Shown: in pieces, positions 1-44,711 of the stretch
Layout: each line of letters starts with the position of its first letter
Numbering within the stretch: position 1 is the stretch's first letter
Virus record (IMG/VR): IMGVR_UViG_3300033571_024544
Location: 1 to 44,711 of that record
DNA length: 44,711 nt
Source: a virus
Direction: 5' to 3' (one strand)
Made by a program: the position numbers and the translations under genes
The notes under the pieces: model-generated
What the model saw: only the letters and a program-made list of their open reading frames with translations
Told to the model about the DNA's origin: nothing
Databases searched by the model: none

Positions 1-122
1 ATAGATTCAATTATTCTATCTTCTCTATCACGATGCCACATAAACTCACCAGAGTCAGTATCTTGTTTAAACTCTCTGATAAATACATTATCTGACATTA
101 CTTCTTCTTTAAATGGTAACAT
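1..122 (-). CDS. Cupin-like phage protein, N-terminal part only
   Basis: This gene runs off the left edge, so only about 40 residues are visible. It starts at an ATG that overlaps the stop codon of the upstream ART-like gene (TAATG), which indicates translational coupling. The visible part ends in a FMWHRDREDR-type stretch. From memory, a W-H-R-D-x-E-D-R signature occurs near the start of small RmlC-like cupin proteins common in phages, whose function is unknown. A second Met (MSDNV) lies eight residues in and could be the real start. No catalytic assignment is possible from this fragment. Confidence 0.5.
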   Translation of the reverse strand, partial: MLPFKEEVMSDNVFIREFKQDTDSGEFMWHRDREDRIIES

Positions 123-706
123 TATAAAATCTTATTAAATTTTTCAATCGAGGATTCATCAAATATTGCCACATTTTTAGAACCTCTTTCTGCAACCATA
201 AATCCATCATATCCTTTTGACTTTATTTGGTTGATAATTGGGTCACATTCTATTATTTGCCAAGAACCATTCTTTATTAGCCAAAGATAGTTATAAACAG
301 TTTGTGAAACATCTTCTAAATCAAATTCCTTTTCTGTATCATAATCAAATCCTTTAAATCCTTTACCTCTATTTGCTATAAATTTTTTACCATTTGTAGG
401 ATCTTCATATTTATCATCTATCATTTTTTGTAATATTGATTTAAGTTCTAACTCTTTCATTGTCTTTACTTGCATCGGATCACATATTTTTAGATTTGAC
501 TTTATTTTTATTTCCCAAACGGCTCCTTCTGGAAACTGTTCTCTTTCATCAAATCCTGCAAAGTTTTTTGCAAAGTCTAAATTACTTGTTAAAAATATAG
601 CACCTGCAAATCTTTTTCTCTTTGGTGGAAAATCTCCTTTTCTATTACCATGATATAGTTTTTCCTCTATAGATTCAAATATTTTATATTCTTTTAAGTA
701 TTTCAT
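122..706 (-). CDS. ADP-ribosyltransferase-like protein with N-terminal packaging-type peptide
   Basis: The protein has 194 residues. It opens with MKYLKEYKIFESIEE, one copy of the N-terminal signature shared by about ten proteins here. It then shows an ART-type beginning (LYHGN at about 17-21), a G-A-I-F-L-T-S stretch and FAKNFAG (about 35-50), resembling the 'YHGT...GiYfT...A..YA' pattern of ART folds. The C-terminal KGYDGFMV...NVAIFD segment is typical of ART domains in phage polyvalent proteins. These enzymes transfer ADP-ribose from NAD+ to a protein. T4 packages its ART (Alt) and injects it to modify host RNA polymerase, so a similar role is inferred. The target is unknown, and the catalytic Glu cannot be fixed by eye. 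The gene lies four bases downstream of the 365-residue gene and shares its promoter. Confidence 0.6.
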   Translation of the reverse strand: MKYLKEYKIFESIEEKLYHGNRKGDFPPKRKRFAGAIFLTSNLDFAKNFAGFDEREQFPEGAVWEIKIKSNLKICDPMQVKTMKELELKSILQKMIDDKYEDPTNGKKFIANRGKGFKGFDYDTEKEFDLEDVSQTVYNYLWLIKNGSWQIIECDPIINQIKSKGYDGFMVAERGSKNVAIFDESSIEKFNKIL

Positions 707-710
707 ATTT

Positions 711-1808
711 TTATGTTATTTTTAATGCATCAAGCTTTGGTTTTACTATCATATAGATACCCACAGATATTACCAATGTGTCTAATACATTTAGTATTGA
801 ACCAACATATGGTATTTTCATGACTGCTGCTTTTATACCTTTTGTAATATCTTCTCCATTAAATCCTACCATTTTCCAAACCTCATCCATCGATTTATCT
901 TGTATTGAGTTAGTTAGTTCATCAAAACCACTTGCCTTTGAGACAAAATCTTTAAATTTCTTTATACTGCCTAAAACTTTATAGAAAATGTATAACTCTA
1001 ATATTTGAAATAAAAAAAAGAAGGATTTTCCAAATCTACTCACAGATTCTGATTTACCTGTTGTCAACCAACCAAAAAATTTATCCATTAGTTGTGATAG
1101 CTTACTTATTCCTTGTTTCATTAAATCCTCAATTTTTGGAATCCAATTAAATGGTGGATAAGTCATTATTTTTTCACCTAGTCTTTGTAAAAATGATTTT
1201 TTCTCTTCCTCTCCATTATCCTCTAATAAAAAATTATCATCTAAATAAATAAGTCCTTCATTAGCTCCTAAGTTTAATACACCTGAAAATGTTTCTGATA
1301 ATCTAGTCACTAAATCTGTTATAATTTGACCTGATGCTATATATTTTAGTAACTCTGATATACTCGTTATATAAGATTTTAGTTTAATTAGTTTTTTATT
1401 TTCTATAAATTCGATTAGTGGTTCTATAAACCCGCTATCTTTTAACGCATGTTCTTTTATTTTCTGTTCCATTGATAAAAATTGTGTCTTAACATAATTA
1501 CCAATTTGTCCTGCTAGTGATTTTGCAAAATCTAATACGTCTTTTGCTTTTTTTGCTAAATCAACTAATAGTTCACCTGCCTTAGATTTTACTGCTAAAA
1601 CACCTCTCTTACCTTTATCTACTAAATCAGAAAACCAAGATTCATTTATCATACCATAGTTAGAATCTATTAGTATCTTCTCATTTATAGTTAAATGACT
1701 TTCATATAATGAATTGAATATCATAGAAAAGTTAGATATATCATTACTATCAATACCCTCTAATATATTTATTTCTGAAAAATTCTCGTATGTCTTTAAG
1801 TATCTCAT
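711..1808 (-). CDS. Predicted internal virion protein with C-terminal hydrophobic segments
   Basis: I do not recognise a family for this 365-residue protein. It starts with MRYLKTYENFSE, the shared N-terminal signature, followed by I-L-E, which matches the [IL]-x-E form cut by the T4 prohead protease. The middle is rich in amphipathic helices with many Lys and Leu. The C-terminal third has two strongly hydrophobic stretches (about 265-283 and 335-355) that could enter a membrane. An ATATATA element sits exactly 4 nt before the ATG. The gene is first in a minus-strand unit with the ART-like and cupin-like genes. A packaged, possibly membrane-active virion protein is an inference from the N-terminus and hydrophobicity only. 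Confidence 0.6.
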   Translation of the reverse strand: MRYLKTYENFSEINILEGIDSNDISNFSMIFNSLYESHLTINEKILIDSNYGMINESWFSDLVDKGKRGVLAVKSKAGELLVDLAKKAKDVLDFAKSLAGQIGNYVKTQFLSMEQKIKEHALKDSGFIEPLIEFIENKKLIKLKSYITSISELLKYIASGQIITDLVTRLSETFSGVLNLGANEGLIYLDDNFLLEDNGEEEKKSFLQRLGEKIMTYPPFNWIPKIEDLMKQGISKLSQLMDKFFGWLTTGKSESVSRFGKSFFFLFQILELYIFYKVLGSIKKFKDFVSKASGFDELTNSIQDKSMDEVWKMVGFNGEDITKGIKAAVMKIPYVGSILNVLDTLVISVGIYMIVKPKLDALKIT

Positions 1809-1811
1809 ATT

Positions 1812-1824
1812 CTATATATAAAAA
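1812..1824 (-). promoter_or_regulatory. Late-type promoter candidate, 4-nt spacing to ATG
   Basis: TTTTTATATATAG is followed by AAT and the ATG at 1808, so there are exactly 4 nt between ATATATA and ATG. It drives the unit of the 365-residue, ART-like and cupin-like genes. Confidence 0.55.
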
Positions 1825-1849
1825 TATTCAGGATAATTTTTATGACTTT

Positions 1850-2812
1850 TTACCAATAACCAGGATATGTCTTACCTCCAAATAGATGTCCAAATTTGTT
1901 AATTCTGCACGCCCAGTAGCCTGCTTTAGTTTTATCTTTCTTAGTATCACACTTATGTCTGGCTGCAAATGATTTTCTTGCTTTAGGGTCACTTACTTTA
2001 GCAGTCAAACCACCATGAACATCACCAAATGAAATCTTTTTAACATTACCAGTTTTAGGATTTTTAACATAAACATGATATTTTTTTGTACCACCACGTC
2101 TAGGTTTATTCAACTCTACTTCTTTACCTTTGTATTCTGCTTCATTTACTTCTTCAATAGTTTCCATTGGTAAATCTAATGGAACTATTACTCCTTCATA
2201 TTCTGCAAATCGACCTATATCAGTTGATTCAAATAATTCAGTATCTAATTCAGATAATTCAATTTGATTTGCATCAAATAATTGTCTTGCTTCTTTAATT
2301 AGGTTAAAGTATTGATTAGATCCAGGTCTAAATACATTTTCTACAATAGGTTTATTATTATCAATATGATATTGTAGATTTTCTGATATTCTACCAGAAA
2401 ATGATTCAAATAGTTTTAAGTATTTCATAGTTTTTCTTTCTTGTATTTTTTTGTCTGCTTCTCTAATTGTAAACCAAGTTGGTACTTTATCCAAAATTTC
2501 TGATTTATCATAACCATACTTTTTATAATCTTCTGGACTTGTAATCTTATAATCATCATTAGGATTTTTAGTAAATTGTTTGATTGTAAAATCAATAATC
2601 TTACCATTGATAATAGGTGCTGTATGTGATTCTTCATCAGAATCAAAATATACTACCTTAACAGGTAATTTATTTTCTTTAGCCCAGTCACAAAAAACAT
2701 TTGTAAACCAAGAACAATTGGCTTTTTCTTTATTAAATGGTTTACCTAATCTTAAATCATACTTTTTAGAATAATCACTAATAAAATCATCTACATGTTT
2801 TTTAATGTTCAT
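1850..2812 (-). CDS. Composite protein: Cys-His-Asp peptidase-like domain, internal packaging-type peptide, basic C-terminal domain
   Basis: The 320-residue reading frame has three parts. Residues 30-75 hold ANCSWF (Cys33), a His near 63 and IIDFT (Asp74), in the order of a papain/transglutaminase-like triad. Residue 129 is a Met opening MKYLKLFESFSG, the signature that stands at the very N-terminus of other proteins here. The C-terminal 75 residues are basic and Cys/His/Trp-bearing (FGD...ARHKCD...GYWACR), a pattern I recall from virion-associated proteins of many large phages. The gene may be a fusion of two genes, or may also be translated from the internal ATG at 2428, giving a 192-residue product. 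A TTAATATATA element lies about 30 nt upstream. Confidence 0.6.
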   Translation of the reverse strand: MNIKKHVDDFISDYSKKYDLRLGKPFNKEKANCSWFTNVFCDWAKENKLPVKVVYFDSDEESHTAPIINGKIIDFTIKQFTKNPNDDYKITSPEDYKKYGYDKSEILDKVPTWFTIREADKKIQERKTMKYLKLFESFSGRISENLQYHIDNNKPIVENVFRPGSNQYFNLIKEARQLFDANQIELSELDTELFESTDIGRFAEYEGVIVPLDLPMETIEEVNEAEYKGKEVELNKPRRGGTKKYHVYVKNPKTGNVKKISFGDVHGGLTAKVSDPKARKSFAARHKCDTKKDKTKAGYWACRINKFGHLFGGKTYPGYW

Positions 2813-2842
2813 ATTATTATAAATGTTTCAATTAATTTTAAT

Positions 2843-2852
2843 TATATATTAA
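2843..2852 (-). promoter_or_regulatory. Late-type promoter candidate for the composite peptidase-like gene
   Basis: TTAATATATA on the minus strand, about 30 nt before the ATG at 2812. It is divergent with the element at 2871. Confidence 0.4.
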
Positions 2853-2870
2853 TTATCAAGAACCTAAAAA

Positions 2871-2881
2871 TTAATATATAC
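2871..2881 (+). promoter_or_regulatory. Late-type promoter candidate for the giant tail gene
   Basis: TTAATATATAC ends 20 nt before the ATG at 2902. This is the longer-leader class seen at several structural genes. Confidence 0.55.
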
Positions 2882-2901
2882 TGAAAACATAATTAAACTT
2901 A

Positions 2902-5900
2902 ATGTCAAGTCATAAAAATCTACATTTCTTCAACAAGTCTGGTGATAGTCTAAACTTAAACTATAATGAAAATACACAATTATTTGAAGGTTCTCTTTTA
3001 TTTGATGAGAACTCAACAGATACATTCAAAACATATGCTCTTTATACTTTAGAGAAAGTACCAACATTTGAATTTGAATCTATAGGTGATATGGGTACAA
3101 ATAAGTTCCAATTATTCAATGAATTTGGAATTCATTTCTATGGGTCAAAGACAAATGTTCCTGAACAAATAACTAATATAGAACCAGTTAACAATGATCC
3201 TACATTCTATTCTAAATGGATATATGGTGAAAATTTTGAAATTAAGTTTCCTGTAGGTACATTAGTTGTATTCAATAATACATTCTTAGAATTTAGTAAT
3301 CCTGACAAATCATTTGTTGTTGTAGGTTCTAAAAAAAATGCTATTATGATTATATCAACTGTTGATAATTCAACTTTTGAAACCACATATTATAATCAAT
3401 ATTCAACCCCATCAAATTATACTGGTAAATTTATATCAAGTGTTGATGCAATAGGTGTTTATAATTATATTGATACTGAATATGTTAATAATATATCTGA
3501 TTGGTCTGAGCCAAATTTCTATGATAAACTATATGTGGGTAAAAAACTTAATGTTGTAAATACTAACTTAAATGATGGTGCATATACTATTGAGAATCCA
3601 GAGATAACTGATATAATTAGTTTTGAGTATTCTGTTAACAGATTTAGCTTACCTTCAAATACTGATTTAATAATTGAAGTTAAATTAGGAACAGATTTAC
3701 CAAAATTATATGATGGTGGTTTGACAATAACATCAGATAGTAAAATACTTATAAATGACTATTTTAATTTTCCAAGATTATTAAAATCTGGACAAGTATT
3801 TAAGATTGTAGGATCAGCTGAAAATCAGAATTTTTTAACTATTAAGGATAGAATAGATTTTGAAACAAATAACAATATTACATATTATAACTTATTAGAT
3901 CAAGTAACTTATAAAGGTCAATTATATGAGTGTATATTGGCTTATACACATAGTCATGCATCACAAGATACATCATATTTGAATCCTGCTACTGATATAA
4001 TTCACTGGTCAAACCCAACACATCTTAAAGTAAATGAACCTACAACAGATGAATCTTTACTTTATGCACAACTATACTTAACTACAGATAGATATTATTA
4101 CACTCAAGTAGGTACATCATCTTCTGCAATTACTATGGCTTCTATTGCAGAGAAATATAAGACAGATTTTAAATTATTTAATATAGATTTATACTATGAG
4201 AATAGTTATCTTAAAGCTGATTTAATTTATCCAAGTAGATATGCAAGTGTTAACTTTTATCACACACAAATAGGTGAGACATACTCTATAGGAAGTGAAT
4301 TAAAGACATTTGAGAGAATTATAGGAACAAAAGAAGTATTACAACAAGAATTAAATTATGACTTCTCTGAGAGATATAAATACAACATTGTATTTACTGA
4401 TTTAGATGAATATGGATTAAAGTTAGTAATAAATAAACAAGTTTATGAAGAAGAAATAGCTTTTATTTATAGTGGTTCAACTATAGATATGTCAAGAACT
4501 ATTGATAGAACACTAAGAAACTGGTTATCAAGAAATTATTTAGAATTATATAAATTGGGTATTAATGTAGAATTACAATATACACAAACACCTAATAATA
4601 ATAATATAATGTTTTTCAATTCAATATTGATTATTACAGAATATCCAAATGTTCCAATTACAATAAATGAAATTAAAGTTGGTACTACTGCAAATTGTTA
4701 TATAGAGGATTCAAGAGTTTTATTCAATGATTTAGGTCCATCATTAAATGTAAATATTAATAATAGAGATTATATTGTTCAAACATCAAACTTATATCTA
4801 TTGGATATAAATGCTAATTTATTACCACTTAATAGTGAAATTATTGGTGCAACTTCTGGTATATTTGGTGTTACTTTTGATACAGGTGATACTGCAAATA
4901 TATCTGTTGGTGTTGATGGAAAGGTATCATCAATTGTACTTTCATCAGTTGGTAATGTTGGTTATTCAATAGGTGCAACATTTAGTTTAGAATTTGGTGA
5001 TATAAATGGTACATCATCTATTGTATTTGAAGTTGATGTTAATGATTTAAAAAGAAAGGCTGATATTACAACAACTTTAAAAAACTGGAATGATTTATAT
5101 TCTACTAATTTGTTAGAGTATGGTATTGTTACAGAAGTTAAGAATAATTTACTATTGTTTAATGTTAAACAAACTGAGAATAGATTAGATTATACTGTAT
5201 CAACTGGTAAGATTAATTTACCTGGTATAGATGATTATAAAATCACTAAGAAGATGAAAGGAAATGATGGTGTTTTAATAGCTTCTAATGAGGTCATCTT
5301 AACTGCCACTTCATCTGCTTCATTTGAACAAGCTGGATTTGCAACTGGTATGGTATTTTCAATTAATAATACTTATTATCCTTATGTTAATCAAGAGTAT
5401 AGTGTTGATTTTTTGGATCCTAAAGTATTAAATTTAAGTTATCAAGGTCCTTTCTGGGATGTTAATAATTTTATATGTAATAAGTCACCATTTGTAACTA
5501 TTGCATTTAGTTTAGGATTTGGACAAACTGGTTGTGGATTTGATACATTAAATGGTACATCTGGTGAATTTGATATACAATCATTTAGTGCATCAGAATT
5601 TAATATAAATTTTGCACCTAATACTTATAGTTCATTCTCATATACAGGAGTTTCTGGAATGGTTGATATTAAATATATTGAATTATCAAATTGTATCTAT
5701 GTATATGGTGATAGTAGTGTTGGTGTTATTGATTCATATTATGGGCTACCAATAACAACAATAGAATTGAGTGGTAATACACAAAGTATTAAGATGGAAT
5801 ATAATATAGTAAATAATTATGTTTATTGTTTATCTAAAAACCTACTTAGTATATTTGATCCAGTTACAAATTTTGTAATATCAAGTATTACTTTAGCTAA

Positions 5901-8868
5901 TGATGCATTTGATTTAGTTATCAATAATAGTAATGGTGATGTCTATATTAGTTATAATAATTCATCTAGTATTCATATATTTAGTTATGATAATTTAACA
6001 TCATTAATAACAGATTCAGTGAATATATCATCACCAAGTGGTAAAATGGTTTTTCATCAATATGAAGAAGATATTTATATAACATCAACAACTAATATAG
6101 TTCATAGAGTCAATGGTGATACAAGAGATATAATAGGAACTTTTACAATACCTGGTTTATTGCCTAATATATTTTATGAACCAGTAAATAAGAGTATTTA
6201 TGTATATGGTAGTGATGTTTATATTATTGATAATGGTTCATTGAGTATAAGTGAATTACCATCATCTTCAAATCCTGATTTGATATTTAATAATTTAACA
6301 GGTGAATTAAACATTTCAGATTCAAGTAATAATTTTACAAGAATAAGTGTTACTGGTAGTATGATTGATTATACTGATGTTACACATTATGGTTATATTG
6401 GATTAAATCCTTATGATGGTTCAATTTATTTATCTGCAACAGACAATAATATAGTTATTATTGATCCACTTACAAATTCATATGTTTTTAATGTACAAAC
6501 TGCAATAACAACAAAACTTACTTATAATCCAGATAGAAAGTCAATGTGGTTTATACAACCATCTACAAATAAAGTAGTTGAAATTACAGTTCAATTAAAT
6601 AATAATGCAGTAGTAACACAAGTTGAGTCAATATCAATAGAAGAAAACACAATGTATGGTAGTTTACACCCTAATTATGTACCAAGACCTGATATTTGGT
6701 TAAAAACAAGAGATTATTTTAGAAGACCAAGAGAAAACTTTAATACTGATAATCAAGTTAAATATTACTGGAAATGGTTAGCAGATAATGTACCTGAATT
6801 TTTCTTATATGATTATTCAGGAGAACAATTACAATTAACTGAGAACATATATAAAGGTTCTCCATCATATTCATATACTGGTGTTACACCTTTATCTCCT
6901 GCAGTTTTGAATAGGAATCCTAATAATGATGTAACTAAAGTTTCATATCCTGAATATCAAAAAACAATATTTGATAAAATTGAATATACATTAAGTTATA
7001 TTGATGATGAAAATGATATTTCTACTAATGTTGAACCTCTACAATTATTTGTAGGTTTTCAATCTCAAAGTGAAGGAGCATTACGTTCTATTTTACAACT
7101 CTATAAACATGAAGATATTTCATTTACTATACCTTCAAGTCAGTCACAATATATTTCAATGGAAACATTGGATATAAATGGACCTGATAAAAGAGGACAG
7201 ATAAAATTGAATGTTAATTCTGATGAAATATTTACTGGAAGAGGTTTAAAACCAGGACAACATATTGTTATTTATGTTAAAGATTCAAGTAATAAAAAAG
7301 ACCAATATATTTCTCATAATAATGCATCAATGTTTATAATAAGAGAAGTTTATACAAGAACAATAATAGTTGATTTCTTTAATGTTACAAATGATATAAT
7401 AGAAACAGAAAGTACTATTATAAATAATCATCCAAAGTCAGGTAATATAACATATCTTAACTTTGGTATAAAGGTAAAAGACAAAGAAATAGGTAGATTC
7501 TACACTTATGGTCAAACAGAAGAAGAAGATATTAGATTTAAGATAGAATTAGGTAATGTTGGTAAATTGATTGATACTAATGATGTATTTATATTTAAAC
7601 AATATGATATATTAGAAGGTGGAATTGACTGGACATTCCTAAATAAGAAGAGAAAAGAGATGATGATGATGAAACATCTTATTTATCCATATATTGGTTC
7701 TTATAAGTCAATTATAAATGCAATTAACTTCTTTGGTTATAATGATCTACAATTAAATGAGTATTATAAGAATGTTGATACTACATCTCCAGAGTTCACC
7801 AAATTATTTAAGGTTGAAATTCCAGATATTTTTGACAATAGTGTTGAGGGTTGGACAGAAAATGACTTTATTAAACATACAATGCCAAATGATAAGTTTG
7901 AAGGAACTAATTTATTTAATTTAACATATTTTATTACTGATAAAGATGGTACAAATGTATTGACATATTCATTAGATGAGGTTATTATAAAATTACAAGG
8001 ATTGAAATATTGGTTAAAGAAAAATATTATACCTTTAACACATAAGATACTTGATATTACTGGTAGAGTTTATTTAAACTCAGGTAATCAAATACAACAT
8101 AAAGTAAATGATGTTAGAATAATTACAATTAATGAAAATATGACTCCTATTTCATTTAAAATGAATGAAGTATATCTTATGCCTGTTAATAGTGGATCAA
8201 CTGTCTATAATTGTGTATTAGACTTCTATTCTATTATTCCGGGTGTTGGTGCTGATAAAGATCCTTTAGGATTAGTTACACCACCATTACCATATAATGG
8301 AGTTAGTATAGTTCCGCCTGATTACTTTAGTATTAGAATAAGAACTTATAAGACATATAAAGAGTGGGCACCATTTAAGAATTATATGATTGGAGATAGA
8401 ATTATATATTTTGGTATTTTATATGAATCTGTAATAGATAATAACAAAGTAAATAGTCCAAGAAAATATGAATTAGTTGAACCTTGGAAATCTGGTGATA
8501 TTTATGAATTAACAAGTCTTGTTGAATATAATAGTGATATTTATGTTTATGGTGCTACTGGTTCAACACAATCTACAATAAATCCTTATTTAGATTCAAA
8601 TTGGAGAAATATAACAGAATGGAAACCTATAAGTTGGGATCCAGTTCAAACAATTTCTGAGTATAGAAATGGAGATAATTTACTACCTTTTAATTTCACA
8701 GTAGATTCTAATTTGGATCCATTTTTGGTTATTGAAGTAACATCTGATAATGGTTATGGTTCTGTTTATAGAGATAAGAAAAACTATGAAGTTAGAGGAT
8801 TAAAAGATTTAATTTCAGTACAACAACAAGAATCAATTGGTCCATTTGTTCCAATAGTATTAAGATAA
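2902..8868 (+). CDS. Giant tail/baseplate structural protein (1988 residues)
   Basis: This is the largest gene of the window. Residues about 328-380 and two adjoining units at about 1817-1915 look like small chitin/cellulose-binding modules (pattern Y-x-x-x-D-x-V-x-Y-x-G-x-x-Y followed by a W-S-N or W-R-N). Residues about 915-1245 contain repeated strands of the form IYVYGD...VIDP, as in an NHL/YVTN-type beta-propeller. Residues about 1585-1620 (KRKEMMMMKHLIYPYIGS...INFFGY) resemble the conserved helix of tail protein I-type baseplate proteins. Together these suggest a baseplate or fibre component that binds surface glycans; this role is inferred. No packaging-type peptide is present. TTAATATATAC ends 20 nt before the ATG, and a bidirectional terminator follows. 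Confidence 0.7.
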   Translation: MSSHKNLHFFNKSGDSLNLNYNENTQLFEGSLLFDENSTDTFKTYALYTLEKVPTFEFESIGDMGTNKFQLFNEFGIHFYGSKTNVPEQITNIEPVNNDPTFYSKWIYGENFEIKFPVGTLVVFNNTFLEFSNPDKSFVVVGSKKNAIMIISTVDNSTFETTYYNQYSTPSNYTGKFISSVDAIGVYNYIDTEYVNNISDWSEPNFYDKLYVGKKLNVVNTNLNDGAYTIENPEITDIISFEYSVNRFSLPSNTDLIIEVKLGTDLPKLYDGGLTITSDSKILINDYFNFPRLLKSGQVFKIVGSAENQNFLTIKDRIDFETNNNITYYNLLDQVTYKGQLYECILAYTHSHASQDTSYLNPATDIIHWSNPTHLKVNEPTTDESLLYAQLYLTTDRYYYTQVGTSSSAITMASIAEKYKTDFKLFNIDLYYENSYLKADLIYPSRYASVNFYHTQIGETYSIGSELKTFERIIGTKEVLQQELNYDFSERYKYNIVFTDLDEYGLKLVINKQVYEEEIAFIYSGSTIDMSRTIDRTLRNWLSRNYLELYKLGINVELQYTQTPNNNNIMFFNSILIITEYPNVPITINEIKVGTTANCYIEDSRVLFNDLGPSLNVNINNRDYIVQTSNLYLLDINANLLPLNSEIIGATSGIFGVTFDTGDTANISVGVDGKVSSIVLSSVGNVGYSIGATFSLEFGDINGTSSIVFEVDVNDLKRKADITTTLKNWNDLYSTNLLEYGIVTEVKNNLLLFNVKQTENRLDYTVSTGKINLPGIDDYKITKKMKGNDGVLIASNEVILTATSSASFEQAGFATGMVFSINNTYYPYVNQEYSVDFLDPKVLNLSYQGPFWDVNNFICNKSPFVTIAFSLGFGQTGCGFDTLNGTSGEFDIQSFSASEFNINFAPNTYSSFSYTGVSGMVDIKYIELSNCIYVYGDSSVGVIDSYYGLPITTIELSGNTQSIKMEYNIVNNYVYCLSKNLLSIFDPVTNFVISSITLANDAFDLVINNSNGDVYISYNNSSSIHIFSYDNLTSLITDSVNISSPSGKMVFHQYEEDIYITSTTNIVHRVNGDTRDIIGTFTIPGLLPNIFYEPVNKSIYVYGSDVYIIDNGSLSISELPSSSNPDLIFNNLTGELNISDSSNNFTRISVTGSMIDYTDVTHYGYIGLNPYDGSIYLSATDNNIVIIDPLTNSYVFNVQTAITTKLTYNPDRKSMWFIQPSTNKVVEITVQLNNNAVVTQVESISIEENTMYGSLHPNYVPRPDIWLKTRDYFRRPRENFNTDNQVKYYWKWLADNVPEFFLYDYSGEQLQLTENIYKGSPSYSYTGVTPLSPAVLNRNPNNDVTKVSYPEYQKTIFDKIEYTLSYIDDENDISTNVEPLQLFVGFQSQSEGALRSILQLYKHEDISFTIPSSQSQYISMETLDINGPDKRGQIKLNVNSDEIFTGRGLKPGQHIVIYVKDSSNKKDQYISHNNASMFIIREVYTRTIIVDFFNVTNDIIETESTIINNHPKSGNITYLNFGIKVKDKEIGRFYTYGQTEEEDIRFKIELGNVGKLIDTNDVFIFKQYDILEGGIDWTFLNKKRKEMMMMKHLIYPYIGSYKSIINAINFFGYNDLQLNEYYKNVDTTSPEFTKLFKVEIPDIFDNSVEGWTENDFIKHTMPNDKFEGTNLFNLTYFITDKDGTNVLTYSLDEVIIKLQGLKYWLKKNIIPLTHKILDITGRVYLNSGNQIQHKVNDVRIITINENMTPISFKMNEVYLMPVNSGSTVYNCVLDFYSIIPGVGADKDPLGLVTPPLPYNGVSIVPPDYFSIRIRTYKTYKEWAPFKNYMIGDRIIYFGILYESVIDNNKVNSPRKYELVEPWKSGDIYELTSLVEYNSDIYVYGATGSTQSTINPYLDSNWRNITEWKPISWDPVQTISEYRNGDNLLPFNFTVDSNLDPFLVIEVTSDNGYGSVYRDKKNYEVRGLKDLISVQQQESIGPFVPIVLR

Positions 8869-8901
8869 AAAAAATCCCTTAGATTTCTCTAAGGGATTTT
8901 T
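8869..8901. terminator. Bidirectional terminator
   Basis: The 10-bp stem ATCCCTTAGA / TCTAAGGGAT (8874-8883 with 8888-8897) has a TTTC loop, A-run before and T-run after. It can end transcripts from both the giant tail gene (plus) and the small gene at 8903 (minus). Confidence 0.9.
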
Positions 8902-8902
8902 G

Positions 8903-9568
8903 TTATTTTACTTCTTCTTCAAATTGAAGTTCAGTTTGTGCAGGGTTTTTAACTTCACGAGTTACACCTTCTTCAAAGGCTGCAACCCAGTCTTGAACAT
9001 CACCTGAAAGGTTTTTACCAAGAGTTTCATAGTAATTAAATACTTTACTAATATCACCAATTTTTCTAAGAATTTGAGAGAATGTTTGTGCATCTTTTGT
9101 TAATCCTTTAATTTTATGAGTAGATATTAAGTGATAGATATAAGTAACTTCTGTTGCATTAACTTCAAAAGTTTTTAACTCATAATCATTTGTAAATTTA
9201 GTGCCTTTCATACCTTCAAATAACTCTGTAAGTTCTAATCCAAGGAATACAGTATTTACATCATATTCAACTTTAGTTAAAATTAAATCAGTTATAAATT
9301 TCCATTGAGATCTATTTAGATTAAAGTTATATTTTGTTTCTTGTAAAAGGTCTTTATATGAATTCCATATTTCTTGTGCTTGTACATAAAGTTTATCTTT
9401 TTCTTCATCTGATTTACCTTTACCATCATTGTTATTAATGAAGTTAGTTATTTCTTGAGATTTAATATCTAATTCTTTTTCTGCTTCTTCTGTAATAAGA
9501 ATATAATCTATTAGATTCTCAGTAAAGTTTATCTGAGGCTTAATTACATTAGTTTCTATTTTTGACAT
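8903..9568 (-). CDS. Unknown protein next to tape measure gene
   Basis: I do not recognise this 221-residue acidic, helix-rich protein. It has no membrane segment or signal peptide, and an acidic C-terminus (ELQFEEEVK). It is the last gene of a minus-strand run that begins with the tape measure gene, and it converges on the giant tail gene across a shared terminator. In many phages, genes beside the tape measure encode tail-assembly chaperones or minor tail proteins. That would fit here but is only positional inference. Confidence 0.7.
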   Translation of the reverse strand: MSKIETNVIKPQINFTENLIDYILITEEAEKELDIKSQEITNFINNNDGKGKSDEEKDKLYVQAQEIWNSYKDLLQETKYNFNLNRSQWKFITDLILTKVEYDVNTVFLGLELTELFEGMKGTKFTNDYELKTFEVNATEVTYIYHLISTHKIKGLTKDAQTFSQILRKIGDISKVFNYYETLGKNLSGDVQDWVAAFEEGVTREVKNPAQTELQFEEEVK

Positions 9569-9586
9569 TTTGTTTTATTATTTTTT

Positions 9587-10036
9587 TTAGACAATGAAAT
9601 CATCATCTTCTGAGTCTTCTTTTTGTTCAATGAACAAAGATTCAACTTGGTTTGCTCTACTTACTTTTTCAACACCATATTTGTTTACTAAAGAAGCAAA
9701 TGTGTTTAAGTCAGTTTTTACTAATTTGATTTTTCCACTTTCAACATTCATGTTGATTTTGTCAATTTCTTGTTCAATTAGAATAGTTCTTGATTCCTCA
9801 TCAAAAGCATCCATTAAGTCTTCATTGATTGTTACTAATAGTTCTCTTGGAGAACCTAATTCAATTGCCAATATTGCTGAATATTGGTCTGAAATTTTAG
9901 AAATTTTGATTAAACCTTTTTGTTTTCTATGTCCTAAGAATTGAAAGTCAATTTTAATAGGGAAAGATTTTTTGTCAAAAACTTCAAAAAAATCATTAAT
10001 AGTATCTTCTGATACCTCGTAAAAATTATCGTTCAT
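9587..10036 (-). CDS. Unknown conserved-looking phage protein (tail region)
   Basis: This 149-residue acidic protein has an alpha/beta look. The middle (LLVTINEDLMDAF, then ESRTILIEQEIDKI) and the segment DLNTFASLVNKYG recall, from memory, small phage proteins annotated as putative metallopeptidase-like. I see no HExxH motif, so no enzymatic activity can be claimed. The C-terminus is very acidic (KEDSEDDDF). It sits between two other small genes downstream of the tape measure gene, suggesting a tail-assembly or structural role by position only. Confidence 0.65.
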   Translation of the reverse strand: MNDNFYEVSEDTINDFFEVFDKKSFPIKIDFQFLGHRKQKGLIKISKISDQYSAILAIELGSPRELLVTINEDLMDAFDEESRTILIEQEIDKINMNVESGKIKLVKTDLNTFASLVNKYGVEKVSRANQVESLFIEQKEDSEDDDFIV

Positions 10037-10081
10037 ATTTTGTATTTGTTTTAGTGTTATAAAATAAATACACCAAAAAGT

Positions 10082-10510
10082 TTAAGATTTTATTAAAAAA
10101 TATGAAATTATTGATACTATTACTAAAGTAGGTAAAAATTTATAATAAAGATTATTATAAAAAACATTACTTCTAAACAAAGAGTAACCTATTACTATTA
10201 AATAAGAATATTTATCAACTTTTTTAACTTCATAAGATTCAAAAAGTTCATTTAAACCAATAGATTTTAAGAATTTTGAAACCTCAAATGTATATTCTCT
10301 TATATAGTTTTCAGATATTTTATCAATATCTGACTTTTTAAGAGTAAACTCACCATATAATTCTTCTGGTATATTTAATACAGTGTAAAGTCTATAGGCA
10401 GAGTCAATTCTAACATTAAGTTCTCTTTCTAATCTTAATTTATTTAGTTTTAATGTTTTCTTATATAAAGAAAACAAAGTTAGTTTTTTAAAAAATGATA
10501 TATTTGCCAT
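10082..10510 (-). CDS. Small protein with C-terminal membrane anchor
   Basis: This 142-residue basic protein has a hydrophobic C-terminus (FLPTLVIVSIISYFLIKS, about 125-142) that could be a tail-anchor membrane helix. The N-terminal half is Lys/Leu-rich and probably helical. No family is recognised. It lies directly downstream of the tape measure gene on the same strand, with a spacing of about 30 nt, so the two are likely co-transcribed. A role in tail assembly or in the membrane step of infection is possible but not shown. Confidence 0.6.
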   Translation of the reverse strand: MANISFFKKLTLFSLYKKTLKLNKLRLERELNVRIDSAYRLYTVLNIPEELYGEFTLKKSDIDKISENYIREYTFEVSKFLKSIGLNELFESYEVKKVDKYSYLIVIGYSLFRSNVFYNNLYYKFLPTLVIVSIISYFLIKS

Positions 10511-10540
10511 AATACATTATACTATTTTATTATAATAAGT

Positions 10541-13500
10541 TTATTTTTCTTTTTTCATAGTCAAATCTTCAAGTTCACCAGTTTTAAATCCTTGTTTGTC
10601 TAAAAATTCATCTAATTGAGATGTGTTTCTATTTATATTATTAAGTAAATCAATCATAATATCTAATTGTTGATAAGTTTCACCATATTTACTTTTAGGT
10701 TTATCTTTTTGAATATTATCAGTTTTTTTCCCTTTACCTTCACCAACTACAGGACCTTTTTTTGTTTTATCTGTATCAAGTAGTTGAGCAAATACACTTC
10801 CTTTACTTTCAAGAGTGGTCATCATACTGGCAAATGCTTGTTCATTCATTGCTGCTAATACTGCCATATTACCTGTAAGTCTTCTTATTACATCTACTTT
10901 CTGACCATCAATAGAAGCTAATGCACCACCAAATTTTTTAAGTGCATTTGCCATTTTATCATATGCATTTGCCAACTTAACCATAGAGTTTGCAGTCCTT
11001 GATACTGGATCTAAACCAAATGCAGTTTTTAGTAAACCATCTTCTTCATTAATTTCACCTAACTTTTTAGCCAGTACTGCAAATCCAATTACATTTTTTG
11101 AAAGACTTTTCATAAAATTTGGATCTATAACTTGATTGAATTTTCCCTTGGAAAGTATTGATGCAGTTTCAACTAATTTTCTTGCTACTCTACTTACTGA
11201 ATTTAATTCTATCCAATCAGTATCTTCAAGAGATTTTACAATTCCTACAAAAGAAGTAATTGTGTATTTAATTGAATTAATCCATTCTTTCTTAGGATAT
11301 GAATTCCATATATTTGCTTTAACTGATGCAAATCTTTTTGCAACTGTTATTATGGCTTGAACTACAGAATTTATTCCATATACCATATCACCTGCTGCTT
11401 CTTTACCAGATGTAAACCATCCACTATTTTCACTCATATAAGTAAATATTGGTGCAAATGCTTGTAAGGCAGAACCAACATTCTCTCCCCATGTTTTTGA
11501 AGGTACTTTTGCTATATCAAATAATGCAACATTATCAGAAAATTTTAATGCTGCTGCAATTATACCATCTGATATAGTCAAGATTCCTGATTTCATATCT
11601 TCTGGTGTAACTTTAGTACTAAAGAATCCACCACTACTTAATGCTGCATATACAGGTGCAAATGCTGATATTGCCATACCAACACCTTCTGCCCAAGCTT
11701 TAGATGGTCCACCTGAAAATGCTACTTTTACACCTGCAAAATAGTTTGCAGCATCAACAATTCCTTGAGATACTGTTCTTATTGCATTTGCAAAGTCTTC
11801 TGGTCCAACTCCACCACCAAACAAACTCATTATTTTATTGGCTGCTAACATTGCATAAATTGGAGAGAATGCTCCTAATGCAAGTGCAATTCCACCTGCC
11901 CATTCTAATGTAGGACCACCTGTAAAATTACCTTTTGATAAAATTGCTGCAGAATCAACTATTGTTTGTGCTATCAATAAAACTGCTTCACCACCTGCAG
12001 TTAATGCTGCCATTCCTAATCCAAAAGATAAAAGAATTACACTACCTAATCCTGCCATAGCCAAACCAAATGCAGTTAAACTAATACCAACACCTAAAGC
12101 CCATCCTAAACCAGGATAGTTTGCATATTTACCTTCTGATAAAATATAAGAAGTTGCTACTATAGTTGCTGCTACAACTAAAATGGCAACTGCCCCTGCT
12201 AAAATTGCAACAGCACCAATACCACTTGATGCAATTGTTCCTAATACAAGTGCAGCAGTACCAAATGCTATTAATGATAATCCAACACCTAAAGACCATT
12301 TCCAGTCTGGATATTTACCTTCACTATAATCACCTAATCCTAAAATTAATGAAGTTGCCATTATTGTTGCTGCAATAATTAATATTGATATACCACCTTT
12401 AAGATAATCTTGAGGTTTTCCTATTGCATTTACTATAACTATACCTGCTGCCATTATTGCTACTGATATAGCTAGACAAACACTAAAAAATAAAATTTTA
12501 ATCATTGACATGAATGTTATTCCATCAATCTCTTTTCTGAAATTATAGAAAACTGCAGCAGAGAGTGCAATTGCAACTGCAATTAATGTAAACATAATTG
12601 GAACTTTAATCAAATCATCTGTTGATAGATTACCCATCATTCTCATTGCAACTCCAATTATTACTAAAACAATACCCATTGCAGCACCTAAAATAAGAAC
12701 TTTTAATAACATCATAAATGTTACTTCATTTATTTCTTTTTTATAATTTGAGAATATCACTGCAGAGAGAGCAATTGCCAATGACATTAATGTAAAGAAT
12801 ATTGGAATTTTTGGAACATCCTTGTAATCCATCTTACTTATACTTTTAAGAATTTTCTCCATACCATAAGAAAGAACAACAAAAACTGCTGCAATCAATA
12901 TGGCAGTTAATGCTTGTCCAAGACTTATAGGAGTTATAAAACTTAATATTACTGATGACGCTGCAATTGCCAATGCCATTGCTGGAAGAATAAGTACCAT
13001 TACAAATGCAGACTTCATTGCTTGCATAGGATCTAAACCTTTGAATGCCTTTATTAGTTTACCAATACCAAATGATATTACGGTAAACATACCTGCTATT
13101 AATATAGCTGTTAATGCTTGTCCAAATGATATAGGTGTTATAAAACTTAATACAAAAGAAGATGCTGTTATTGCCATTGCCATTGCTGGAAGAATAAGTA
13201 ACATTACAAATGAAGATTTCATTGCTTCTACTAAATCAACCCCTTTGAATGCTTTTATTAATTTACCAATTCCAAATGATATTACTGTAAACATACCTGC
13301 TATTAATATTGCAGTTATTGCTTGTCCAAATGATATAGGTGTTACCATTTTTAATATCCAAGATGATAAAGTTATTGCCATTGCCATTGCTGGAAGAATA
13401 AACATAATCACTAATGAAGTCTTCATTGTTTGTACTGGATCCATACCTTCAAATGCCTTTACTAATTTACCAATACCAAATGATATTACTGTAAACATAC

Positions 13501-14089
13501 CTGCTATTAATATTGCAGTTAATGCCTGACCAAAACCTATAGGAGTTATAAAACTTAATATAAAAGAAGAAGCAGTTATTGCAAATGCCATTATTACCAT
13601 AACATATGATGTATTCACTGCTTGTTTTATTGGTATATTCATTTCTGCAATTTTCTCAAATGCTATGGATACTAAAACTATTGCTAATGAAAGTCCAACA
13701 ACTGATAAGAAATCTATACTACCAATCAATTTGAATGCAAGACCTATTGCAAGTACACCAACTGCAATTAATAAAATAGTAGAAACTCCCTTTTTCAGGT
13801 TACTTTCTGATTTTTCATCACCACCAACGTCTTCAATTACATTACTTTTCTTGTCTTTTTTCTTAGACATTTCTAATATAGTTTGTTGATTTTCAAGAAT
13901 TTTAGTAGTATCTTTTTTAATTGATTTGATACCAACATTAATTTCTTTAATCTCAGTTGTGAAGTCACCACTTACTAAAGCATTGGTTGTTGCACTATTA
14001 CTTTGCTGTCCTTTTTTCTCAAGTGCTTCAGCAATCATAACAAGAGCTTCTGATAAATTATCTAATCCATCTAATAACTTTTTATCCAT
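10541..14089 (-). CDS. Tail length tape measure protein
   Basis: The protein has 1182 residues. It has a charged, coiled-coil-prone N-terminus (1-100), then a long hydrophobic section with internal repeats, and a charged Lys-rich C-terminus. Residues 186 to about 420 contain a 68-residue unit repeated three and a half times (GQALTAILIAGMF...PAMAMAI...ITPI). Residues about 600-1000 hold looser repeats of the form P-x-x-x-W-x-x-G-V-G-x-A-x-x-A-F. Length, repeats and multiple transmembrane-like helices fit a tape measure, which sets tail length and can form a channel in the host membrane. At about 1.5 angstrom per residue a helical ruler would be near 175 nm (inference). ATATATA stands exactly 4 nt before the ATG. 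Confidence 0.8.
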   Translation of the reverse strand: MDKKLLDGLDNLSEALVMIAEALEKKGQQSNSATTNALVSGDFTTEIKEINVGIKSIKKDTTKILENQQTILEMSKKKDKKSNVIEDVGGDEKSESNLKKGVSTILLIAVGVLAIGLAFKLIGSIDFLSVVGLSLAIVLVSIAFEKIAEMNIPIKQAVNTSYVMVIMAFAITASSFILSFITPIGFGQALTAILIAGMFTVISFGIGKLVKAFEGMDPVQTMKTSLVIMFILPAMAMAITLSSWILKMVTPISFGQAITAILIAGMFTVISFGIGKLIKAFKGVDLVEAMKSSFVMLLILPAMAMAITASSFVLSFITPISFGQALTAILIAGMFTVISFGIGKLIKAFKGLDPMQAMKSAFVMVLILPAMALAIAASSVILSFITPISLGQALTAILIAAVFVVLSYGMEKILKSISKMDYKDVPKIPIFFTLMSLAIALSAVIFSNYKKEINEVTFMMLLKVLILGAAMGIVLVIIGVAMRMMGNLSTDDLIKVPIMFTLIAVAIALSAAVFYNFRKEIDGITFMSMIKILFFSVCLAISVAIMAAGIVIVNAIGKPQDYLKGGISILIIAATIMATSLILGLGDYSEGKYPDWKWSLGVGLSLIAFGTAALVLGTIASSGIGAVAILAGAVAILVVAATIVATSYILSEGKYANYPGLGWALGVGISLTAFGLAMAGLGSVILLSFGLGMAALTAGGEAVLLIAQTIVDSAAILSKGNFTGGPTLEWAGGIALALGAFSPIYAMLAANKIMSLFGGGVGPEDFANAIRTVSQGIVDAANYFAGVKVAFSGGPSKAWAEGVGMAISAFAPVYAALSSGGFFSTKVTPEDMKSGILTISDGIIAAALKFSDNVALFDIAKVPSKTWGENVGSALQAFAPIFTYMSENSGWFTSGKEAAGDMVYGINSVVQAIITVAKRFASVKANIWNSYPKKEWINSIKYTITSFVGIVKSLEDTDWIELNSVSRVARKLVETASILSKGKFNQVIDPNFMKSLSKNVIGFAVLAKKLGEINEEDGLLKTAFGLDPVSRTANSMVKLANAYDKMANALKKFGGALASIDGQKVDVIRRLTGNMAVLAAMNEQAFASMMTTLESKGSVFAQLLDTDKTKKGPVVGEGKGKKTDNIQKDKPKSKYGETYQQLDIMIDLLNNINRNTSQLDEFLDKQGFKTGELEDLTMKKEK
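12830..13534 (-). repeat. 204-bp tandem repeats in the tape measure gene
   Basis: Three and a half copies of a 68-codon unit (about 204 bp) are seen, with nearly the same bases in several copies. Each codes for two hydrophobic helices around the L-P-A-M-A-M-A-I and I-L-I-A-G-M-F parts. Confidence 0.8.
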
Positions 14090-14092
14090 AAA

Positions 14093-14106
14093 GTATATAT
14101 TAAAAA
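14093..14106 (-). promoter_or_regulatory. Late-type promoter candidate for the tape measure gene, 4-nt spacing
   Basis: TTTTTAATATATAC is followed by TTT and the ATG at 14089: exactly 4 nt between ATATATA and ATG. It is one of the fullest matches. Confidence 0.6.
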
Positions 14107-14152
14107 TATTAATCCTTTTAACATTTTATAACTTTTTTACTATAATAGATAA

Positions 14153-14163
14153 TTAATATATAA
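14153..14163 (+). promoter_or_regulatory. Late-type promoter candidate, longer leader
   Basis: TTAATATATAA, 17 nt before the ATG at 14181, divergent from the tape measure promoter. Confidence 0.5.
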
Positions 14164-14180
14164 ACAATAGAAATAATCAT

Positions 14181-14636
14181 ATGGAAATGGGAATCAAAAA
14201 AGTATTGAAGTACTATTTACTTGGAGAATCTCTTAAAGAAATTGAGGTTAATAGAATATTAAATAAAGTTTCAAAAAAGAAGATTTTAACTGAAAGAGAA
14301 AAAAAATTTCTTGAACTTTATAATCATAAAAGTGATGATAAAGATTTGATGTATCTATCTAAGAATACTACTTGTGAAAGAGTTAAGTTCTTTTTAGATG
14401 GTGGTAAAAAAGTAATGTGTGATTTACATGATAGAAATGGTTTAATAGGTTTACCAGTTTTGGATGTAGTGAACAATTATGAAGATGATTTTGGTTTGAT
14501 TATAATGAAAAATGAAACACATCAATTAAATGATAGATTTCTTTATAACTTGATTTATAATAACAAGTTAAATAGATATTCATTACAAGAACAAGATGAA
14601 TATTTTGAAAAATTAGAAGTTAAAAATGGTGATTAA
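14181..14636 (+). CDS. Unknown small protein
   Basis: This 151-residue charged protein has no recognised family. The first 60 residues are Lys/Glu-rich helix (KVSKKKILTEREKKFLELYNH). The region around 60-110 (CERVKFFLDGGKKVMCDLHDRNG) looks like a small beta domain with two Cys. It is divergent from the tape measure gene and has its own TTAATATATAA element 18 nt before the ATG. It overlaps the next gene by 11 nt, so the two are translationally coupled. Confidence 0.65.
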   Translation: MEMGIKKVLKYYLLGESLKEIEVNRILNKVSKKKILTEREKKFLELYNHKSDDKDLMYLSKNTTCERVKFFLDGGKKVMCDLHDRNGLIGLPVLDVVNNYEDDFGLIIMKNETHQLNDRFLYNLIYNNKLNRYSLQEQDEYFEKLEVKNGD

Positions 14637-14910
14637 AAAGTATAATGATTTTATAAAAGAAGAAGTCAGTGGTACTGAACTTATTGGTCCAATTGGACCT
14701 GCATATGGTGAAACTAGACTACAAAATAAAACAATTAACTCATTTGATACTGATGTAATTTATAGTGAGATTGGTGGTAGAATTTATACAATGGATGAGT
14801 ATAATCAAATGTATCAAGATTATCTAAAAGCAGGTGGTGGTCCATTAGATGGTTTTAGTAAAGAAAACTTAGATACAATAGTCTCATTCTTTAATGATAA
14901 ACAAGAATAA
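14626..14910 (+). CDS. Small protein with packaging-type N-terminus
   Basis: This 94-residue acidic protein is not recognised as a family. It begins MVIKKYNDFIKEEVSG, which aligns closely with the T4 capsid-targeting peptide MKTYQEFIAEA (K-Y-N-D-F-I-K-E against T-Y-Q-E-F-I-A-E) and contains an I-K-E tripeptide like the T4 prohead protease cut sites. The rest has Gly/Pro-rich (GPIGPAYGE) and Tyr/Met-rich (YTMDEYNQMYQDY) segments. It overlaps the upstream gene by 11 nt. I infer a small internal head protein. Confidence 0.6.
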   Translation: MVIKKYNDFIKEEVSGTELIGPIGPAYGETRLQNKTINSFDTDVIYSEIGGRIYTMDEYNQMYQDYLKAGGGPLDGFSKENLDTIVSFFNDKQE

Positions 14911-14913
14911 AAA

Positions 14914-14923
14914 CAATATATAC
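14914..14923 (+). promoter_or_regulatory. Late-type promoter candidate for the ligase-fold gene
   Basis: CAATATATAC lies 26 nt before the ATG at 14950, in the only gap between it and the previous gene. Confidence 0.45.
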
Positions 14924-14949
14924 ATTTGATATAAAAAAGAAATCAAATT

Positions 14950-16284
14950 ATGAGTAAATTAGTAACATTAAATGGTCTTGATGACCAAAAACTATTAGAC
15001 ACTTTGTTTAATGATGAGATAGTAATATTTGAAGACATTCAAGGTTCAAAAATATGGGTTAGTTGGAATGGTAAAGAGTTTGTAATAAAACCAAAGTCAT
15101 TATCATCAGAACCTATCAATATGGTTGACTTAGCAATGCAAAATTATTATAATCCTGCAATAAATTATTTTAATAGTTTAGATGACAGGGTAAAAAGTTT
15201 ACTAAATAGAAAGTGGTCTTTTTGTTTTGAATACTTTCCTGATGAACAACCTGCCAATATTCAATATAATAGAGTTCCAAAGAATAAATTAGTTTTGACA
15301 TCTATAAACAAATCTGGTAAGTATGAATTCATATTAGAAGAGTTAGAAGAATTTGCAAGATTATTTGATGTTGATATTATACCAGTTGTATTCAAAGGTA
15401 AACTTACTGATAAAATGATTGAAGCAATTAAATACTTTATTAATACTGGTGAAGATGACTTAGAATATATTTTTGGTGAAAAATCATTTACATTCTTCTT
15501 TTATAAGATTTTGAATCCTATGTTACAAAATTCATTTTTAATGGTGGATGAGTTTCAAAAGAATATAGAAAAATTAATAATTAGAAGTAGTTCAAATGAT
15601 ACATCATTTGAGTTGTTGAATCCATTATACAGAAGATTAAGTGAGAATAATGACACTGAGTTTGTTGAAATATACACTTTAATATTACTTAACTTTCTTA
15701 ATTTCTGTCAATCAGTTGATTTAGAACAGGTGAAACTTAAAGGTGATAAAAAAGATGAGATTTATATTTACTTGATATGTAAATTATTTAACATTTATAT
15801 TTCAGAAGTTAAATCTGATTTACTTGATTTTGATTTTATAGTTCCTCAATTTTTTGATAAAGATAAGTTTAAAATAAATACAGAACTAATTAACAATAAA
15901 TTAACAAAAGAATACATAGATGAGAGTGATAAACTTGAATACATCTTCAAAGTTATATTAGGTTCATTTAATAGAAGAAAGAAAAAACCTATTGGAGTAT
16001 TTACAGAGAATACAGTTAAATTATTTAATGTATTTGTTGATTCTATTGATAATCATATTAATGATTATATGGGTAAAATGCAAGAGATTGAACTGACAAG
16101 ATCAGGATTACTTGATTTTGCTGATTTCTTTGATATTAAGTATGATACTGATTCAGAAGGACAAGTTTATCCTGATGTTTATTCAGAATTTGAAAAAGGT
16201 GTTGAGAATGATAAAAAGAAAAAAGGAAAAGGTGGTAAACTACCAATTGAACCAATGACACAAACAAAAAAACCTACTTTATAG
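14950..16284 (+). CDS. Ligase/nucleotidyltransferase-fold protein lacking the catalytic lysine
   Basis: The N-terminal half of this 444-residue protein resembles ATP-dependent RNA-ligase-type nucleotidyltransferases. It has E-D-I-Q-G-S-K-I-W-V-S-W-N-G-K (about 28-42) at the place of the K-x-D-G motif I. A W-S-F-C-F-E-Y-F strand (about 89-96) sits at motif III, followed by the PKNKLVLTSI strand seen after it in phage ligases. The lysine that becomes adenylylated is replaced (EDIQG instead of EKLDG), so the protein is probably not an active ligase. The C-terminal half is helical and charged, ending in a Lys-rich tail (KKKKGKGGK). CAATATATAC lies 26 nt before the ATG and a bidirectional terminator overlaps the stop. 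The function is unknown. Confidence 0.5.
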   Translation: MSKLVTLNGLDDQKLLDTLFNDEIVIFEDIQGSKIWVSWNGKEFVIKPKSLSSEPINMVDLAMQNYYNPAINYFNSLDDRVKSLLNRKWSFCFEYFPDEQPANIQYNRVPKNKLVLTSINKSGKYEFILEELEEFARLFDVDIIPVVFKGKLTDKMIEAIKYFINTGEDDLEYIFGEKSFTFFFYKILNPMLQNSFLMVDEFQKNIEKLIIRSSSNDTSFELLNPLYRRLSENNDTEFVEIYTLILLNFLNFCQSVDLEQVKLKGDKKDEIYIYLICKLFNIYISEVKSDLLDFDFIVPQFFDKDKFKINTELINNKLTKEYIDESDKLEYIFKVILGSFNRRKKKPIGVFTENTVKLFNVFVDSIDNHINDYMGKMQEIELTRSGLLDFADFFDIKYDTDSEGQVYPDVYSEFEKGVENDKKKKGKGGKLPIEPMTQTKKPTL

Positions 16285-16297
16285 TAGGTTTTTTTTT
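16271..16297. terminator. Bidirectional terminator overlapping a stop codon
   Basis: The stem AACCTACT / AGTAGGTT (16271-16278 with 16283-16290) has a TTAT loop, A-run before and a long T-run after. It sits between the convergent ligase-fold and GGCT-like genes, and the plus gene's TAG is in the hairpin. Confidence 0.85.
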
Positions 16298-16628
16298 ATC
16301 TAAGCCACCAGTCTCCACCTTTAACTTCTTCAAATCCTTTAACATCATGAATGTATTTATATACCCAACATTCAATATCACTTGATGTGTTTATTTTTGT
16401 TCTTATATACTCATCACCTTCAAACTCATCCAGTACAGGAAATAATTCAGGATCAATTAAATAAACATCACCTAATACTTTACCTTTACCATCTATAAAC
16501 CCTGGATAAAAATCATTGACTTTGTATATTTTACCATTAATTGTTGCTTTTCCACAATAAATAGGATCCTGTAATAACTTTTTAGCAGTATCTCTAAACT
16601 GACCATACACAAATAAATATTCTCTCAT
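16296..16628 (-). CDS. Gamma-glutamylcyclotransferase-like (GGCT/AIG2 fold) protein
   Basis: This 110-residue protein starts MREYLFVYGQFR, matching the YGSLR-type nucleotide/substrate loop of GGCT-fold proteins. It has LDEFEGDEY (about 67-75), the conserved strand-helix with the catalytic Glu. Family members release 5-oxoproline from gamma-glutamyl peptides or amines, or hydrolyse gamma-glutamylamines. T4-like phages carry GGCT-like genes of mostly unknown role. The size is right for a complete domain. It is convergent with the ligase-fold gene and has its own ATATATA element 4 nt before the ATG. Confidence 0.75.
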   Translation of the reverse strand: MREYLFVYGQFRDTAKKLLQDPIYCGKATINGKIYKVNDFYPGFIDGKGKVLGDVYLIDPELFPVLDEFEGDEYIRTKINTSSDIECWVYKYIHDVKGFEEVKGGDWWLR

Positions 16629-16630
16629 AA

Positions 16631-16648
16631 ACTATATATTTAATTTTT
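16631..16648 (-). promoter_or_regulatory. Late-type promoter candidate for the GGCT-like gene, 4-nt spacing
   Basis: On the minus strand AAAAATTAAATATATAGT leads to ATG at 16628 with exactly 4 nt after ATATATA. Confidence 0.5.
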
Positions 16649-16660
16649 GATATAAAATTT

Positions 16661-16870
16661 ATGAATGGGATAAATATAAGTATGAGAGAAGTTATTGTTA
16701 AGTCAGAATCAAGACCACTTAGAACTAAGTGGACAACTGAATTATCAACTGACTTAGATACATATATTAATAGTGATGTATCTGATGAGTTAGAAAGATT
16801 ATTAGCCAATGAAATTAGAAGAGAAATGAGAAAGAAAAAAATAGAAAAAATCTTGAAACATATTGCTTAA
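16661..16870 (+). CDS. Small phage protein (69 residues)
   Basis: This small basic protein contains SRPLRTKWTTELSTDL and SDELERLLANEI (about 18-52). From memory the pattern R-x-L-x-x-x-W-T-x-E-L recurs in short regions of virion proteins from several phages, but I cannot assign a role. The C-terminus is a Lys/Arg-rich helix. A start at the internal ATG 16682 (MREVIV) is equally possible, because no ribosome binding site decides between them. The gene precedes the polymerase-like gene by 16 nt. Confidence 0.55.
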   Translation: MNGINISMREVIVKSESRPLRTKWTTELSTDLDTYINSDVSDELERLLANEIRREMRKKKIEKILKHIA

Positions 16871-16886
16871 TTTTCATATAAAAACT

Positions 16887-18122
16887 ATGTATATTGAGAA
16901 CAAAATCACTAATAAAATACCAAGCCAAATAGTATCTAAGAGAGTAGAAGATAAAACTTTTACACTTCAATTTTTACCAGAATGTTTATATCATATTGAG
17001 AATATAAAAACTATAAATTATAAAGAAACAAAACTAAAAACAGACTATTTAATTGATATAATTCATAGTCTAATTTTAAAGTATTATTTTAAGAAAGAAA
17101 ATAGATTTGCAATTAATGCCACTGTGTTAAAGGATAAGTATGGTTACTTATACAACTATTATATAAATTATTTAATTGATAATAACATAATTGCACTTAT
17201 GACACAATATCAAACAGGTGTTACTTCAAGAATATATTCATTGGATGATAGTATTTTTACCTCTAAAATTAAGAGGTATAAAAACTATGACAAAGTTCTT
17301 TTAAGAAAGTATAAGGGTAAATTTGTTGAAATGGTTGGAAGTTCTATTGATGAGAAAGAATCATTAATTGATATTGATGTTAAAGAAAAGTTAGTTTCTG
17401 ATTTATTTAGTGTTAATATTGAGTTTGATAGAGCAATATTTTTCTTAGACTCATTGAAGTATCAAGATTATGATATTTATAACAGAAATGTTTACTCTGT
17501 TGAGTGTATAAATAATAAACATATCTTTTATCACTTTGATGCTTATGGTAGAATGCATACTAATTACACAATATTGAAATCATTTATTAGAAAGAATTGT
17601 TTAATGATTGATGGTGAAGAAACTTGTGAAATTGATATACAGAATAGTCAACCTTTATTCTTGAGTAAATTAATTGAAGAGTCTGATAGTAAATGGGTAA
17701 GAGAAGATGAGTTTGAGTTGTTCAGAGAATTAACAACAAATGGTTATTATTATCAGTATGTTATGGAACAAACTGGAGAAGAAGATAAGAGAAGTGTTAA
17801 AGAAATGACCTATAAAGTTTTATTTGGTAGAAATGTTGTAAATAGTAAGGCAGATAAGTTTTTCAAGACATTATTTCCAACAATTCATAATTTTATTAAA
17901 TTGTATAAGAAAGAACATGGTGATTATAAAATTTTGGCTTATGATTTACAAAAAGCTGAATCTAATTTAATATTCAATAAAATGATTAAGACAATAATGA
18001 ATCTTCATCCTGAAATAAAAATAATTACAATACATGATAGTATTGTTGTTCAAAAAAAATATAGAGATATTGTGAATAATATCTTTCAAAGTGAAATAAG
18101 TAAAGAATTTAATTTAATATAA
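16887..18122 (+). CDS. Compact family-A / T7-like polymerase palm protein
   Basis: From the ATG at 16887 the product has 411 residues; the longer frame opens only with TTG at 16863, so I prefer this start. Four elements stand in the order found in single-subunit polymerases. F-D-A-Y-G-R-M-H (about 217-224) is a DxxGR-type element. E-I-D-I-Q-N-S-Q-P (about 248-256) is a motif A-like strand. K-R-S-V-K-E-M-T-Y-K-V-L-F-G (about 300) has the K-x3-[FY]-x3-[YF]-G spacing of motif B. I-H-D-S-I-V-V (about 383) is motif C. There is no 3'-5' exonuclease domain and the protein is much shorter than T7 RNA polymerase or DNA polymerase I. It may be a DNA polymerase, RNA polymerase or primer-making enzyme. 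I infer only the fold. Confidence 0.55.
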   Translation: MYIENKITNKIPSQIVSKRVEDKTFTLQFLPECLYHIENIKTINYKETKLKTDYLIDIIHSLILKYYFKKENRFAINATVLKDKYGYLYNYYINYLIDNNIIALMTQYQTGVTSRIYSLDDSIFTSKIKRYKNYDKVLLRKYKGKFVEMVGSSIDEKESLIDIDVKEKLVSDLFSVNIEFDRAIFFLDSLKYQDYDIYNRNVYSVECINNKHIFYHFDAYGRMHTNYTILKSFIRKNCLMIDGEETCEIDIQNSQPLFLSKLIEESDSKWVREDEFELFRELTTNGYYYQYVMEQTGEEDKRSVKEMTYKVLFGRNVVNSKADKFFKTLFPTIHNFIKLYKKEHGDYKILAYDLQKAESNLIFNKMIKTIMNLHPEIKIITIHDSIVVQKKYRDIVNNIFQSEISKEFNLI

Positions 18123-18134
18123 AAATATATAGAG
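18121..18134 (+). promoter_or_regulatory. Late-type promoter candidate for the 50-residue gene, 4-nt spacing
   Basis: AAAAATATATAGAG leads to the ATG at 18136, with exactly 4 nt after ATATATA. Confidence 0.45.
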
Positions 18135-18135
18135 T

Positions 18136-18288
18136 ATGAAAACATTTTATCTAAAAACAAAGACTTCTGATGAAGTTATTAAAAAAGGAAATTTTCCATC
18201 AAAGGACTTGGCAATTGAATATTTTGCAGAAATAAAACAAATGAGTATGGGTAAACTATTAGAGATATTTAGAGTTACTACTAAATAA
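18136..18288 (+). CDS. Small hypothetical protein (50 residues)
   Basis: This short gene encodes a 50-residue basic protein starting MKTFYLKTKTSDEVI and ending in a helical segment (LAIEYFAEIKQMSMGKLLEIF). It is supported by an ATATATA element exactly 4 nt before its ATG, an AT-rich codon use like its neighbours, and its tight fit between two genes. The function is not known. Confidence 0.55.
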   Translation: MKTFYLKTKTSDEVIKKGNFPSKDLAIEYFAEIKQMSMGKLLEIFRVTTK

Positions 18289-18289
18289 A

Positions 18290-18301
18290 TTTAATATATA
18301 G
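18290..18301 (+). promoter_or_regulatory. Late-type promoter candidate for the 178-residue gene, 4-nt spacing
   Basis: TTTAATATATAG followed by TTT and ATG at 18305. Confidence 0.5.
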
Positions 18302-18304
18302 TTT

Positions 18305-18841
18305 ATGAACTTAGAAAATCCTCAAATATCATATTTATTAATATCATCTAATAAGTTGGATGATATTATATCTGTATTATATTCAAGAGATTACCAAATA
18401 CTAGAAATGAAGAACTATGAATCAGGAGTATTTAATGATTCAATTTTGGCATATGGTACTATTGATAGTGATTCATTAAGAAGTGATATTATATTTTTAC
18501 TTGATAAGTTTGATGTTAAATCTGCTATTATAAAGTATAAAGGTGAGAATAAACCAAGAAGAATATCTAATACAGGTTCAGAAAAGATATTAGGAGTAAC
18601 TAAGTATAATGAAAATTGTGATAGTTCATATATTTACAAAGGAATGTCATTTTCATTTTTTGAAGAAAAAAGATATTGGATACCAAAACAAAAAGAAGAT
18701 TTTAGAGTTGGTATGATTGTTGAATACTTCAATAACAATCAATGGAATGAAAAGTTAGTTGAGAATCCTAATGAAGAATGGGATAGTATGTATAAACTAA
18801 TGTTAAAATATGATAAAATAAGAGTTCTATCAAGAAACTAA
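18305..18841 (+). CDS. Unknown protein (178 residues)
   Basis: No family is recognised. The first 85 residues look like an alpha/beta ferredoxin-type domain (SYLLISSNKLDDIISVLYSRDY). The C-terminal half is rich in aromatic and charged residues (EKRYWIPKQKEDFRVGMIVEYF) and could be an SH3-like barrel. A TTTAATATATAG element stands with exactly 4 nt before the ATG, and a bidirectional terminator lies just after the stop. The function is unknown. Confidence 0.65.
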   Translation: MNLENPQISYLLISSNKLDDIISVLYSRDYQILEMKNYESGVFNDSILAYGTIDSDSLRSDIIFLLDKFDVKSAIIKYKGENKPRRISNTGSEKILGVTKYNENCDSSYIYKGMSFSFFEEKRYWIPKQKEDFRVGMIVEYFNNNQWNEKLVENPNEEWDSMYKLMLKYDKIRVLSRN

Positions 18842-18863
18842 AAACCACTCAATGAGTGGTTTT
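18841..18863. terminator. Bidirectional terminator
   Basis: The stem AAAACCACTC / GAGTGGTTTT (18841-18850 with 18854-18863) lies between the convergent genes ending at 18841 and 18866, and suits both directions. Confidence 0.85.
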
Positions 18864-18865
18864 AT

Positions 18866-19627
18866 TTATTTTATCCAGAACCATTTCATGGTCTTTTCCC
18901 AAGATTGTGGTGTTTCTACCATATAATACATTGAATCATTAGGTTTTAATATAACATTAAGTCCTACTCCTGCTGTATTTTCAGTTCTCATAACAATTAT
19001 CTTATCAGGATCAATGAAAGGTGTTACTATAAGATTCATACCACCAAGTATAGATGTATTATTATCAATTATTTGTTCATAACCCTGAATATATTGTATA
19101 ACATTTTTACCAACTATAACAGTATTTGCAATACCTTTAGCACTTTCCATTGCAATAAAATTACTACACATTGTAATTTTTGTTAAAACTCTTCTTTTAA
19201 ATGATTCAAATGAATCTAAACCATTATAAGTTGGTATGGTAAGATTTAAAGTATTACCAGGTAACTTAGCAATTGAAGTAGGTACATTTTTAGTTAAACT
19301 TTCTAACTTATTAAATACTTCATATTCTAAATCTTTGAAAGATGTAAATTTCTGAGCTCTTGTATTTACTGTGAATAATTTTGGACTTATTGTTGGATAT
19401 GATCCAAACCCAGTGTTAGGTAAATTATTTCTATTTTCCCATTCAATTTCATCTTTTTCATCTAAAATGATGTCAATTGCTAATTCTCTGTTTTCTCTTT
19501 TTAACTCTCTGAGTTGAGCATCTTCATCTTCTGTAATCATATCTATATAACTTAGTGAGATTGATGGTAGATAAGGATTTTTAGTATCTTCTGTATAGTT
19601 ACAGATTTTTTCTATATTTGTTTTCAT
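18866..19627 (-). CDS. Virion-type protein with capsid-fold-like C-terminal half
   Basis: I choose the ATG at 19627 (MKTNIEKI), which overlaps the stop of the upstream glycosyltransferase (TAATG). The longer frame from 19675 would overlap it by 49 nt. The product has 253 residues. The last 120 (ANTVIVGKNVIQYI, LGGMNLIVTPFIDPDKIIV, then WEKTMKWFWIK) resemble the A-domain region of HK97-fold capsid proteins, where a Gly-Met-x-[IV] strand is followed by a P-[FY]-[IV]-x-P-D turn. It could be a capsid vertex or decoration protein, but this is a weak pattern match. It is the last gene of a minus-strand unit with three glycosyltransferases. Confidence 0.5.
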   Translation of the reverse strand: MKTNIEKICNYTEDTKNPYLPSISLSYIDMITEDEDAQLRELKRENRELAIDIILDEKDEIEWENRNNLPNTGFGSYPTISPKLFTVNTRAQKFTSFKDLEYEVFNKLESLTKNVPTSIAKLPGNTLNLTIPTYNGLDSFESFKRRVLTKITMCSNFIAMESAKGIANTVIVGKNVIQYIQGYEQIIDNNTSILGGMNLIVTPFIDPDKIIVMRTENTAGVGLNVILKPNDSMYYMVETPQSWEKTMKWFWIK

Positions 19628-20304
19628 TATACTTTTAATCTTTCTTCTAAAGCAAGTAATTTCCTTTTGTTCCAAGTTTCTTGATCAACTTGCCACTTTA
19701 AATGATATTGTTGGTCTGCTTGATCTGGTTGTCTTAATCCAGCTGAGTGATGAACATGTAGAAATTGAACTCCATCATGATATCCATTTATTATCATTCC
19801 TAAATCTTTACAATTTAAAAATAACTCACAATCTGAAAACATATGATTATATGCAGGATGATATATTACTTTATTTATTTTTTTCAAACAACCATAACTC
19901 ATAAGAGGTATTGTTATACAAGGATCAATCATATTTGAAGAATCTTCTAATTGATAACCATCTGGAACAAATAGACATCCATCTTGGTCTTTAAATTTAT
20001 TTACAAGATAAGTGTCCCAACTATCAGGTGGTAGAAAGTCATCTGATGCAAAAACTACAACATCTGAATCATTTTCACATTCTAAAGTTGAACTTAGTAT
20101 ATATGATGGATAACAAACTCCTATTTTATCTGTATTTACAACTTTTACCTCAACTGGATAGTCTTTTAAAAATTCTTTATGTTCTTCCCAGTTTACTGCA
20201 ACAATAGTTCTTATATTCTCTTTATTATCTGCCTTTTCCATCCACTTCTGATGAAAATTTTTAAATTGTGTTGGTCTAATAGTACACCAAAGTATAGTTA
20301 TCAT
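19627..20304 (-). CDS. Glycosyltransferase-like protein (GT-A type)
   Basis: This 225-residue protein has a GT-A-like start (MITILWCTIRPTQF) and a V-V-V-F-A-S-D-D-F-L-P-P strand (about 82-93), matching the D-x-D-type metal/nucleotide-sugar site. A late HVHHSAG motif may complete the site. Such enzymes transfer a sugar from a nucleotide donor. In phages the acceptors are usually modified DNA bases, virion proteins or host surface glycans, and here the acceptor is not known. It overlaps both neighbours by one base or TAATG, giving a coupled minus-strand operon. Confidence 0.65.
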   Translation of the reverse strand: MITILWCTIRPTQFKNFHQKWMEKADNKENIRTIVAVNWEEHKEFLKDYPVEVKVVNTDKIGVCYPSYILSSTLECENDSDVVVFASDDFLPPDSWDTYLVNKFKDQDGCLFVPDGYQLEDSSNMIDPCITIPLMSYGCLKKINKVIYHPAYNHMFSDCELFLNCKDLGMIINGYHDGVQFLHVHHSAGLRQPDQADQQYHLKWQVDQETWNKRKLLALEERLKV

Positions 20305-21068
20305 TATGTTATCTTTCTATTTTTATCTCCAATAAATGGTTTAACTGAATCAATATATTCTTTTAATTTATCCTTAGTTATACTTACATAGTTATTATAT
20401 ATCTGTAAATTTCTATAATACCATTGTTGTTCAGGTTGAACTTTGTTATGATATAAATGATAACAATTATTATCATTTTCTTTCCATTTCAAGAAGTGTT
20501 TTACTTTGATACTCATTGCATCATCTTCAGCACCCCAACCAAAGAACTCTTCTGGCCAACCCCCTATTCTTTCTAATGCTTCTTTAGTAAAAATAGTCAT
20601 TGCACCACACATTGGTAATTTTTGATGGTCTAACTCACCTCTACCAGGTCTTTGAATATTAAATATTTCATTACAATCCAATTTATTTTCATTTGGGTCT
20701 AAGTCAACTAATCTAATATGTGGTGAAACAAAGTCATAATTTTCTAATTCATCTATTGATGATAGTATGTGTTTGGTATCAATTAAGTTATCCGCATCTC
20801 CAAACACAATAGTATCAGTAGTTGCAGATTTCCAAGCAACATTTAAACTCCAAGATTTATTAAATGGTAGTGGGTTACTCATAAAAATATAATTTTCATT
20901 GGTTATTATATTTTTAGTAGGTAGTATAGGTTCTAAACCTTGTTCAATAACAATTACTTCACAATTCAAGTTTGAATCTTTTATATTTTTTAATACTTTT
21001 TCTAATGTAAGAGCTCTATCATCAGTATATTTAAAAGGTATTATATAAGTAAAATTAAAACTGGTCAT
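20304..21068 (-). CDS. Family 2-like glycosyltransferase with galactosyltransferase-type C-terminal domain
   Basis: This 254-residue protein has the GT2 order: YIIPFKY (8-14), a Rossmann-type VIVIEQG strand, V-F-G-D-A-D-N (about 88-94, the D-x-D motif) and G-G-W-P-E-E-F-F-G-W-G-A-E-D-D (about 168-182), the acceptor-side motif of the GT7/GT2 C-terminal domain. The set is complete, so the enzyme is probably active. It overlaps the upstream paralogue by 14 nt and the downstream GT gene by 1 nt. The acceptor is unknown; capsid or fibre glycosylation or host-surface change are possible. Confidence 0.8.
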   Translation of the reverse strand: MTSFNFTYIIPFKYTDDRALTLEKVLKNIKDSNLNCEVIVIEQGLEPILPTKNIITNENYIFMSNPLPFNKSWSLNVAWKSATTDTIVFGDADNLIDTKHILSSIDELENYDFVSPHIRLVDLDPNENKLDCNEIFNIQRPGRGELDHQKLPMCGAMTIFTKEALERIGGWPEEFFGWGAEDDAMSIKVKHFLKWKENDNNCYHLYHNKVQPEQQWYYRNLQIYNNYVSITKDKLKEYIDSVKPFIGDKNRKIT

Positions 21069-21792
21069 ATTTATTAATTTGTGAATTTTTTGGCATACTA
21101 AGATTTATTGATTTAATTAAATCTTCTTTAGATAGATTATTTAATGTTTGAAGTAGTTGTAGATTTCTTTGTTGTAAAACCATATTAGGCATTTCTCTAT
21201 TATAGTATAATTGATAACCTTTTTGGTCAAGCTCAGTCCAATTTAGAAATTGTTTTACTTTATTTGATAAAAATTCATCTTCACCATGTCCAATAAGTTC
21301 TTCATACCAGCCACCTATTTTTTGTATAGCATCTTTTCTGAAAATACAAAAACTCTCACATATTGATTTTTCTCTACCAAATCTATCAATATTTAAAATA
21401 TCTGGTAATTGTAAACCTGATTCATTTTGTTGAAGTTCAATTTGTTTTTTATAAGGACTAACCATATCATATTTTTCTATTAGTTTAAGTCCTTCAATAA
21501 ATTTATTAGGATCCATAATTATTCCTAAATCAGAAAATACTATTACATTTGATTTTGATAATTTTGTTCCAACATTAAATCCCCAGGCTTTATTATAGGG
21601 TTTATTTGATTTTAGGAAAACTTGTCTTGCTTTTAAAGGTAGGTGTGAAATTTTTGAGTGTGTATCTTGTTCAACAAGAATAACATCAACCCCTGCAAAT
21701 CCATTAATCCAGTCAAGAGTTCTTTTTAGATTATTGAATTTTTCTAAAGAATGTCTATACCCTATTATAAAGGTAAAAGTGTGTGTATTCAT
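21055..21792 (-). CDS. Family 2-like glycosyltransferase, paralogue with altered DxD
   Basis: This 245-residue protein is clearly related to the downstream enzyme in length, fold order and the late G-G-W-Y-E-E-L-I-G-H-G-E-D-E motif. At the metal site it has V-F-S-D-L-G in place of D-A-D-N, so one of the two acidic residues is missing and activity or metal use may differ. The two probably arose by tandem duplication. It is the first gene of the glycosyltransferase operon. I see no ATATATA-type element directly upstream; the short gene at 21832 lies 39 nt before it on the same strand. Confidence 0.75.
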   Translation of the reverse strand: MNTHTFTFIIGYRHSLEKFNNLKRTLDWINGFAGVDVILVEQDTHSKISHLPLKARQVFLKSNKPYNKAWGFNVGTKLSKSNVIVFSDLGIIMDPNKFIEGLKLIEKYDMVSPYKKQIELQQNESGLQLPDILNIDRFGREKSICESFCIFRKDAIQKIGGWYEELIGHGEDEFLSNKVKQFLNWTELDQKGYQLYYNREMPNMVLQQRNLQLLQTLNNLSKEDLIKSINLSMPKNSQINKYDQF

Positions 21793-21831
21793 TCATAATT
21801 AATTATTTTTTTAATTATATGAATAAAAAAC

Positions 21832-21984
21832 TTATTGTTTAGGAGTAATATACTCTTTTTGATTAATTATAGTTAACATTTGATTAGTTGATAATTCATT
21901 ATGATTCCAATTCATCTTCTTACAGAAGTTTAATAGAAACTTTTCTCTTAATAATGAAATGTTTTCTTTTTGTGATTTATCCAT
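21832..21984 (-). CDS. Small hypothetical protein (50 residues)
   Basis: A short minus-strand gene encodes a 50-residue protein starting MDKSQKENISLL and ending with LSTNQMLTIINQKEY and a short polar tail. The composition and the N-x-N-x-L-S-T-x-x-x-L pattern look like small phage proteins of unknown function. It lies just upstream of, and on the same strand as, the glycosyltransferase operon, and could be its first gene. Coding status rests on the intact frame and local codon use only. Confidence 0.5.
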   Translation of the reverse strand: MDKSQKENISLLREKFLLNFCKKMNWNHNELSTNQMLTIINQKEYITPKQ

Positions 21985-22015
21985 AATTTAATTTTTATTT
22001 TATATATAATTTTAT

Positions 22016-22023
22016 TATCTTTG
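22016..22023 (+). promoter_or_regulatory. Possible host-type (Bacteroidota) -7 element
   Basis: TATCTTTG matches the TAnnTTTG -7 consensus of Bacteroidota primary sigma factors. It lies 4 nt before the 2H phosphoesterase ATG. The expected -33 TTTG about 19 nt upstream is not perfect (a T-run). It could be an early promoter read by the host polymerase. Confidence 0.4.
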
Positions 22024-22027
22024 CAGT

Positions 22028-22606
22028 ATGGTATTTAAAGTAAGAGGTATATTAGATTTCAGTCCAGAGGACAAAACTAAGAAGCATGTTAGTCAAGCTT
22101 CTTGGAAGAAAGTTGCTATGATACGTACTAATTGTGAGTTAGATAGATACTATGCTTGGTTTTTGAAAAAAAGATTTAATCTTGAGTTAGTTAGAAACTT
22201 GAGAGGTACTCACGTTACTTTTATTAATGATAGAATGGATGCTAAAACATTCAACCAATTTGCTGAATTATTTACTGGTAAAGAAATTGACTTTTATGTT
22301 GAAACAGAACCAAGAAGTAATGGTGAACACTGGTGGTTAAGAGTTCATTGTCCGGAAGCTGAAAGTATCAGAGAAATAATGGGTTTATCAAGAGAACCAT
22401 TCTTTGGTATGCACTTAACATTAGGAAGAGCTGAAGAAAGATACCCAGAGGGTGTTGAAGAGAATAATAATTCAATTTTGAAAATTAAAAAAGATTACAT
22501 AGAACACTCTGAGTATATCTTAGAATGTTGTAAAAGACATGAATTAATTTCTAATGAACCAAGAAAACCATTAAGTGAATTAAAAATAGTAGAATGGAAC
22601 AAATAG
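22028..22606 (+). CDS. 2H phosphoesterase-like protein
   Basis: This 192-residue protein has two H-x-T motifs in the arrangement of the 2H superfamily: H62-V-T64 (RGTHVTFI) and H129-L-T131 (GMHLTLGR). 2H enzymes cleave cyclic phosphodiesters or 2'-5' linkages. Examples are the RNA ligase LigT/ThpR, tRNA-splicing cyclic phosphodiesterases and the phage anti-CBASS protein Acb1, which destroys cyclic nucleotide signals. Which substrate applies here is unknown. The spacing of 67 residues and the intervening W-W-L-R-V-H-C-P strand fit the fold. The gene starts a plus-strand run with the thymidylate synthase and has a possible host-type -7 element (TATCTTTG) close to its ATG. Confidence 0.65.
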   Translation: MVFKVRGILDFSPEDKTKKHVSQASWKKVAMIRTNCELDRYYAWFLKKRFNLELVRNLRGTHVTFINDRMDAKTFNQFAELFTGKEIDFYVETEPRSNGEHWWLRVHCPEAESIREIMGLSREPFFGMHLTLGRAEERYPEGVEENNNSILKIKKDYIEHSEYILECCKRHELISNEPRKPLSELKIVEWNK

Positions 22607-23085
22607 TAAATTATATAGAAAATACATATGAGTTTGAAATTGTACCTTGTTCAATTCCAGCTAGTGACTTTCAATACATAAAAAGAAACTTTTACATTTG
22701 GATAATGAATAGTGTGAGTAAGAAACTATTCTACTTTTTAAGAGATAAAGTTTCACCTATAAAGTTTTTAGAAGAAAGACCTGATGGTACTATTTGGTTG
22801 AGAAAAAGAATGTCTGATAATAAATTATGTGAAATTGAAGTTAAGACAATTTATCTATATGACCATAGTACACAAGTTAAACTACCAGATGGTAATTATT
22901 CATTTCCTACAGAATATCATAATTATTCAATAAGATTGGTAAATGATTATCTTTATGTACATAATCTTGATGAAATACAGATAGAAAAGTTAGATACTAT
23001 ATTAATAGATAAACATCTTTGTCAGATTCCTGAGTTGAAAGAGTTTAATAGAAATAAAAAACTTGAAAATATATTAAATAATTAA
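22594..23085 (+). CDS. Unknown protein (163 residues)
   Basis: No family is recognised. The protein is basic and mixed alpha/beta, with an aromatic-rich beginning (DFQYIKRNFYIWIMN) and a central beta-rich stretch (GTIWLRKRMSDNK). It overlaps the 2H phosphoesterase gene by 13 nt, so the two are probably translationally coupled and may act together. A 9-bp inverted repeat starts at its stop codon. Confidence 0.65.
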   Translation: MEQIVNYIENTYEFEIVPCSIPASDFQYIKRNFYIWIMNSVSKKLFYFLRDKVSPIKFLEERPDGTIWLRKRMSDNKLCEIEVKTIYLYDHSTQVKLPDGNYSFPTEYHNYSIRLVNDYLYVHNLDEIQIEKLDTILIDKHLCQIPELKEFNRNKKLENILNN

Positions 23086-23105
23086 TCATGATGTTACATG
23101 ATTAA
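23082..23105. repeat. 9-bp inverted repeat between the unknown gene and thyA
   Basis: TTAATCATG (23082-23090) and CATGATTAA (23097-23105) form a perfect inverted repeat with a 6-nt loop, beginning at the stop codon of the preceding gene. With no T-run it may be an operator or mRNA-end structure. Confidence 0.5.
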
Positions 23106-23117
23106 ACAAATCTATAG

Positions 23118-23157
23118 TTATTCATATAACAAGAAACTAATTTTGTTATATGAATAA
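23118..23157 (+). promoter_or_regulatory. Hairpin that includes the thymidylate synthase start codon
   Basis: A perfect 15-bp inverted repeat (23118-23132 with 23143-23157) has a 10-nt loop. The right arm contains the ATG at 23150-23152. In the mRNA the start codon would be paired, which would limit translation until the hairpin is melted or bound. There is no T-run after it, so it is not a usual terminator. The regulator is not known. Confidence 0.65.
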
Positions 23158-24256
23158 TAATGTAGATAAACAATACCTTGATTTTTTAAGACATATTCTT
23201 AAAAATGGTGTTAAAAAAATTGATAGAACAGGTACAGGAACAATATCTGTATTTGACTACTCTATGAGATTTAATATGAGTGAAGGATTCCCTTTACTTA
23301 CTTCCAAAAAAATGTTCACTAAAGCAGTTATCATAGAACTTATGTGGTTCTTGAAAGGTGATACCAATATCAAATACCTAGTTGATAATGGTTGTAATAT
23401 CTGGAATGGTGATGCTTATAAGGCATATGAGAGATATGTTTTCTCTACAGAAGAAAAAATAAGAAAAGAAAATTGGCAATGTGATTTTCAACCAATTGAG
23501 ATTATGACTAAAGAACAATTTGTTGATAATATGAGAAATGACCCTGAGTTTCATGAAAGATGGGGTGACTTAGGTCCTGTTTATGGTGCTCAATGGAGAA
23601 ATTGGGAAGGTGTTTCTGCTGGTATGGCAATTTCACGTGATATGGAATGGGGTTCTAATAATGTAGAAGAAGAGAAATATGGTATAGACCAAATTGCTAA
23701 TCTTATTAATGATCTTAGAACTGATCCAGACTCAAGAAGACTTATGGTTAATGCTTGGAATGTTTCAGAAATTGAAAATATGACTTTACCACCTTGTCAC
23801 TTTGGATTTCAATGTTATACTACAGAAATGACATTTGAACAAAGACTAGAACACTGGTGTAGTTCATTAGGTAAACACATTAGTTATGGTAATGACTTTG
23901 ATGAAAAGAAATTAGATGAATTGAATGTTCCAAAGAGAAAATTGGATTTGAAATGGTTTCAAAGGTCAGTTGATTCATTTTTGGGATTACCATTCAATAT
24001 TACATCTTATGCATTACTATTACATCTATTGGCAAGAGAAGTTAATATGGTTCCAAATGATTTAATATTTTCAGGTGGTGATTGTCATATATACCTTAAT
24101 CATGTTGATGTTGTTAAAAAACAATTAGAACAAGAAACATATAAGTTACCAAAATTAGAATTATCTAATAAATCAATTGATGATATAAAATATGAAGATT
24201 TTAATATAATTGGATATCAATCATCACCAACTCTTAAAGGTGAGTTGTCAAATTAA
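23150..24256 (+). CDS. thyA: Thymidylate synthase (folate-dependent, ThyA type)
   Basis: The enzyme makes dTMP from dUMP and methylene-tetrahydrofolate. All core motifs are visible: D-R-T-G-T-G (about 25-30), F-P-L-L-T-S-K-K (47-54), G-P-V-Y-G-A-Q-W-R (142-150), D-P-D-S-R-R (192-197), the catalytic L-P-P-C-H-F (Cys216), and F-L-G-L-P-F-N-I. At 368 residues it is about 100 longer than the E. coli enzyme (264). The extra sequence lies mainly at about 92-131, 152-180 and 228-265. No intron is seen. The start codon lies inside the right arm of a 15-bp hairpin, which suggests translational control. Confidence 0.95.
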   Translation: MNNNVDKQYLDFLRHILKNGVKKIDRTGTGTISVFDYSMRFNMSEGFPLLTSKKMFTKAVIIELMWFLKGDTNIKYLVDNGCNIWNGDAYKAYERYVFSTEEKIRKENWQCDFQPIEIMTKEQFVDNMRNDPEFHERWGDLGPVYGAQWRNWEGVSAGMAISRDMEWGSNNVEEEKYGIDQIANLINDLRTDPDSRRLMVNAWNVSEIENMTLPPCHFGFQCYTTEMTFEQRLEHWCSSLGKHISYGNDFDEKKLDELNVPKRKLDLKWFQRSVDSFLGLPFNITSYALLLHLLAREVNMVPNDLIFSGGDCHIYLNHVDVVKKQLEQETYKLPKLELSNKSIDDIKYEDFNIIGYQSSPTLKGELSN

Positions 24257-24272
24257 AAAATAAAATAATAAA

Positions 24273-24764
24273 ATGAGTAATTTAAGCACAATGAACTATT
24301 TAGATAGTATAGTTGAACAAATAAAAACTATTGATACTACTGACTTACCAGATAAAGTAAGTGATGAAGCAGTTAATACAATTATAGAAGAACAAAAAAC
24401 CTTCTTTTGGATAAGACTTTATATAAAAGATGAACAACCAAATATTGAAGTTGGTGATGATGTTACAATTCATTATACACCAAGTGGTGAAAAAATGACA
24501 ACAAAGTTTATCTGTTATGGTAAACAAGGTTTAGATAAAGATAATGGTGATATAGTAACCCATTATAATACAGAGGATGATAAAAAAGTTCTTTGTTTAA
24601 TGGTTGATGAAAAAACAGTTAACTTTAGTAAAGAAATTCCATTTATAAGAACTCTGTTCAAAACAGGTAGACACTTTGAATACCAATTAGTAAGAAGAGA
24701 TGAATTACAATTTATAATTGATAAAAATAATATTATTTTAGATTACTATGACACTTCTTTCTAA
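24273..24764 (+). CDS. Unknown protein (163 residues), SH3-like beta-rich
   Basis: No family is recognised with confidence. The middle (EVGDDVTIHYTPSGEKM) and the segment CLMVDEKTVNFSKEIPFIRTLF look like a small beta barrel, of the kind found in minor structural proteins of T4-like phages. It follows the thymidylate synthase by 16 nt and overlaps the next gene by 17 nt, so it is in the same unit. The function is unknown. Confidence 0.65.
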   Translation: MSNLSTMNYLDSIVEQIKTIDTTDLPDKVSDEAVNTIIEEQKTFFWIRLYIKDEQPNIEVGDDVTIHYTPSGEKMTTKFICYGKQGLDKDNGDIVTHYNTEDDKKVLCLMVDEKTVNFSKEIPFIRTLFKTGRHFEYQLVRRDELQFIIDKNNIILDYYDTSF

Positions 24765-25251
24765 AGAAATAGAAAAATACTTCAATCTTATTAAAGTTGA
24801 TAGTAATCCTGTTTCTTTCAATATAAGAGAAGTATTTAAAAATAATGGTAAAGTAGAATCTTCTATAAGAGAAGAGGTATATAATTTAGAAAAATATCAG
24901 TTAGACATAACTGATATTTCTTCTATTAAAACAATGTTATTTACCAACATGACATTATCTAATATCAAAGAGGTAAAAATATCTAAAAATACACTTATAA
25001 TGCTTTTTAGAGATAATAAGAAGATTATTTTGAAAGAACTAAAGGATATTTCATCAACTAATTTTATAATTACATCAACTGACATATTTAATAATTTTTT
25101 GACTGATATAGATTGTGAAGTAATTATAGATAATTCAGTTAATGATATTATTGTAGGAGAAAGAACAGATTTTTTATTAAGAGAAATATCATCAACAGAA
25201 ATAGAGTTTTATTTTGATAAAAGTAAGTTTAATTGTTTAATAATTAAGTAA
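24748..25251 (+). CDS. Unknown protein (167 residues)
   Basis: No family is recognised. The protein is rich in Ile, Asn, Asp and Lys, with alternating beta-strand-like segments (NTLIMLFRDNKKIIL) and several acidic patches. It is the last gene of the thymidylate synthase run and converges on the minus-strand gene at 25244 with an 8-nt overlap of the coding ends. No terminator hairpin is visible between them. Confidence 0.6.
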   Translation: MTLLSKEIEKYFNLIKVDSNPVSFNIREVFKNNGKVESSIREEVYNLEKYQLDITDISSIKTMLFTNMTLSNIKEVKISKNTLIMLFRDNKKIILKELKDISSTNFIITSTDIFNNFLTDIDCEVIIDNSVNDIIVGERTDFLLREISSTEIEFYFDKSKFNCLIIK

Positions 25252-25579
25252 TTTCAAATTCAAAAGTCTCAAAATCTCTATTACCATATTTTACACTAAC
25301 TTCAATACTATTTTTAGGATTAACAGAAGATGTTCCTAATAATTGACCAATTTTCATATCTCTGGTTTCTGTTGTATCATAAAAATTAACAACAATACGA
25401 TAATCAGTTATTAAACCTGTTTCATGTAATCTTTTTCTAATTTTACTTCCTATCCAAGATGAAACCTCATGAGAAAATGAATCTGATTTTCTATGTATGA
25501 AAAATTCCAATGATTTTCTACAAAAGAACTCTATAATATCTTTAATATAGGTTCTTTCAATTTCTGCTAACTCTTTCAT
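25244..25579 (-). CDS. Unknown small protein (111 residues)
   Basis: The protein has a helical N-terminal half (ERTYIKDIIEFFCRKSLEFF) and a beta-rich C-terminal half (DYRIVVNFYDTTETRDMKIG, then IEVSVKY). A tail or baseplate protein would be consistent with this arrangement, but I do not see a specific family. It is coupled to the upstream gene by a TAATG overlap. Confidence 0.6.
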   Translation of the reverse strand: MKELAEIERTYIKDIIEFFCRKSLEFFIHRKSDSFSHEVSSWIGSKIRKRLHETGLITDYRIVVNFYDTTETRDMKIGQLLGTSSVNPKNSIEVSVKYGNRDFETFEFEIT

Positions 25580-26040
25580 TAATTAATTCCTAATTTTCTT
25601 AATTTAATATCTCTTTTAATAGAATCATCTACAACAAGTTGTATTTCTTTTTTACTTACCCATTTATCTTTCATAAAATCAATAATACCTTGTTTCTTTT
25701 TAGGATCTCTTGCAATTCCATCAGTTGATGTAAAATCAACAGCTCTAACTTTTACTTTATCTTTTGATGTGTCTAAAACCTCAAGTTCATAAGTAACTTT
25801 GAAACTTTCTTCTTTGTCTGTTTTTGGATTATAACAAAGTCCATAGTCAGGATAAATAACTTTATCACCTGGCTCAATTAGCATAAGTTCTTCATTGAAC
25901 TTTTCCATTTCAGTATTTTTTGCTTTTATTTCAGTAAGTTCTTTTTTTAAAGATTCATTCTTTGAGTAGAATATATGTAATAGTATTATTAGGAAGAATA
26001 AACAACCTAATGAGACTAATAGAGCAATTTGTAATATCAT
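25579..26040 (-). CDS. Membrane-anchored protein with coiled coil
   Basis: This 153-residue protein has a strong N-terminal transmembrane helix (about 2-25), then a Lys/Glu-rich coiled coil (about 27-52), and a beta-rich soluble part (EPGDKVIYPDYGLCYNP onwards). The order could suit an inner-membrane protein with an exposed domain, such as a spanin-like or superinfection-control protein. No lipobox is seen after the helix and no family is recognised. It is the first gene of a two-gene minus-strand unit. Confidence 0.6.
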   Translation of the reverse strand: MILQIALLVSLGCLFFLIILLHIFYSKNESLKKELTEIKAKNTEMEKFNEELMLIEPGDKVIYPDYGLCYNPKTDKEESFKVTYELEVLDTSKDKVKVRAVDFTSTDGIARDPKKKQGIIDFMKDKWVSKKEIQLVVDDSIKRDIKLRKLGIN

Positions 26041-26131
26041 GATTTTTAGTTTCCTATTTTAGTATTTTTTAATAGTTTAGTTTAATAATTTTCTCAGTTT
26101 GACATTTCTGCACAAATTTAGTGAAAAAATA

Positions 26132-26143
26132 TTTAATATATAC
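26132..26143 (+). promoter_or_regulatory. Late-type promoter candidate for the effector run
   Basis: TTTAATATATAC lies 27 nt before the ATG at 26171. It supports that start over the one at 26099 and would drive the LRR, zinc-knuckle, isochorismatase-like and SET genes. Confidence 0.55.
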
Positions 26144-26170
26144 ACTACAAATAAATTTATATTAAAACAT

Positions 26171-27868
26171 ATGAAATGGATTAGAAATAGAAACAAATTC
26201 CTTAATGAAGCAAAATTAAGAGATGTTATATTCCCTACACAAGCTAAAGAAGTTGCTTCTAGATGGGGTGAAAAGTATTTAGACTATGAAGAGATAGAAC
26301 CTACAAGTAGTATAGAACAAGGAAGGTGGAAATTAGACTATGAGGATAAAATGGCAGTATTTTCAGCTTTTATGGATTGTGATATGGATGAAATAATTGA
26401 ATTATTTGATAATTTACCACAAGCTTTTGTTAATTTTATTTCTGAGGTAGCATCAGATAACATAAAAGGAATTGATATAAATAAACCTACTTTAGACCAG
26501 TTGGTATTTATTTTTAATCCTGTATTTAGAAAAATATCTGTTAATGATACATTAGCAAATAATATGATTTCTAAAGATGAGAATGGCAGACCTATAAAAG
26601 ATTCTGATGGAAATATGATTAGAGTTGAGAAAGTATCAGGTGAATTAGTTTTAACAAATAACTTAGTTAATATTAATACTATTCTTGATGATTATAATTC
26701 AATGGTTAATAAATATGTAAATGGTAATTTAGGTGACAAGTATAAAAATTCTGATATATTGAATGATGATTTGTTCTATAATAATGACTTACAAAAATAT
26801 GTAAGTGCTGCAAAAGATGATTCAAATTATGATTATGATTGGAAATATGATGTTGAAATTTTTGAAAAAGATATTTATTTATCTATTAAACATAATCCAA
26901 TGGATATATTAAATATGTCTATATCTAAATTCTACTCATCTTGTCAACATTTATATACTGGTGGTCATAGAAGTCAATTACTGGCAAATGTGTTTGATCC
27001 TAATAGTATTCCTGCATTTTTAATTTTTGATTCACCTATTTATAATAAAGAAAATCAAAAAATATCTGATGTAATGCCATTATCAAGAATGCAATTGAGA
27101 AAGATTGAAACTATGGATGAGAATAAGAATGTTAAAATATATTTTGATAGAGCTTATCCTGATAGAATGCAAAATATTTTCCCAGAAATTGTTGAGAAAT
27201 ATACATCAAATAAAGAAGCTGAAACTACAAGTGGTTATAATTATATTTATGCACCAGATATTGATTCAGGTGATGAGAATACATTAGAAAGACCATATCA
27301 TGATAGAATTGAAGGTAGAATTATAAATAAAAAGAGAATAGGTTCTAATATTAGAAGTCTTGACCTTTCTGCTATACATGATTGGAGTAATTTTATTATA
27401 TCACCAAATAATAATCTTAAAGAATTAGTTATTGAAACTACTCAACTACCTGAAAATCTATTAGATCTTAAACTAGAACTTGAATGGGTTAAGTTTAAAT
27501 ATTTGAAGTTAAATACATTAGAACCATTTTCTAAAATATCATATTCTGCTATAGCTTTTGAAAAATGTAAATTTGATAATAAGATATTTACAGATATTTT
27601 AAAGAATACTCCAGATGTTAAAAAGATAAAACTTATAAGTTGTGATAATGCAACAACTCCTAATTTTTCTAAATTCAAAAATTTAGAAGAGTTACACTTT
27701 ATTTATACATTAGATACTATTAAACAATTAGAAAGAGCAATTAGAGGTGTTGAAAGTCTTAAAAGACTTGGAGTATCTGGTGATTTATTAACAAAAGAAA
27801 CAAAACCATTTTTTGATTCATTAAAATCAAAAGGTGTAAAAATAGAAGTAACAGGACCATCTATATAA
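26171..27868 (+). CDS. Leucine-rich-repeat protein with packaging-type N-terminus
   Basis: I start this gene at 26171 (MKWIRNRNKFLNEAK, 565 residues). The longer frame from 26099 would begin upstream of a TTTAATATATAC element at 26132-26143, and the shorter start fits the shared N-terminal signature, including an L-N-E tripeptide. Residues about 60-380 are a helical domain with no recognised family. Residues about 400-545 contain leucine-rich-repeat-like units (SLDLSAI, LKELVIETTQLPENLLDL, VKKIKLISCDN, LEELHFIYTLD). LRRs usually bind proteins. It is the first gene of a four-gene run whose members all carry the signature. Injection into the host is inferred, not shown. Confidence 0.6.
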   Translation: MKWIRNRNKFLNEAKLRDVIFPTQAKEVASRWGEKYLDYEEIEPTSSIEQGRWKLDYEDKMAVFSAFMDCDMDEIIELFDNLPQAFVNFISEVASDNIKGIDINKPTLDQLVFIFNPVFRKISVNDTLANNMISKDENGRPIKDSDGNMIRVEKVSGELVLTNNLVNINTILDDYNSMVNKYVNGNLGDKYKNSDILNDDLFYNNDLQKYVSAAKDDSNYDYDWKYDVEIFEKDIYLSIKHNPMDILNMSISKFYSSCQHLYTGGHRSQLLANVFDPNSIPAFLIFDSPIYNKENQKISDVMPLSRMQLRKIETMDENKNVKIYFDRAYPDRMQNIFPEIVEKYTSNKEAETTSGYNYIYAPDIDSGDENTLERPYHDRIEGRIINKKRIGSNIRSLDLSAIHDWSNFIISPNNNLKELVIETTQLPENLLDLKLELEWVKFKYLKLNTLEPFSKISYSAIAFEKCKFDNKIFTDILKNTPDVKKIKLISCDNATTPNFSKFKNLEELHFIYTLDTIKQLERAIRGVESLKRLGVSGDLLTKETKPFFDSLKSKGVKIEVTGPSI

Positions 27869-29277
27869 TGAAAGAATTAAAATATATACAACTTTTTGAA
27901 GCATTTGAATCTAGTAAACTATCTAAGACATTAAAGTTTATTAATAAACAATATAGAAGTAGATTTTTACAAGATATAAAATCATTGTGTAATTCAAAAA
28001 ACTTCCCATTATCTGAGATAAGTGATGATTTGTTTGAATATCTTCCTTATAGAAAGGCACTTTCACTTCATAAAGATCCTGTTCAGAAAAAATGTAGTGC
28101 AACTTCTGAAAGTGAATTTAGTTCTGGTGTGGCAATACCTGGTGAAAAGTGTGAAGAAGGTAAACTAAAAAGAAGTTGGGGTGCTGGTAGAGTTAGAGTT
28201 ATGACTTGTCCTAATTGTAATGGCACAGGAATTGAACCATTCAGAGAAAATTGGAAATATCTTAAATTTTGGTTTAGTGCTGATAAAAAGTATGTTGCAA
28301 AAACTGCAACAAATGGTGTCATTTATGGTGATGGTACAAGTCCATATAGATATGATAGAAATGTTGGTATAAGTTATGGTTCAATTGGTGCATCAGGATG
28401 GTATTGGAGTGAAGAAGTTCTTAAAAAGTCATTGAAAGAAGCCAATTTTGCATTAGTACTTGATTTAGATAAATTAGAAAAGAAATCTAAAAAAGTAAAA
28501 AATACAAAAATAACACAAGATAATAGAGAGAAAAGTAGAGAAAATGCACTTGCACTACAAAGTAATCAAGATATTAAAGACCAAAACATTAGAAGATATT
28601 TTGATGCTCTTATAGAAAAAAGTAAACTTAAAGGTAACTTAGATGATATTAAAAACTTACATAAATTAGTTTCAAGATTTATGTGTGGTAATTATCCATT
28701 ATTTGCATTACATCCTTCAAGTGATGTTGATTCTATGCGTAAGATAAATAGTATTGGTGAAGATATTTATGGTATTATGGTTTCTTTACAAAAAGATAAT
28801 AGTCAAGGAAACCAAAACTCACTAATAACTAAAATACACAATGTAAATGGTAATATTAAATCATATCTTAATGGTTTGAAAGAATATAAAATTAGAATTA
28901 AGAAAAGTTTAGAACTAACTAAATCATATCTTAATTCTCAGTCAGAAAGAACAAAAGATTATAGATCTGTTAAATTATTTAATAATATTATGGAGATAAA
29001 TAATCTTATTTATAAGTATGTATCTAATTATAAAGTTGAGACTTTATATGATTATGAGTCACTATTAGCAGATTTGACAACAATTACTGAGTTATTTGAT
29101 CAAAAAAGATATTTATATGATGTTAGATATTTCTTTGAAAAAACTTCATCTAGATGGAGTTGGGATGATGCAAAAACTTATTTAACTGATAGACATCTTT
29201 ATGATAGAGAAATTGAATCTGGACTTGAAGGTAGTGAAAGATTTATACAATTCTTAAAAAATAAATATTCTTTATAA
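27868..29277 (+). CDS. Zinc-knuckle-containing protein with packaging-type N-terminus
   Basis: No family is recognised for this 469-residue protein. It opens MKELKYIQLFEAFESSK, a variant of the shared signature with an L-F-E tripeptide. Around 110-125 there is C-P-N-C-N-G-T-G, like half of a DnaJ-type zinc ribbon, and two earlier Cys (C72 and C91 area) could supply the other ligands. The segment after it (LKFWFSADKKYVAKTATNGVIYGDG) has an alternating pattern, and the C-terminal half is long charged helices (about 215-469). The start overlaps the previous stop by one base (TAATG), so the two are coupled. Its place among packaged-type proteins suggests a virion-borne effector. Confidence 0.55.
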   Translation: MKELKYIQLFEAFESSKLSKTLKFINKQYRSRFLQDIKSLCNSKNFPLSEISDDLFEYLPYRKALSLHKDPVQKKCSATSESEFSSGVAIPGEKCEEGKLKRSWGAGRVRVMTCPNCNGTGIEPFRENWKYLKFWFSADKKYVAKTATNGVIYGDGTSPYRYDRNVGISYGSIGASGWYWSEEVLKKSLKEANFALVLDLDKLEKKSKKVKNTKITQDNREKSRENALALQSNQDIKDQNIRRYFDALIEKSKLKGNLDDIKNLHKLVSRFMCGNYPLFALHPSSDVDSMRKINSIGEDIYGIMVSLQKDNSQGNQNSLITKIHNVNGNIKSYLNGLKEYKIRIKKSLELTKSYLNSQSERTKDYRSVKLFNNIMEINNLIYKYVSNYKVETLYDYESLLADLTTITELFDQKRYLYDVRYFFEKTSSRWSWDDAKTYLTDRHLYDREIESGLEGSERFIQFLKNKYSL

Positions 29278-29898
29278 ATGAGACATTTGAAAATATATGA
29301 AGATTTTAATAAAGGTAATGGAATCTTAATTATAGTTGATGTTCAAAAGTCTTTTAAGAAATTTTTTACAGATAATTACATAACTGCACTTAATAAGTAT
29401 TGTCAGAGTTTTAAGGATGTTTATCAAATATGGGATAATCATATTGATGGTAAGAATGTTGATAAAGATTATCTATATGATGAGAATCCAGATATTCCAG
29501 TTCATAATGACTTATATAGTTTCCCTAATCAAAGAGATATGATTGAAAAAAGATATAACTATGATGTTGATGCAGATTTTTATAAAAAGATATTAGATGA
29601 AAAGGTTTATAATGATATTAAACAAAAAGAAAAAAATCATCTATTAAATAGAGGTGATTTCTTTAAAACTACAGAAGATACCTATCTTATCTATATTGGT
29701 AACAATCATAAATGGTATCACTTACCTAAGAAGTTACAAGAGTTATTTACTAACTTAAAAGGTAAAGAGGTTGTAATGGTTGGTGGTTCTGACCAAGAGT
29801 GTTATTTAGATGTAGAAACTGCAGCAAAAACTTTTGGTGTTAAAATTAGAAGAGATAATAATTATATTTATTCTGCTACATTTTGTCCAATAAAATAA
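29278..29898 (+). CDS. Isochorismatase-like cysteine hydrolase with packaging-type N-terminus
   Basis: This 206-residue protein starts MRHLKIYEDFNK (shared signature with I-Y-E), followed directly by G-I-L-I-I-V-D-V-Q-K-S-F, the first strand and catalytic Asp of the isochorismatase/nicotinamidase family. Late in the protein, V-V-M-V-G-G-S-D-Q-E-C-Y (about 168-179) places the nucleophile Cys at the family position, followed by T-A-A-K-T-F-G. The catalytic Lys cannot be fixed by eye. Family members hydrolyse nicotinamide, isochorismate or N-carbamoyl compounds; the substrate is unknown. It abuts the previous stop (TAAATG) and lies 10 nt before the SET-domain gene. Confidence 0.7.
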   Translation: MRHLKIYEDFNKGNGILIIVDVQKSFKKFFTDNYITALNKYCQSFKDVYQIWDNHIDGKNVDKDYLYDENPDIPVHNDLYSFPNQRDMIEKRYNYDVDADFYKKILDEKVYNDIKQKEKNHLLNRGDFFKTTEDTYLIYIGNNHKWYHLPKKLQELFTNLKGKEVVMVGGSDQECYLDVETAAKTFGVKIRRDNNYIYSATFCPIK

Positions 29899-29908
29899 TA
29901 AAAAAGAT

Positions 29909-30358
29909 ATGAGATACTTAAAAACTTTTGAAAATTTTGATTTTGATAGAATTGATTCTGATGAATCAGATTATTTATATGTAGAAACTTCACAGATACC
30001 CAATTCTGGTAAAGGTTTATTTACTGCAATAGATATTGAAAAGGATGAAGTTATTTCAGTATTTAAAGGAGAAATACTTTCAGATGAAGAGATAAAATTA
30101 AGAACTGAATCAGGGAATGATGATTATTTTATGAATCTACCAAATGGTGACATATTAGATTGTAAACAAACTGATTGTTTTGCTAAATATGCTAATGATG
30201 CTGAAGGTTCTGATACAGGATTTAAAAATAATTGTATCATTTCAATGGAAGAAGATGATGTTGTTTTAGTTGCAACAAGAAATATAGAAGCAGGTGAGGA
30301 AATATTTGTTGAATATGGTGAAAACTATTGGCAAAATAATTCTTATAGACTTAGCTAA
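29909..30358 (+). CDS. SET-domain protein (lysine methyltransferase-like) with packaging-type N-terminus
   Basis: This 149-residue protein begins MRYLKTFENFDFD, the shared signature. It is followed by a compact SET domain: G-K-G-L-F-T-A (about 33-39), V-I-S-V-F-K-G-E, then F-A-K-Y-A-N-D-A and N-N-C-I at the site of the R-x-x-N-H-S knot. It ends with G-E-E-I-F-V-E-Y-G-E-N-Y-W, equal to the E-L-[TF]-x-D-Y motif. SET enzymes methylate protein lysines with S-adenosylmethionine. The size is like the viral vSET enzyme (about 119 residues). The canonical NHS is altered to ANDA, so activity is likely but not certain. It is the last gene of the run and converges on gp25 with an 8-nt overlap. Confidence 0.75.
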   Translation: MRYLKTFENFDFDRIDSDESDYLYVETSQIPNSGKGLFTAIDIEKDEVISVFKGEILSDEEIKLRTESGNDDYFMNLPNGDILDCKQTDCFAKYANDAEGSDTGFKNNCIISMEEDDVVLVATRNIEAGEEIFVEYGENYWQNNSYRLS

Positions 30359-30728
30359 TAGTGGCATAAACTTCATATCCATTAATTGTAAAATTAATTT
30401 CCATATATTCTTGATACCTTTCTGGATCATCATAGAAATTCACAACTAGTTCATAGTTCATATTATCAATTTCAGGTATATAATCTGCAATTTGTGCCAT
30501 TAAATCACCTTGTATTGATTCTGATGATAATTTAGTTTCATGTAACAATAATGTAAGGTCTCCACCAAAGTTAGGTTCACCTAATACTTCTCCTTTATTA
30601 GTAAATAATATCATTTCATACTTTTGTATGATAACCTTTACCACATCATCTTCAATTAGTTCTAATGGTATATAATCAGGATGTCCTGGATAATGTATAT
30701 AAAAGTCTATAAAATTGAAATTTGCCAT
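30351..30728 (-). CDS. 25: Baseplate wedge protein, gp25/GPW-like
   Basis: I start at 30728 (MANFNFIDFYIHYPG, 125 residues). The longer open frame from 30863 would overlap the divergent gene and its promoter. The order D-D-V-V-K-V-I-I-Q-K-Y-E-M-I-L, G-E-x-x-G-E-P-N-F-G-G-D-L, then I-A-D-Y-I-P-E-I-D matches T4 gp25, which sits in the baseplate inner ring and starts sheath assembly. The P-N-F-G-x-D-L loop is the family mark. TTTTTATATATA lies 6 nt before the ATG, inside a palindrome shared with the divergent ART-like gene. Confidence 0.85.
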   Translation of the reverse strand: MANFNFIDFYIHYPGHPDYIPLELIEDDVVKVIIQKYEMILFTNKGEVLGEPNFGGDLTLLLHETKLSSESIQGDLMAQIADYIPEIDNMNYELVVNFYDDPERYQEYMEINFTINGYEVYATIS

Positions 30729-30734
30729 ATAATT

Positions 30735-30758
30735 TATATATAAAAATTTTATATATAC
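30735..30758. promoter_or_regulatory. Palindromic divergent promoter between gp25-like and ART-like genes
   Basis: A near-perfect palindrome holds TTTTATATATAC on plus (ATG at 30763, 5 nt after ATATATA) and TTTTTATATATA on minus (ATG at 30728, 6 nt). Confidence 0.55.
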
Positions 30759-30762
30759 ATTT

Positions 30763-31683
30763 ATGAAATATATGAAAACATATGAGTTTTTCTCATCAGG
30801 ATTTGGTAGTTCATCTTCACCAAGATTTTCAAGTTTAGGTAGTTTTATTACTTGGGCTGACAAAAGATATAGAGAAGAAGAATATGATGATGAAGAATTT
30901 GAGGAAATTATCTCTATATTAGAGAATGAGTGTAAACAATTTCTTGATGAGGTAAAAGAAGGTAAAGTAGGTCCTATTTTTAGAGGTGCAAAAAATATTG
31001 ATGATACTTATACTAAAGGTCTTGGAGTTAAAGGTTCTAGAATTGATAGAGCACCTCTTGATACTAGAAGAGATGTATCAAAGATTTTAGATAATTGTTT
31101 TGAGGAAAAATTTGGAGTTAAACTAAGAAGTAGTGGAGTTTTTGCTTCTAAACTACCAACTGTTGCAAGTGATTATGGTAGACCTTATTTATTTTTCCCA
31201 ATTGGTGATTATGAATATTTTTGGAATCCAGATGTAAAAGATTTATATGGTGATATTGAAGGAACACATTGGTATTACATTGATGAAAGTGATTGGGAAT
31301 GGCAATATGGTCCAGGAAATAATGGTGATTGGTGTTATGATGGACTTGAGTATGATAATGATATTATAACTGCAGTTAAAAGAGTTAAAGAAGATAATAC
31401 TGACTTATCAAATAAGTCATTTGAATATGTTCAAAAACTTTTAGATTGGGAACCTGCATGTAGTATTGAAGACTATATGCAAGGAGCACAAGCAGAATTA
31501 CAAAATAATTTAGAAGATATAGTAAGTGGATATGTTAATAATCAAATGGATAAGATAGTTGACCAAGAAATAACATTTGTTTGTGATAAATACTATTTAG
31601 TTGATCCTGCTTTTTATGTCAAATATTTAGAATACTTAAATGATAAGAATTTAGATGAATATAAAAAAAATAACCCAGATTAA
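30763..31683 (+). CDS. Second ADP-ribosyltransferase-like protein with packaging-type N-terminus
   Basis: This 306-residue protein begins MKYMKTYEFFSSG (shared signature). It then has P-I-F-R-G-A-K (about 69-75), R-S-S-G-V-F-A-S (about 121-128), A-S-D-Y-G-R-P-Y-L-F-F-P-I-G and F-W-N-P-D-V-K-D-L-Y. This order (R-G, then [RS]-S-x-G-V-F-A, A-x-x-Y-G, F-P-I-G) is one I know from ART-like proteins of large phages. The first Arg and the S-x-G strand match an ART NAD-binding core, but the catalytic Glu is uncertain. The C-terminal 80 residues are an acidic helix. It has its own TTTTATATATAC element 5 nt before the ATG and ends in a bidirectional terminator shared with the clamp loader gene. Confidence 0.6.
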   Translation: MKYMKTYEFFSSGFGSSSSPRFSSLGSFITWADKRYREEEYDDEEFEEIISILENECKQFLDEVKEGKVGPIFRGAKNIDDTYTKGLGVKGSRIDRAPLDTRRDVSKILDNCFEEKFGVKLRSSGVFASKLPTVASDYGRPYLFFPIGDYEYFWNPDVKDLYGDIEGTHWYYIDESDWEWQYGPGNNGDWCYDGLEYDNDIITAVKRVKEDNTDLSNKSFEYVQKLLDWEPACSIEDYMQGAQAELQNNLEDIVSGYVNNQMDKIVDQEITFVCDKYYLVDPAFYVKYLEYLNDKNLDEYKKNNPD

Positions 31684-31696
31684 ACTGGGTTTTTTA
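31667..31696. terminator. Bidirectional terminator between ART-like and clamp loader genes
   Basis: The stem AACCCAG / CTGGGTT (31672-31678 with 31685-31691) has an A-run before and T-run after. Both genes' stop codons lie in the loop. Confidence 0.8.
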
Positions 31697-32651
31697 ATAT
31701 ATCTCTAAATTTTCCTACTACTGTCATACCTAATATGATTGGATCAATTGCACTATCTAATTTAGGTGTAAATTCAGTTACTACATAACTTGTCTCAAAT
31801 AATTTAGATATGTCTTCTCTTTTCTCATTAAAGGCCCACTCAACAAATGGTTTACCCAAAAGAGTTAACATTGAGTGTATCTTCTCAGCACCAAAGTTAG
31901 ACATTAAGAAGTGATAGATTTGTTCATAGTCTAAATCATCATATAAACTTTTGTATAAATCTAATTTTATTTTATTTGATATATTACTTGAACCATTACT
32001 TAATGAACCTGTTTCTAAATAATCTTGAACTTCAACTATTACAGACCTAAAATCTGGAAATTTCTTATTGATAATTGAGATTAAGTCTTCTTTAGGTATT
32101 TCACCACCTTCTTTAGGTAGAATAGTATTATTGATTTTTTTATAGATTTCTTGTTTTAAGAATTTTTCTTCTTCTAATCCTTGACAATCAAAGTCAATCA
32201 ATTTGATTCTTGATTTTAAACCATCAGTTACTTTGTTTATGTGGTTTGTAGTTATTATGAAACGTACATTCTTATTATATTTTTCAATAAAAGCTTTGAA
32301 GGCATCTTGGAAGTTTGTTGAAACTCTTTCAAACTCATCTAAGAATACATACTTTACATCTGAACTAACATCCATTATTGATGAGAATTTACAGAAATCA
32401 TCAATTTGAGTTCTAAGAACATCAATAGAAGTATCAAAAGAACAATTAAGTTCTAAAAATGGAGTTTCTTTTGAGTATTTACCTATAAGTATTCTTGCTA
32501 AACTGGTTTTACCAGTTCCATAGTGACCATGAAAAATGTAGTGTTGAGTGACACCATCTTTGAATCTTTCTCTTATTCTTGGTAGTAAGATAACATCTTC
32601 CATATTCTTTGGTCGATATTTTTCCCACAATAATAATTTATTTACTGACAT
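31680..32651 (-). CDS. 44: Sliding clamp loader large-ring subunit (gp44-like AAA+ ATPase)
   Basis: This 323-residue protein has W-E-K-Y-R-P near the start, Walker A H-G-H-Y-G-T-G-K-T-S (41-50), Walker B Y-V-F-L-D-E-F-E-R (101-109) and a sensor 1 region I-I-T-T-N-H-I (132-138). The G-L-K-S-R-I that follows corresponds to the S-R-C box of clamp loaders, with Cys changed to Ile. T4 gp44 (319 residues) has the same length and the same D-E-F-D-R. The complex loads the ring clamp on DNA for replication and late transcription. The partner gp62 and the clamp gp45 are not in this window. It shares a terminator with the ART-like gene. Confidence 0.9.
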   Translation of the reverse strand: MSVNKLLLWEKYRPKNMEDVILLPRIRERFKDGVTQHYIFHGHYGTGKTSLARILIGKYSKETPFLELNCSFDTSIDVLRTQIDDFCKFSSIMDVSSDVKYVFLDEFERVSTNFQDAFKAFIEKYNKNVRFIITTNHINKVTDGLKSRIKLIDFDCQGLEEEKFLKQEIYKKINNTILPKEGGEIPKEDLISIINKKFPDFRSVIVEVQDYLETGSLSNGSSNISNKIKLDLYKSLYDDLDYEQIYHFLMSNFGAEKIHSMLTLLGKPFVEWAFNEKREDISKLFETSYVVTEFTPKLDSAIDPIILGMTVVGKFRDILKNPV

Positions 32652-32693
32652 ATAATTTCCTTTACATGATATATTGAAATTACAAAGAAAAGT

Positions 32694-32707
32694 TTTTTAA
32701 TATATAC
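32694..32707 (+). promoter_or_regulatory. Late-type promoter candidate for gp15-like gene
   Basis: TTTTTAATATATAC is one of the fullest matches, 5 nt between ATATATA and the ATG at 32712. Confidence 0.6.
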
Positions 32708-32711
32708 AAGT

Positions 32712-33614
32712 ATGATAGGAGAAAGATTTAATTTTGAAGATGTATTTTTTAGAGACCTTACAATTTGTGTACTTGATACATTAGAAGGACAAGTAAAGTG
32801 GATTAATAGATTTTCATCAGGTGATAAATATGTGAATGTACCCTTCTATTACTCAATGACAGGTGATGAAAGATTTTTATTAGATTCATTTGTTGATGAT
32901 ATAGTTTCTGGAGATTCTTCTGGTAATGGTAGATATGTTGAATTAAATACAGATATTATACCAAGAGGACATGTCACAATGACTGGATTTAATATTAGAG
33001 CTGATGAGTATGCAAATCCAAATGTTTGGTTAAGAACAGTTGTTGAGAATGAAGTAGAGATAAGAAAATTAATTGGTAGAGTTAGATCTGTTCCTGTTTC
33101 AGTCACTTATGACTTGGAAATATTATTATCAAGTGAATTAGATATATTTAAGTGTAGTCAATCAGTTATGGATACCTTATGGATTTATAAGTTTATGTAT
33201 TTTGAACATAACTTTATGAATATAGATGCTGTTATTTTGATGCCTGATACAAATGGTATAGAAATATCAAGAGAAAAAAATCTGACAAGTGATAATATGG
33301 TTAAGTTAAAAGTTTCTTTTGAAGTACAAACTTATTATCCTGCATTTAGAAAAGATAGAATTGATATGCCAGGATATTCAAAAGGAACAGGACAATCAGA
33401 TATGAATGGATATTCAATTGAAGGAGGTTTCTCTGATTACTTTAACCAACCAGGTTCCACACAATCAAGCTATTACAATCAAGATAATTACTTTTTACAA
33501 CCAAAAAGAACAAGATGGTTTAATAATATATTAAGAGCAAGGGAACAATCAAATGCAAGAAATGATAATCCTAGTTCAAGAGGAATACAAAATAGGAATA
33601 CTAATAAAGATTAA
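32712..33614 (+). CDS. 15: Tail terminator / sheath stabiliser (gp15-like)
   Basis: This 300-residue protein matches the order of T4 gp15 (272 residues). It has S-G-D-K-Y-V-N-V-P-F-Y-Y near 36-47 (T4 SGDKFIRVPITY), D-I-I-P-R-G-H-V near 81-88 (T4 ILPRINLHL), and P-V-S-V-T-Y-D-L-E-I-L then W-I-Y-K-F-M-Y-F (T4 PIKMIYELSIF). gp15 caps the tail tube and sheath and joins the neck. The C-terminal 60 residues are Gly/Ser/Asn-rich and disordered-looking. TTTTTAATATATAC stands 4 nt before the GT preceding the start codon (5 nt after ATATATA). It is the first gene of a plus-strand run. Confidence 0.8.
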   Translation: MIGERFNFEDVFFRDLTICVLDTLEGQVKWINRFSSGDKYVNVPFYYSMTGDERFLLDSFVDDIVSGDSSGNGRYVELNTDIIPRGHVTMTGFNIRADEYANPNVWLRTVVENEVEIRKLIGRVRSVPVSVTYDLEILLSSELDIFKCSQSVMDTLWIYKFMYFEHNFMNIDAVILMPDTNGIEISREKNLTSDNMVKLKVSFEVQTYYPAFRKDRIDMPGYSKGTGQSDMNGYSIEGGFSDYFNQPGSTQSSYYNQDNYFLQPKRTRWFNNILRAREQSNARNDNPSSRGIQNRNTNKD

Positions 33615-33635
33615 TAAAAAGTGGGAAAAAATGGC

Positions 33636-33655
33636 TTTTTAATATAAATATATAG
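33636..33655 (+). promoter_or_regulatory. Late-type promoter candidate for the 426-residue gene
   Basis: TTTTTAATATAAATATATAG, about 27 nt before the ATG at 33683. Confidence 0.45.
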
Positions 33656-33682
33656 TATATAAAAAAAATAATATTTAATAAT

Positions 33683-34963
33683 ATGAAGAATCTTAAACTT
33701 GAATTGTTTAACTTCAAAAAGGATCTTGCTTTAGACCAGGAAGAGATATTTGTAATTGTGGAAAGCCATATGAATGCTTGTAATCAACACTCTGAGAAAA
33801 CTATAATTACTTCACTTAATGAAAGATTAAAGCCTTATACTTATGATAAGGATGTTAAATCTTTATTAGAGAACCTTAATGATGATGTAGCAAACTATGA
33901 ATTGTTATATGAATTAAAAAACTTATATAGTGTCCTTAATTCTAAAAATCAAGGTGAACTTTATAGACAACCTATAAATGTTTTACTACAAACTATTAAT
34001 TTAGAGACTGATCAAGATAGAATGTCAAAAGTTCTTAATGAGTTAGCAGTTTATGACTGGGTTCCAGAAATTAAAGTATTTGTTCATAACTTAACTAAAT
34101 CTCCAGAGAAAAGAAATAATCTTTTAAGTGGTGGTAATGCTGAATCAATTTTTACAATTGTTGAGCAAGTTGAAGAAGGACACATTGCATTAGTTAGAGA
34201 TTCTTGGTTTTTATTAACTGAAAATTCAATTGAAAAAACTTTATTAGAAAACCATGTTAAAGATATGGAAGCTTTACAAAGTTTAAGAACATTGGAAACA
34301 GCTATGAAATATGCCTCAGTTACTGAAAATAGAATCAATTTCAGAATTTCTGAATATATGACTATTGGTTTAGGAGTTGGTAAAAAAGCTCTTTTCATCA
34401 ATGATGATGAATTAAATGGTGAAACTACATTAGAAAGTTTATTTAATTCTCCAATTGTTCCAATTGTAAACAAAAACTTTTATCCAGTTTTATTAGAAAC
34501 TTCTAAAAACTTAGATAAATTTGTTGAATTAGATGTTGTTAAAAGAGTTAATAACTTAATTAATCCTTATTTAGAAGTATTTGCATTCAATTACAAAAAT
34601 AATACATTTGTTTACAGATGTGATGAGAGATATGGTAATTCATTCTTCAAATATGAATCAGCTTTAGAATTAGTAAATGAAGTAAGAAATGAATTAAATT
34701 GTGACTTAACTTATTTCTATGAAAATAAATTAGGTAAAGAGTTAATTGTTAAAAGAAAACTTGAAGATAAAGAAAGAGAAATTACTCTTAAATTGGAAGA
34801 TATTTACTTTAACATTGAAAAAATTAAAGGTTCTATCCAAATGATTGGTGAGTCAGAAACTTTAACAACTGCTCTTAAAAACTTAGAGAAAAGAAGTGCA
34901 AATCTTAATACTGAATTAAATGCAGTTAAAGAATTACAATACAAAGAAAGAATTAGAGGATAA
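33683..34963 (+). CDS. Predicted virion protein, unknown (426 residues)
   Basis: No family is recognised. The N-terminus (MKNLKLELFNFKK) is a weaker version of the shared packaging-type signature. The body is mixed alpha/beta, and the last 60 residues form a charged coiled coil (REITLKLEDIYFNIEKIKG to the end). It follows gp15 and has the late-type element TTTTTAATATAAATATATAG about 27 nt before the ATG. The stop overlaps the next start by one base (TAATG). Position next to neck and head genes suggests a structural or internal head role. Codon use is A/T-rich like the structural genes. Confidence 0.65.
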   Translation: MKNLKLELFNFKKDLALDQEEIFVIVESHMNACNQHSEKTIITSLNERLKPYTYDKDVKSLLENLNDDVANYELLYELKNLYSVLNSKNQGELYRQPINVLLQTINLETDQDRMSKVLNELAVYDWVPEIKVFVHNLTKSPEKRNNLLSGGNAESIFTIVEQVEEGHIALVRDSWFLLTENSIEKTLLENHVKDMEALQSLRTLETAMKYASVTENRINFRISEYMTIGLGVGKKALFINDDELNGETTLESLFNSPIVPIVNKNFYPVLLETSKNLDKFVELDVVKRVNNLINPYLEVFAFNYKNNTFVYRCDERYGNSFFKYESALELVNEVRNELNCDLTYFYENKLGKELIVKRKLEDKEREITLKLEDIYFNIEKIKGSIQMIGESETLTTALKNLEKRSANLNTELNAVKELQYKERIRG

Positions 34964-35169
34964 TGAAACATTTAAAACAATTTAATGAGGGTAAAGAAGA
35001 AATAATGGCAGCCATTGTTGTTAAAATATTTACTTTAATAGGATTTGATGTTGATGATGATGGAATAGTTACTTGTAAAACCAAATTAGCAAGATATATG
35101 AGTGATATATTAGTTAGAGAGGGAAAATTTGAAAAGATTGAACATAATAAATATAAAGCTAAAGTATAA
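34963..35169 (+). CDS. Small protein with packaging-type N-terminus
   Basis: This 68-residue protein begins MKHLKQFNEGKEE, which fits the first half of the shared signature (M-K-H-L-K-x-F). The rest is short and basic (VKIFTLIGFDVDDDGIVTCK) with no recognised family. Its start overlaps the upstream stop by one base, so it is made together with the 426-residue protein. A strong terminator follows. A small internal head protein is an inference. Confidence 0.55.
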   Translation: MKHLKQFNEGKEEIMAAIVVKIFTLIGFDVDDDGIVTCKTKLARYMSDILVREGKFEKIEHNKYKAKV

Positions 35170-35170
35170 T

Positions 35171-35208
35171 AAAAAATACTCAAACAAAAAAGTTTGAGTA
35201 TTTTTTTT
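35171..35208 (+). terminator. Terminator before the GIY-YIG gene, T-run merging into a promoter
   Basis: The stem AATACTCAAAC / GTTTGAGTATT (35175-35185 with 35192-35202) is followed by a T-run. The T-run is also the start of the TTTTTATATATAG element of the next gene. Confidence 0.85.
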
Positions 35209-35216
35209 ATATATAG
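35204..35216 (+). promoter_or_regulatory. Late-type promoter candidate for GIY-YIG gene, 4-nt spacing
   Basis: TTTTTATATATAG followed by ATT and the ATG at 35220, 4 nt after ATATATA; it overlaps the terminator T-run. Confidence 0.5.
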
Positions 35217-35219
35217 ATT

Positions 35220-35873
35220 ATGTATTCATTATATGTTTTAAAAGATCCAAATACTTTAATAATTAGATATGTAGGTTATTCAAATAGTCCTAAAAGAAGA
35301 TTATGGGAGCATATAAGAGATGCTAAAAAGGGTGTTAAAACACATAAATCATACTGGATAAAATCATTAATTGACAATCAGCAATCTCCATTAATTGAGA
35401 TTTTATATAATTGTGATAATCATGATGATATATTACACAAAGAGATTGAACTTATAAAAGAACTTAAAGATAATGGTATTTTATTAACTAATTTAACTGA
35501 TGGTGGTGATGGTCAAAGAGGTAAAAAATTAGATAGAAATCATCCAATTATAAATTACAATCTTGGTAAAAAGATGTCAGATGAAACTAAGATAAAACTA
35601 TCAGAATCTAGAAAGGGTATAGTCTTTACTGATGAACATAAAAATAAATTATCAATTAAAAAAACTGGATATAAAAGGAGCTTAGATTCAATAGAGAAAC
35701 AATCATTAACCAAATCTTGTAAAATAAAAGTTCTATATAATGATGAAGTTTTCATATTTTCTAAAAAATCAGAAGCTGTTAAATTTACTGGGGTTAACTC
35801 AAACCAAATAGATAAATTAATAGAAAAAGAAGAAAAATCTAAAAAAGGTTACTTTTTTATTAAACTTTATTAA
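35220..35873 (+). CDS. GIY-YIG homing endonuclease with NUMOD3 modules
   Basis: This 217-residue protein has a GIY-YIG domain: S-L-Y-V-L (3-7), Y-V-G-Y-S-N-S-P-K-R-R-L (19-30) with the catalytic Arg, and a Glu near 81 in the I-E-L-I-K-E-L helix. Two NUMOD3-type DNA-binding segments follow (G-K-K-M-S-D-E-T-K-I-K-L and E-H-K-N-K-L-S). A C-terminal part may be a small HTH. It resembles free-standing Seg-type endonucleases of T4, which cut intron-free or variant alleles to spread. It sits between a small gene and the late sigma gene, with its own ATATATA element 4 nt before the ATG and a terminator upstream. Confidence 0.9.
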   Translation: MYSLYVLKDPNTLIIRYVGYSNSPKRRLWEHIRDAKKGVKTHKSYWIKSLIDNQQSPLIEILYNCDNHDDILHKEIELIKELKDNGILLTNLTDGGDGQRGKKLDRNHPIINYNLGKKMSDETKIKLSESRKGIVFTDEHKNKLSIKKTGYKRSLDSIEKQSLTKSCKIKVLYNDEVFIFSKKSEAVKFTGVNSNQIDKLIEKEEKSKKGYFFIKLY

Positions 35874-35874
35874 T

Positions 35875-35888
35875 CATAAATATATAAC
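35875..35888 (+). promoter_or_regulatory. Promoter candidate for the sigma gene
   Basis: CATAAATATATAAC stands directly before the ATG at 35889, 2 nt after ATATATA. It supports this ATG as the native start of the sigma gene. Confidence 0.4.
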
Positions 35889-36312
35889 ATGAAACCATTA
35901 AAGGTAAATAAAGAGTTTAACTCTTATAAAAAATGATTTAAAGGTTATTTATTTAAACAATAAAGATCTCTACATAGAGATCATAGTGTCAAAAGCACAG
36001 GGAAGACTAACAAGAAATGCTGAGAAAATGCTAGAACTTTTAGCAAAGAAAACAATCAAAAAAATGAGATACTGGTCAAATGATGACAAGTTAGATTGTT
36101 ACCAAAGTGGATTATTAGATATGTTCCAAAACTGGTATAACTTCAATGAAGACAAATCAATTAATGCATTTGCTTACTTTACAGAGATATTCAAAAGAGG
36201 ATTAGCAAAAGGATGGAATGATCTTTATAAAAAGAAAGGTGATAATGAACATCAAATTAAACTTATTTCAATAAATAGTGCAAATGATGGAAATGGACTC
36301 CACTCAATCTAA
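35889..36312 (+). pseudogene. 55: Late-transcription sigma factor (gp55-like), with an apparent one-base frameshift
   Basis: The body (from a GTG at 35986, 108 residues) has a sigma region 2-like helix pair, with K-L-D-C-Y-Q-S-G-L-L-D, a YNFNEDKS segment, F-A-Y-F-T-E-I-F-K-R-G and A-K-G-W-N-D-L-Y. T4 gp55 has the equivalent N-P-F-A-Y-F-T-Q-I. The open frame runs upstream of the GTG to 35908 and still reads like protein (V-I-Y-L-N-N-K-D-L-Y-I-E-I-I). An ATG at 35889 opens MKPLKVNKEFNSYKK and stops at TGA 35934-35936. A six-A run just before lies where one fewer base would join both parts into a 140-residue protein. The real gene is probably 35889-36312. Sequencing error, mutation or programmed +1 shift are all possible. 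Confidence 0.7.
35965..35982 (+). repeat. 8-bp inverted repeat before the GTG of the sigma gene
   Basis: GATCTCTA and TAGAGATC with a 2-nt loop lie inside what I believe is coding sequence of the sigma gene. It could be an attenuating hairpin if the GTG at 35986 is used. Confidence 0.4.
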
Positions 36313-36457
36313 TATTAAAGTATATGATATAGTGGTAAATCCTGGATTTGGTTCTGCCACTATAACAAATACAATGTCTATTTTTCCACCAAAGAATGTT
36401 ATAAGAAAGAAAAAGATAGAAAACTTATTAGTGATTTTTGATAAAAGTAGTAAATAA
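36293..36457 (+). CDS. Small hypothetical protein overlapping the sigma gene
   Basis: This 54-residue frame starts within the last 20 bases of the sigma gene, in another frame. It reads MDSTQSNIKVYDIVVNPGFG, then a basic region (PPKNVIRKKKIENLLVIFD). The DIVVNPGFGSATI part looks like a small beta domain. Overlapping starts are frequent in this genome, which supports it, but the evidence is a plausible sequence and intact frame only. Partners of gp55 in T4 (gp33) are small as well, but I see no specific match. Confidence 0.45.
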   Translation: MDSTQSNIKVYDIVVNPGFGSATITNTMSIFPPKNVIRKKKIENLLVIFDKSSK

Positions 36458-36463
36458 AGACTA

Positions 36464-36775
36464 ATGAAAAATTTATCAGAGACTATTATTCTTCAACTTT
36501 GGGAAGAATCTATTAAAGGAAAAGGTTCAAGACCAGATGGTTGTTCTATACATATAGACTTAGAAAGTAGATTACATTATATCAATACAGAATATGAATT
36601 AAGACAATCAAATGTTATTCCTGATGAATATGAAGTAGCAGTTGGTACACCAATTAAAGTTCATGTAACTGATAATATCTATAATATTCTAAAAGAAGAA
36701 AAATCAATTAGATTATTACAAACAGAACTAAGAAACTTAGTTGATTTAAAAGAAATTGAATATATTTTAAATTAA
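36464..36775 (+). CDS. Unknown small protein (103 residues)
   Basis: No family is recognised. It has a helical start (MKNLSETIILQLWEESIKG), a beta-rich centre (SRLHYINTEYELRQ) and a helical end. The coding end overlaps the convergent gp4-like gene by 4 nt. It is close to the sigma gene and the 54-residue gene on the same strand, so it is probably part of the same transcript. The function is unknown. Confidence 0.6.
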   Translation: MKNLSETIILQLWEESIKGKGSRPDGCSIHIDLESRLHYINTEYELRQSNVIPDEYEVAVGTPIKVHVTDNIYNILKEEKSIRLLQTELRNLVDLKEIEYILN

Positions 36776-37302
36776 AGACTGAACTTTTTTAAGTGATTTT
36801 CTGTTATAATTATAAAGTCATAACCCTTTTTATTACACCATGCAATCATAGTTTCCCACTTATTTTTATTCTTATAAGCCATCTTTAAATCATACTCAAA
36901 ACTTTTTAACTTTTTCAAACTTGTTTCAGGTACATTTGCAAATTTACCTTCATTTAATTGTATAACCATATCATATTCTTTTTGTGGTTTAACCTCAACA
37001 ACAACCTCTTTAAGAGTTCCATCTGCTAATCTCATTCTATAAAAGAAATCAGGATAATATCTGTGAGCTTTAACTTTTGTATCACCATTATCAAAGTGTG
37101 TCATTTGATATGGTATTTCTAAACATTCTGCACCCCATTGAAATATTTCTGGTTTCATATCCATCCAAAACATAATCTTCTTCTCCCAAGATGAACGATA
37201 ATACACACCACCCTCTGTGTTAAGTTTTAAGACCTTATCTTTATTCTGAGGTATAAAGTTACCACCATGAAATTTTGAGTTGTTAGGTTTAGAATTTATC
37301 AT
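36772..37302 (-). CDS. 4: Head completion protein, gp4-like PD-(D/E)xK nuclease fold
   Basis: This 176-residue protein has V-Y-Y-R-S-S-W-E-K-K (about 32-41), H-R-Y-Y-P-D-F-F (about 82-89) and V-V-V-E-V-K-P (about 100-106). The Arg-Ser-Ser-Trp-Glu, P-D-F and E-V-K elements are those of the gp4/TnsA-like nuclease fold (catalytic D and E-x-K). T4 gp4 (150 residues) completes packaged heads before tail joining. The extra N-terminal residues (about 20) are basic and flexible. It has a TTTTTATATATAA element about 18 nt before the ATG, divergent from the next plus gene. Confidence 0.8.
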   Translation of the reverse strand: MINSKPNNSKFHGGNFIPQNKDKVLKLNTEGGVYYRSSWEKKIMFWMDMKPEIFQWGAECLEIPYQMTHFDNGDTKVKAHRYYPDFFYRMRLADGTLKEVVVEVKPQKEYDMVIQLNEGKFANVPETSLKKLKSFEYDLKMAYKNKNKWETMIAWCNKKGYDFIIITENHLKKFSL

Positions 37303-37317
37303 TGTTTGATTTACTTT

Positions 37318-37333
37318 TTTTTATATATAAAAA
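37318..37333. promoter_or_regulatory. Divergent late-type promoter pair, gp4-like and 231-residue genes
   Basis: TTTTTATATATAA reads on both strands (37318-37330 plus, 37321-37333 minus), about 15-18 nt before each ATG. Confidence 0.45.
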
Positions 37334-37345
37334 TAAAAATCCCTT

Positions 37346-38041
37346 ATGGCTGAACTACTAGAAAGAGTTAAATTAAACTTACTTGTTAATGGAGATGGAA
37401 TTGTTGAGAACTTTAAGAATAACTCACTTTTCTTTTATGAAAAGTATAATCAAAGTACACCAGATGTATTGGCTATTAGTACTACTGATATTTATCCAGG
37501 AGGTTTTTATTTCTTTCATTATTTAGATGATTCAAATTGGATGAAATATTCACCAGTATTTGTTGCAGATTTTAAAAAGTTTGATGATAAAGTAGTTTTA
37601 TTTGCTGTTAATTTTAATTTTATACCAATGGAGATAAGAGCAATGTTATTTGATAACTTTATTCTACCAGAAGACTTTGAAAAAAATAGTTTACTAAAAG
37701 TTGATTATAATGGTATGTATAATGAGATTAGAAGGTTAGGATTTGAATATGCTTTAATGGAGTTCAATGCAATTCAATTAGTAAGAGTTCATAGAATAAG
37801 TTTAGAGTTACTACCAAGATTTTTATACTCACAACATCCTATAAATAAATATGATCCAAATAAATTAATTGAAATATGGGCTGCTAAGATTGGTAAAAGA
37901 GATGAAAGACATAAAGAAATAATGACATCTGCACTAGATGACTTTTATGATGTTAATAAAGAGATTTCAGAAAAGTATAATGTGATGAAGGATCATATTA
38001 AGAGATTGCAGACAAGTCTTACCAAGTATGGGAAAAGATAA
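37346..38041 (+). CDS. Conserved-looking phage virion protein (possible DNA-end-protector type)
   Basis: This 231-residue protein contains Y-P-G-G-F-Y-F-F-H-Y (about 50-59), then Y-S-P-V-F-V-A-D-F and N-F-N-F-I-P-M-E-I-R-A-M-L-F-D (about 89-103). I recall an F-P-L-x-x-x-x-x-x-x-x-x-G-x-N-x-H-Y-L-P-x-x-x-R-x-x-L pattern from proteins in marine T4-like phages that were sometimes labelled DNA end protector (gp2-like). The match here is to the pattern, not to a certain function. The C-terminus is a charged helix (KEISEKYNVMKDHIKRLQT). It lies between gp4 and the endonuclease/portal region, which suits a head protein. Confidence 0.6.
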   Translation: MAELLERVKLNLLVNGDGIVENFKNNSLFFYEKYNQSTPDVLAISTTDIYPGGFYFFHYLDDSNWMKYSPVFVADFKKFDDKVVLFAVNFNFIPMEIRAMLFDNFILPEDFEKNSLLKVDYNGMYNEIRRLGFEYALMEFNAIQLVRVHRISLELLPRFLYSQHPINKYDPNKLIEIWAAKIGKRDERHKEIMTSALDDFYDVNKEISEKYNVMKDHIKRLQTSLTKYGKR

Positions 38042-38048
38042 AATATAG

Positions 38049-38088
38049 AAAAATGTGTAAAATATAGAAAAAGAGGAAACACATTTTT
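38049..38088 (+). terminator. Weak terminator-like hairpin before the HTH gene
   Basis: The inverted repeat AAAAATGTGT / ACACATTTTT (38049-38058 with 38079-38088) has a 20-nt loop. Its T-run is the start of the TTTTTAATATATAC element. Weak stem, long loop. Confidence 0.45.
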
Positions 38089-38097
38089 AATATATAC
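38084..38097 (+). promoter_or_regulatory. Late-type promoter candidate for HTH/HNH module, 4-nt spacing
   Basis: TTTTTAATATATAC is followed by TAT and the ATG at 38101, 4 nt after ATATATA. Confidence 0.5.
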
Positions 38098-38100
38098 TAT

Positions 38101-38238
38101 ATGAAGGCAAAAGATGTAATGTTAAAGTATAGTATAACAAGAAGAACCCTAAGTAATTGGGTTAAGAAAGGTATAATTGAAGTAGAACTTACTCCAACAG
38201 GTAGATATATTTATATTGAAAAAAAGAAAGAAATATAA
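38101..38238 (+). CDS. MerR/excisionase-like helix-turn-helix protein (45 residues)
   Basis: The short protein reads MKAKDVMLKYSITRRTLSNWVKKG and ends in GRYIYIEKKKEI. The order of a helix, R-R-T-L-x-x-W, G-x-I and a final beta hairpin with a G-R-Y-I-Y is that of a small MerR/IS607-type DNA-binding domain. It ends in TAATG shared with the HNH gene, so both are translated together. ATATATAC with 4 nt spacing stands before its ATG. It probably gives DNA binding to the mobile module or represses it. No catalytic domain is attached. Confidence 0.6.
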   Translation: MKAKDVMLKYSITRRTLSNWVKKGIIEVELTPTGRYIYIEKKKEI

Positions 38239-38930
38239 TGAAAAGTTGTAGTAAATGTAAAATTGAAAAAGAATTTATTCATTTTCATAAATGTTCAAAG
38301 AATAAGATTGGATATAGGTCACAATGTATTTCTTGTGGAAATGAATATAAAATTCTAAATAAAGATAAACAAAAAGAATATTTTAAAAATAGAAATAATT
38401 CAAAAAAAGAAGAATTAAAAGTAAAAGCATCAGAGTATTATTTGATAAATAAAGAAAGAATTATATCAAAAACTAAAGAATACTATGACAATAATAAAGA
38501 ATCTAAATTAGAGTATCAAAAAGAGTATCAAAAAAACAATAAAGATAAAAGAAATTCTTACCTAATTGAAAGAAGACAAAATGATCCTTTATTTAAGCTA
38601 ATAACAAATGTTAGAAATTTAATATATAATTCATTCTATTATAATGGATATTCTAAAAATTCAAAGACAGAAGAACTATTAGGTTGTTCTTTTGAAGAAC
38701 TAAAGCAACATTTAGAATCTAAATTTGAACCTTGGATGACTTGGGATAATAGAGGATTATATAATGGTGAATTAAACTATGGTTGGGATATTGACCATGT
38801 TATACCATTATCAAGTGTAAATGAAGAAATTGATATAATAAAATTAAATCATTATACAAATTTACAACCACTCTGTAGTAAAGTAAACAGAGATATAAAG
38901 AAAGATAATTTAGAATATGGCGTCATATAA
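38238..38930 (+). CDS. HNH homing endonuclease
   Basis: The C-terminal part of this 230-residue protein has G-W-D-I-D-H-V-I-P-L-S (about 180-190) and N-L-Q-P-L-C-S-K-V-N (about 205-215), the core of HNH nucleases of the mobile homing type. The N-terminus has two Cys pairs (C-S-K-C at 4-7 and C-I-S-C at 30-33) that likely bind zinc. A long Lys/Asn-rich helix links both. The last 14 bases overlap the portal start. It belongs with the small HTH gene upstream, and the pair looks like a mobile insertion between the virion genes. Confidence 0.85.
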   Translation: MKSCSKCKIEKEFIHFHKCSKNKIGYRSQCISCGNEYKILNKDKQKEYFKNRNNSKKEELKVKASEYYLINKERIISKTKEYYDNNKESKLEYQKEYQKNNKDKRNSYLIERRQNDPLFKLITNVRNLIYNSFYYNGYSKNSKTEELLGCSFEELKQHLESKFEPWMTWDNRGLYNGELNYGWDIDHVIPLSSVNEEIDIIKLNHYTNLQPLCSKVNRDIKKDNLEYGVI

Positions 38931-40671
38931 CAATTTTGACACAAATAGTAACACTGCAAACTTTGGAGCTGCTGGACAATCTGCAGTAGAAAACAAAGGA
39001 CTATTTAATAGGATATTAAGGACTTTATCATCTTATGGTATGAACTATGATGATATGATTATTAGAAATCAAGTAGGTATTGGAATTAATGAAGATCCAT
39101 ATGCTGCTCGTGGAAATTCGATGTATGATTTCTTCTCCCAAAGGGCTGTAGCATCTGTATTAAACAGAAAATCAATACCTTATCTAGACAAAGCTTATGC
39201 AGATAAAAGAAGAATTTTAAGAGAGTATTCTATTAAAGATGAGATTAGAGACTTTGTGAGTTCAATTGCTGATGAGTGTATAGTTTATAATGATGAGAGA
39301 GATTTCTGTTCACCAGTGGCTTTACCAGTAGAATATTCAACAGAGATACAAGATAAGTATCAAGAGTACTTTGAATCAATTTATAACAAGTTTGGTTTCT
39401 CTGATAACATTACTGCATGGAATATGATGAAAGACTTTTTAGTTGATGGTTATGTTGCACTTGAGATTATATTTGATGATAAAAAGAAAAATATTATTAG
39501 TTTCAATAGATTAAGACCAGAGACTTTAGTTCCTGCATATGAACCAGCAATTGGTCATTTATGGATTCAGTTTCCTGAGGATCCACAATTAAGAAGAATA
39601 TTTTTAGATTCACAGATAGTTTATGTTTCTTATTCAACTCAAAATGAATTTTCAGAGACATCTTATGTAGAGGGTTTGATTAAGCCTTATAATCAATTAA
39701 AAATATTACAACAAACAAGAATAATGTTTAACATTATTAATGCAACTATTTATCAAAAGTTTACTATTCCAATCAAAGGTATGTCAAGACAAAGAGCAGA
39801 AGAGCAAATAGGTCAATTAATACATGATTATTCAGAAGAAGTAGAATGGGATGATTCATTGGGAACTTTAACAATTAATGGTTCTAAACACTTACCTTAT
39901 AACAAACAGATTTGGTTTCCTGAGGGAGATGGTGGGACACCTAATATGGAATTAGTTTCTCCACAAGGTCATAACTTAAATGATGACACAATGTTAGATT
40001 GGTTTTTCAAGGCACTAAAAAGGGCATCTAAAATACCAATGTCAAGATTTGAAGGTGATAATGGTGGTGGTAACTTAGTTACTGATGCAGCTGAGATGAC
40101 AAGAGATGAGATTAAGTTTCACAACTTTGTAAATAGATTAAGATCTAACTTTAAAGAATTAATTGTTAAACCATTAAGACTACAGATGTTAATTGAATTT
40201 CCTGAATTAAAAGATGACCAGTTTTTTACAAATGCTATTGATGTTAATTTCTTTACCAATCAAGTATTTGAAGAATGGAAAAAGATAAACAATTTAGAAA
40301 AGAAAGCAGGTATAGTTGGTACTTTACTTGGTGTTATGAATGGTGAGAAACCATACTTTCACATTGAATGGATTATGGATAATGTATTCAAACTTACTCC
40401 AGAAGAAAAGGCAGAAAATGCTAAGTACTGGGCAATGGATGTTGCTAATCAAGCAGCTGCAGCAACTGGTGAACCTGGTGCTCCATCAGAAGGTGGTGGA
40501 GGTGGTGGCTTTGGTGGTTCTGGTGAAAGTGGTGAAATGCCTGGTGGTGGAGGTCAAGCAGCTCCACAAGCAGCACCTGAAGCTCCTGCACAAGGTGGAG
40601 GTCAAGCAGCACCTCAAGCAGCACCAGAAGCTCCTCCAGCACCAGAGGGTGGAGGTGAGTTTGAATTCTAA
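38917..40671 (+). CDS. 20: Portal vertex protein (gp20-like)
   Basis: This 584-residue protein fits T4 gp20 (524 residues), the dodecameric DNA channel of the head that also starts head assembly. Visible features include Y-A-A-R-G-N-S-M-Y-D-F (about 68-78), R-R-I-L-R-E-Y-S-I-K-D-E-I (about 105-117) and W-N-M-M-K-D-F-L-V-D-G-Y-V-A (about 168-181). The N-x-x-N-x-x-G-D-T-M-L-D-W-F-type part and the M-S-R-F-E-G-D region lie near 348-385. The C-terminal 70 residues are a low-complexity tail of Gly, Ala, Pro, Gln and Glu not present in T4. The ATG overlaps the HNH gene end, so translation is coupled. A terminator follows, shared with the convergent gene. Confidence 0.85.
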   Translation: MASYNNFDTNSNTANFGAAGQSAVENKGLFNRILRTLSSYGMNYDDMIIRNQVGIGINEDPYAARGNSMYDFFSQRAVASVLNRKSIPYLDKAYADKRRILREYSIKDEIRDFVSSIADECIVYNDERDFCSPVALPVEYSTEIQDKYQEYFESIYNKFGFSDNITAWNMMKDFLVDGYVALEIIFDDKKKNIISFNRLRPETLVPAYEPAIGHLWIQFPEDPQLRRIFLDSQIVYVSYSTQNEFSETSYVEGLIKPYNQLKILQQTRIMFNIINATIYQKFTIPIKGMSRQRAEEQIGQLIHDYSEEVEWDDSLGTLTINGSKHLPYNKQIWFPEGDGGTPNMELVSPQGHNLNDDTMLDWFFKALKRASKIPMSRFEGDNGGGNLVTDAAEMTRDEIKFHNFVNRLRSNFKELIVKPLRLQMLIEFPELKDDQFFTNAIDVNFFTNQVFEEWKKINNLEKKAGIVGTLLGVMNGEKPYFHIEWIMDNVFKLTPEEKAENAKYWAMDVANQAAAATGEPGAPSEGGGGGGFGGSGESGEMPGGGGQAAPQAAPEAPAQGGGQAAPQAAPEAPPAPEGGGEFEF

Positions 40672-40678
40672 TAAAAAT

Positions 40679-40706
40679 AAAATCCTTTCAATTGAAAGGA
40701 TTTTTT
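40679..40706. terminator. Bidirectional terminator after the portal gene
   Basis: The palindromic stem around AATCCTTTCA / TGAAAGGATT (40681-40690 with 40693-40702) has a T-run after. It serves the portal gene and the convergent 140-residue gene, whose TGA stop lies in the stem. Confidence 0.85.
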
Positions 40707-41110
40707 GTTTCTGGTAAGTCTATTGTAAATGAAACATTTCTCTCTGTGAATACTTGTCTGACTTCAAGTTCTATACCTGCATCATAAATTTCTTTTAATT
40801 TTTTTCCACAATCAGTTTCTAAAAATTCTGCTTCTAATGTTAAGTTTTCAATATTATTATCTTTTATAATGAAAGTCATACCACTTATACTAAAAGCCAT
40901 TGTTTGTAATTTACCTGGATTTTCAAGAGTTACAAAATCTTGTACCATTCCAATCTTTTGTATATTGTCAACATCAAACTGAACTTTCTTACCTTCGAGT
41001 AGTGTAGATAGTTTAATATCTCTATAAAAAGATTTCCACTCATTATAAGTGGAAAGTGCTTTATCATACTGGTCTAAAGTATTATTGTTTAGTTTTACAT
41101 TTAATTTCAT
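40688..41110 (-). CDS. Unknown protein (140 residues)
   Basis: No family is recognised. The protein is small with helix then beta sections (FYRDIKLSTLLEGKKVQFDV, then GMTFIIKDNNIENLTLEAEF). The stop is TGA and lies inside the shared terminator hairpin. The start overlaps the RNase R-like gene stop by one base (TAATG), so it is probably made together with it and may be its partner. Confidence 0.6.
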   Translation of the reverse strand: MKLNVKLNNNTLDQYDKALSTYNEWKSFYRDIKLSTLLEGKKVQFDVDNIQKIGMVQDFVTLENPGKLQTMAFSISGMTFIIKDNNIENLTLEAEFLETDCGKKLKEIYDAGIELEVRQVFTERNVSFTIDLPETKNPFN

Positions 41111-42984
41111 TAGAATACTTCAAAATCTATTTGTTTTCTATCTAAGTCAACTGATTTAACAGTTACTTTAATTTCATCACCTAATCTTATTGAACCTCCC
41201 ATTTTAGGAAATACAATATAATTTTCAGCATCAACTGTGTAGTTATTGTTATATCTAACCATTCCTTCACATTTACTATCAATAAGTTCTACATACATAC
41301 CCCATTCAGTTACTCCTGATACAATACCTTCAAATACATTTCCAATTTTATCTTCTAAGTATTCAATTTGTTTATATTTAATTGAGTCTCTTTGTGCTTT
41401 TGCTGCTAAGATTTCTCTTTCAGAACACCATTTAGCCATATCTTCAATTTTCTTAGGACTTCCAATTGATTTTTTATTTAAGTAGTCAAATAAAACTCTA
41501 TGAGTTATTAAATCTGGATATCTTCTAATTGGTGAAGTAAAGTGAGAGTAGTGAGTAAATCCTAATCCATAGTGTCCAGAGTTTATAATTGTATAAGTTG
41601 CTTTAGACATACATCTTGTGATTAAAGTTTCAATCATATTTTCTTCTGGTTTACCTTTAATATCTCCAACCAATTGGTTAATTGATTTTTTAAGATTTGT
41701 TGGTTCACCTTCAACTTCTAAAGTATAACCAAAGTTTTTACATATTAAAGAAAGAGCTTGTAACTTTTCAATATTAGGAGTATCATGTACTCTATAAACA
41801 TTTGGATATTTTGCTTCTGATAATTCTTTAGCAACTAATTTATTTGCAAGTAACATATATTCTTCAATAAGTTTATTTGCATCTTTTTGAGTTTTAAAAT
41901 AAACACCAGTTGGTTTCTTTGTAATTGGATCCAATTGAAATCTTACTTCAATTCCACCCATTTCAATAGAACCATCTTCTATTCTTTGTTTTCTCATTTT
42001 CTTGGCAGTTGTATCTAATAGAAGTATTTCAGTTTTGAAATCTCCATCTTTACCTTCAATTATTTCTTGAGCTTCTTCATAAGAGTATCTTCTATCTGAA
42101 TGTATAATAGTTTTACCAAACCATTTATTCAATACTTCTCCTTCTCTATTTAAAGTAACTACAACTGAGAAACAAAGTTTATCTTCATTAGGTCTTAATG
42201 AACATACACCATTACTCAATCTCTCAGGTAACATTGGTACACATCTATCAACTAAATAAACTGATGTGGCTCTGTTAATTGCTTCATCATCTAAATCAGT
42301 TCCTTCTTTAACATAGTGAGATACATCTGCAATATGAATACCAACTTCAACAGTATCATTATCTAAAATGTTTACTGAAAGAGCATCATCAAAATCTTTA
42401 GCATCAACAGGGTCAATGGTAAAGGTTGTAATACTTCTCATATCTCTTCTTTTTTCTATTTCATCTTGTGATATTTCAAAGGGAATTAATTCTGCATCAG
42501 CTTCAACCATTAGAGGGAAACTATTAGGTAATCCATATTCATACATAATTGAGTTCATTTCGGTATTGTTATCTCCAGATTCTCCTAAGATTTCAATAAT
42601 TTTACCTTTAGGTGATTTAGAACCAGGTTCCCAGCTTGAGAACTCAACCAAAACTTTTTGGTCATTCTTAGCATTGTGGTCACCTTTAATATAAAAATCT
42701 ACTGGAATTTTTTGACTGTCTGGTATTACAAAGGTTAGGTCTTTGTTTAAGTGTACTTTACCAACAAATTGGGTACGGAATCTTTCTAATACTTCTATTA
42801 CTTCCGCTTCTACTTTATTATTCTTAATAATAATCTTAACTTTTACTTTATCTGAGTTAAGTGCATTCAAAGTATTTTTTTTATAGATAAAAATACTTTT
42901 ATTCTCTATTGTAATGGATGCATTACCACTATTTGAGAATTCTATAGTACCATCATAGATACTATCTTCTTTTAATTTATTCAT
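41110..42984 (-). CDS. rnr: RNase II/R-family 3'-5' exoribonuclease
   Basis: This 624-residue protein has an RNB domain. D-P-V-D-A-K-D-F-D-D-A-L (191-202) carries the four catalytic aspartates, followed by H-I-A-D-V-S-H-Y-V and R-A-T-S-V-Y-L-V-D-R (about 226-252). The R-Y-P-D-L-I-T-H-R segment is near 505. An S1 domain is at about 550-620 (G-I-V-S-G-V-T-E-W-G-M-Y-V-E-L). The N-terminus has cold-shock-like domains. It is shorter than E. coli RNase R (813), lacking the helix-turn-helix and the basic tail. It degrades structured RNA from the 3' end. A phage copy is unusual. Its 5' end overlaps the endonuclease remnant by 8 nt. Confidence 0.9.
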   Translation of the reverse strand: MNKLKEDSIYDGTIEFSNSGNASITIENKSIFIYKKNTLNALNSDKVKVKIIIKNNKVEAEVIEVLERFRTQFVGKVHLNKDLTFVIPDSQKIPVDFYIKGDHNAKNDQKVLVEFSSWEPGSKSPKGKIIEILGESGDNNTEMNSIMYEYGLPNSFPLMVEADAELIPFEISQDEIEKRRDMRSITTFTIDPVDAKDFDDALSVNILDNDTVEVGIHIADVSHYVKEGTDLDDEAINRATSVYLVDRCVPMLPERLSNGVCSLRPNEDKLCFSVVVTLNREGEVLNKWFGKTIIHSDRRYSYEEAQEIIEGKDGDFKTEILLLDTTAKKMRKQRIEDGSIEMGGIEVRFQLDPITKKPTGVYFKTQKDANKLIEEYMLLANKLVAKELSEAKYPNVYRVHDTPNIEKLQALSLICKNFGYTLEVEGEPTNLKKSINQLVGDIKGKPEENMIETLITRCMSKATYTIINSGHYGLGFTHYSHFTSPIRRYPDLITHRVLFDYLNKKSIGSPKKIEDMAKWCSEREILAAKAQRDSIKYKQIEYLEDKIGNVFEGIVSGVTEWGMYVELIDSKCEGMVRYNNNYTVDAENYIVFPKMGGSIRLGDEIKVTVKSVDLDRKQIDFEVF

Positions 42985-43366
42985 TCTTTTTTATTTTTTT
43001 GGAGATATTATCCACTCCATATTTTTTAATTAATGTTTTTTTCATCTTATCTAAAACTCCTTTATTCTGAATAGGATAATCTACTCCAAAGTTTTTTCTA
43101 AGTGTTTCCTTCCTCTTACTCTCTGAACACTTTCTACAAAAATATTCTCCCCAAACATTATCATATTTAAGGTAATTCTTATAGATTACATCTTTCTCAA
43201 CCCCACAAACATCACATTTACATTTAATTTTATAATGAGAACCTTTTGGTAATAAATCAACTGGAATCACTATTTCTTCTCCTATATATACATCATATCC
43301 TAAATAATCATAATAGTTGTAATTTGACTCAATTATTTTAATATTTATCTCTCTTGAAAGGATCAT
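42977..43366 (-). CDS. Homing endonuclease-like fragment (N-terminal and repeat part)
   Basis: This 129-residue protein has two Cys pairs (C-K-C-D-V-C and C-R-K-C, about 48-80) and then two copies of a short motif, F-G-V-D-Y-P-I-Q-N-K and K-Y-G-V-D-N-I. These 'YGV-[DE]-N/YP-Q' repeats are typical of phage homing endonucleases (Hef/Vsr-like type) that are normally 250-400 residues. No nuclease domain is left, so this looks like a truncated remnant or a DNA-binding protein. Its stop overlaps the RNase R-like start. I see no ATATATA element before its ATG. Confidence 0.6.
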   Translation of the reverse strand: MILSREINIKIIESNYNYYDYLGYDVYIGEEIVIPVDLLPKGSHYKIKCKCDVCGVEKDVIYKNYLKYDNVWGEYFCRKCSESKRKETLRKNFGVDYPIQNKGVLDKMKKTLIKKYGVDNISKKIKKNE

Positions 43367-43502
43367 AAAAAACCACTTATTTTTAAGTATTTATTAAAAT
43401 ATCAATCTCCCTTTTTATCAAAATTAAAACTTCCTTATTTCATAAGACTTTACAAAGATACTATAAAAAATCCACTTCTCAAAAATAAGTAATTAGTAAT
43501 AA

Positions 43503-43513
43503 TTATATATACC
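43503..43513 (+). promoter_or_regulatory. Late-type promoter candidate for the prohead protease gene
   Basis: TTATATATACC, about 28 nt before the ATG at 43542. The 175-nt gap to the previous gene has no other gene that I can see. Confidence 0.45.
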
Positions 43514-43541
43514 ACAGAACTACAAAAAATAATTATTTTAA

Positions 43542-44711
43542 ATGAAACCAGTTTTAATAGTAGAAAATTCAACAAATTCTCTTGTAAGAGAGAGTGCTTC
43601 TACAGGTAATAAGGATTTTTTCCTTAATGGTACTTTTACAGAGTTTGGTGTTAAAAATCGTAATGAAAGAATATACACTGCTGAGAAGTTCTTACCTGCA
43701 TTGGCAGAGTTGAATGAAAGAATGAGCAGCTTAGGTGCTGTTTTTGGTGAGTTTGATCACCCAGATGTTTTTGATACCTCATTGTCAAGAGCATCTCACA
43801 TCATCACCAAAGCTGAATATGTTTCTGAAAAGAACACAGTTGAAGGAGAAATCAAATTGTTAAGTACATATTGGGGAAAAGAAGCAAAGGCATTAGTTAA
43901 TGATGGATGTCCTGTTTTTGTATCTTCTAGAGCTGCAGGAATTACTGAATCTGATGGTTCAGTATCATTGAAAAAACTTTTTACTTATGACATTGTTGCT
44001 GATCCAGGATTTGCATCTGCAAAAATGAGTGTAAAAGTATTAAATGAATCTTTAGGTTACTGTACTGATGGACAAATTGAAAAAAATAACTTTAGGATAT
44101 ATGAGATGTCTGACGAGTCCAAAATGAACGAATTATTCAAAATGAACAACAATGACTTTGTAACAAAACAACAATTAACTGATTATTCAAACTATTTAGT
44201 TAATGAGATTGCTTCTACTAAGAAAGTAGTAAACAATGCAATTACAAAAGGTAATATGCCTGCTAAGAAATTAGAGCAATTACTTGAGTATTATGAAGAG
44301 TTAAATGGAACTAACTCACAAGTTGCTAAATATTTAGATTATTTAGCTGACAAAATTCAAGTAGTAGTTAATGAAAACAAATCATTAAAAGAAACTACTA
44401 CAAAATTGGCTAAACACAATGATTACTTAGCTGAGAACTTAGAAAAAGCTATTAATTATTCAGAATATTTAGCTGAAAACTTAGACAAAAACATTGAGTA
44501 TTCAGAGTATTTAGCTGAGAACTTAGATAAAAATATCAACTACTCAGAATATATTGCTGAAAACTTAGATAAAAACATTTCTTACTCAGAATATTTGGCT
44601 GAAAACTTAGACAAAAACATTGAGTATTCAGAATATTTAGCTGAAAACTTAGACAAGAATATTGCTTACTCTGAATACATTGCTGAAAACTTAGACAAAA
44701 ACATTGCTTAC
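43542..44711 (+). CDS. 21: Prohead protease (gp21-like, S77) fused to coiled-coil scaffold-like repeats, 3' end cut off
   Basis: The gene runs off the right edge; 390 residues are visible. Residues 1-170 hold an S77-type prohead protease with G-E-F-D-H-P-D (His73), V-F-V-S-S-R-A-A-G (Ser128/129) and Y-D-I-V-A-D-P-G-F (Asp150 or 154). After about 180 the protein is helical, then from residue 293 it repeats a 14-residue unit (S-E-Y-L-A-E-N-L-D-K-N-I-E-Y) seven times up to the edge. T4 gp21 has 212 residues and a separate scaffold (gp22); here the scaffold function may be built in. The protease should process packaged proteins, including those with the shared N-terminus. A TTATATATACC element is about 28 nt upstream. 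Confidence 0.9.
   Translation, partial: MKPVLIVENSTNSLVRESASTGNKDFFLNGTFTEFGVKNRNERIYTAEKFLPALAELNERMSSLGAVFGEFDHPDVFDTSLSRASHIITKAEYVSEKNTVEGEIKLLSTYWGKEAKALVNDGCPVFVSSRAAGITESDGSVSLKKLFTYDIVADPGFASAKMSVKVLNESLGYCTDGQIEKNNFRIYEMSDESKMNELFKMNNNDFVTKQQLTDYSNYLVNEIASTKKVVNNAITKGNMPAKKLEQLLEYYEELNGTNSQVAKYLDYLADKIQVVVNENKSLKETTTKLAKHNDYLAENLEKAINYSEYLAENLDKNIEYSEYLAENLDKNINYSEYIAENLDKNISYSEYLAENLDKNIEYSEYLAENLDKNIAYSEYIAENLDKNIAY
44418..44711 (+). repeat. 42-bp tandem repeats in the prohead protease gene
   Basis: Exactly seven units of 42 bp (14 codons) fill this stretch up to the window edge. The first unit (NDYLAENLEKAINY) is the most diverged. The unit is two heptads of a helix. Confidence 0.9.

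Follow-up and report, generated by a model that had tools for sequence, protein, structure and literature searches.

Proteins of the huge 'Mahaphages' open with a short shared peptide that is very probably a capsid-targeting sequence (CTS) of the phage T4 kind, greatly multiplied. The window analysed here, a stretch of 44,711 nucleotides, is most likely a fragment of a ~640-kb 'Mahaphage' (nearest portal matches LR745206 and LR756502), and was compared with four relatives, W01–W04, of 635–735 kb (W03, 735 kb). A sequence-only reading of the window had proposed that about ten unrelated proteins share an N-terminal tag of the T4 capsid-targeting type. That proposal is supported by enrichment at the first Met, a T4 control, untagged replication and structural homologues, an upstream ATATATA element, likeness to the scaffold and annotations in phage PAU.

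Enrichment of the leader at the first Met

The leader was described by four forms, A–D, with the main sequences MKYLKxYxxFE, MKHLKxFNE and MIKKYxxFINE, and was sought in greedy longest-ORF lists made without a gene finder (955 ORFs in W01, 996 in W02, 1037 in W03, 946 in W04 and 643 in Lak-B4). With the forms pooled, it stands at the first Met of 78/955, 111/996, 71/1037 and 43/946 ORFs in W01–W04, respectively (4.5–11%), against 2.15, 2.15, 2.55 and 2.0 expected from shuffled N-termini, with forms A, C and D having been shaped on the same genomes in which they were counted. At Mets beyond residue 100 the matches are 4/1929, 5/2006, 6/2499 and 1/1665. The shared peptide proved real in all four relatives, and the strict patterns give an estimate of 43–111 predicted cargo proteins per genome, about two or three of them chance matches. 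Since starts in such lists may be wrong, Mets up to residue 61 were counted too, giving 96, 125, 85 and 49 tagged proteins in W01–W04 and 2 in Lak.

The originally proposed motif, slightly widened and applied to genomes from which it was not derived, occurs at the first Met of 28/955 (W01), 43/996 (W02) and 27/946 (W04) ORFs, and at 0/2371, 2/2485 and 0/2052 Mets beyond residue 80; it is absent from first Mets in W03 (0/1037), which has another form, and in Lak-B4 (0/643). Counted at the first Met, form D opens 20 W01 ORFs and 27 W02 ORFs, is absent from those of W03 and W04, and never arises in 20 shuffles. Forms A–D have no match in 44.7 kb of PTm1 (56 ORFs) or in PAU (311 ORFs), and one form-B match was observed in 40 kb of LR756500 (38 ORFs); counts from a scan of IMG/VR with the form-B DNA pattern are to be read as 'at least'. 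Some pattern matches are surely false: the match in W04_213251, by our own reading, appears to be the authentic N-terminus of a DegT aminotransferase (Pfam DegT occurs among the tagged representatives).

Ten tagged proteins of the window

All ten proposed N-termini exist in the window, every one on an ATG. The pattern ascribed to them, M-[KR]-x-[LMI]-K-x-[YF]-x-x-F, is exact in six (starts at 706, 1808, 2428, 29278, 29909 and 30763) and fails in those at 14626, 26171, 27868 and 34963; an [IL]xE tripeptide lies within residues 1–17 of seven, as had been noted, those at 29909, 30763 and 34963 being without it.

Three leaders lie on the minus strand. ORF 122–706 opens with MKYLKEYKIFE (674–706; form A, IFE/S), and all seven aligned sequences of its family share K5, F10 and E11 and differ at positions 2, 3, 4, 6 and 7, the alignment comprising the window and 6/14 loci that were found with search patterns including the leader itself. 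Its suggested identity as an ADP-ribosyltransferase is unconfirmed, Pfam having given no match, the PDB no credible one and AlphaFold a poor model (pLDDT 59). ORF 711–1808 opens with MRYLKTYENFS (1776–1808; form B, ILE at 17), behind a late-promoter-like ATATATA at 1813–1819. Within ORF 1850–2812, an internal Met begins the leader MKYLKLFESFS (2396–2428), and the body begins ISE/NLQYH; among the best 80 of 376 homologues of the 1850–2428 protein, [IVF]SE precedes the body in 70 and MSE in 8, and the leader patterns are matched in 21 and unmatched in 59.

The remaining leaders are on the plus strand. The T4-like leader MVIKKYNDFIKE of ORF 14626–14910 (14626–14661) is of form C, its N-terminus MVIKKYNDFIKEE being the closer look-alike of the T4 peptide, and the W01 orthologue opens MIKKFYQFINE. 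ORF 26171–27868 has the degenerate leader MKWIRNRNKFLNE (26171–26209; LNE/A), with no aromatic at position 7, and two W04 members of its family carry form C; the ATG at 26171 is favoured as the start because a late-promoter-like ATATATA (26136–26142) falls within the listed ORF's TTG-started extension. The leader MKELKYIQLFE of ORF 27868–29277 (27868–27900; LFE/A) is a degenerate form A, with Ile instead of an aromatic at position 7. ORF 29278–29898 opens with MRHLKIYEDF (29278–29307); a W03 relative (35% identity) has the form-C leader MKVIKFSDYLKE, and among 51 homologues the second aromatic is replaced by His in 20 while 6 others deviate. For its proposed isochorismatase identity, neither Pfam nor the PDB gave a match at the limits applied.

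The 29909–30358 protein has a SET domain (Pfam SET, 4.3e-13); its leader is MRYLKTFENF (29909–29938) and that of its W02 orthologue MRYLKTFESF. ORF 30763–31683, preceded by a late-promoter-like ATATATA at 30751–30757, opens with MKYMKTYEFF (30763–30792), which is invariant in six aligned sequences, these being the window and 5/7 loci for which the leader was a search pattern; the product has no Pfam match and a poor AlphaFold model (pLDDT 37). ORF 34963–35169 carries a form-D leader, MKHLKQFNE (34963–34989; FNE/G), in which the second aromatic is missing (MKHLKQFNEG), and is missed by the greedy ORF list owing to an overlapping, longer ORF on the opposite strand.

Likeness to T4 targeting and to scaffold repeats

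Forms A, B and C have two aromatics at a spacing of three, corresponding to T4 residues 4 and 7, which are assigned to targeting in the mutational map of T4, with processing assigned to residues 8 and 10 (PMC9026906, in part); form D and the window leaders at 26171, 27868 and 34963 deviate from this pair. The 121 form-B tags have K/R at positions 2 and 5 (by pattern) and E or K at position 8 in 90. The proposed cut after L/I-x-E is supported in part for them: [IL]xE occurs at residues 9–20 in 60/121 (14% in controls, 19% in their own shuffles), and the other half are without a clear T4-type site in that stretch, while forms A and C include an [IL]xE-like site by definition. Position 9 (ILVM) and E11 are associated in form B (both in 40, one alone in 6 and 4, neither in 71; p=5e-21), which may reflect common descent of the tags. 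Judged from residues 2, 5 and 8 of the form-B tags, the hydrophobic core of ≥7 residues that a Sec signal peptide requires is lacking.

In T4, which served as a control, form C picks out ipII, ipIII and gp61.1, and form A one more (24.2); ipI has the aromatics, with its ITE site later. Like the gp21-cut CTS of IPI, IPII and IPIII, the Mahaphage tag is N-terminal, spans ~10–19 residues, has aromatics three apart, in many cases with [IL]xE, precedes unrelated bodies and occurs in the same genome as a T4-type protease family. It differs in scale, with 43–111 tagged ORFs per Mahaphage genome compared with the three IPs of T4 (T4-related phages are reported to have at least 10; PMC12373910, in part), and in sequence, which is mostly MKYLKxYxxFE, MKHLKxFNE or MIKKYxxFINE. 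Phages of the phiKZ/SPN3US type have giant heads with many cleaved and ejected inner-body/ejection proteins, but the phiKZ cleavage motif is S/A-x-E, and the excerpt of PMC9026906 on which this rests mentions no short tag common to dozens of proteins. T4 Alt, a packaged and gp21-cut ADP-ribosyltransferase effector (PMC9026906, in part), opens MELITELF and so has no aromatic pair. A comparable set of tags in huge phages was not found in the literature searched, which was mostly open-access and did not include bioRxiv preprints.

The protease invoked by the earlier reading is indeed of the gp21 type: the gene at 43542–44711 (plus strand), which runs off the window end, matches phrog_207, head maturation protease (3.3e-32). 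Unlike in T4, a scaffold-like segment with tag-like repeats is fused to it. These tandem 14-residue repeats (YSEYLAENLDKNI; 44337–44711, plus strand), encoded by a 42-nt repeat family and cut by the window end, mostly contain the core [YF]xx[FY][ILV]xE (6 in the window part, 11–13 in the whole orthologues W01_198546, W02_225272, W03_73913 and W04_185342). A profile built from W03 tags has the protease-fused scaffold as its top internal match in 4/4 genomes, with 7, 4, 6 and 5 matches and ≤2 in every other protein.

In PAU, a distant relative, a different leader, MK[TS][LI]xxL[YF]E, opens 18/292 ORFs and occurs at 0/1147 internal Mets. CDS notes reading 'internal capsid protein' fall on this leader in 4/5 cases (P=5e-5; gp70 is without it), or in 4/7 (P=3e-4) on counting gp1 and gp10 ('internal capsid vertex protein'), also without it; the PAU record gives no basis for these notes, and the pattern was written after four of the proteins had been seen. 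An unbiased triple search in PAU ranks L7-Y8-E9 first (14 seen, 0.49 expected). The PAU MCP is shortened by 65 residues, from 585 to 520 (table in PMC5646251), one residue more than predicted by a cut after LME at 64. In Lak-B4, the Mahaphage forms show no excess (1/643, 1.85 expected), and a small set of its own (pattern L2) comprises 6/643 ORFs, by a pattern written after seeing them.

Proposed mechanism and other explanations

The tagged proteins would be made late, along with the head proteins: among genes with enough upstream space, ATATATA lies upstream of 135/144 tagged and 17/20 virion genes, against 12/38 replication genes and 551/1475 of the remaining untagged ones, the lists of virion and replication genes being hand-picked from T4-query matches plus proteases, with 3/23 and 5/43 names, respectively, dropped for want of upstream space. 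The paired aromatics would then attach to the scaffold core as it grows, probably through mimicry of the 14-residue repeats that the tag resembles; the protease would cleave [ILVF]xE sites both close to the tag and in the scaffold, releasing the cargo within the shell; and on infection, by analogy with T4, the cargo would exit with the DNA and act ahead of phage gene expression. We consider it marginally better than an even bet that the label is a single scaffold repeat, copied and detached, so that any protein with that N-terminus enters the core, that labels are lineage-specific and that 4.5–11% of Mahaphage ORFs are interchangeable cargo delivered before phage genes are read. The labels would be MKYLKxYxxFE or MIKKYxxFINE in Mahaphages, MK[TS][LI]xxLYEAKLNEA in PAU and MNKxIKxLxESLFDD in Lak. 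Cargo predicted by the detached-repeat proposal includes RNA ligase 1, PPK2, a 2'-5' RNA ligase-like plus exonuclease protein and SET enzymes.

That the leader instead targets proteins elsewhere (the inner membrane, a replication compartment or the tail/baseplate), its likeness to the T4 CTS being convergent, is improbable. Many bodies are of unknown function and some carry the cell-wall domains PG_binding_1 and Glyco_hydro_108, which would suit such a destination, but the targeting residues of T4 and, in part, its processing residues are matched, the scaffold repeats resemble the tag and the PAU notes label leader-bearing proteins as internal capsid proteins. Tags on replication proteins would have spoken against packaging, as the sequence-only reading recognised; none of those found with T4 queries is tagged. 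Among T4-core homologues 3/96 rows are tagged, two of them RNA ligase 1 (RnlA) and the third a weak match to lysozyme, and 0 are replication or structural proteins.

Less probable again, indeed very unlikely, is that the first codons enhance translation or expression of late genes, with the peptide as a by-product. The late-type upstream element common to the tagged genes, upstream information somewhat above controls at a few positions, and codon use at Tyr3 (TAC 23/63, background 18%) and Leu4 (CTT 4/76, background 17%) would fit this, but most other synonymous codons are near background, so that selection seems to act on the peptide, and an RNA or DNA signal is not favoured. Moreover, homologues of MCP, portal, sheath and terminase are untagged although high expression is expected of them, and the aromatic and acidic positions are kept across the differing forms A–D. 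Least probable of all is a functionless 5' gene end spread by recombination (a shuffling scar or shared paralogy), for which tandem paralogue arrays such as the LRR-like genes in L251 could be cited: the 307 tagged proteins fall into 251 families with spread Pfam matches, their bodies being mostly unrelated, the 122–706 family keeps K5, F10 and E11 while variable positions drift, and the RnlA leader (W01, W02) sits on an N-terminal extension that precedes the W03 and W04 start.

Were T4-type targeting confirmed, ~12 residues would suffice to predict injected proteins from dozens of the 'unknown' genes in each huge phage, giving a sequence rule to find early counter-defence proteins and bearing on the reason for the large genomes and heads of these phages. 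New protein-loading tags for phage heads are also suggested, and the PAU set is testable, PAU already being grown in the laboratory.

Ribosomal protein S21 was considered as cargo, prompted by 'basic and aromatic' N-terminal extensions (PMC7162821, in part), and rejected: the four S21 open frames (W01–W04) are of 64–70 residues, with little room for a tag, and S21 had no match in Lak. Among orthologues, the tag is present on both sides in 19/403 W01–W02 pairs (~1.9 expected from margins of 27 and 29). Across ten genome pairs, including the window, 34 orthologue pairs are tagged on both sides, 63 on one and 1111 on neither, with one-sided cases dominating among more distant pairs. The tag class can also differ on one body: W01_363366 opens MIIKKYIKFINEEFDHLK and W02_385173, 84% identical, opens MKYLRTYEGFDHLK, the latter counted as a tag by our own reading, with Arg at position 5 excluding it from pattern B.

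The shared N-terminal peptide

All ten shared N-termini proposed by the sequence-only reading are present in the window, on proteins starting at 706, 1808, 2428, 14626, 26171, 27868, 29278, 29909, 30763 and 34963, and [IL]xE lies within 17 residues in seven, as claimed; the proposed pattern M-[KR]-x-[LMI]-K-x-[YF]-x-x-F fits six leaders exactly, the other four being variants. The portal protein of this IMG/VR virus fragment (44,711 bases) is 48–83% identical to those of uncultured phage records of 635–735 kb, with more distant matches in a 462-kb record (37%), Lak phages (~31%) and Sphingomonas phage PAU (27%). We take the 635–735-kb relatives to be the Mahaphage genomes, a clade described with complete genomes of 634, 636, 642 and 735 kb, then the largest known, and with Bacteroidetes as predicted hosts (PMC7162821).

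Slightly widened and applied to genomes from which it had not been derived, the proposed motif stood at the first Met of greedily called ORFs in 28/955, 43/996, 0/1037 and 27/946 cases in four of these relatives (W01–W04) and 0/643 in the phage Lak-B4, and at Mets beyond residue 80 in 0/2371, 2/2485, 0/3067, 0/2052 and 0/2368, respectively. W03, the 735-kb genome, carries a different form, M..K.[YF]..[FY][IV].E, near the T4 peptide. Four forms were distinguished: C ([YF]xx[FY][ILVM]xE), A ([YF]x[ILVM][FY]E), B (the original motif) and D (x-[YF]-N-E). Together they occurred at the first Met 78, 111, 71 and 43 times in W01–W04, against 2.15, 2.15, 2.55 and 2.0 in shuffled N-termini, so that two or three chance matches per genome are expected; Lak-B4 showed no excess (1 versus 1.85). 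Because these genomes themselves guided the definition of forms C, A and D, the internal-Met and shuffle controls weigh more than the raw counts. Searching the N-terminal region for the looser K-x-[YF]-x-x-[FY] gave an excess of 60, 72, 69 and 56 proteins in W01–W04 and 7 in Lak-B4. The shared peptide is real, and the set is larger than the sequence-only reading could see.

Likeness to the T4 leader and to scaffold repeats

T4 IPII and IPIII start with MKTYQEFIAEA; in the IPIII leader, targeting is attributed to residues 4 and 7 and processing to residues 8 and 10 (PMC9026906). Form C has key residues and spacing identical to those of the IPII/IPIII leader, and form B resembles T4 ipI (MKTFKEF, with ITE further on) in retaining the aromatics. 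In the T4 ORF set, used as a control, form C retrieved ipII, ipIII and gp61.1, and form A one more match, gp24.2. Among form-B tags, position 9 is aliphatic and position 11 is Glu in 40, only one of these is true in 6 and 4, and neither in 71 (p=5e-21, overstated because related tags share descent); the combination gives IFE|S, and IFES and LFES are present in T4 scaffold gp22; [IL]xE is absent from residues 9–20 of 61 of the 121.

The window ORF from 43542 (+), correctly identified beforehand as a protease, matches phrog_207 and runs on into 14-residue repeats of type YSEYLAENLDKNI. In whole protease-scaffold orthologues the core [YF]xx[FY][ILVM]xE recurs 11–13 times. With a profile built from W03 tags only, the protease-scaffold protein ranked top for internal matches in 4/4 genomes (7/20, 4/23, 6/19 and 5/20 in W01–W04), every other protein having at most two; Lak-B4 gave 18 scattered internal matches and no protein with at least four core matches. 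A separate 83-aa ORF (W01 460435–460686, −, in DNA piece L039), distant from the protease-scaffold gene, consists mostly of scaffold-like repeats (YEDYIAESLEKNISYSEYISENL...).

Tag, protease, scaffold-like repeats and a common upstream element are demonstrable at the sequence level. Tagged proteins would join the core via scaffold-like contacts of the aromatic pair, would be released by the protease, and may be ejected together with the DNA. The likely substrates of the protease itself show [ILVM]xE (SINE, QINE, QMNE and QIHE in the capsid proteins of W01–W04), and [ILV]xE is present in the scaffold repeats. T4-type capsid targeting, as originally proposed, is the best available interpretation and a highly probable function of the tag, and we lean slightly towards scaffold mimicry; judged by sequence, the tag set is a new, strongly expanded variant of the T4 system.

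Predicted cargo bodies and upstream element

The bodies behind the tag are mostly unrelated, as had been noted: 307 tagged bodies longer than 50 aa (forms A–C of W01–W04 plus the ten window proteins) clustered into 251 families, of which 216 had a single member. Pfam searches of the 251 representatives (126 + 125; E<=0.001) matched 45 families (25 listed) in one batch and 17 in the other, including T4-type RNA ligase, HNH, RNase_T, the 2'-5' RNA ligase fold, a poly(A)-polymerase head accompanied by RNA-binding and HD domains, PPK2, methyltransferases, Sa_NUDIX, GNAT and SET. One tagged protein (W01 448257–449573, −) joins a 2'-5' RNA ligase-superfamily fold (3e-8) to an RNase_T exonuclease (2.6e-7); its weaker Acb1 anti-CBASS match falls below Pfam's cut-off. 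For two of the tagged window proteins, the structures modelled by AlphaFold were of too low quality for use. Tandem arrays of 3–6 tagged genes, mostly 600–800 nt apart (MKHIKPYKIFES... then leucine-rich-repeat-like bodies, judged by eye), were seen in IMG/VR contigs L251, L203, L244, L267 and L268.

Of 355 tagged genes, 144 had an upstream gap of 30 nt or more and could be tested; 135 of these carry ATATATA no more than 70 nt from the start. The corresponding figures are 17/20 for virion genes, 12/38 for replication genes (both lists hand-picked) and 551/1475 for untagged genes. Among DNA polymerase, helicase, gp46, ssb and rnh of W01–W04, many genes lack ATATATA and apparently have an AAACTT-like box and a TATAAT-like hexamer instead, perhaps an early/middle promoter (by eye). 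Replication proteins, on which packaging cargo tags were not expected, carry none among 96 rows (95 proteins) of T4-core homologues, and neither do structural proteins; the three tagged rows are RnlA of W01 and W02, where MKLFKYIEFINEN... and MKKLHRYNSFIKES..., respectively, precede the start called in W03 and W04, and a weak W02 lysozyme match (5.9e-5) starting with form D.

Tag turnover and leaders in distant phages

Among 403 W01–W02 orthologue pairs, 19 are tagged on both sides (~1.9 expected from the margins) and 18 on one; all ten genome pairs gave 34, 63 and 1111 neither, several one-sided pairs being near-misses of the patterns by eye and others genuine differences. Leader class differs between W01_363366 and W02_385173, whose bodies are 84% identical. 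In all 51 homologues of the window protein at 29278 the leader precedes the same ..I(I/V)VDVQ strand, with the aromatic pair in 25, His for the second aromatic in 20 and deviations in 6. Codon use mostly points to selection acting on the peptide. Among the best 80 of 376 homologues of the 1850–2428 protein, leader patterns occur in 21 and [IVF]SE before the body in 70; tag loss or alternative routes of targeting therefore exist. In the window ORF (1850–2812, −) the tagged Met 2428 is preceded by 128 aa of fused, in-frame sequence; homologues have other upstream parts, or very short starts, ahead of the same [IVF]SE site.

An unbiased triple search of PAU found L7-Y8-E9 14 times (0.49 expected). 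A leader of the form MK[TS][LI]xxL[YF]E is present in 18/292 ORFs and at 0/1147 internal Mets. It occurs on four of five CDS that the depositors noted, giving no basis, as 'internal capsid protein' (gp142, gp154, gp199 and gp270; gp70 is without it) and on gp152, noted 'scaffolding'; gp1 and gp10, both 'internal capsid vertex protein', are without it (P=5e-5 for 4/5; 3e-4 for 4/7, vertex proteins counted). The PAU capsid protein, reported to shorten from 585 to 520 residues (PMC5646251), has an LME site at 64, close to this shortening. Lak-B4 has its own leader, MNKxI[KR]xL[ILVM]ESLFDD, in 6/643 ORFs (record positions 21989, 35361, 66938, 225589, 329089 and 500757; pieces L160–L189) and at 0/2034 internal Mets.

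As to the window itself, a 71-kb IMG/VR contig (3300032323_003202) matches at 100% all six window proteins searched in IMG/VR. A stand-alone 69-aa ORF (16661–16870, +) matches positions 131–196 of the gp23 capsid family PF07068 (1.6e-9), an isolated bit of capsid-protein-like sequence to which both W01 and W02 have weak relatives. The 1182-aa protein at 10541–14089 (−) contains hydrophobic segments and is encoded by DNA with internal repeats of 204 nt; W03_21458 resembles it by eye.

Follow-up and report, generated by a model that had tools for sequence, protein, structure and literature searches.

The 44,711-nucleotide stretch of viral DNA analysed here (IMG/VR record IMGVR_UViG_3300033571_024544, positions 1 to 44,711; the window) encodes a 149-residue SET-domain protein with a short N-terminal tag (29909-30358, + strand). 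On balance, we favor the reading that a huge phage of the Mahaphage type, T4-like and infecting Bacteroidota, packages this protein in its capsid and co-injects it as a protein lysine methyltransferase.

SET fold and active site

The open reading frame begins with ATG, and its product matches the Pfam SET profile (PF00856) with an E-value of 4.3e-13 and 50 bits, above the curated cutoff of 22.4; residues 34-137 (30008-30319, + strand), the core of the domain, align with the whole of the model (positions 1-105). Comparison with the PDB by phmmer gave matches to Legionella LegAS4 (1e-8) and KMT2D (2e-6). An AlphaFold (AF2) model made from seven close homologues alone had a pLDDT of 38.8, which rose to 72.5 (pTM 0.70) when diverse phage SETs were added to the alignment. 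The top Foldseek matches to this model were all SET enzymes, the best being MLL3 (8.6e-9, probability 1.00), while VIA-align returned a best Z of 12.4 and placed the chlorovirus enzyme vSET (3kma) at Z 11.1. As the AF2 alignment held other phage SETs, the independent evidence for the fold is the Pfam profile match. An earlier sequence-only reading had proposed a SET domain in a phage from the motifs G34-K-G-L-F38, Y94-A-N-D-A98, N107-N-C109 and E131-I-F-V-E-Y-G137, and had suggested a structure search against vSET; the frame and all of these motifs are present, the profile and structure searches agree in returning SET folds, and we regard the fold as virtually certain. A chance motif was dropped as the source of the match, since profile and fold are concordant, and a sequencing artefact or decaying gene was dropped because the gene is kept in 13 records, with dN/dS values across the SET orthologues of 0.06-0.26 (some dS being close to saturation), indicative of purifying selection.

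Among 35 aligned phage SETs, G34, G36 and N96 are invariant, and Y136, the catalytic tyrosine of the E-I-F-V-E-Y-G motif (30314-30316, + strand), is nearly so. Orthologues of the window protein keep G34-x-G36, Y73, N96 and Y136; in those aligned, the histidine of the NHS motif is replaced by Asp97 with the asparagine retained (N96-D97; 30194-30199, + strand), whereas all other phage SETs in the alignment read NH. F52, which is also fixed across orthologues, stands where a tyrosine is usual in the first motif. LegAS4 reads NFS at the NHS position in the PDB alignment. In yeast Set1, the N1016A and Y1054A substitutions are null, making this asparagine and tyrosine essential, while H1017A keeps or raises activity, H1017L and H1017R are null, and Y967F leaves partial activity, chiefly monomethylation (PMC3585878). 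We infer that Y136 is the equivalent of Set1 Y1054. The activity of H1017A indicates that the window enzyme could stay active without the NHS histidine, and the alignment of F52 with the Y967F position makes a weak or monomethylating enzyme possible. The change from NHS to NDA together with F52 could lower or abolish activity; judged from its residues, the protein is fairly likely to be an active lysine methyltransferase.

A packaged but catalytically dead SET would serve instead to bind peptides or proteins, for example in shielding a phage or blocking a host protein, and the injected inhibitor IPI* of T4 is a parallel for such a role. The NDA and F52 substitutions, both fixed across orthologues, speak for this explanation, and MLL5, in which a conserved SET fold has lost SAM binding, is a warning that dead SETs exist (PMC5094779); however, the window protein keeps the SAM-contacting asparagine and the catalytic tyrosine, each of which MLL5 has lost or changed, and this, with the activity of Set1 H1017A (PMC3585878), leads us to consider a dead enzyme unlikely.

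A tag shared by otherwise unrelated proteins

The first ten residues, MRYLKTFENF (29909-29938, + strand), form the tag that we propose as a capsid-targeting sequence. MRYLKTFExF is identical in every aligned SET orthologue, residue 9 alone varying, and residues 1-20 of the SET model are disordered (pLDDT about 42), which fits a removable tag. A search with the tag written as degenerate DNA gave 5 matches in the window and 12 in LR756502, against 0 when the pattern was reversed; there were 8 matches in LR745206, 12 in LR756504, 8 in LR756500 and none in LR756501. In the stop-to-stop frames of LR756502, a protein regular expression found 32 matches, none of them more than 17 codons past the upstream stop, and crude removal of shadow ORFs left a tagged set of 30. 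The consensus of this set, M-K-x-[LI]-K-x-[FY]-E-x-F, has its information concentrated in residues 1-10, and past residue 12 the 30 proteins contain only 1 related pair. Family scans of these ORFs named the SET protein and a DNA-primase piece and nothing else; the primase piece is probably a false match (1 of 30), the expression being imperfect.

Of the ten residues in the T4 IPIII sequence, 4 and 7 matter most for targeting, and 8 and 10 for processing (PMC9026906). Compared by position with IPIII (letters from X04567, 100% match), the tag has L/I at 4 and F/Y at 7, compatible with the targeting residues. Set against the T4 cleavage motif, [IL]-x-E ahead of the cut, Glu8 is conserved, T or K frequently occupies position -3, and the SET protein, with T-F-E, shows no clean copy of the motif. 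In phage PAU, a distant relative, ten genes within about 8 kb (locus L118, 9681-17365) start with MK[TS][LI]..L(Y/F)E or a near match; they surround the portal, protease and scaffold genes and include the scaffold and two proteins annotated, by label only, as 'internal capsid protein'.

The SET gene is the last of a four-gene run (26171-30358) in which all four N-termini are tag-like. The first gene (26171-27868, + strand), with its likely true start at ATG 26171, begins with the T4-like tag MKWIRNRNKFLNEA, and its homologues start MKWIKPRDLFLEAK / MKWIKNRNLFLEAK. The second (27868-29277, + strand), recognized as an ORF and by its spacing, has the tag-like N-terminus MKELKYIQLFEAFE, with homologue starts MRNLKHIKLFEAF / MKNLKYIKLFEAF. 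The third, which adjoins the SET gene, encodes a tagged 206-residue protein (MRHLKIYEDF...DVQKSF; 29278-29898, + strand) with no match in Pfam or the PDB and none significant in PHROG; an isochorismatase-like hydrolase, considered from its DVQ... and VGG..EC motifs, found no support in the Pfam and PDB searches. At all tagged-SET loci examined, the SET gene adjoins one for a tagged DVQ(K/R)SF protein of 204-206 residues, while gene order and wider surroundings vary. This protein is also common without a nearby SET (51 loci, with a tag match in about five-sixths), and the DVQ.SF family is widespread, with GG(S/A)D.EC motifs. Further tagged proteins are encoded at 30763-31683 (+ strand; MKYMKTYEFF, phrog_11975, of unknown function) and 711-1808 (- strand; MRYLKTYENF), and one with the tag-like N-terminus MKYLKEYKIFES at 122-706 (- strand). 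An ADP-ribosyltransferase-like identity for the products of 122-706 and 30763-31683 found no support in Pfam and PDB searches. Within the ORF at 1850-2812 (- strand), an in-frame tagged start at residue 129, MKYLKLFESF, opens a protein (1850-2428, - strand) with a phrog_7595 / HVA1-like C-terminus; the ORF is a fusion of two genes or else an upstream gene whose stop has been lost.

The four-gene run is preceded by TTTAATATATA (26132-26142, + strand), a putative late-type promoter element whose enrichment was measured in LR756502, where TT(A)ATATATA lies immediately 5' of the SET gene. In that genome it occurs within 35 nt upstream of 18 of 30 tagged ORFs and 107 of 694 untagged ORFs (odds ratio 8.2, P=8e-8) and, when first-of-unit genes only are counted, at 12/17 tagged against 90/396 untagged (odds ratio 8.2, P=6e-5). 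In LR756502 and at three places in the window (26132-26142, 32698-32706 and 18292-18300), TTAATATATA most often begins 14-18 nt 5' of the start codon, and a further group of positions lies at -28 to -35; as it ends just 4-5 nt before the ATG, the mRNAs may have little or no leader. TT(A)ATATATA resembles an AT-rich late promoter, a likeness that is a sequence correlation. TAnnTTTG-like sites, which we take to be the Bacteroidetes promoter type, are found upstream of ORF 22028 and of a thymidylate-synthase-like gene (23150); the late-type element differs from these and stands at structural genes.

The tag might serve as some other N-terminal address or interaction motif, with the SET protein working in the cytoplasm during infection. 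The untagged SETs of LR756504 and LR756501 indicate that packaging is not a requirement for a phage SET, and the capsid role of the tag is read from sequence; nevertheless, the match to the T4 capsid-targeting register at residues 4 and 7, the position of the PAU tags around head genes and the late-type element all count against this explanation, to which we assign a low probability. Packaging of the window SET in the virion is reasonably predicted from these comparisons and fairly probable.

Host phage and distribution of SET genes

A T4-type portal gene (gp20; 38917-40671, + strand; PF07230, 5e-59) ties the window to the Mahaphage group. Its product is 83%, 78%, 53% and 48% identical to the portals of LR745206, LR756502, LR756504 and LR756501, whose genomes measure 634, 642, 636 and 735 kb in the huge-phage study. 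Judged by portal identity, the window is part of a huge-phage genome of Mahaphage type; the Mahaphage clade holds the largest genomes of that study, and its predicted hosts are Bacteroidetes (PMC7162821). The gp21-like head maturation protease (43542-44711, + strand, open at the window end; phrog_207, 3e-32) is the enzyme expected to cut the tags. Near-identical EYLAENLDKN repeats follow the protease and run off the window, and may be a scaffold fused to it, an arrangement annotated in Tenacibaculum phage PTm1. By eye, the genes at 38238-38930 and 35220-35873 are HNH-like and GIY-YIG-like endonuclease genes among the head genes, one of the two standing immediately 5' of the portal.

The sequence-only reading had described a packaging-type N-terminus in a head-type context. 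The former proves real as a shared tag, invariant in orthologues and recurring on otherwise unrelated proteins. The latter holds for the portal and protease, 9-13 kb downstream, but not for the immediate neighbors, which are tagged proteins with no function assigned.

Orthologues of the window SET occur in 11 IMG/VR contigs (71-100% identity) and in LR756502 (64%). The whole LR745206 record has no SET gene; it does have homologues of both the DVQKSF gene and the window gene at 30351, separated by a different ORF. LR756500 likewise has no SET gene, and the two genomes without it identify SET as an accessory gene. LR756504 and LR756501 carry SET genes at other loci, untagged and with NHS intact. 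The untagged huge-phage SETs at L034 1450-1857 and L035 1453-1815 resemble the window SET only distantly and probably represent independent acquisitions. Among the GTDB contigs searched, no cellular relatives of the window SET with close patterns were found.

That two related huge phages do without the gene argues that head assembly does not need it, and since known packaged SET and ART enzymes modify host proteins (PMC7019647, PMC9026906), we think it improbable that the enzyme methylates, late in infection, the phage's own prohead proteins (scaffold, capsid or other cargo) and not host proteins, even though the late-type element and the targeting tag place it in the assembling head.

The sequence-only reading had considered a virion-borne SET enzyme new for a bacteriophage. 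SET genes in phages are numerous, and so not new as a kind: a query with one untagged phage SET returned 42 IMG/VR loci, BFVD contains several entries named 'SET domain-containing protein [uncultured Caudovirales phage]', some are listed in UniProt, and IMG/VR holds dozens. No paper on phage SET proteins was found in the literature searched, which covered few subscription journals, nor was a reported cargo list for Mahaphages. What is new here is an NDA-type SET with a putative capsid tag, belonging to a set of tagged genes in the largest known phages.

Predicted delivery and known parallels

From the SET fold, purifying selection, shared tag, linkage of tagged genes and late-type element, all observed, we predict packaging, tag removal, catalysis and a target as follows. 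The tagged SET enzyme would be made late in infection and drawn by its T4-type capsid-targeting tag into the prohead core, where the prohead protease would probably cut off the tag; stored beside the DNA in the head, the enzyme would be ejected into the next host and would methylate lysines of host proteins at the start of infection. Overall, this would be an enzyme like chlorovirus vSET delivered by the T4 Alt/internal-protein route. The chances of an early host-protein target are about even; RNA polymerase, nucleoid proteins and ribosomal proteins, which the sequence-only reading put forward, are conjectural candidates. We advance only tentatively the full scheme, in which the phage would inject a capsid-borne lysine methyltransferase, the bacterial counterpart of vSET, as one of about 30 tagged cargo proteins.

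The vSET protein of chlorovirus PBCV-1 is, like the window protein, a small stand-alone viral SET domain; it is encoded by the virus, packaged in the virion and acts early on the host (PMC7019647). It differs in belonging to a virus of a eukaryotic alga, in targeting histone H3K27 and in having no T4-type tag, while the window SET has a bacterial host and NDA for NHS, and would be a functional analogue known here from its sequence. The window phage shares with T4 and its internal proteins and Alt a short tag at the N-terminus of cargo proteins that are otherwise unrelated, a hydrophobic residue at 4 and an aromatic residue at 7, a T4-type portal and a prohead protease; T4, in contrast, has no SET enzyme and other tag letters, the window cleavage motif differs in form, and packaging in the window phage is predicted. 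Phage P1 packages the anti-restriction protein DarB in its capsid through an N-terminal signal and delivers it to the host (PMC9024508), a comparable case of head-packaged proteins in a large phage, with a different enzyme and an unrelated signal. LegAS4/RomA, the nearest solved sequence, also lacks the NHS histidine and is delivered into a host cell, but is secreted by a bacterium into eukaryotes, has extra domains and targets a histone. The untagged phage SETs (LR756501, LR756504 and IMG/VR) share the fold, and two belong to the huge-phage clade of the window, but they differ in lying at other loci, the absence of a tag, an NHS motif intact in nearly all and an identity of 16-30% to the window SET.

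Packaged enzymes let a phage act ahead of its own gene expression, and if the proposed delivery is correct, lysine methylation would join the modifications that injected proteins are known to make, among them the ADP-ribosylation carried out by T4 Alt. The tag provides a sequence handle for listing candidate injected Mahaphage proteins, and the tagged genes of PAU, an isolated phage, are candidates for such cargo.
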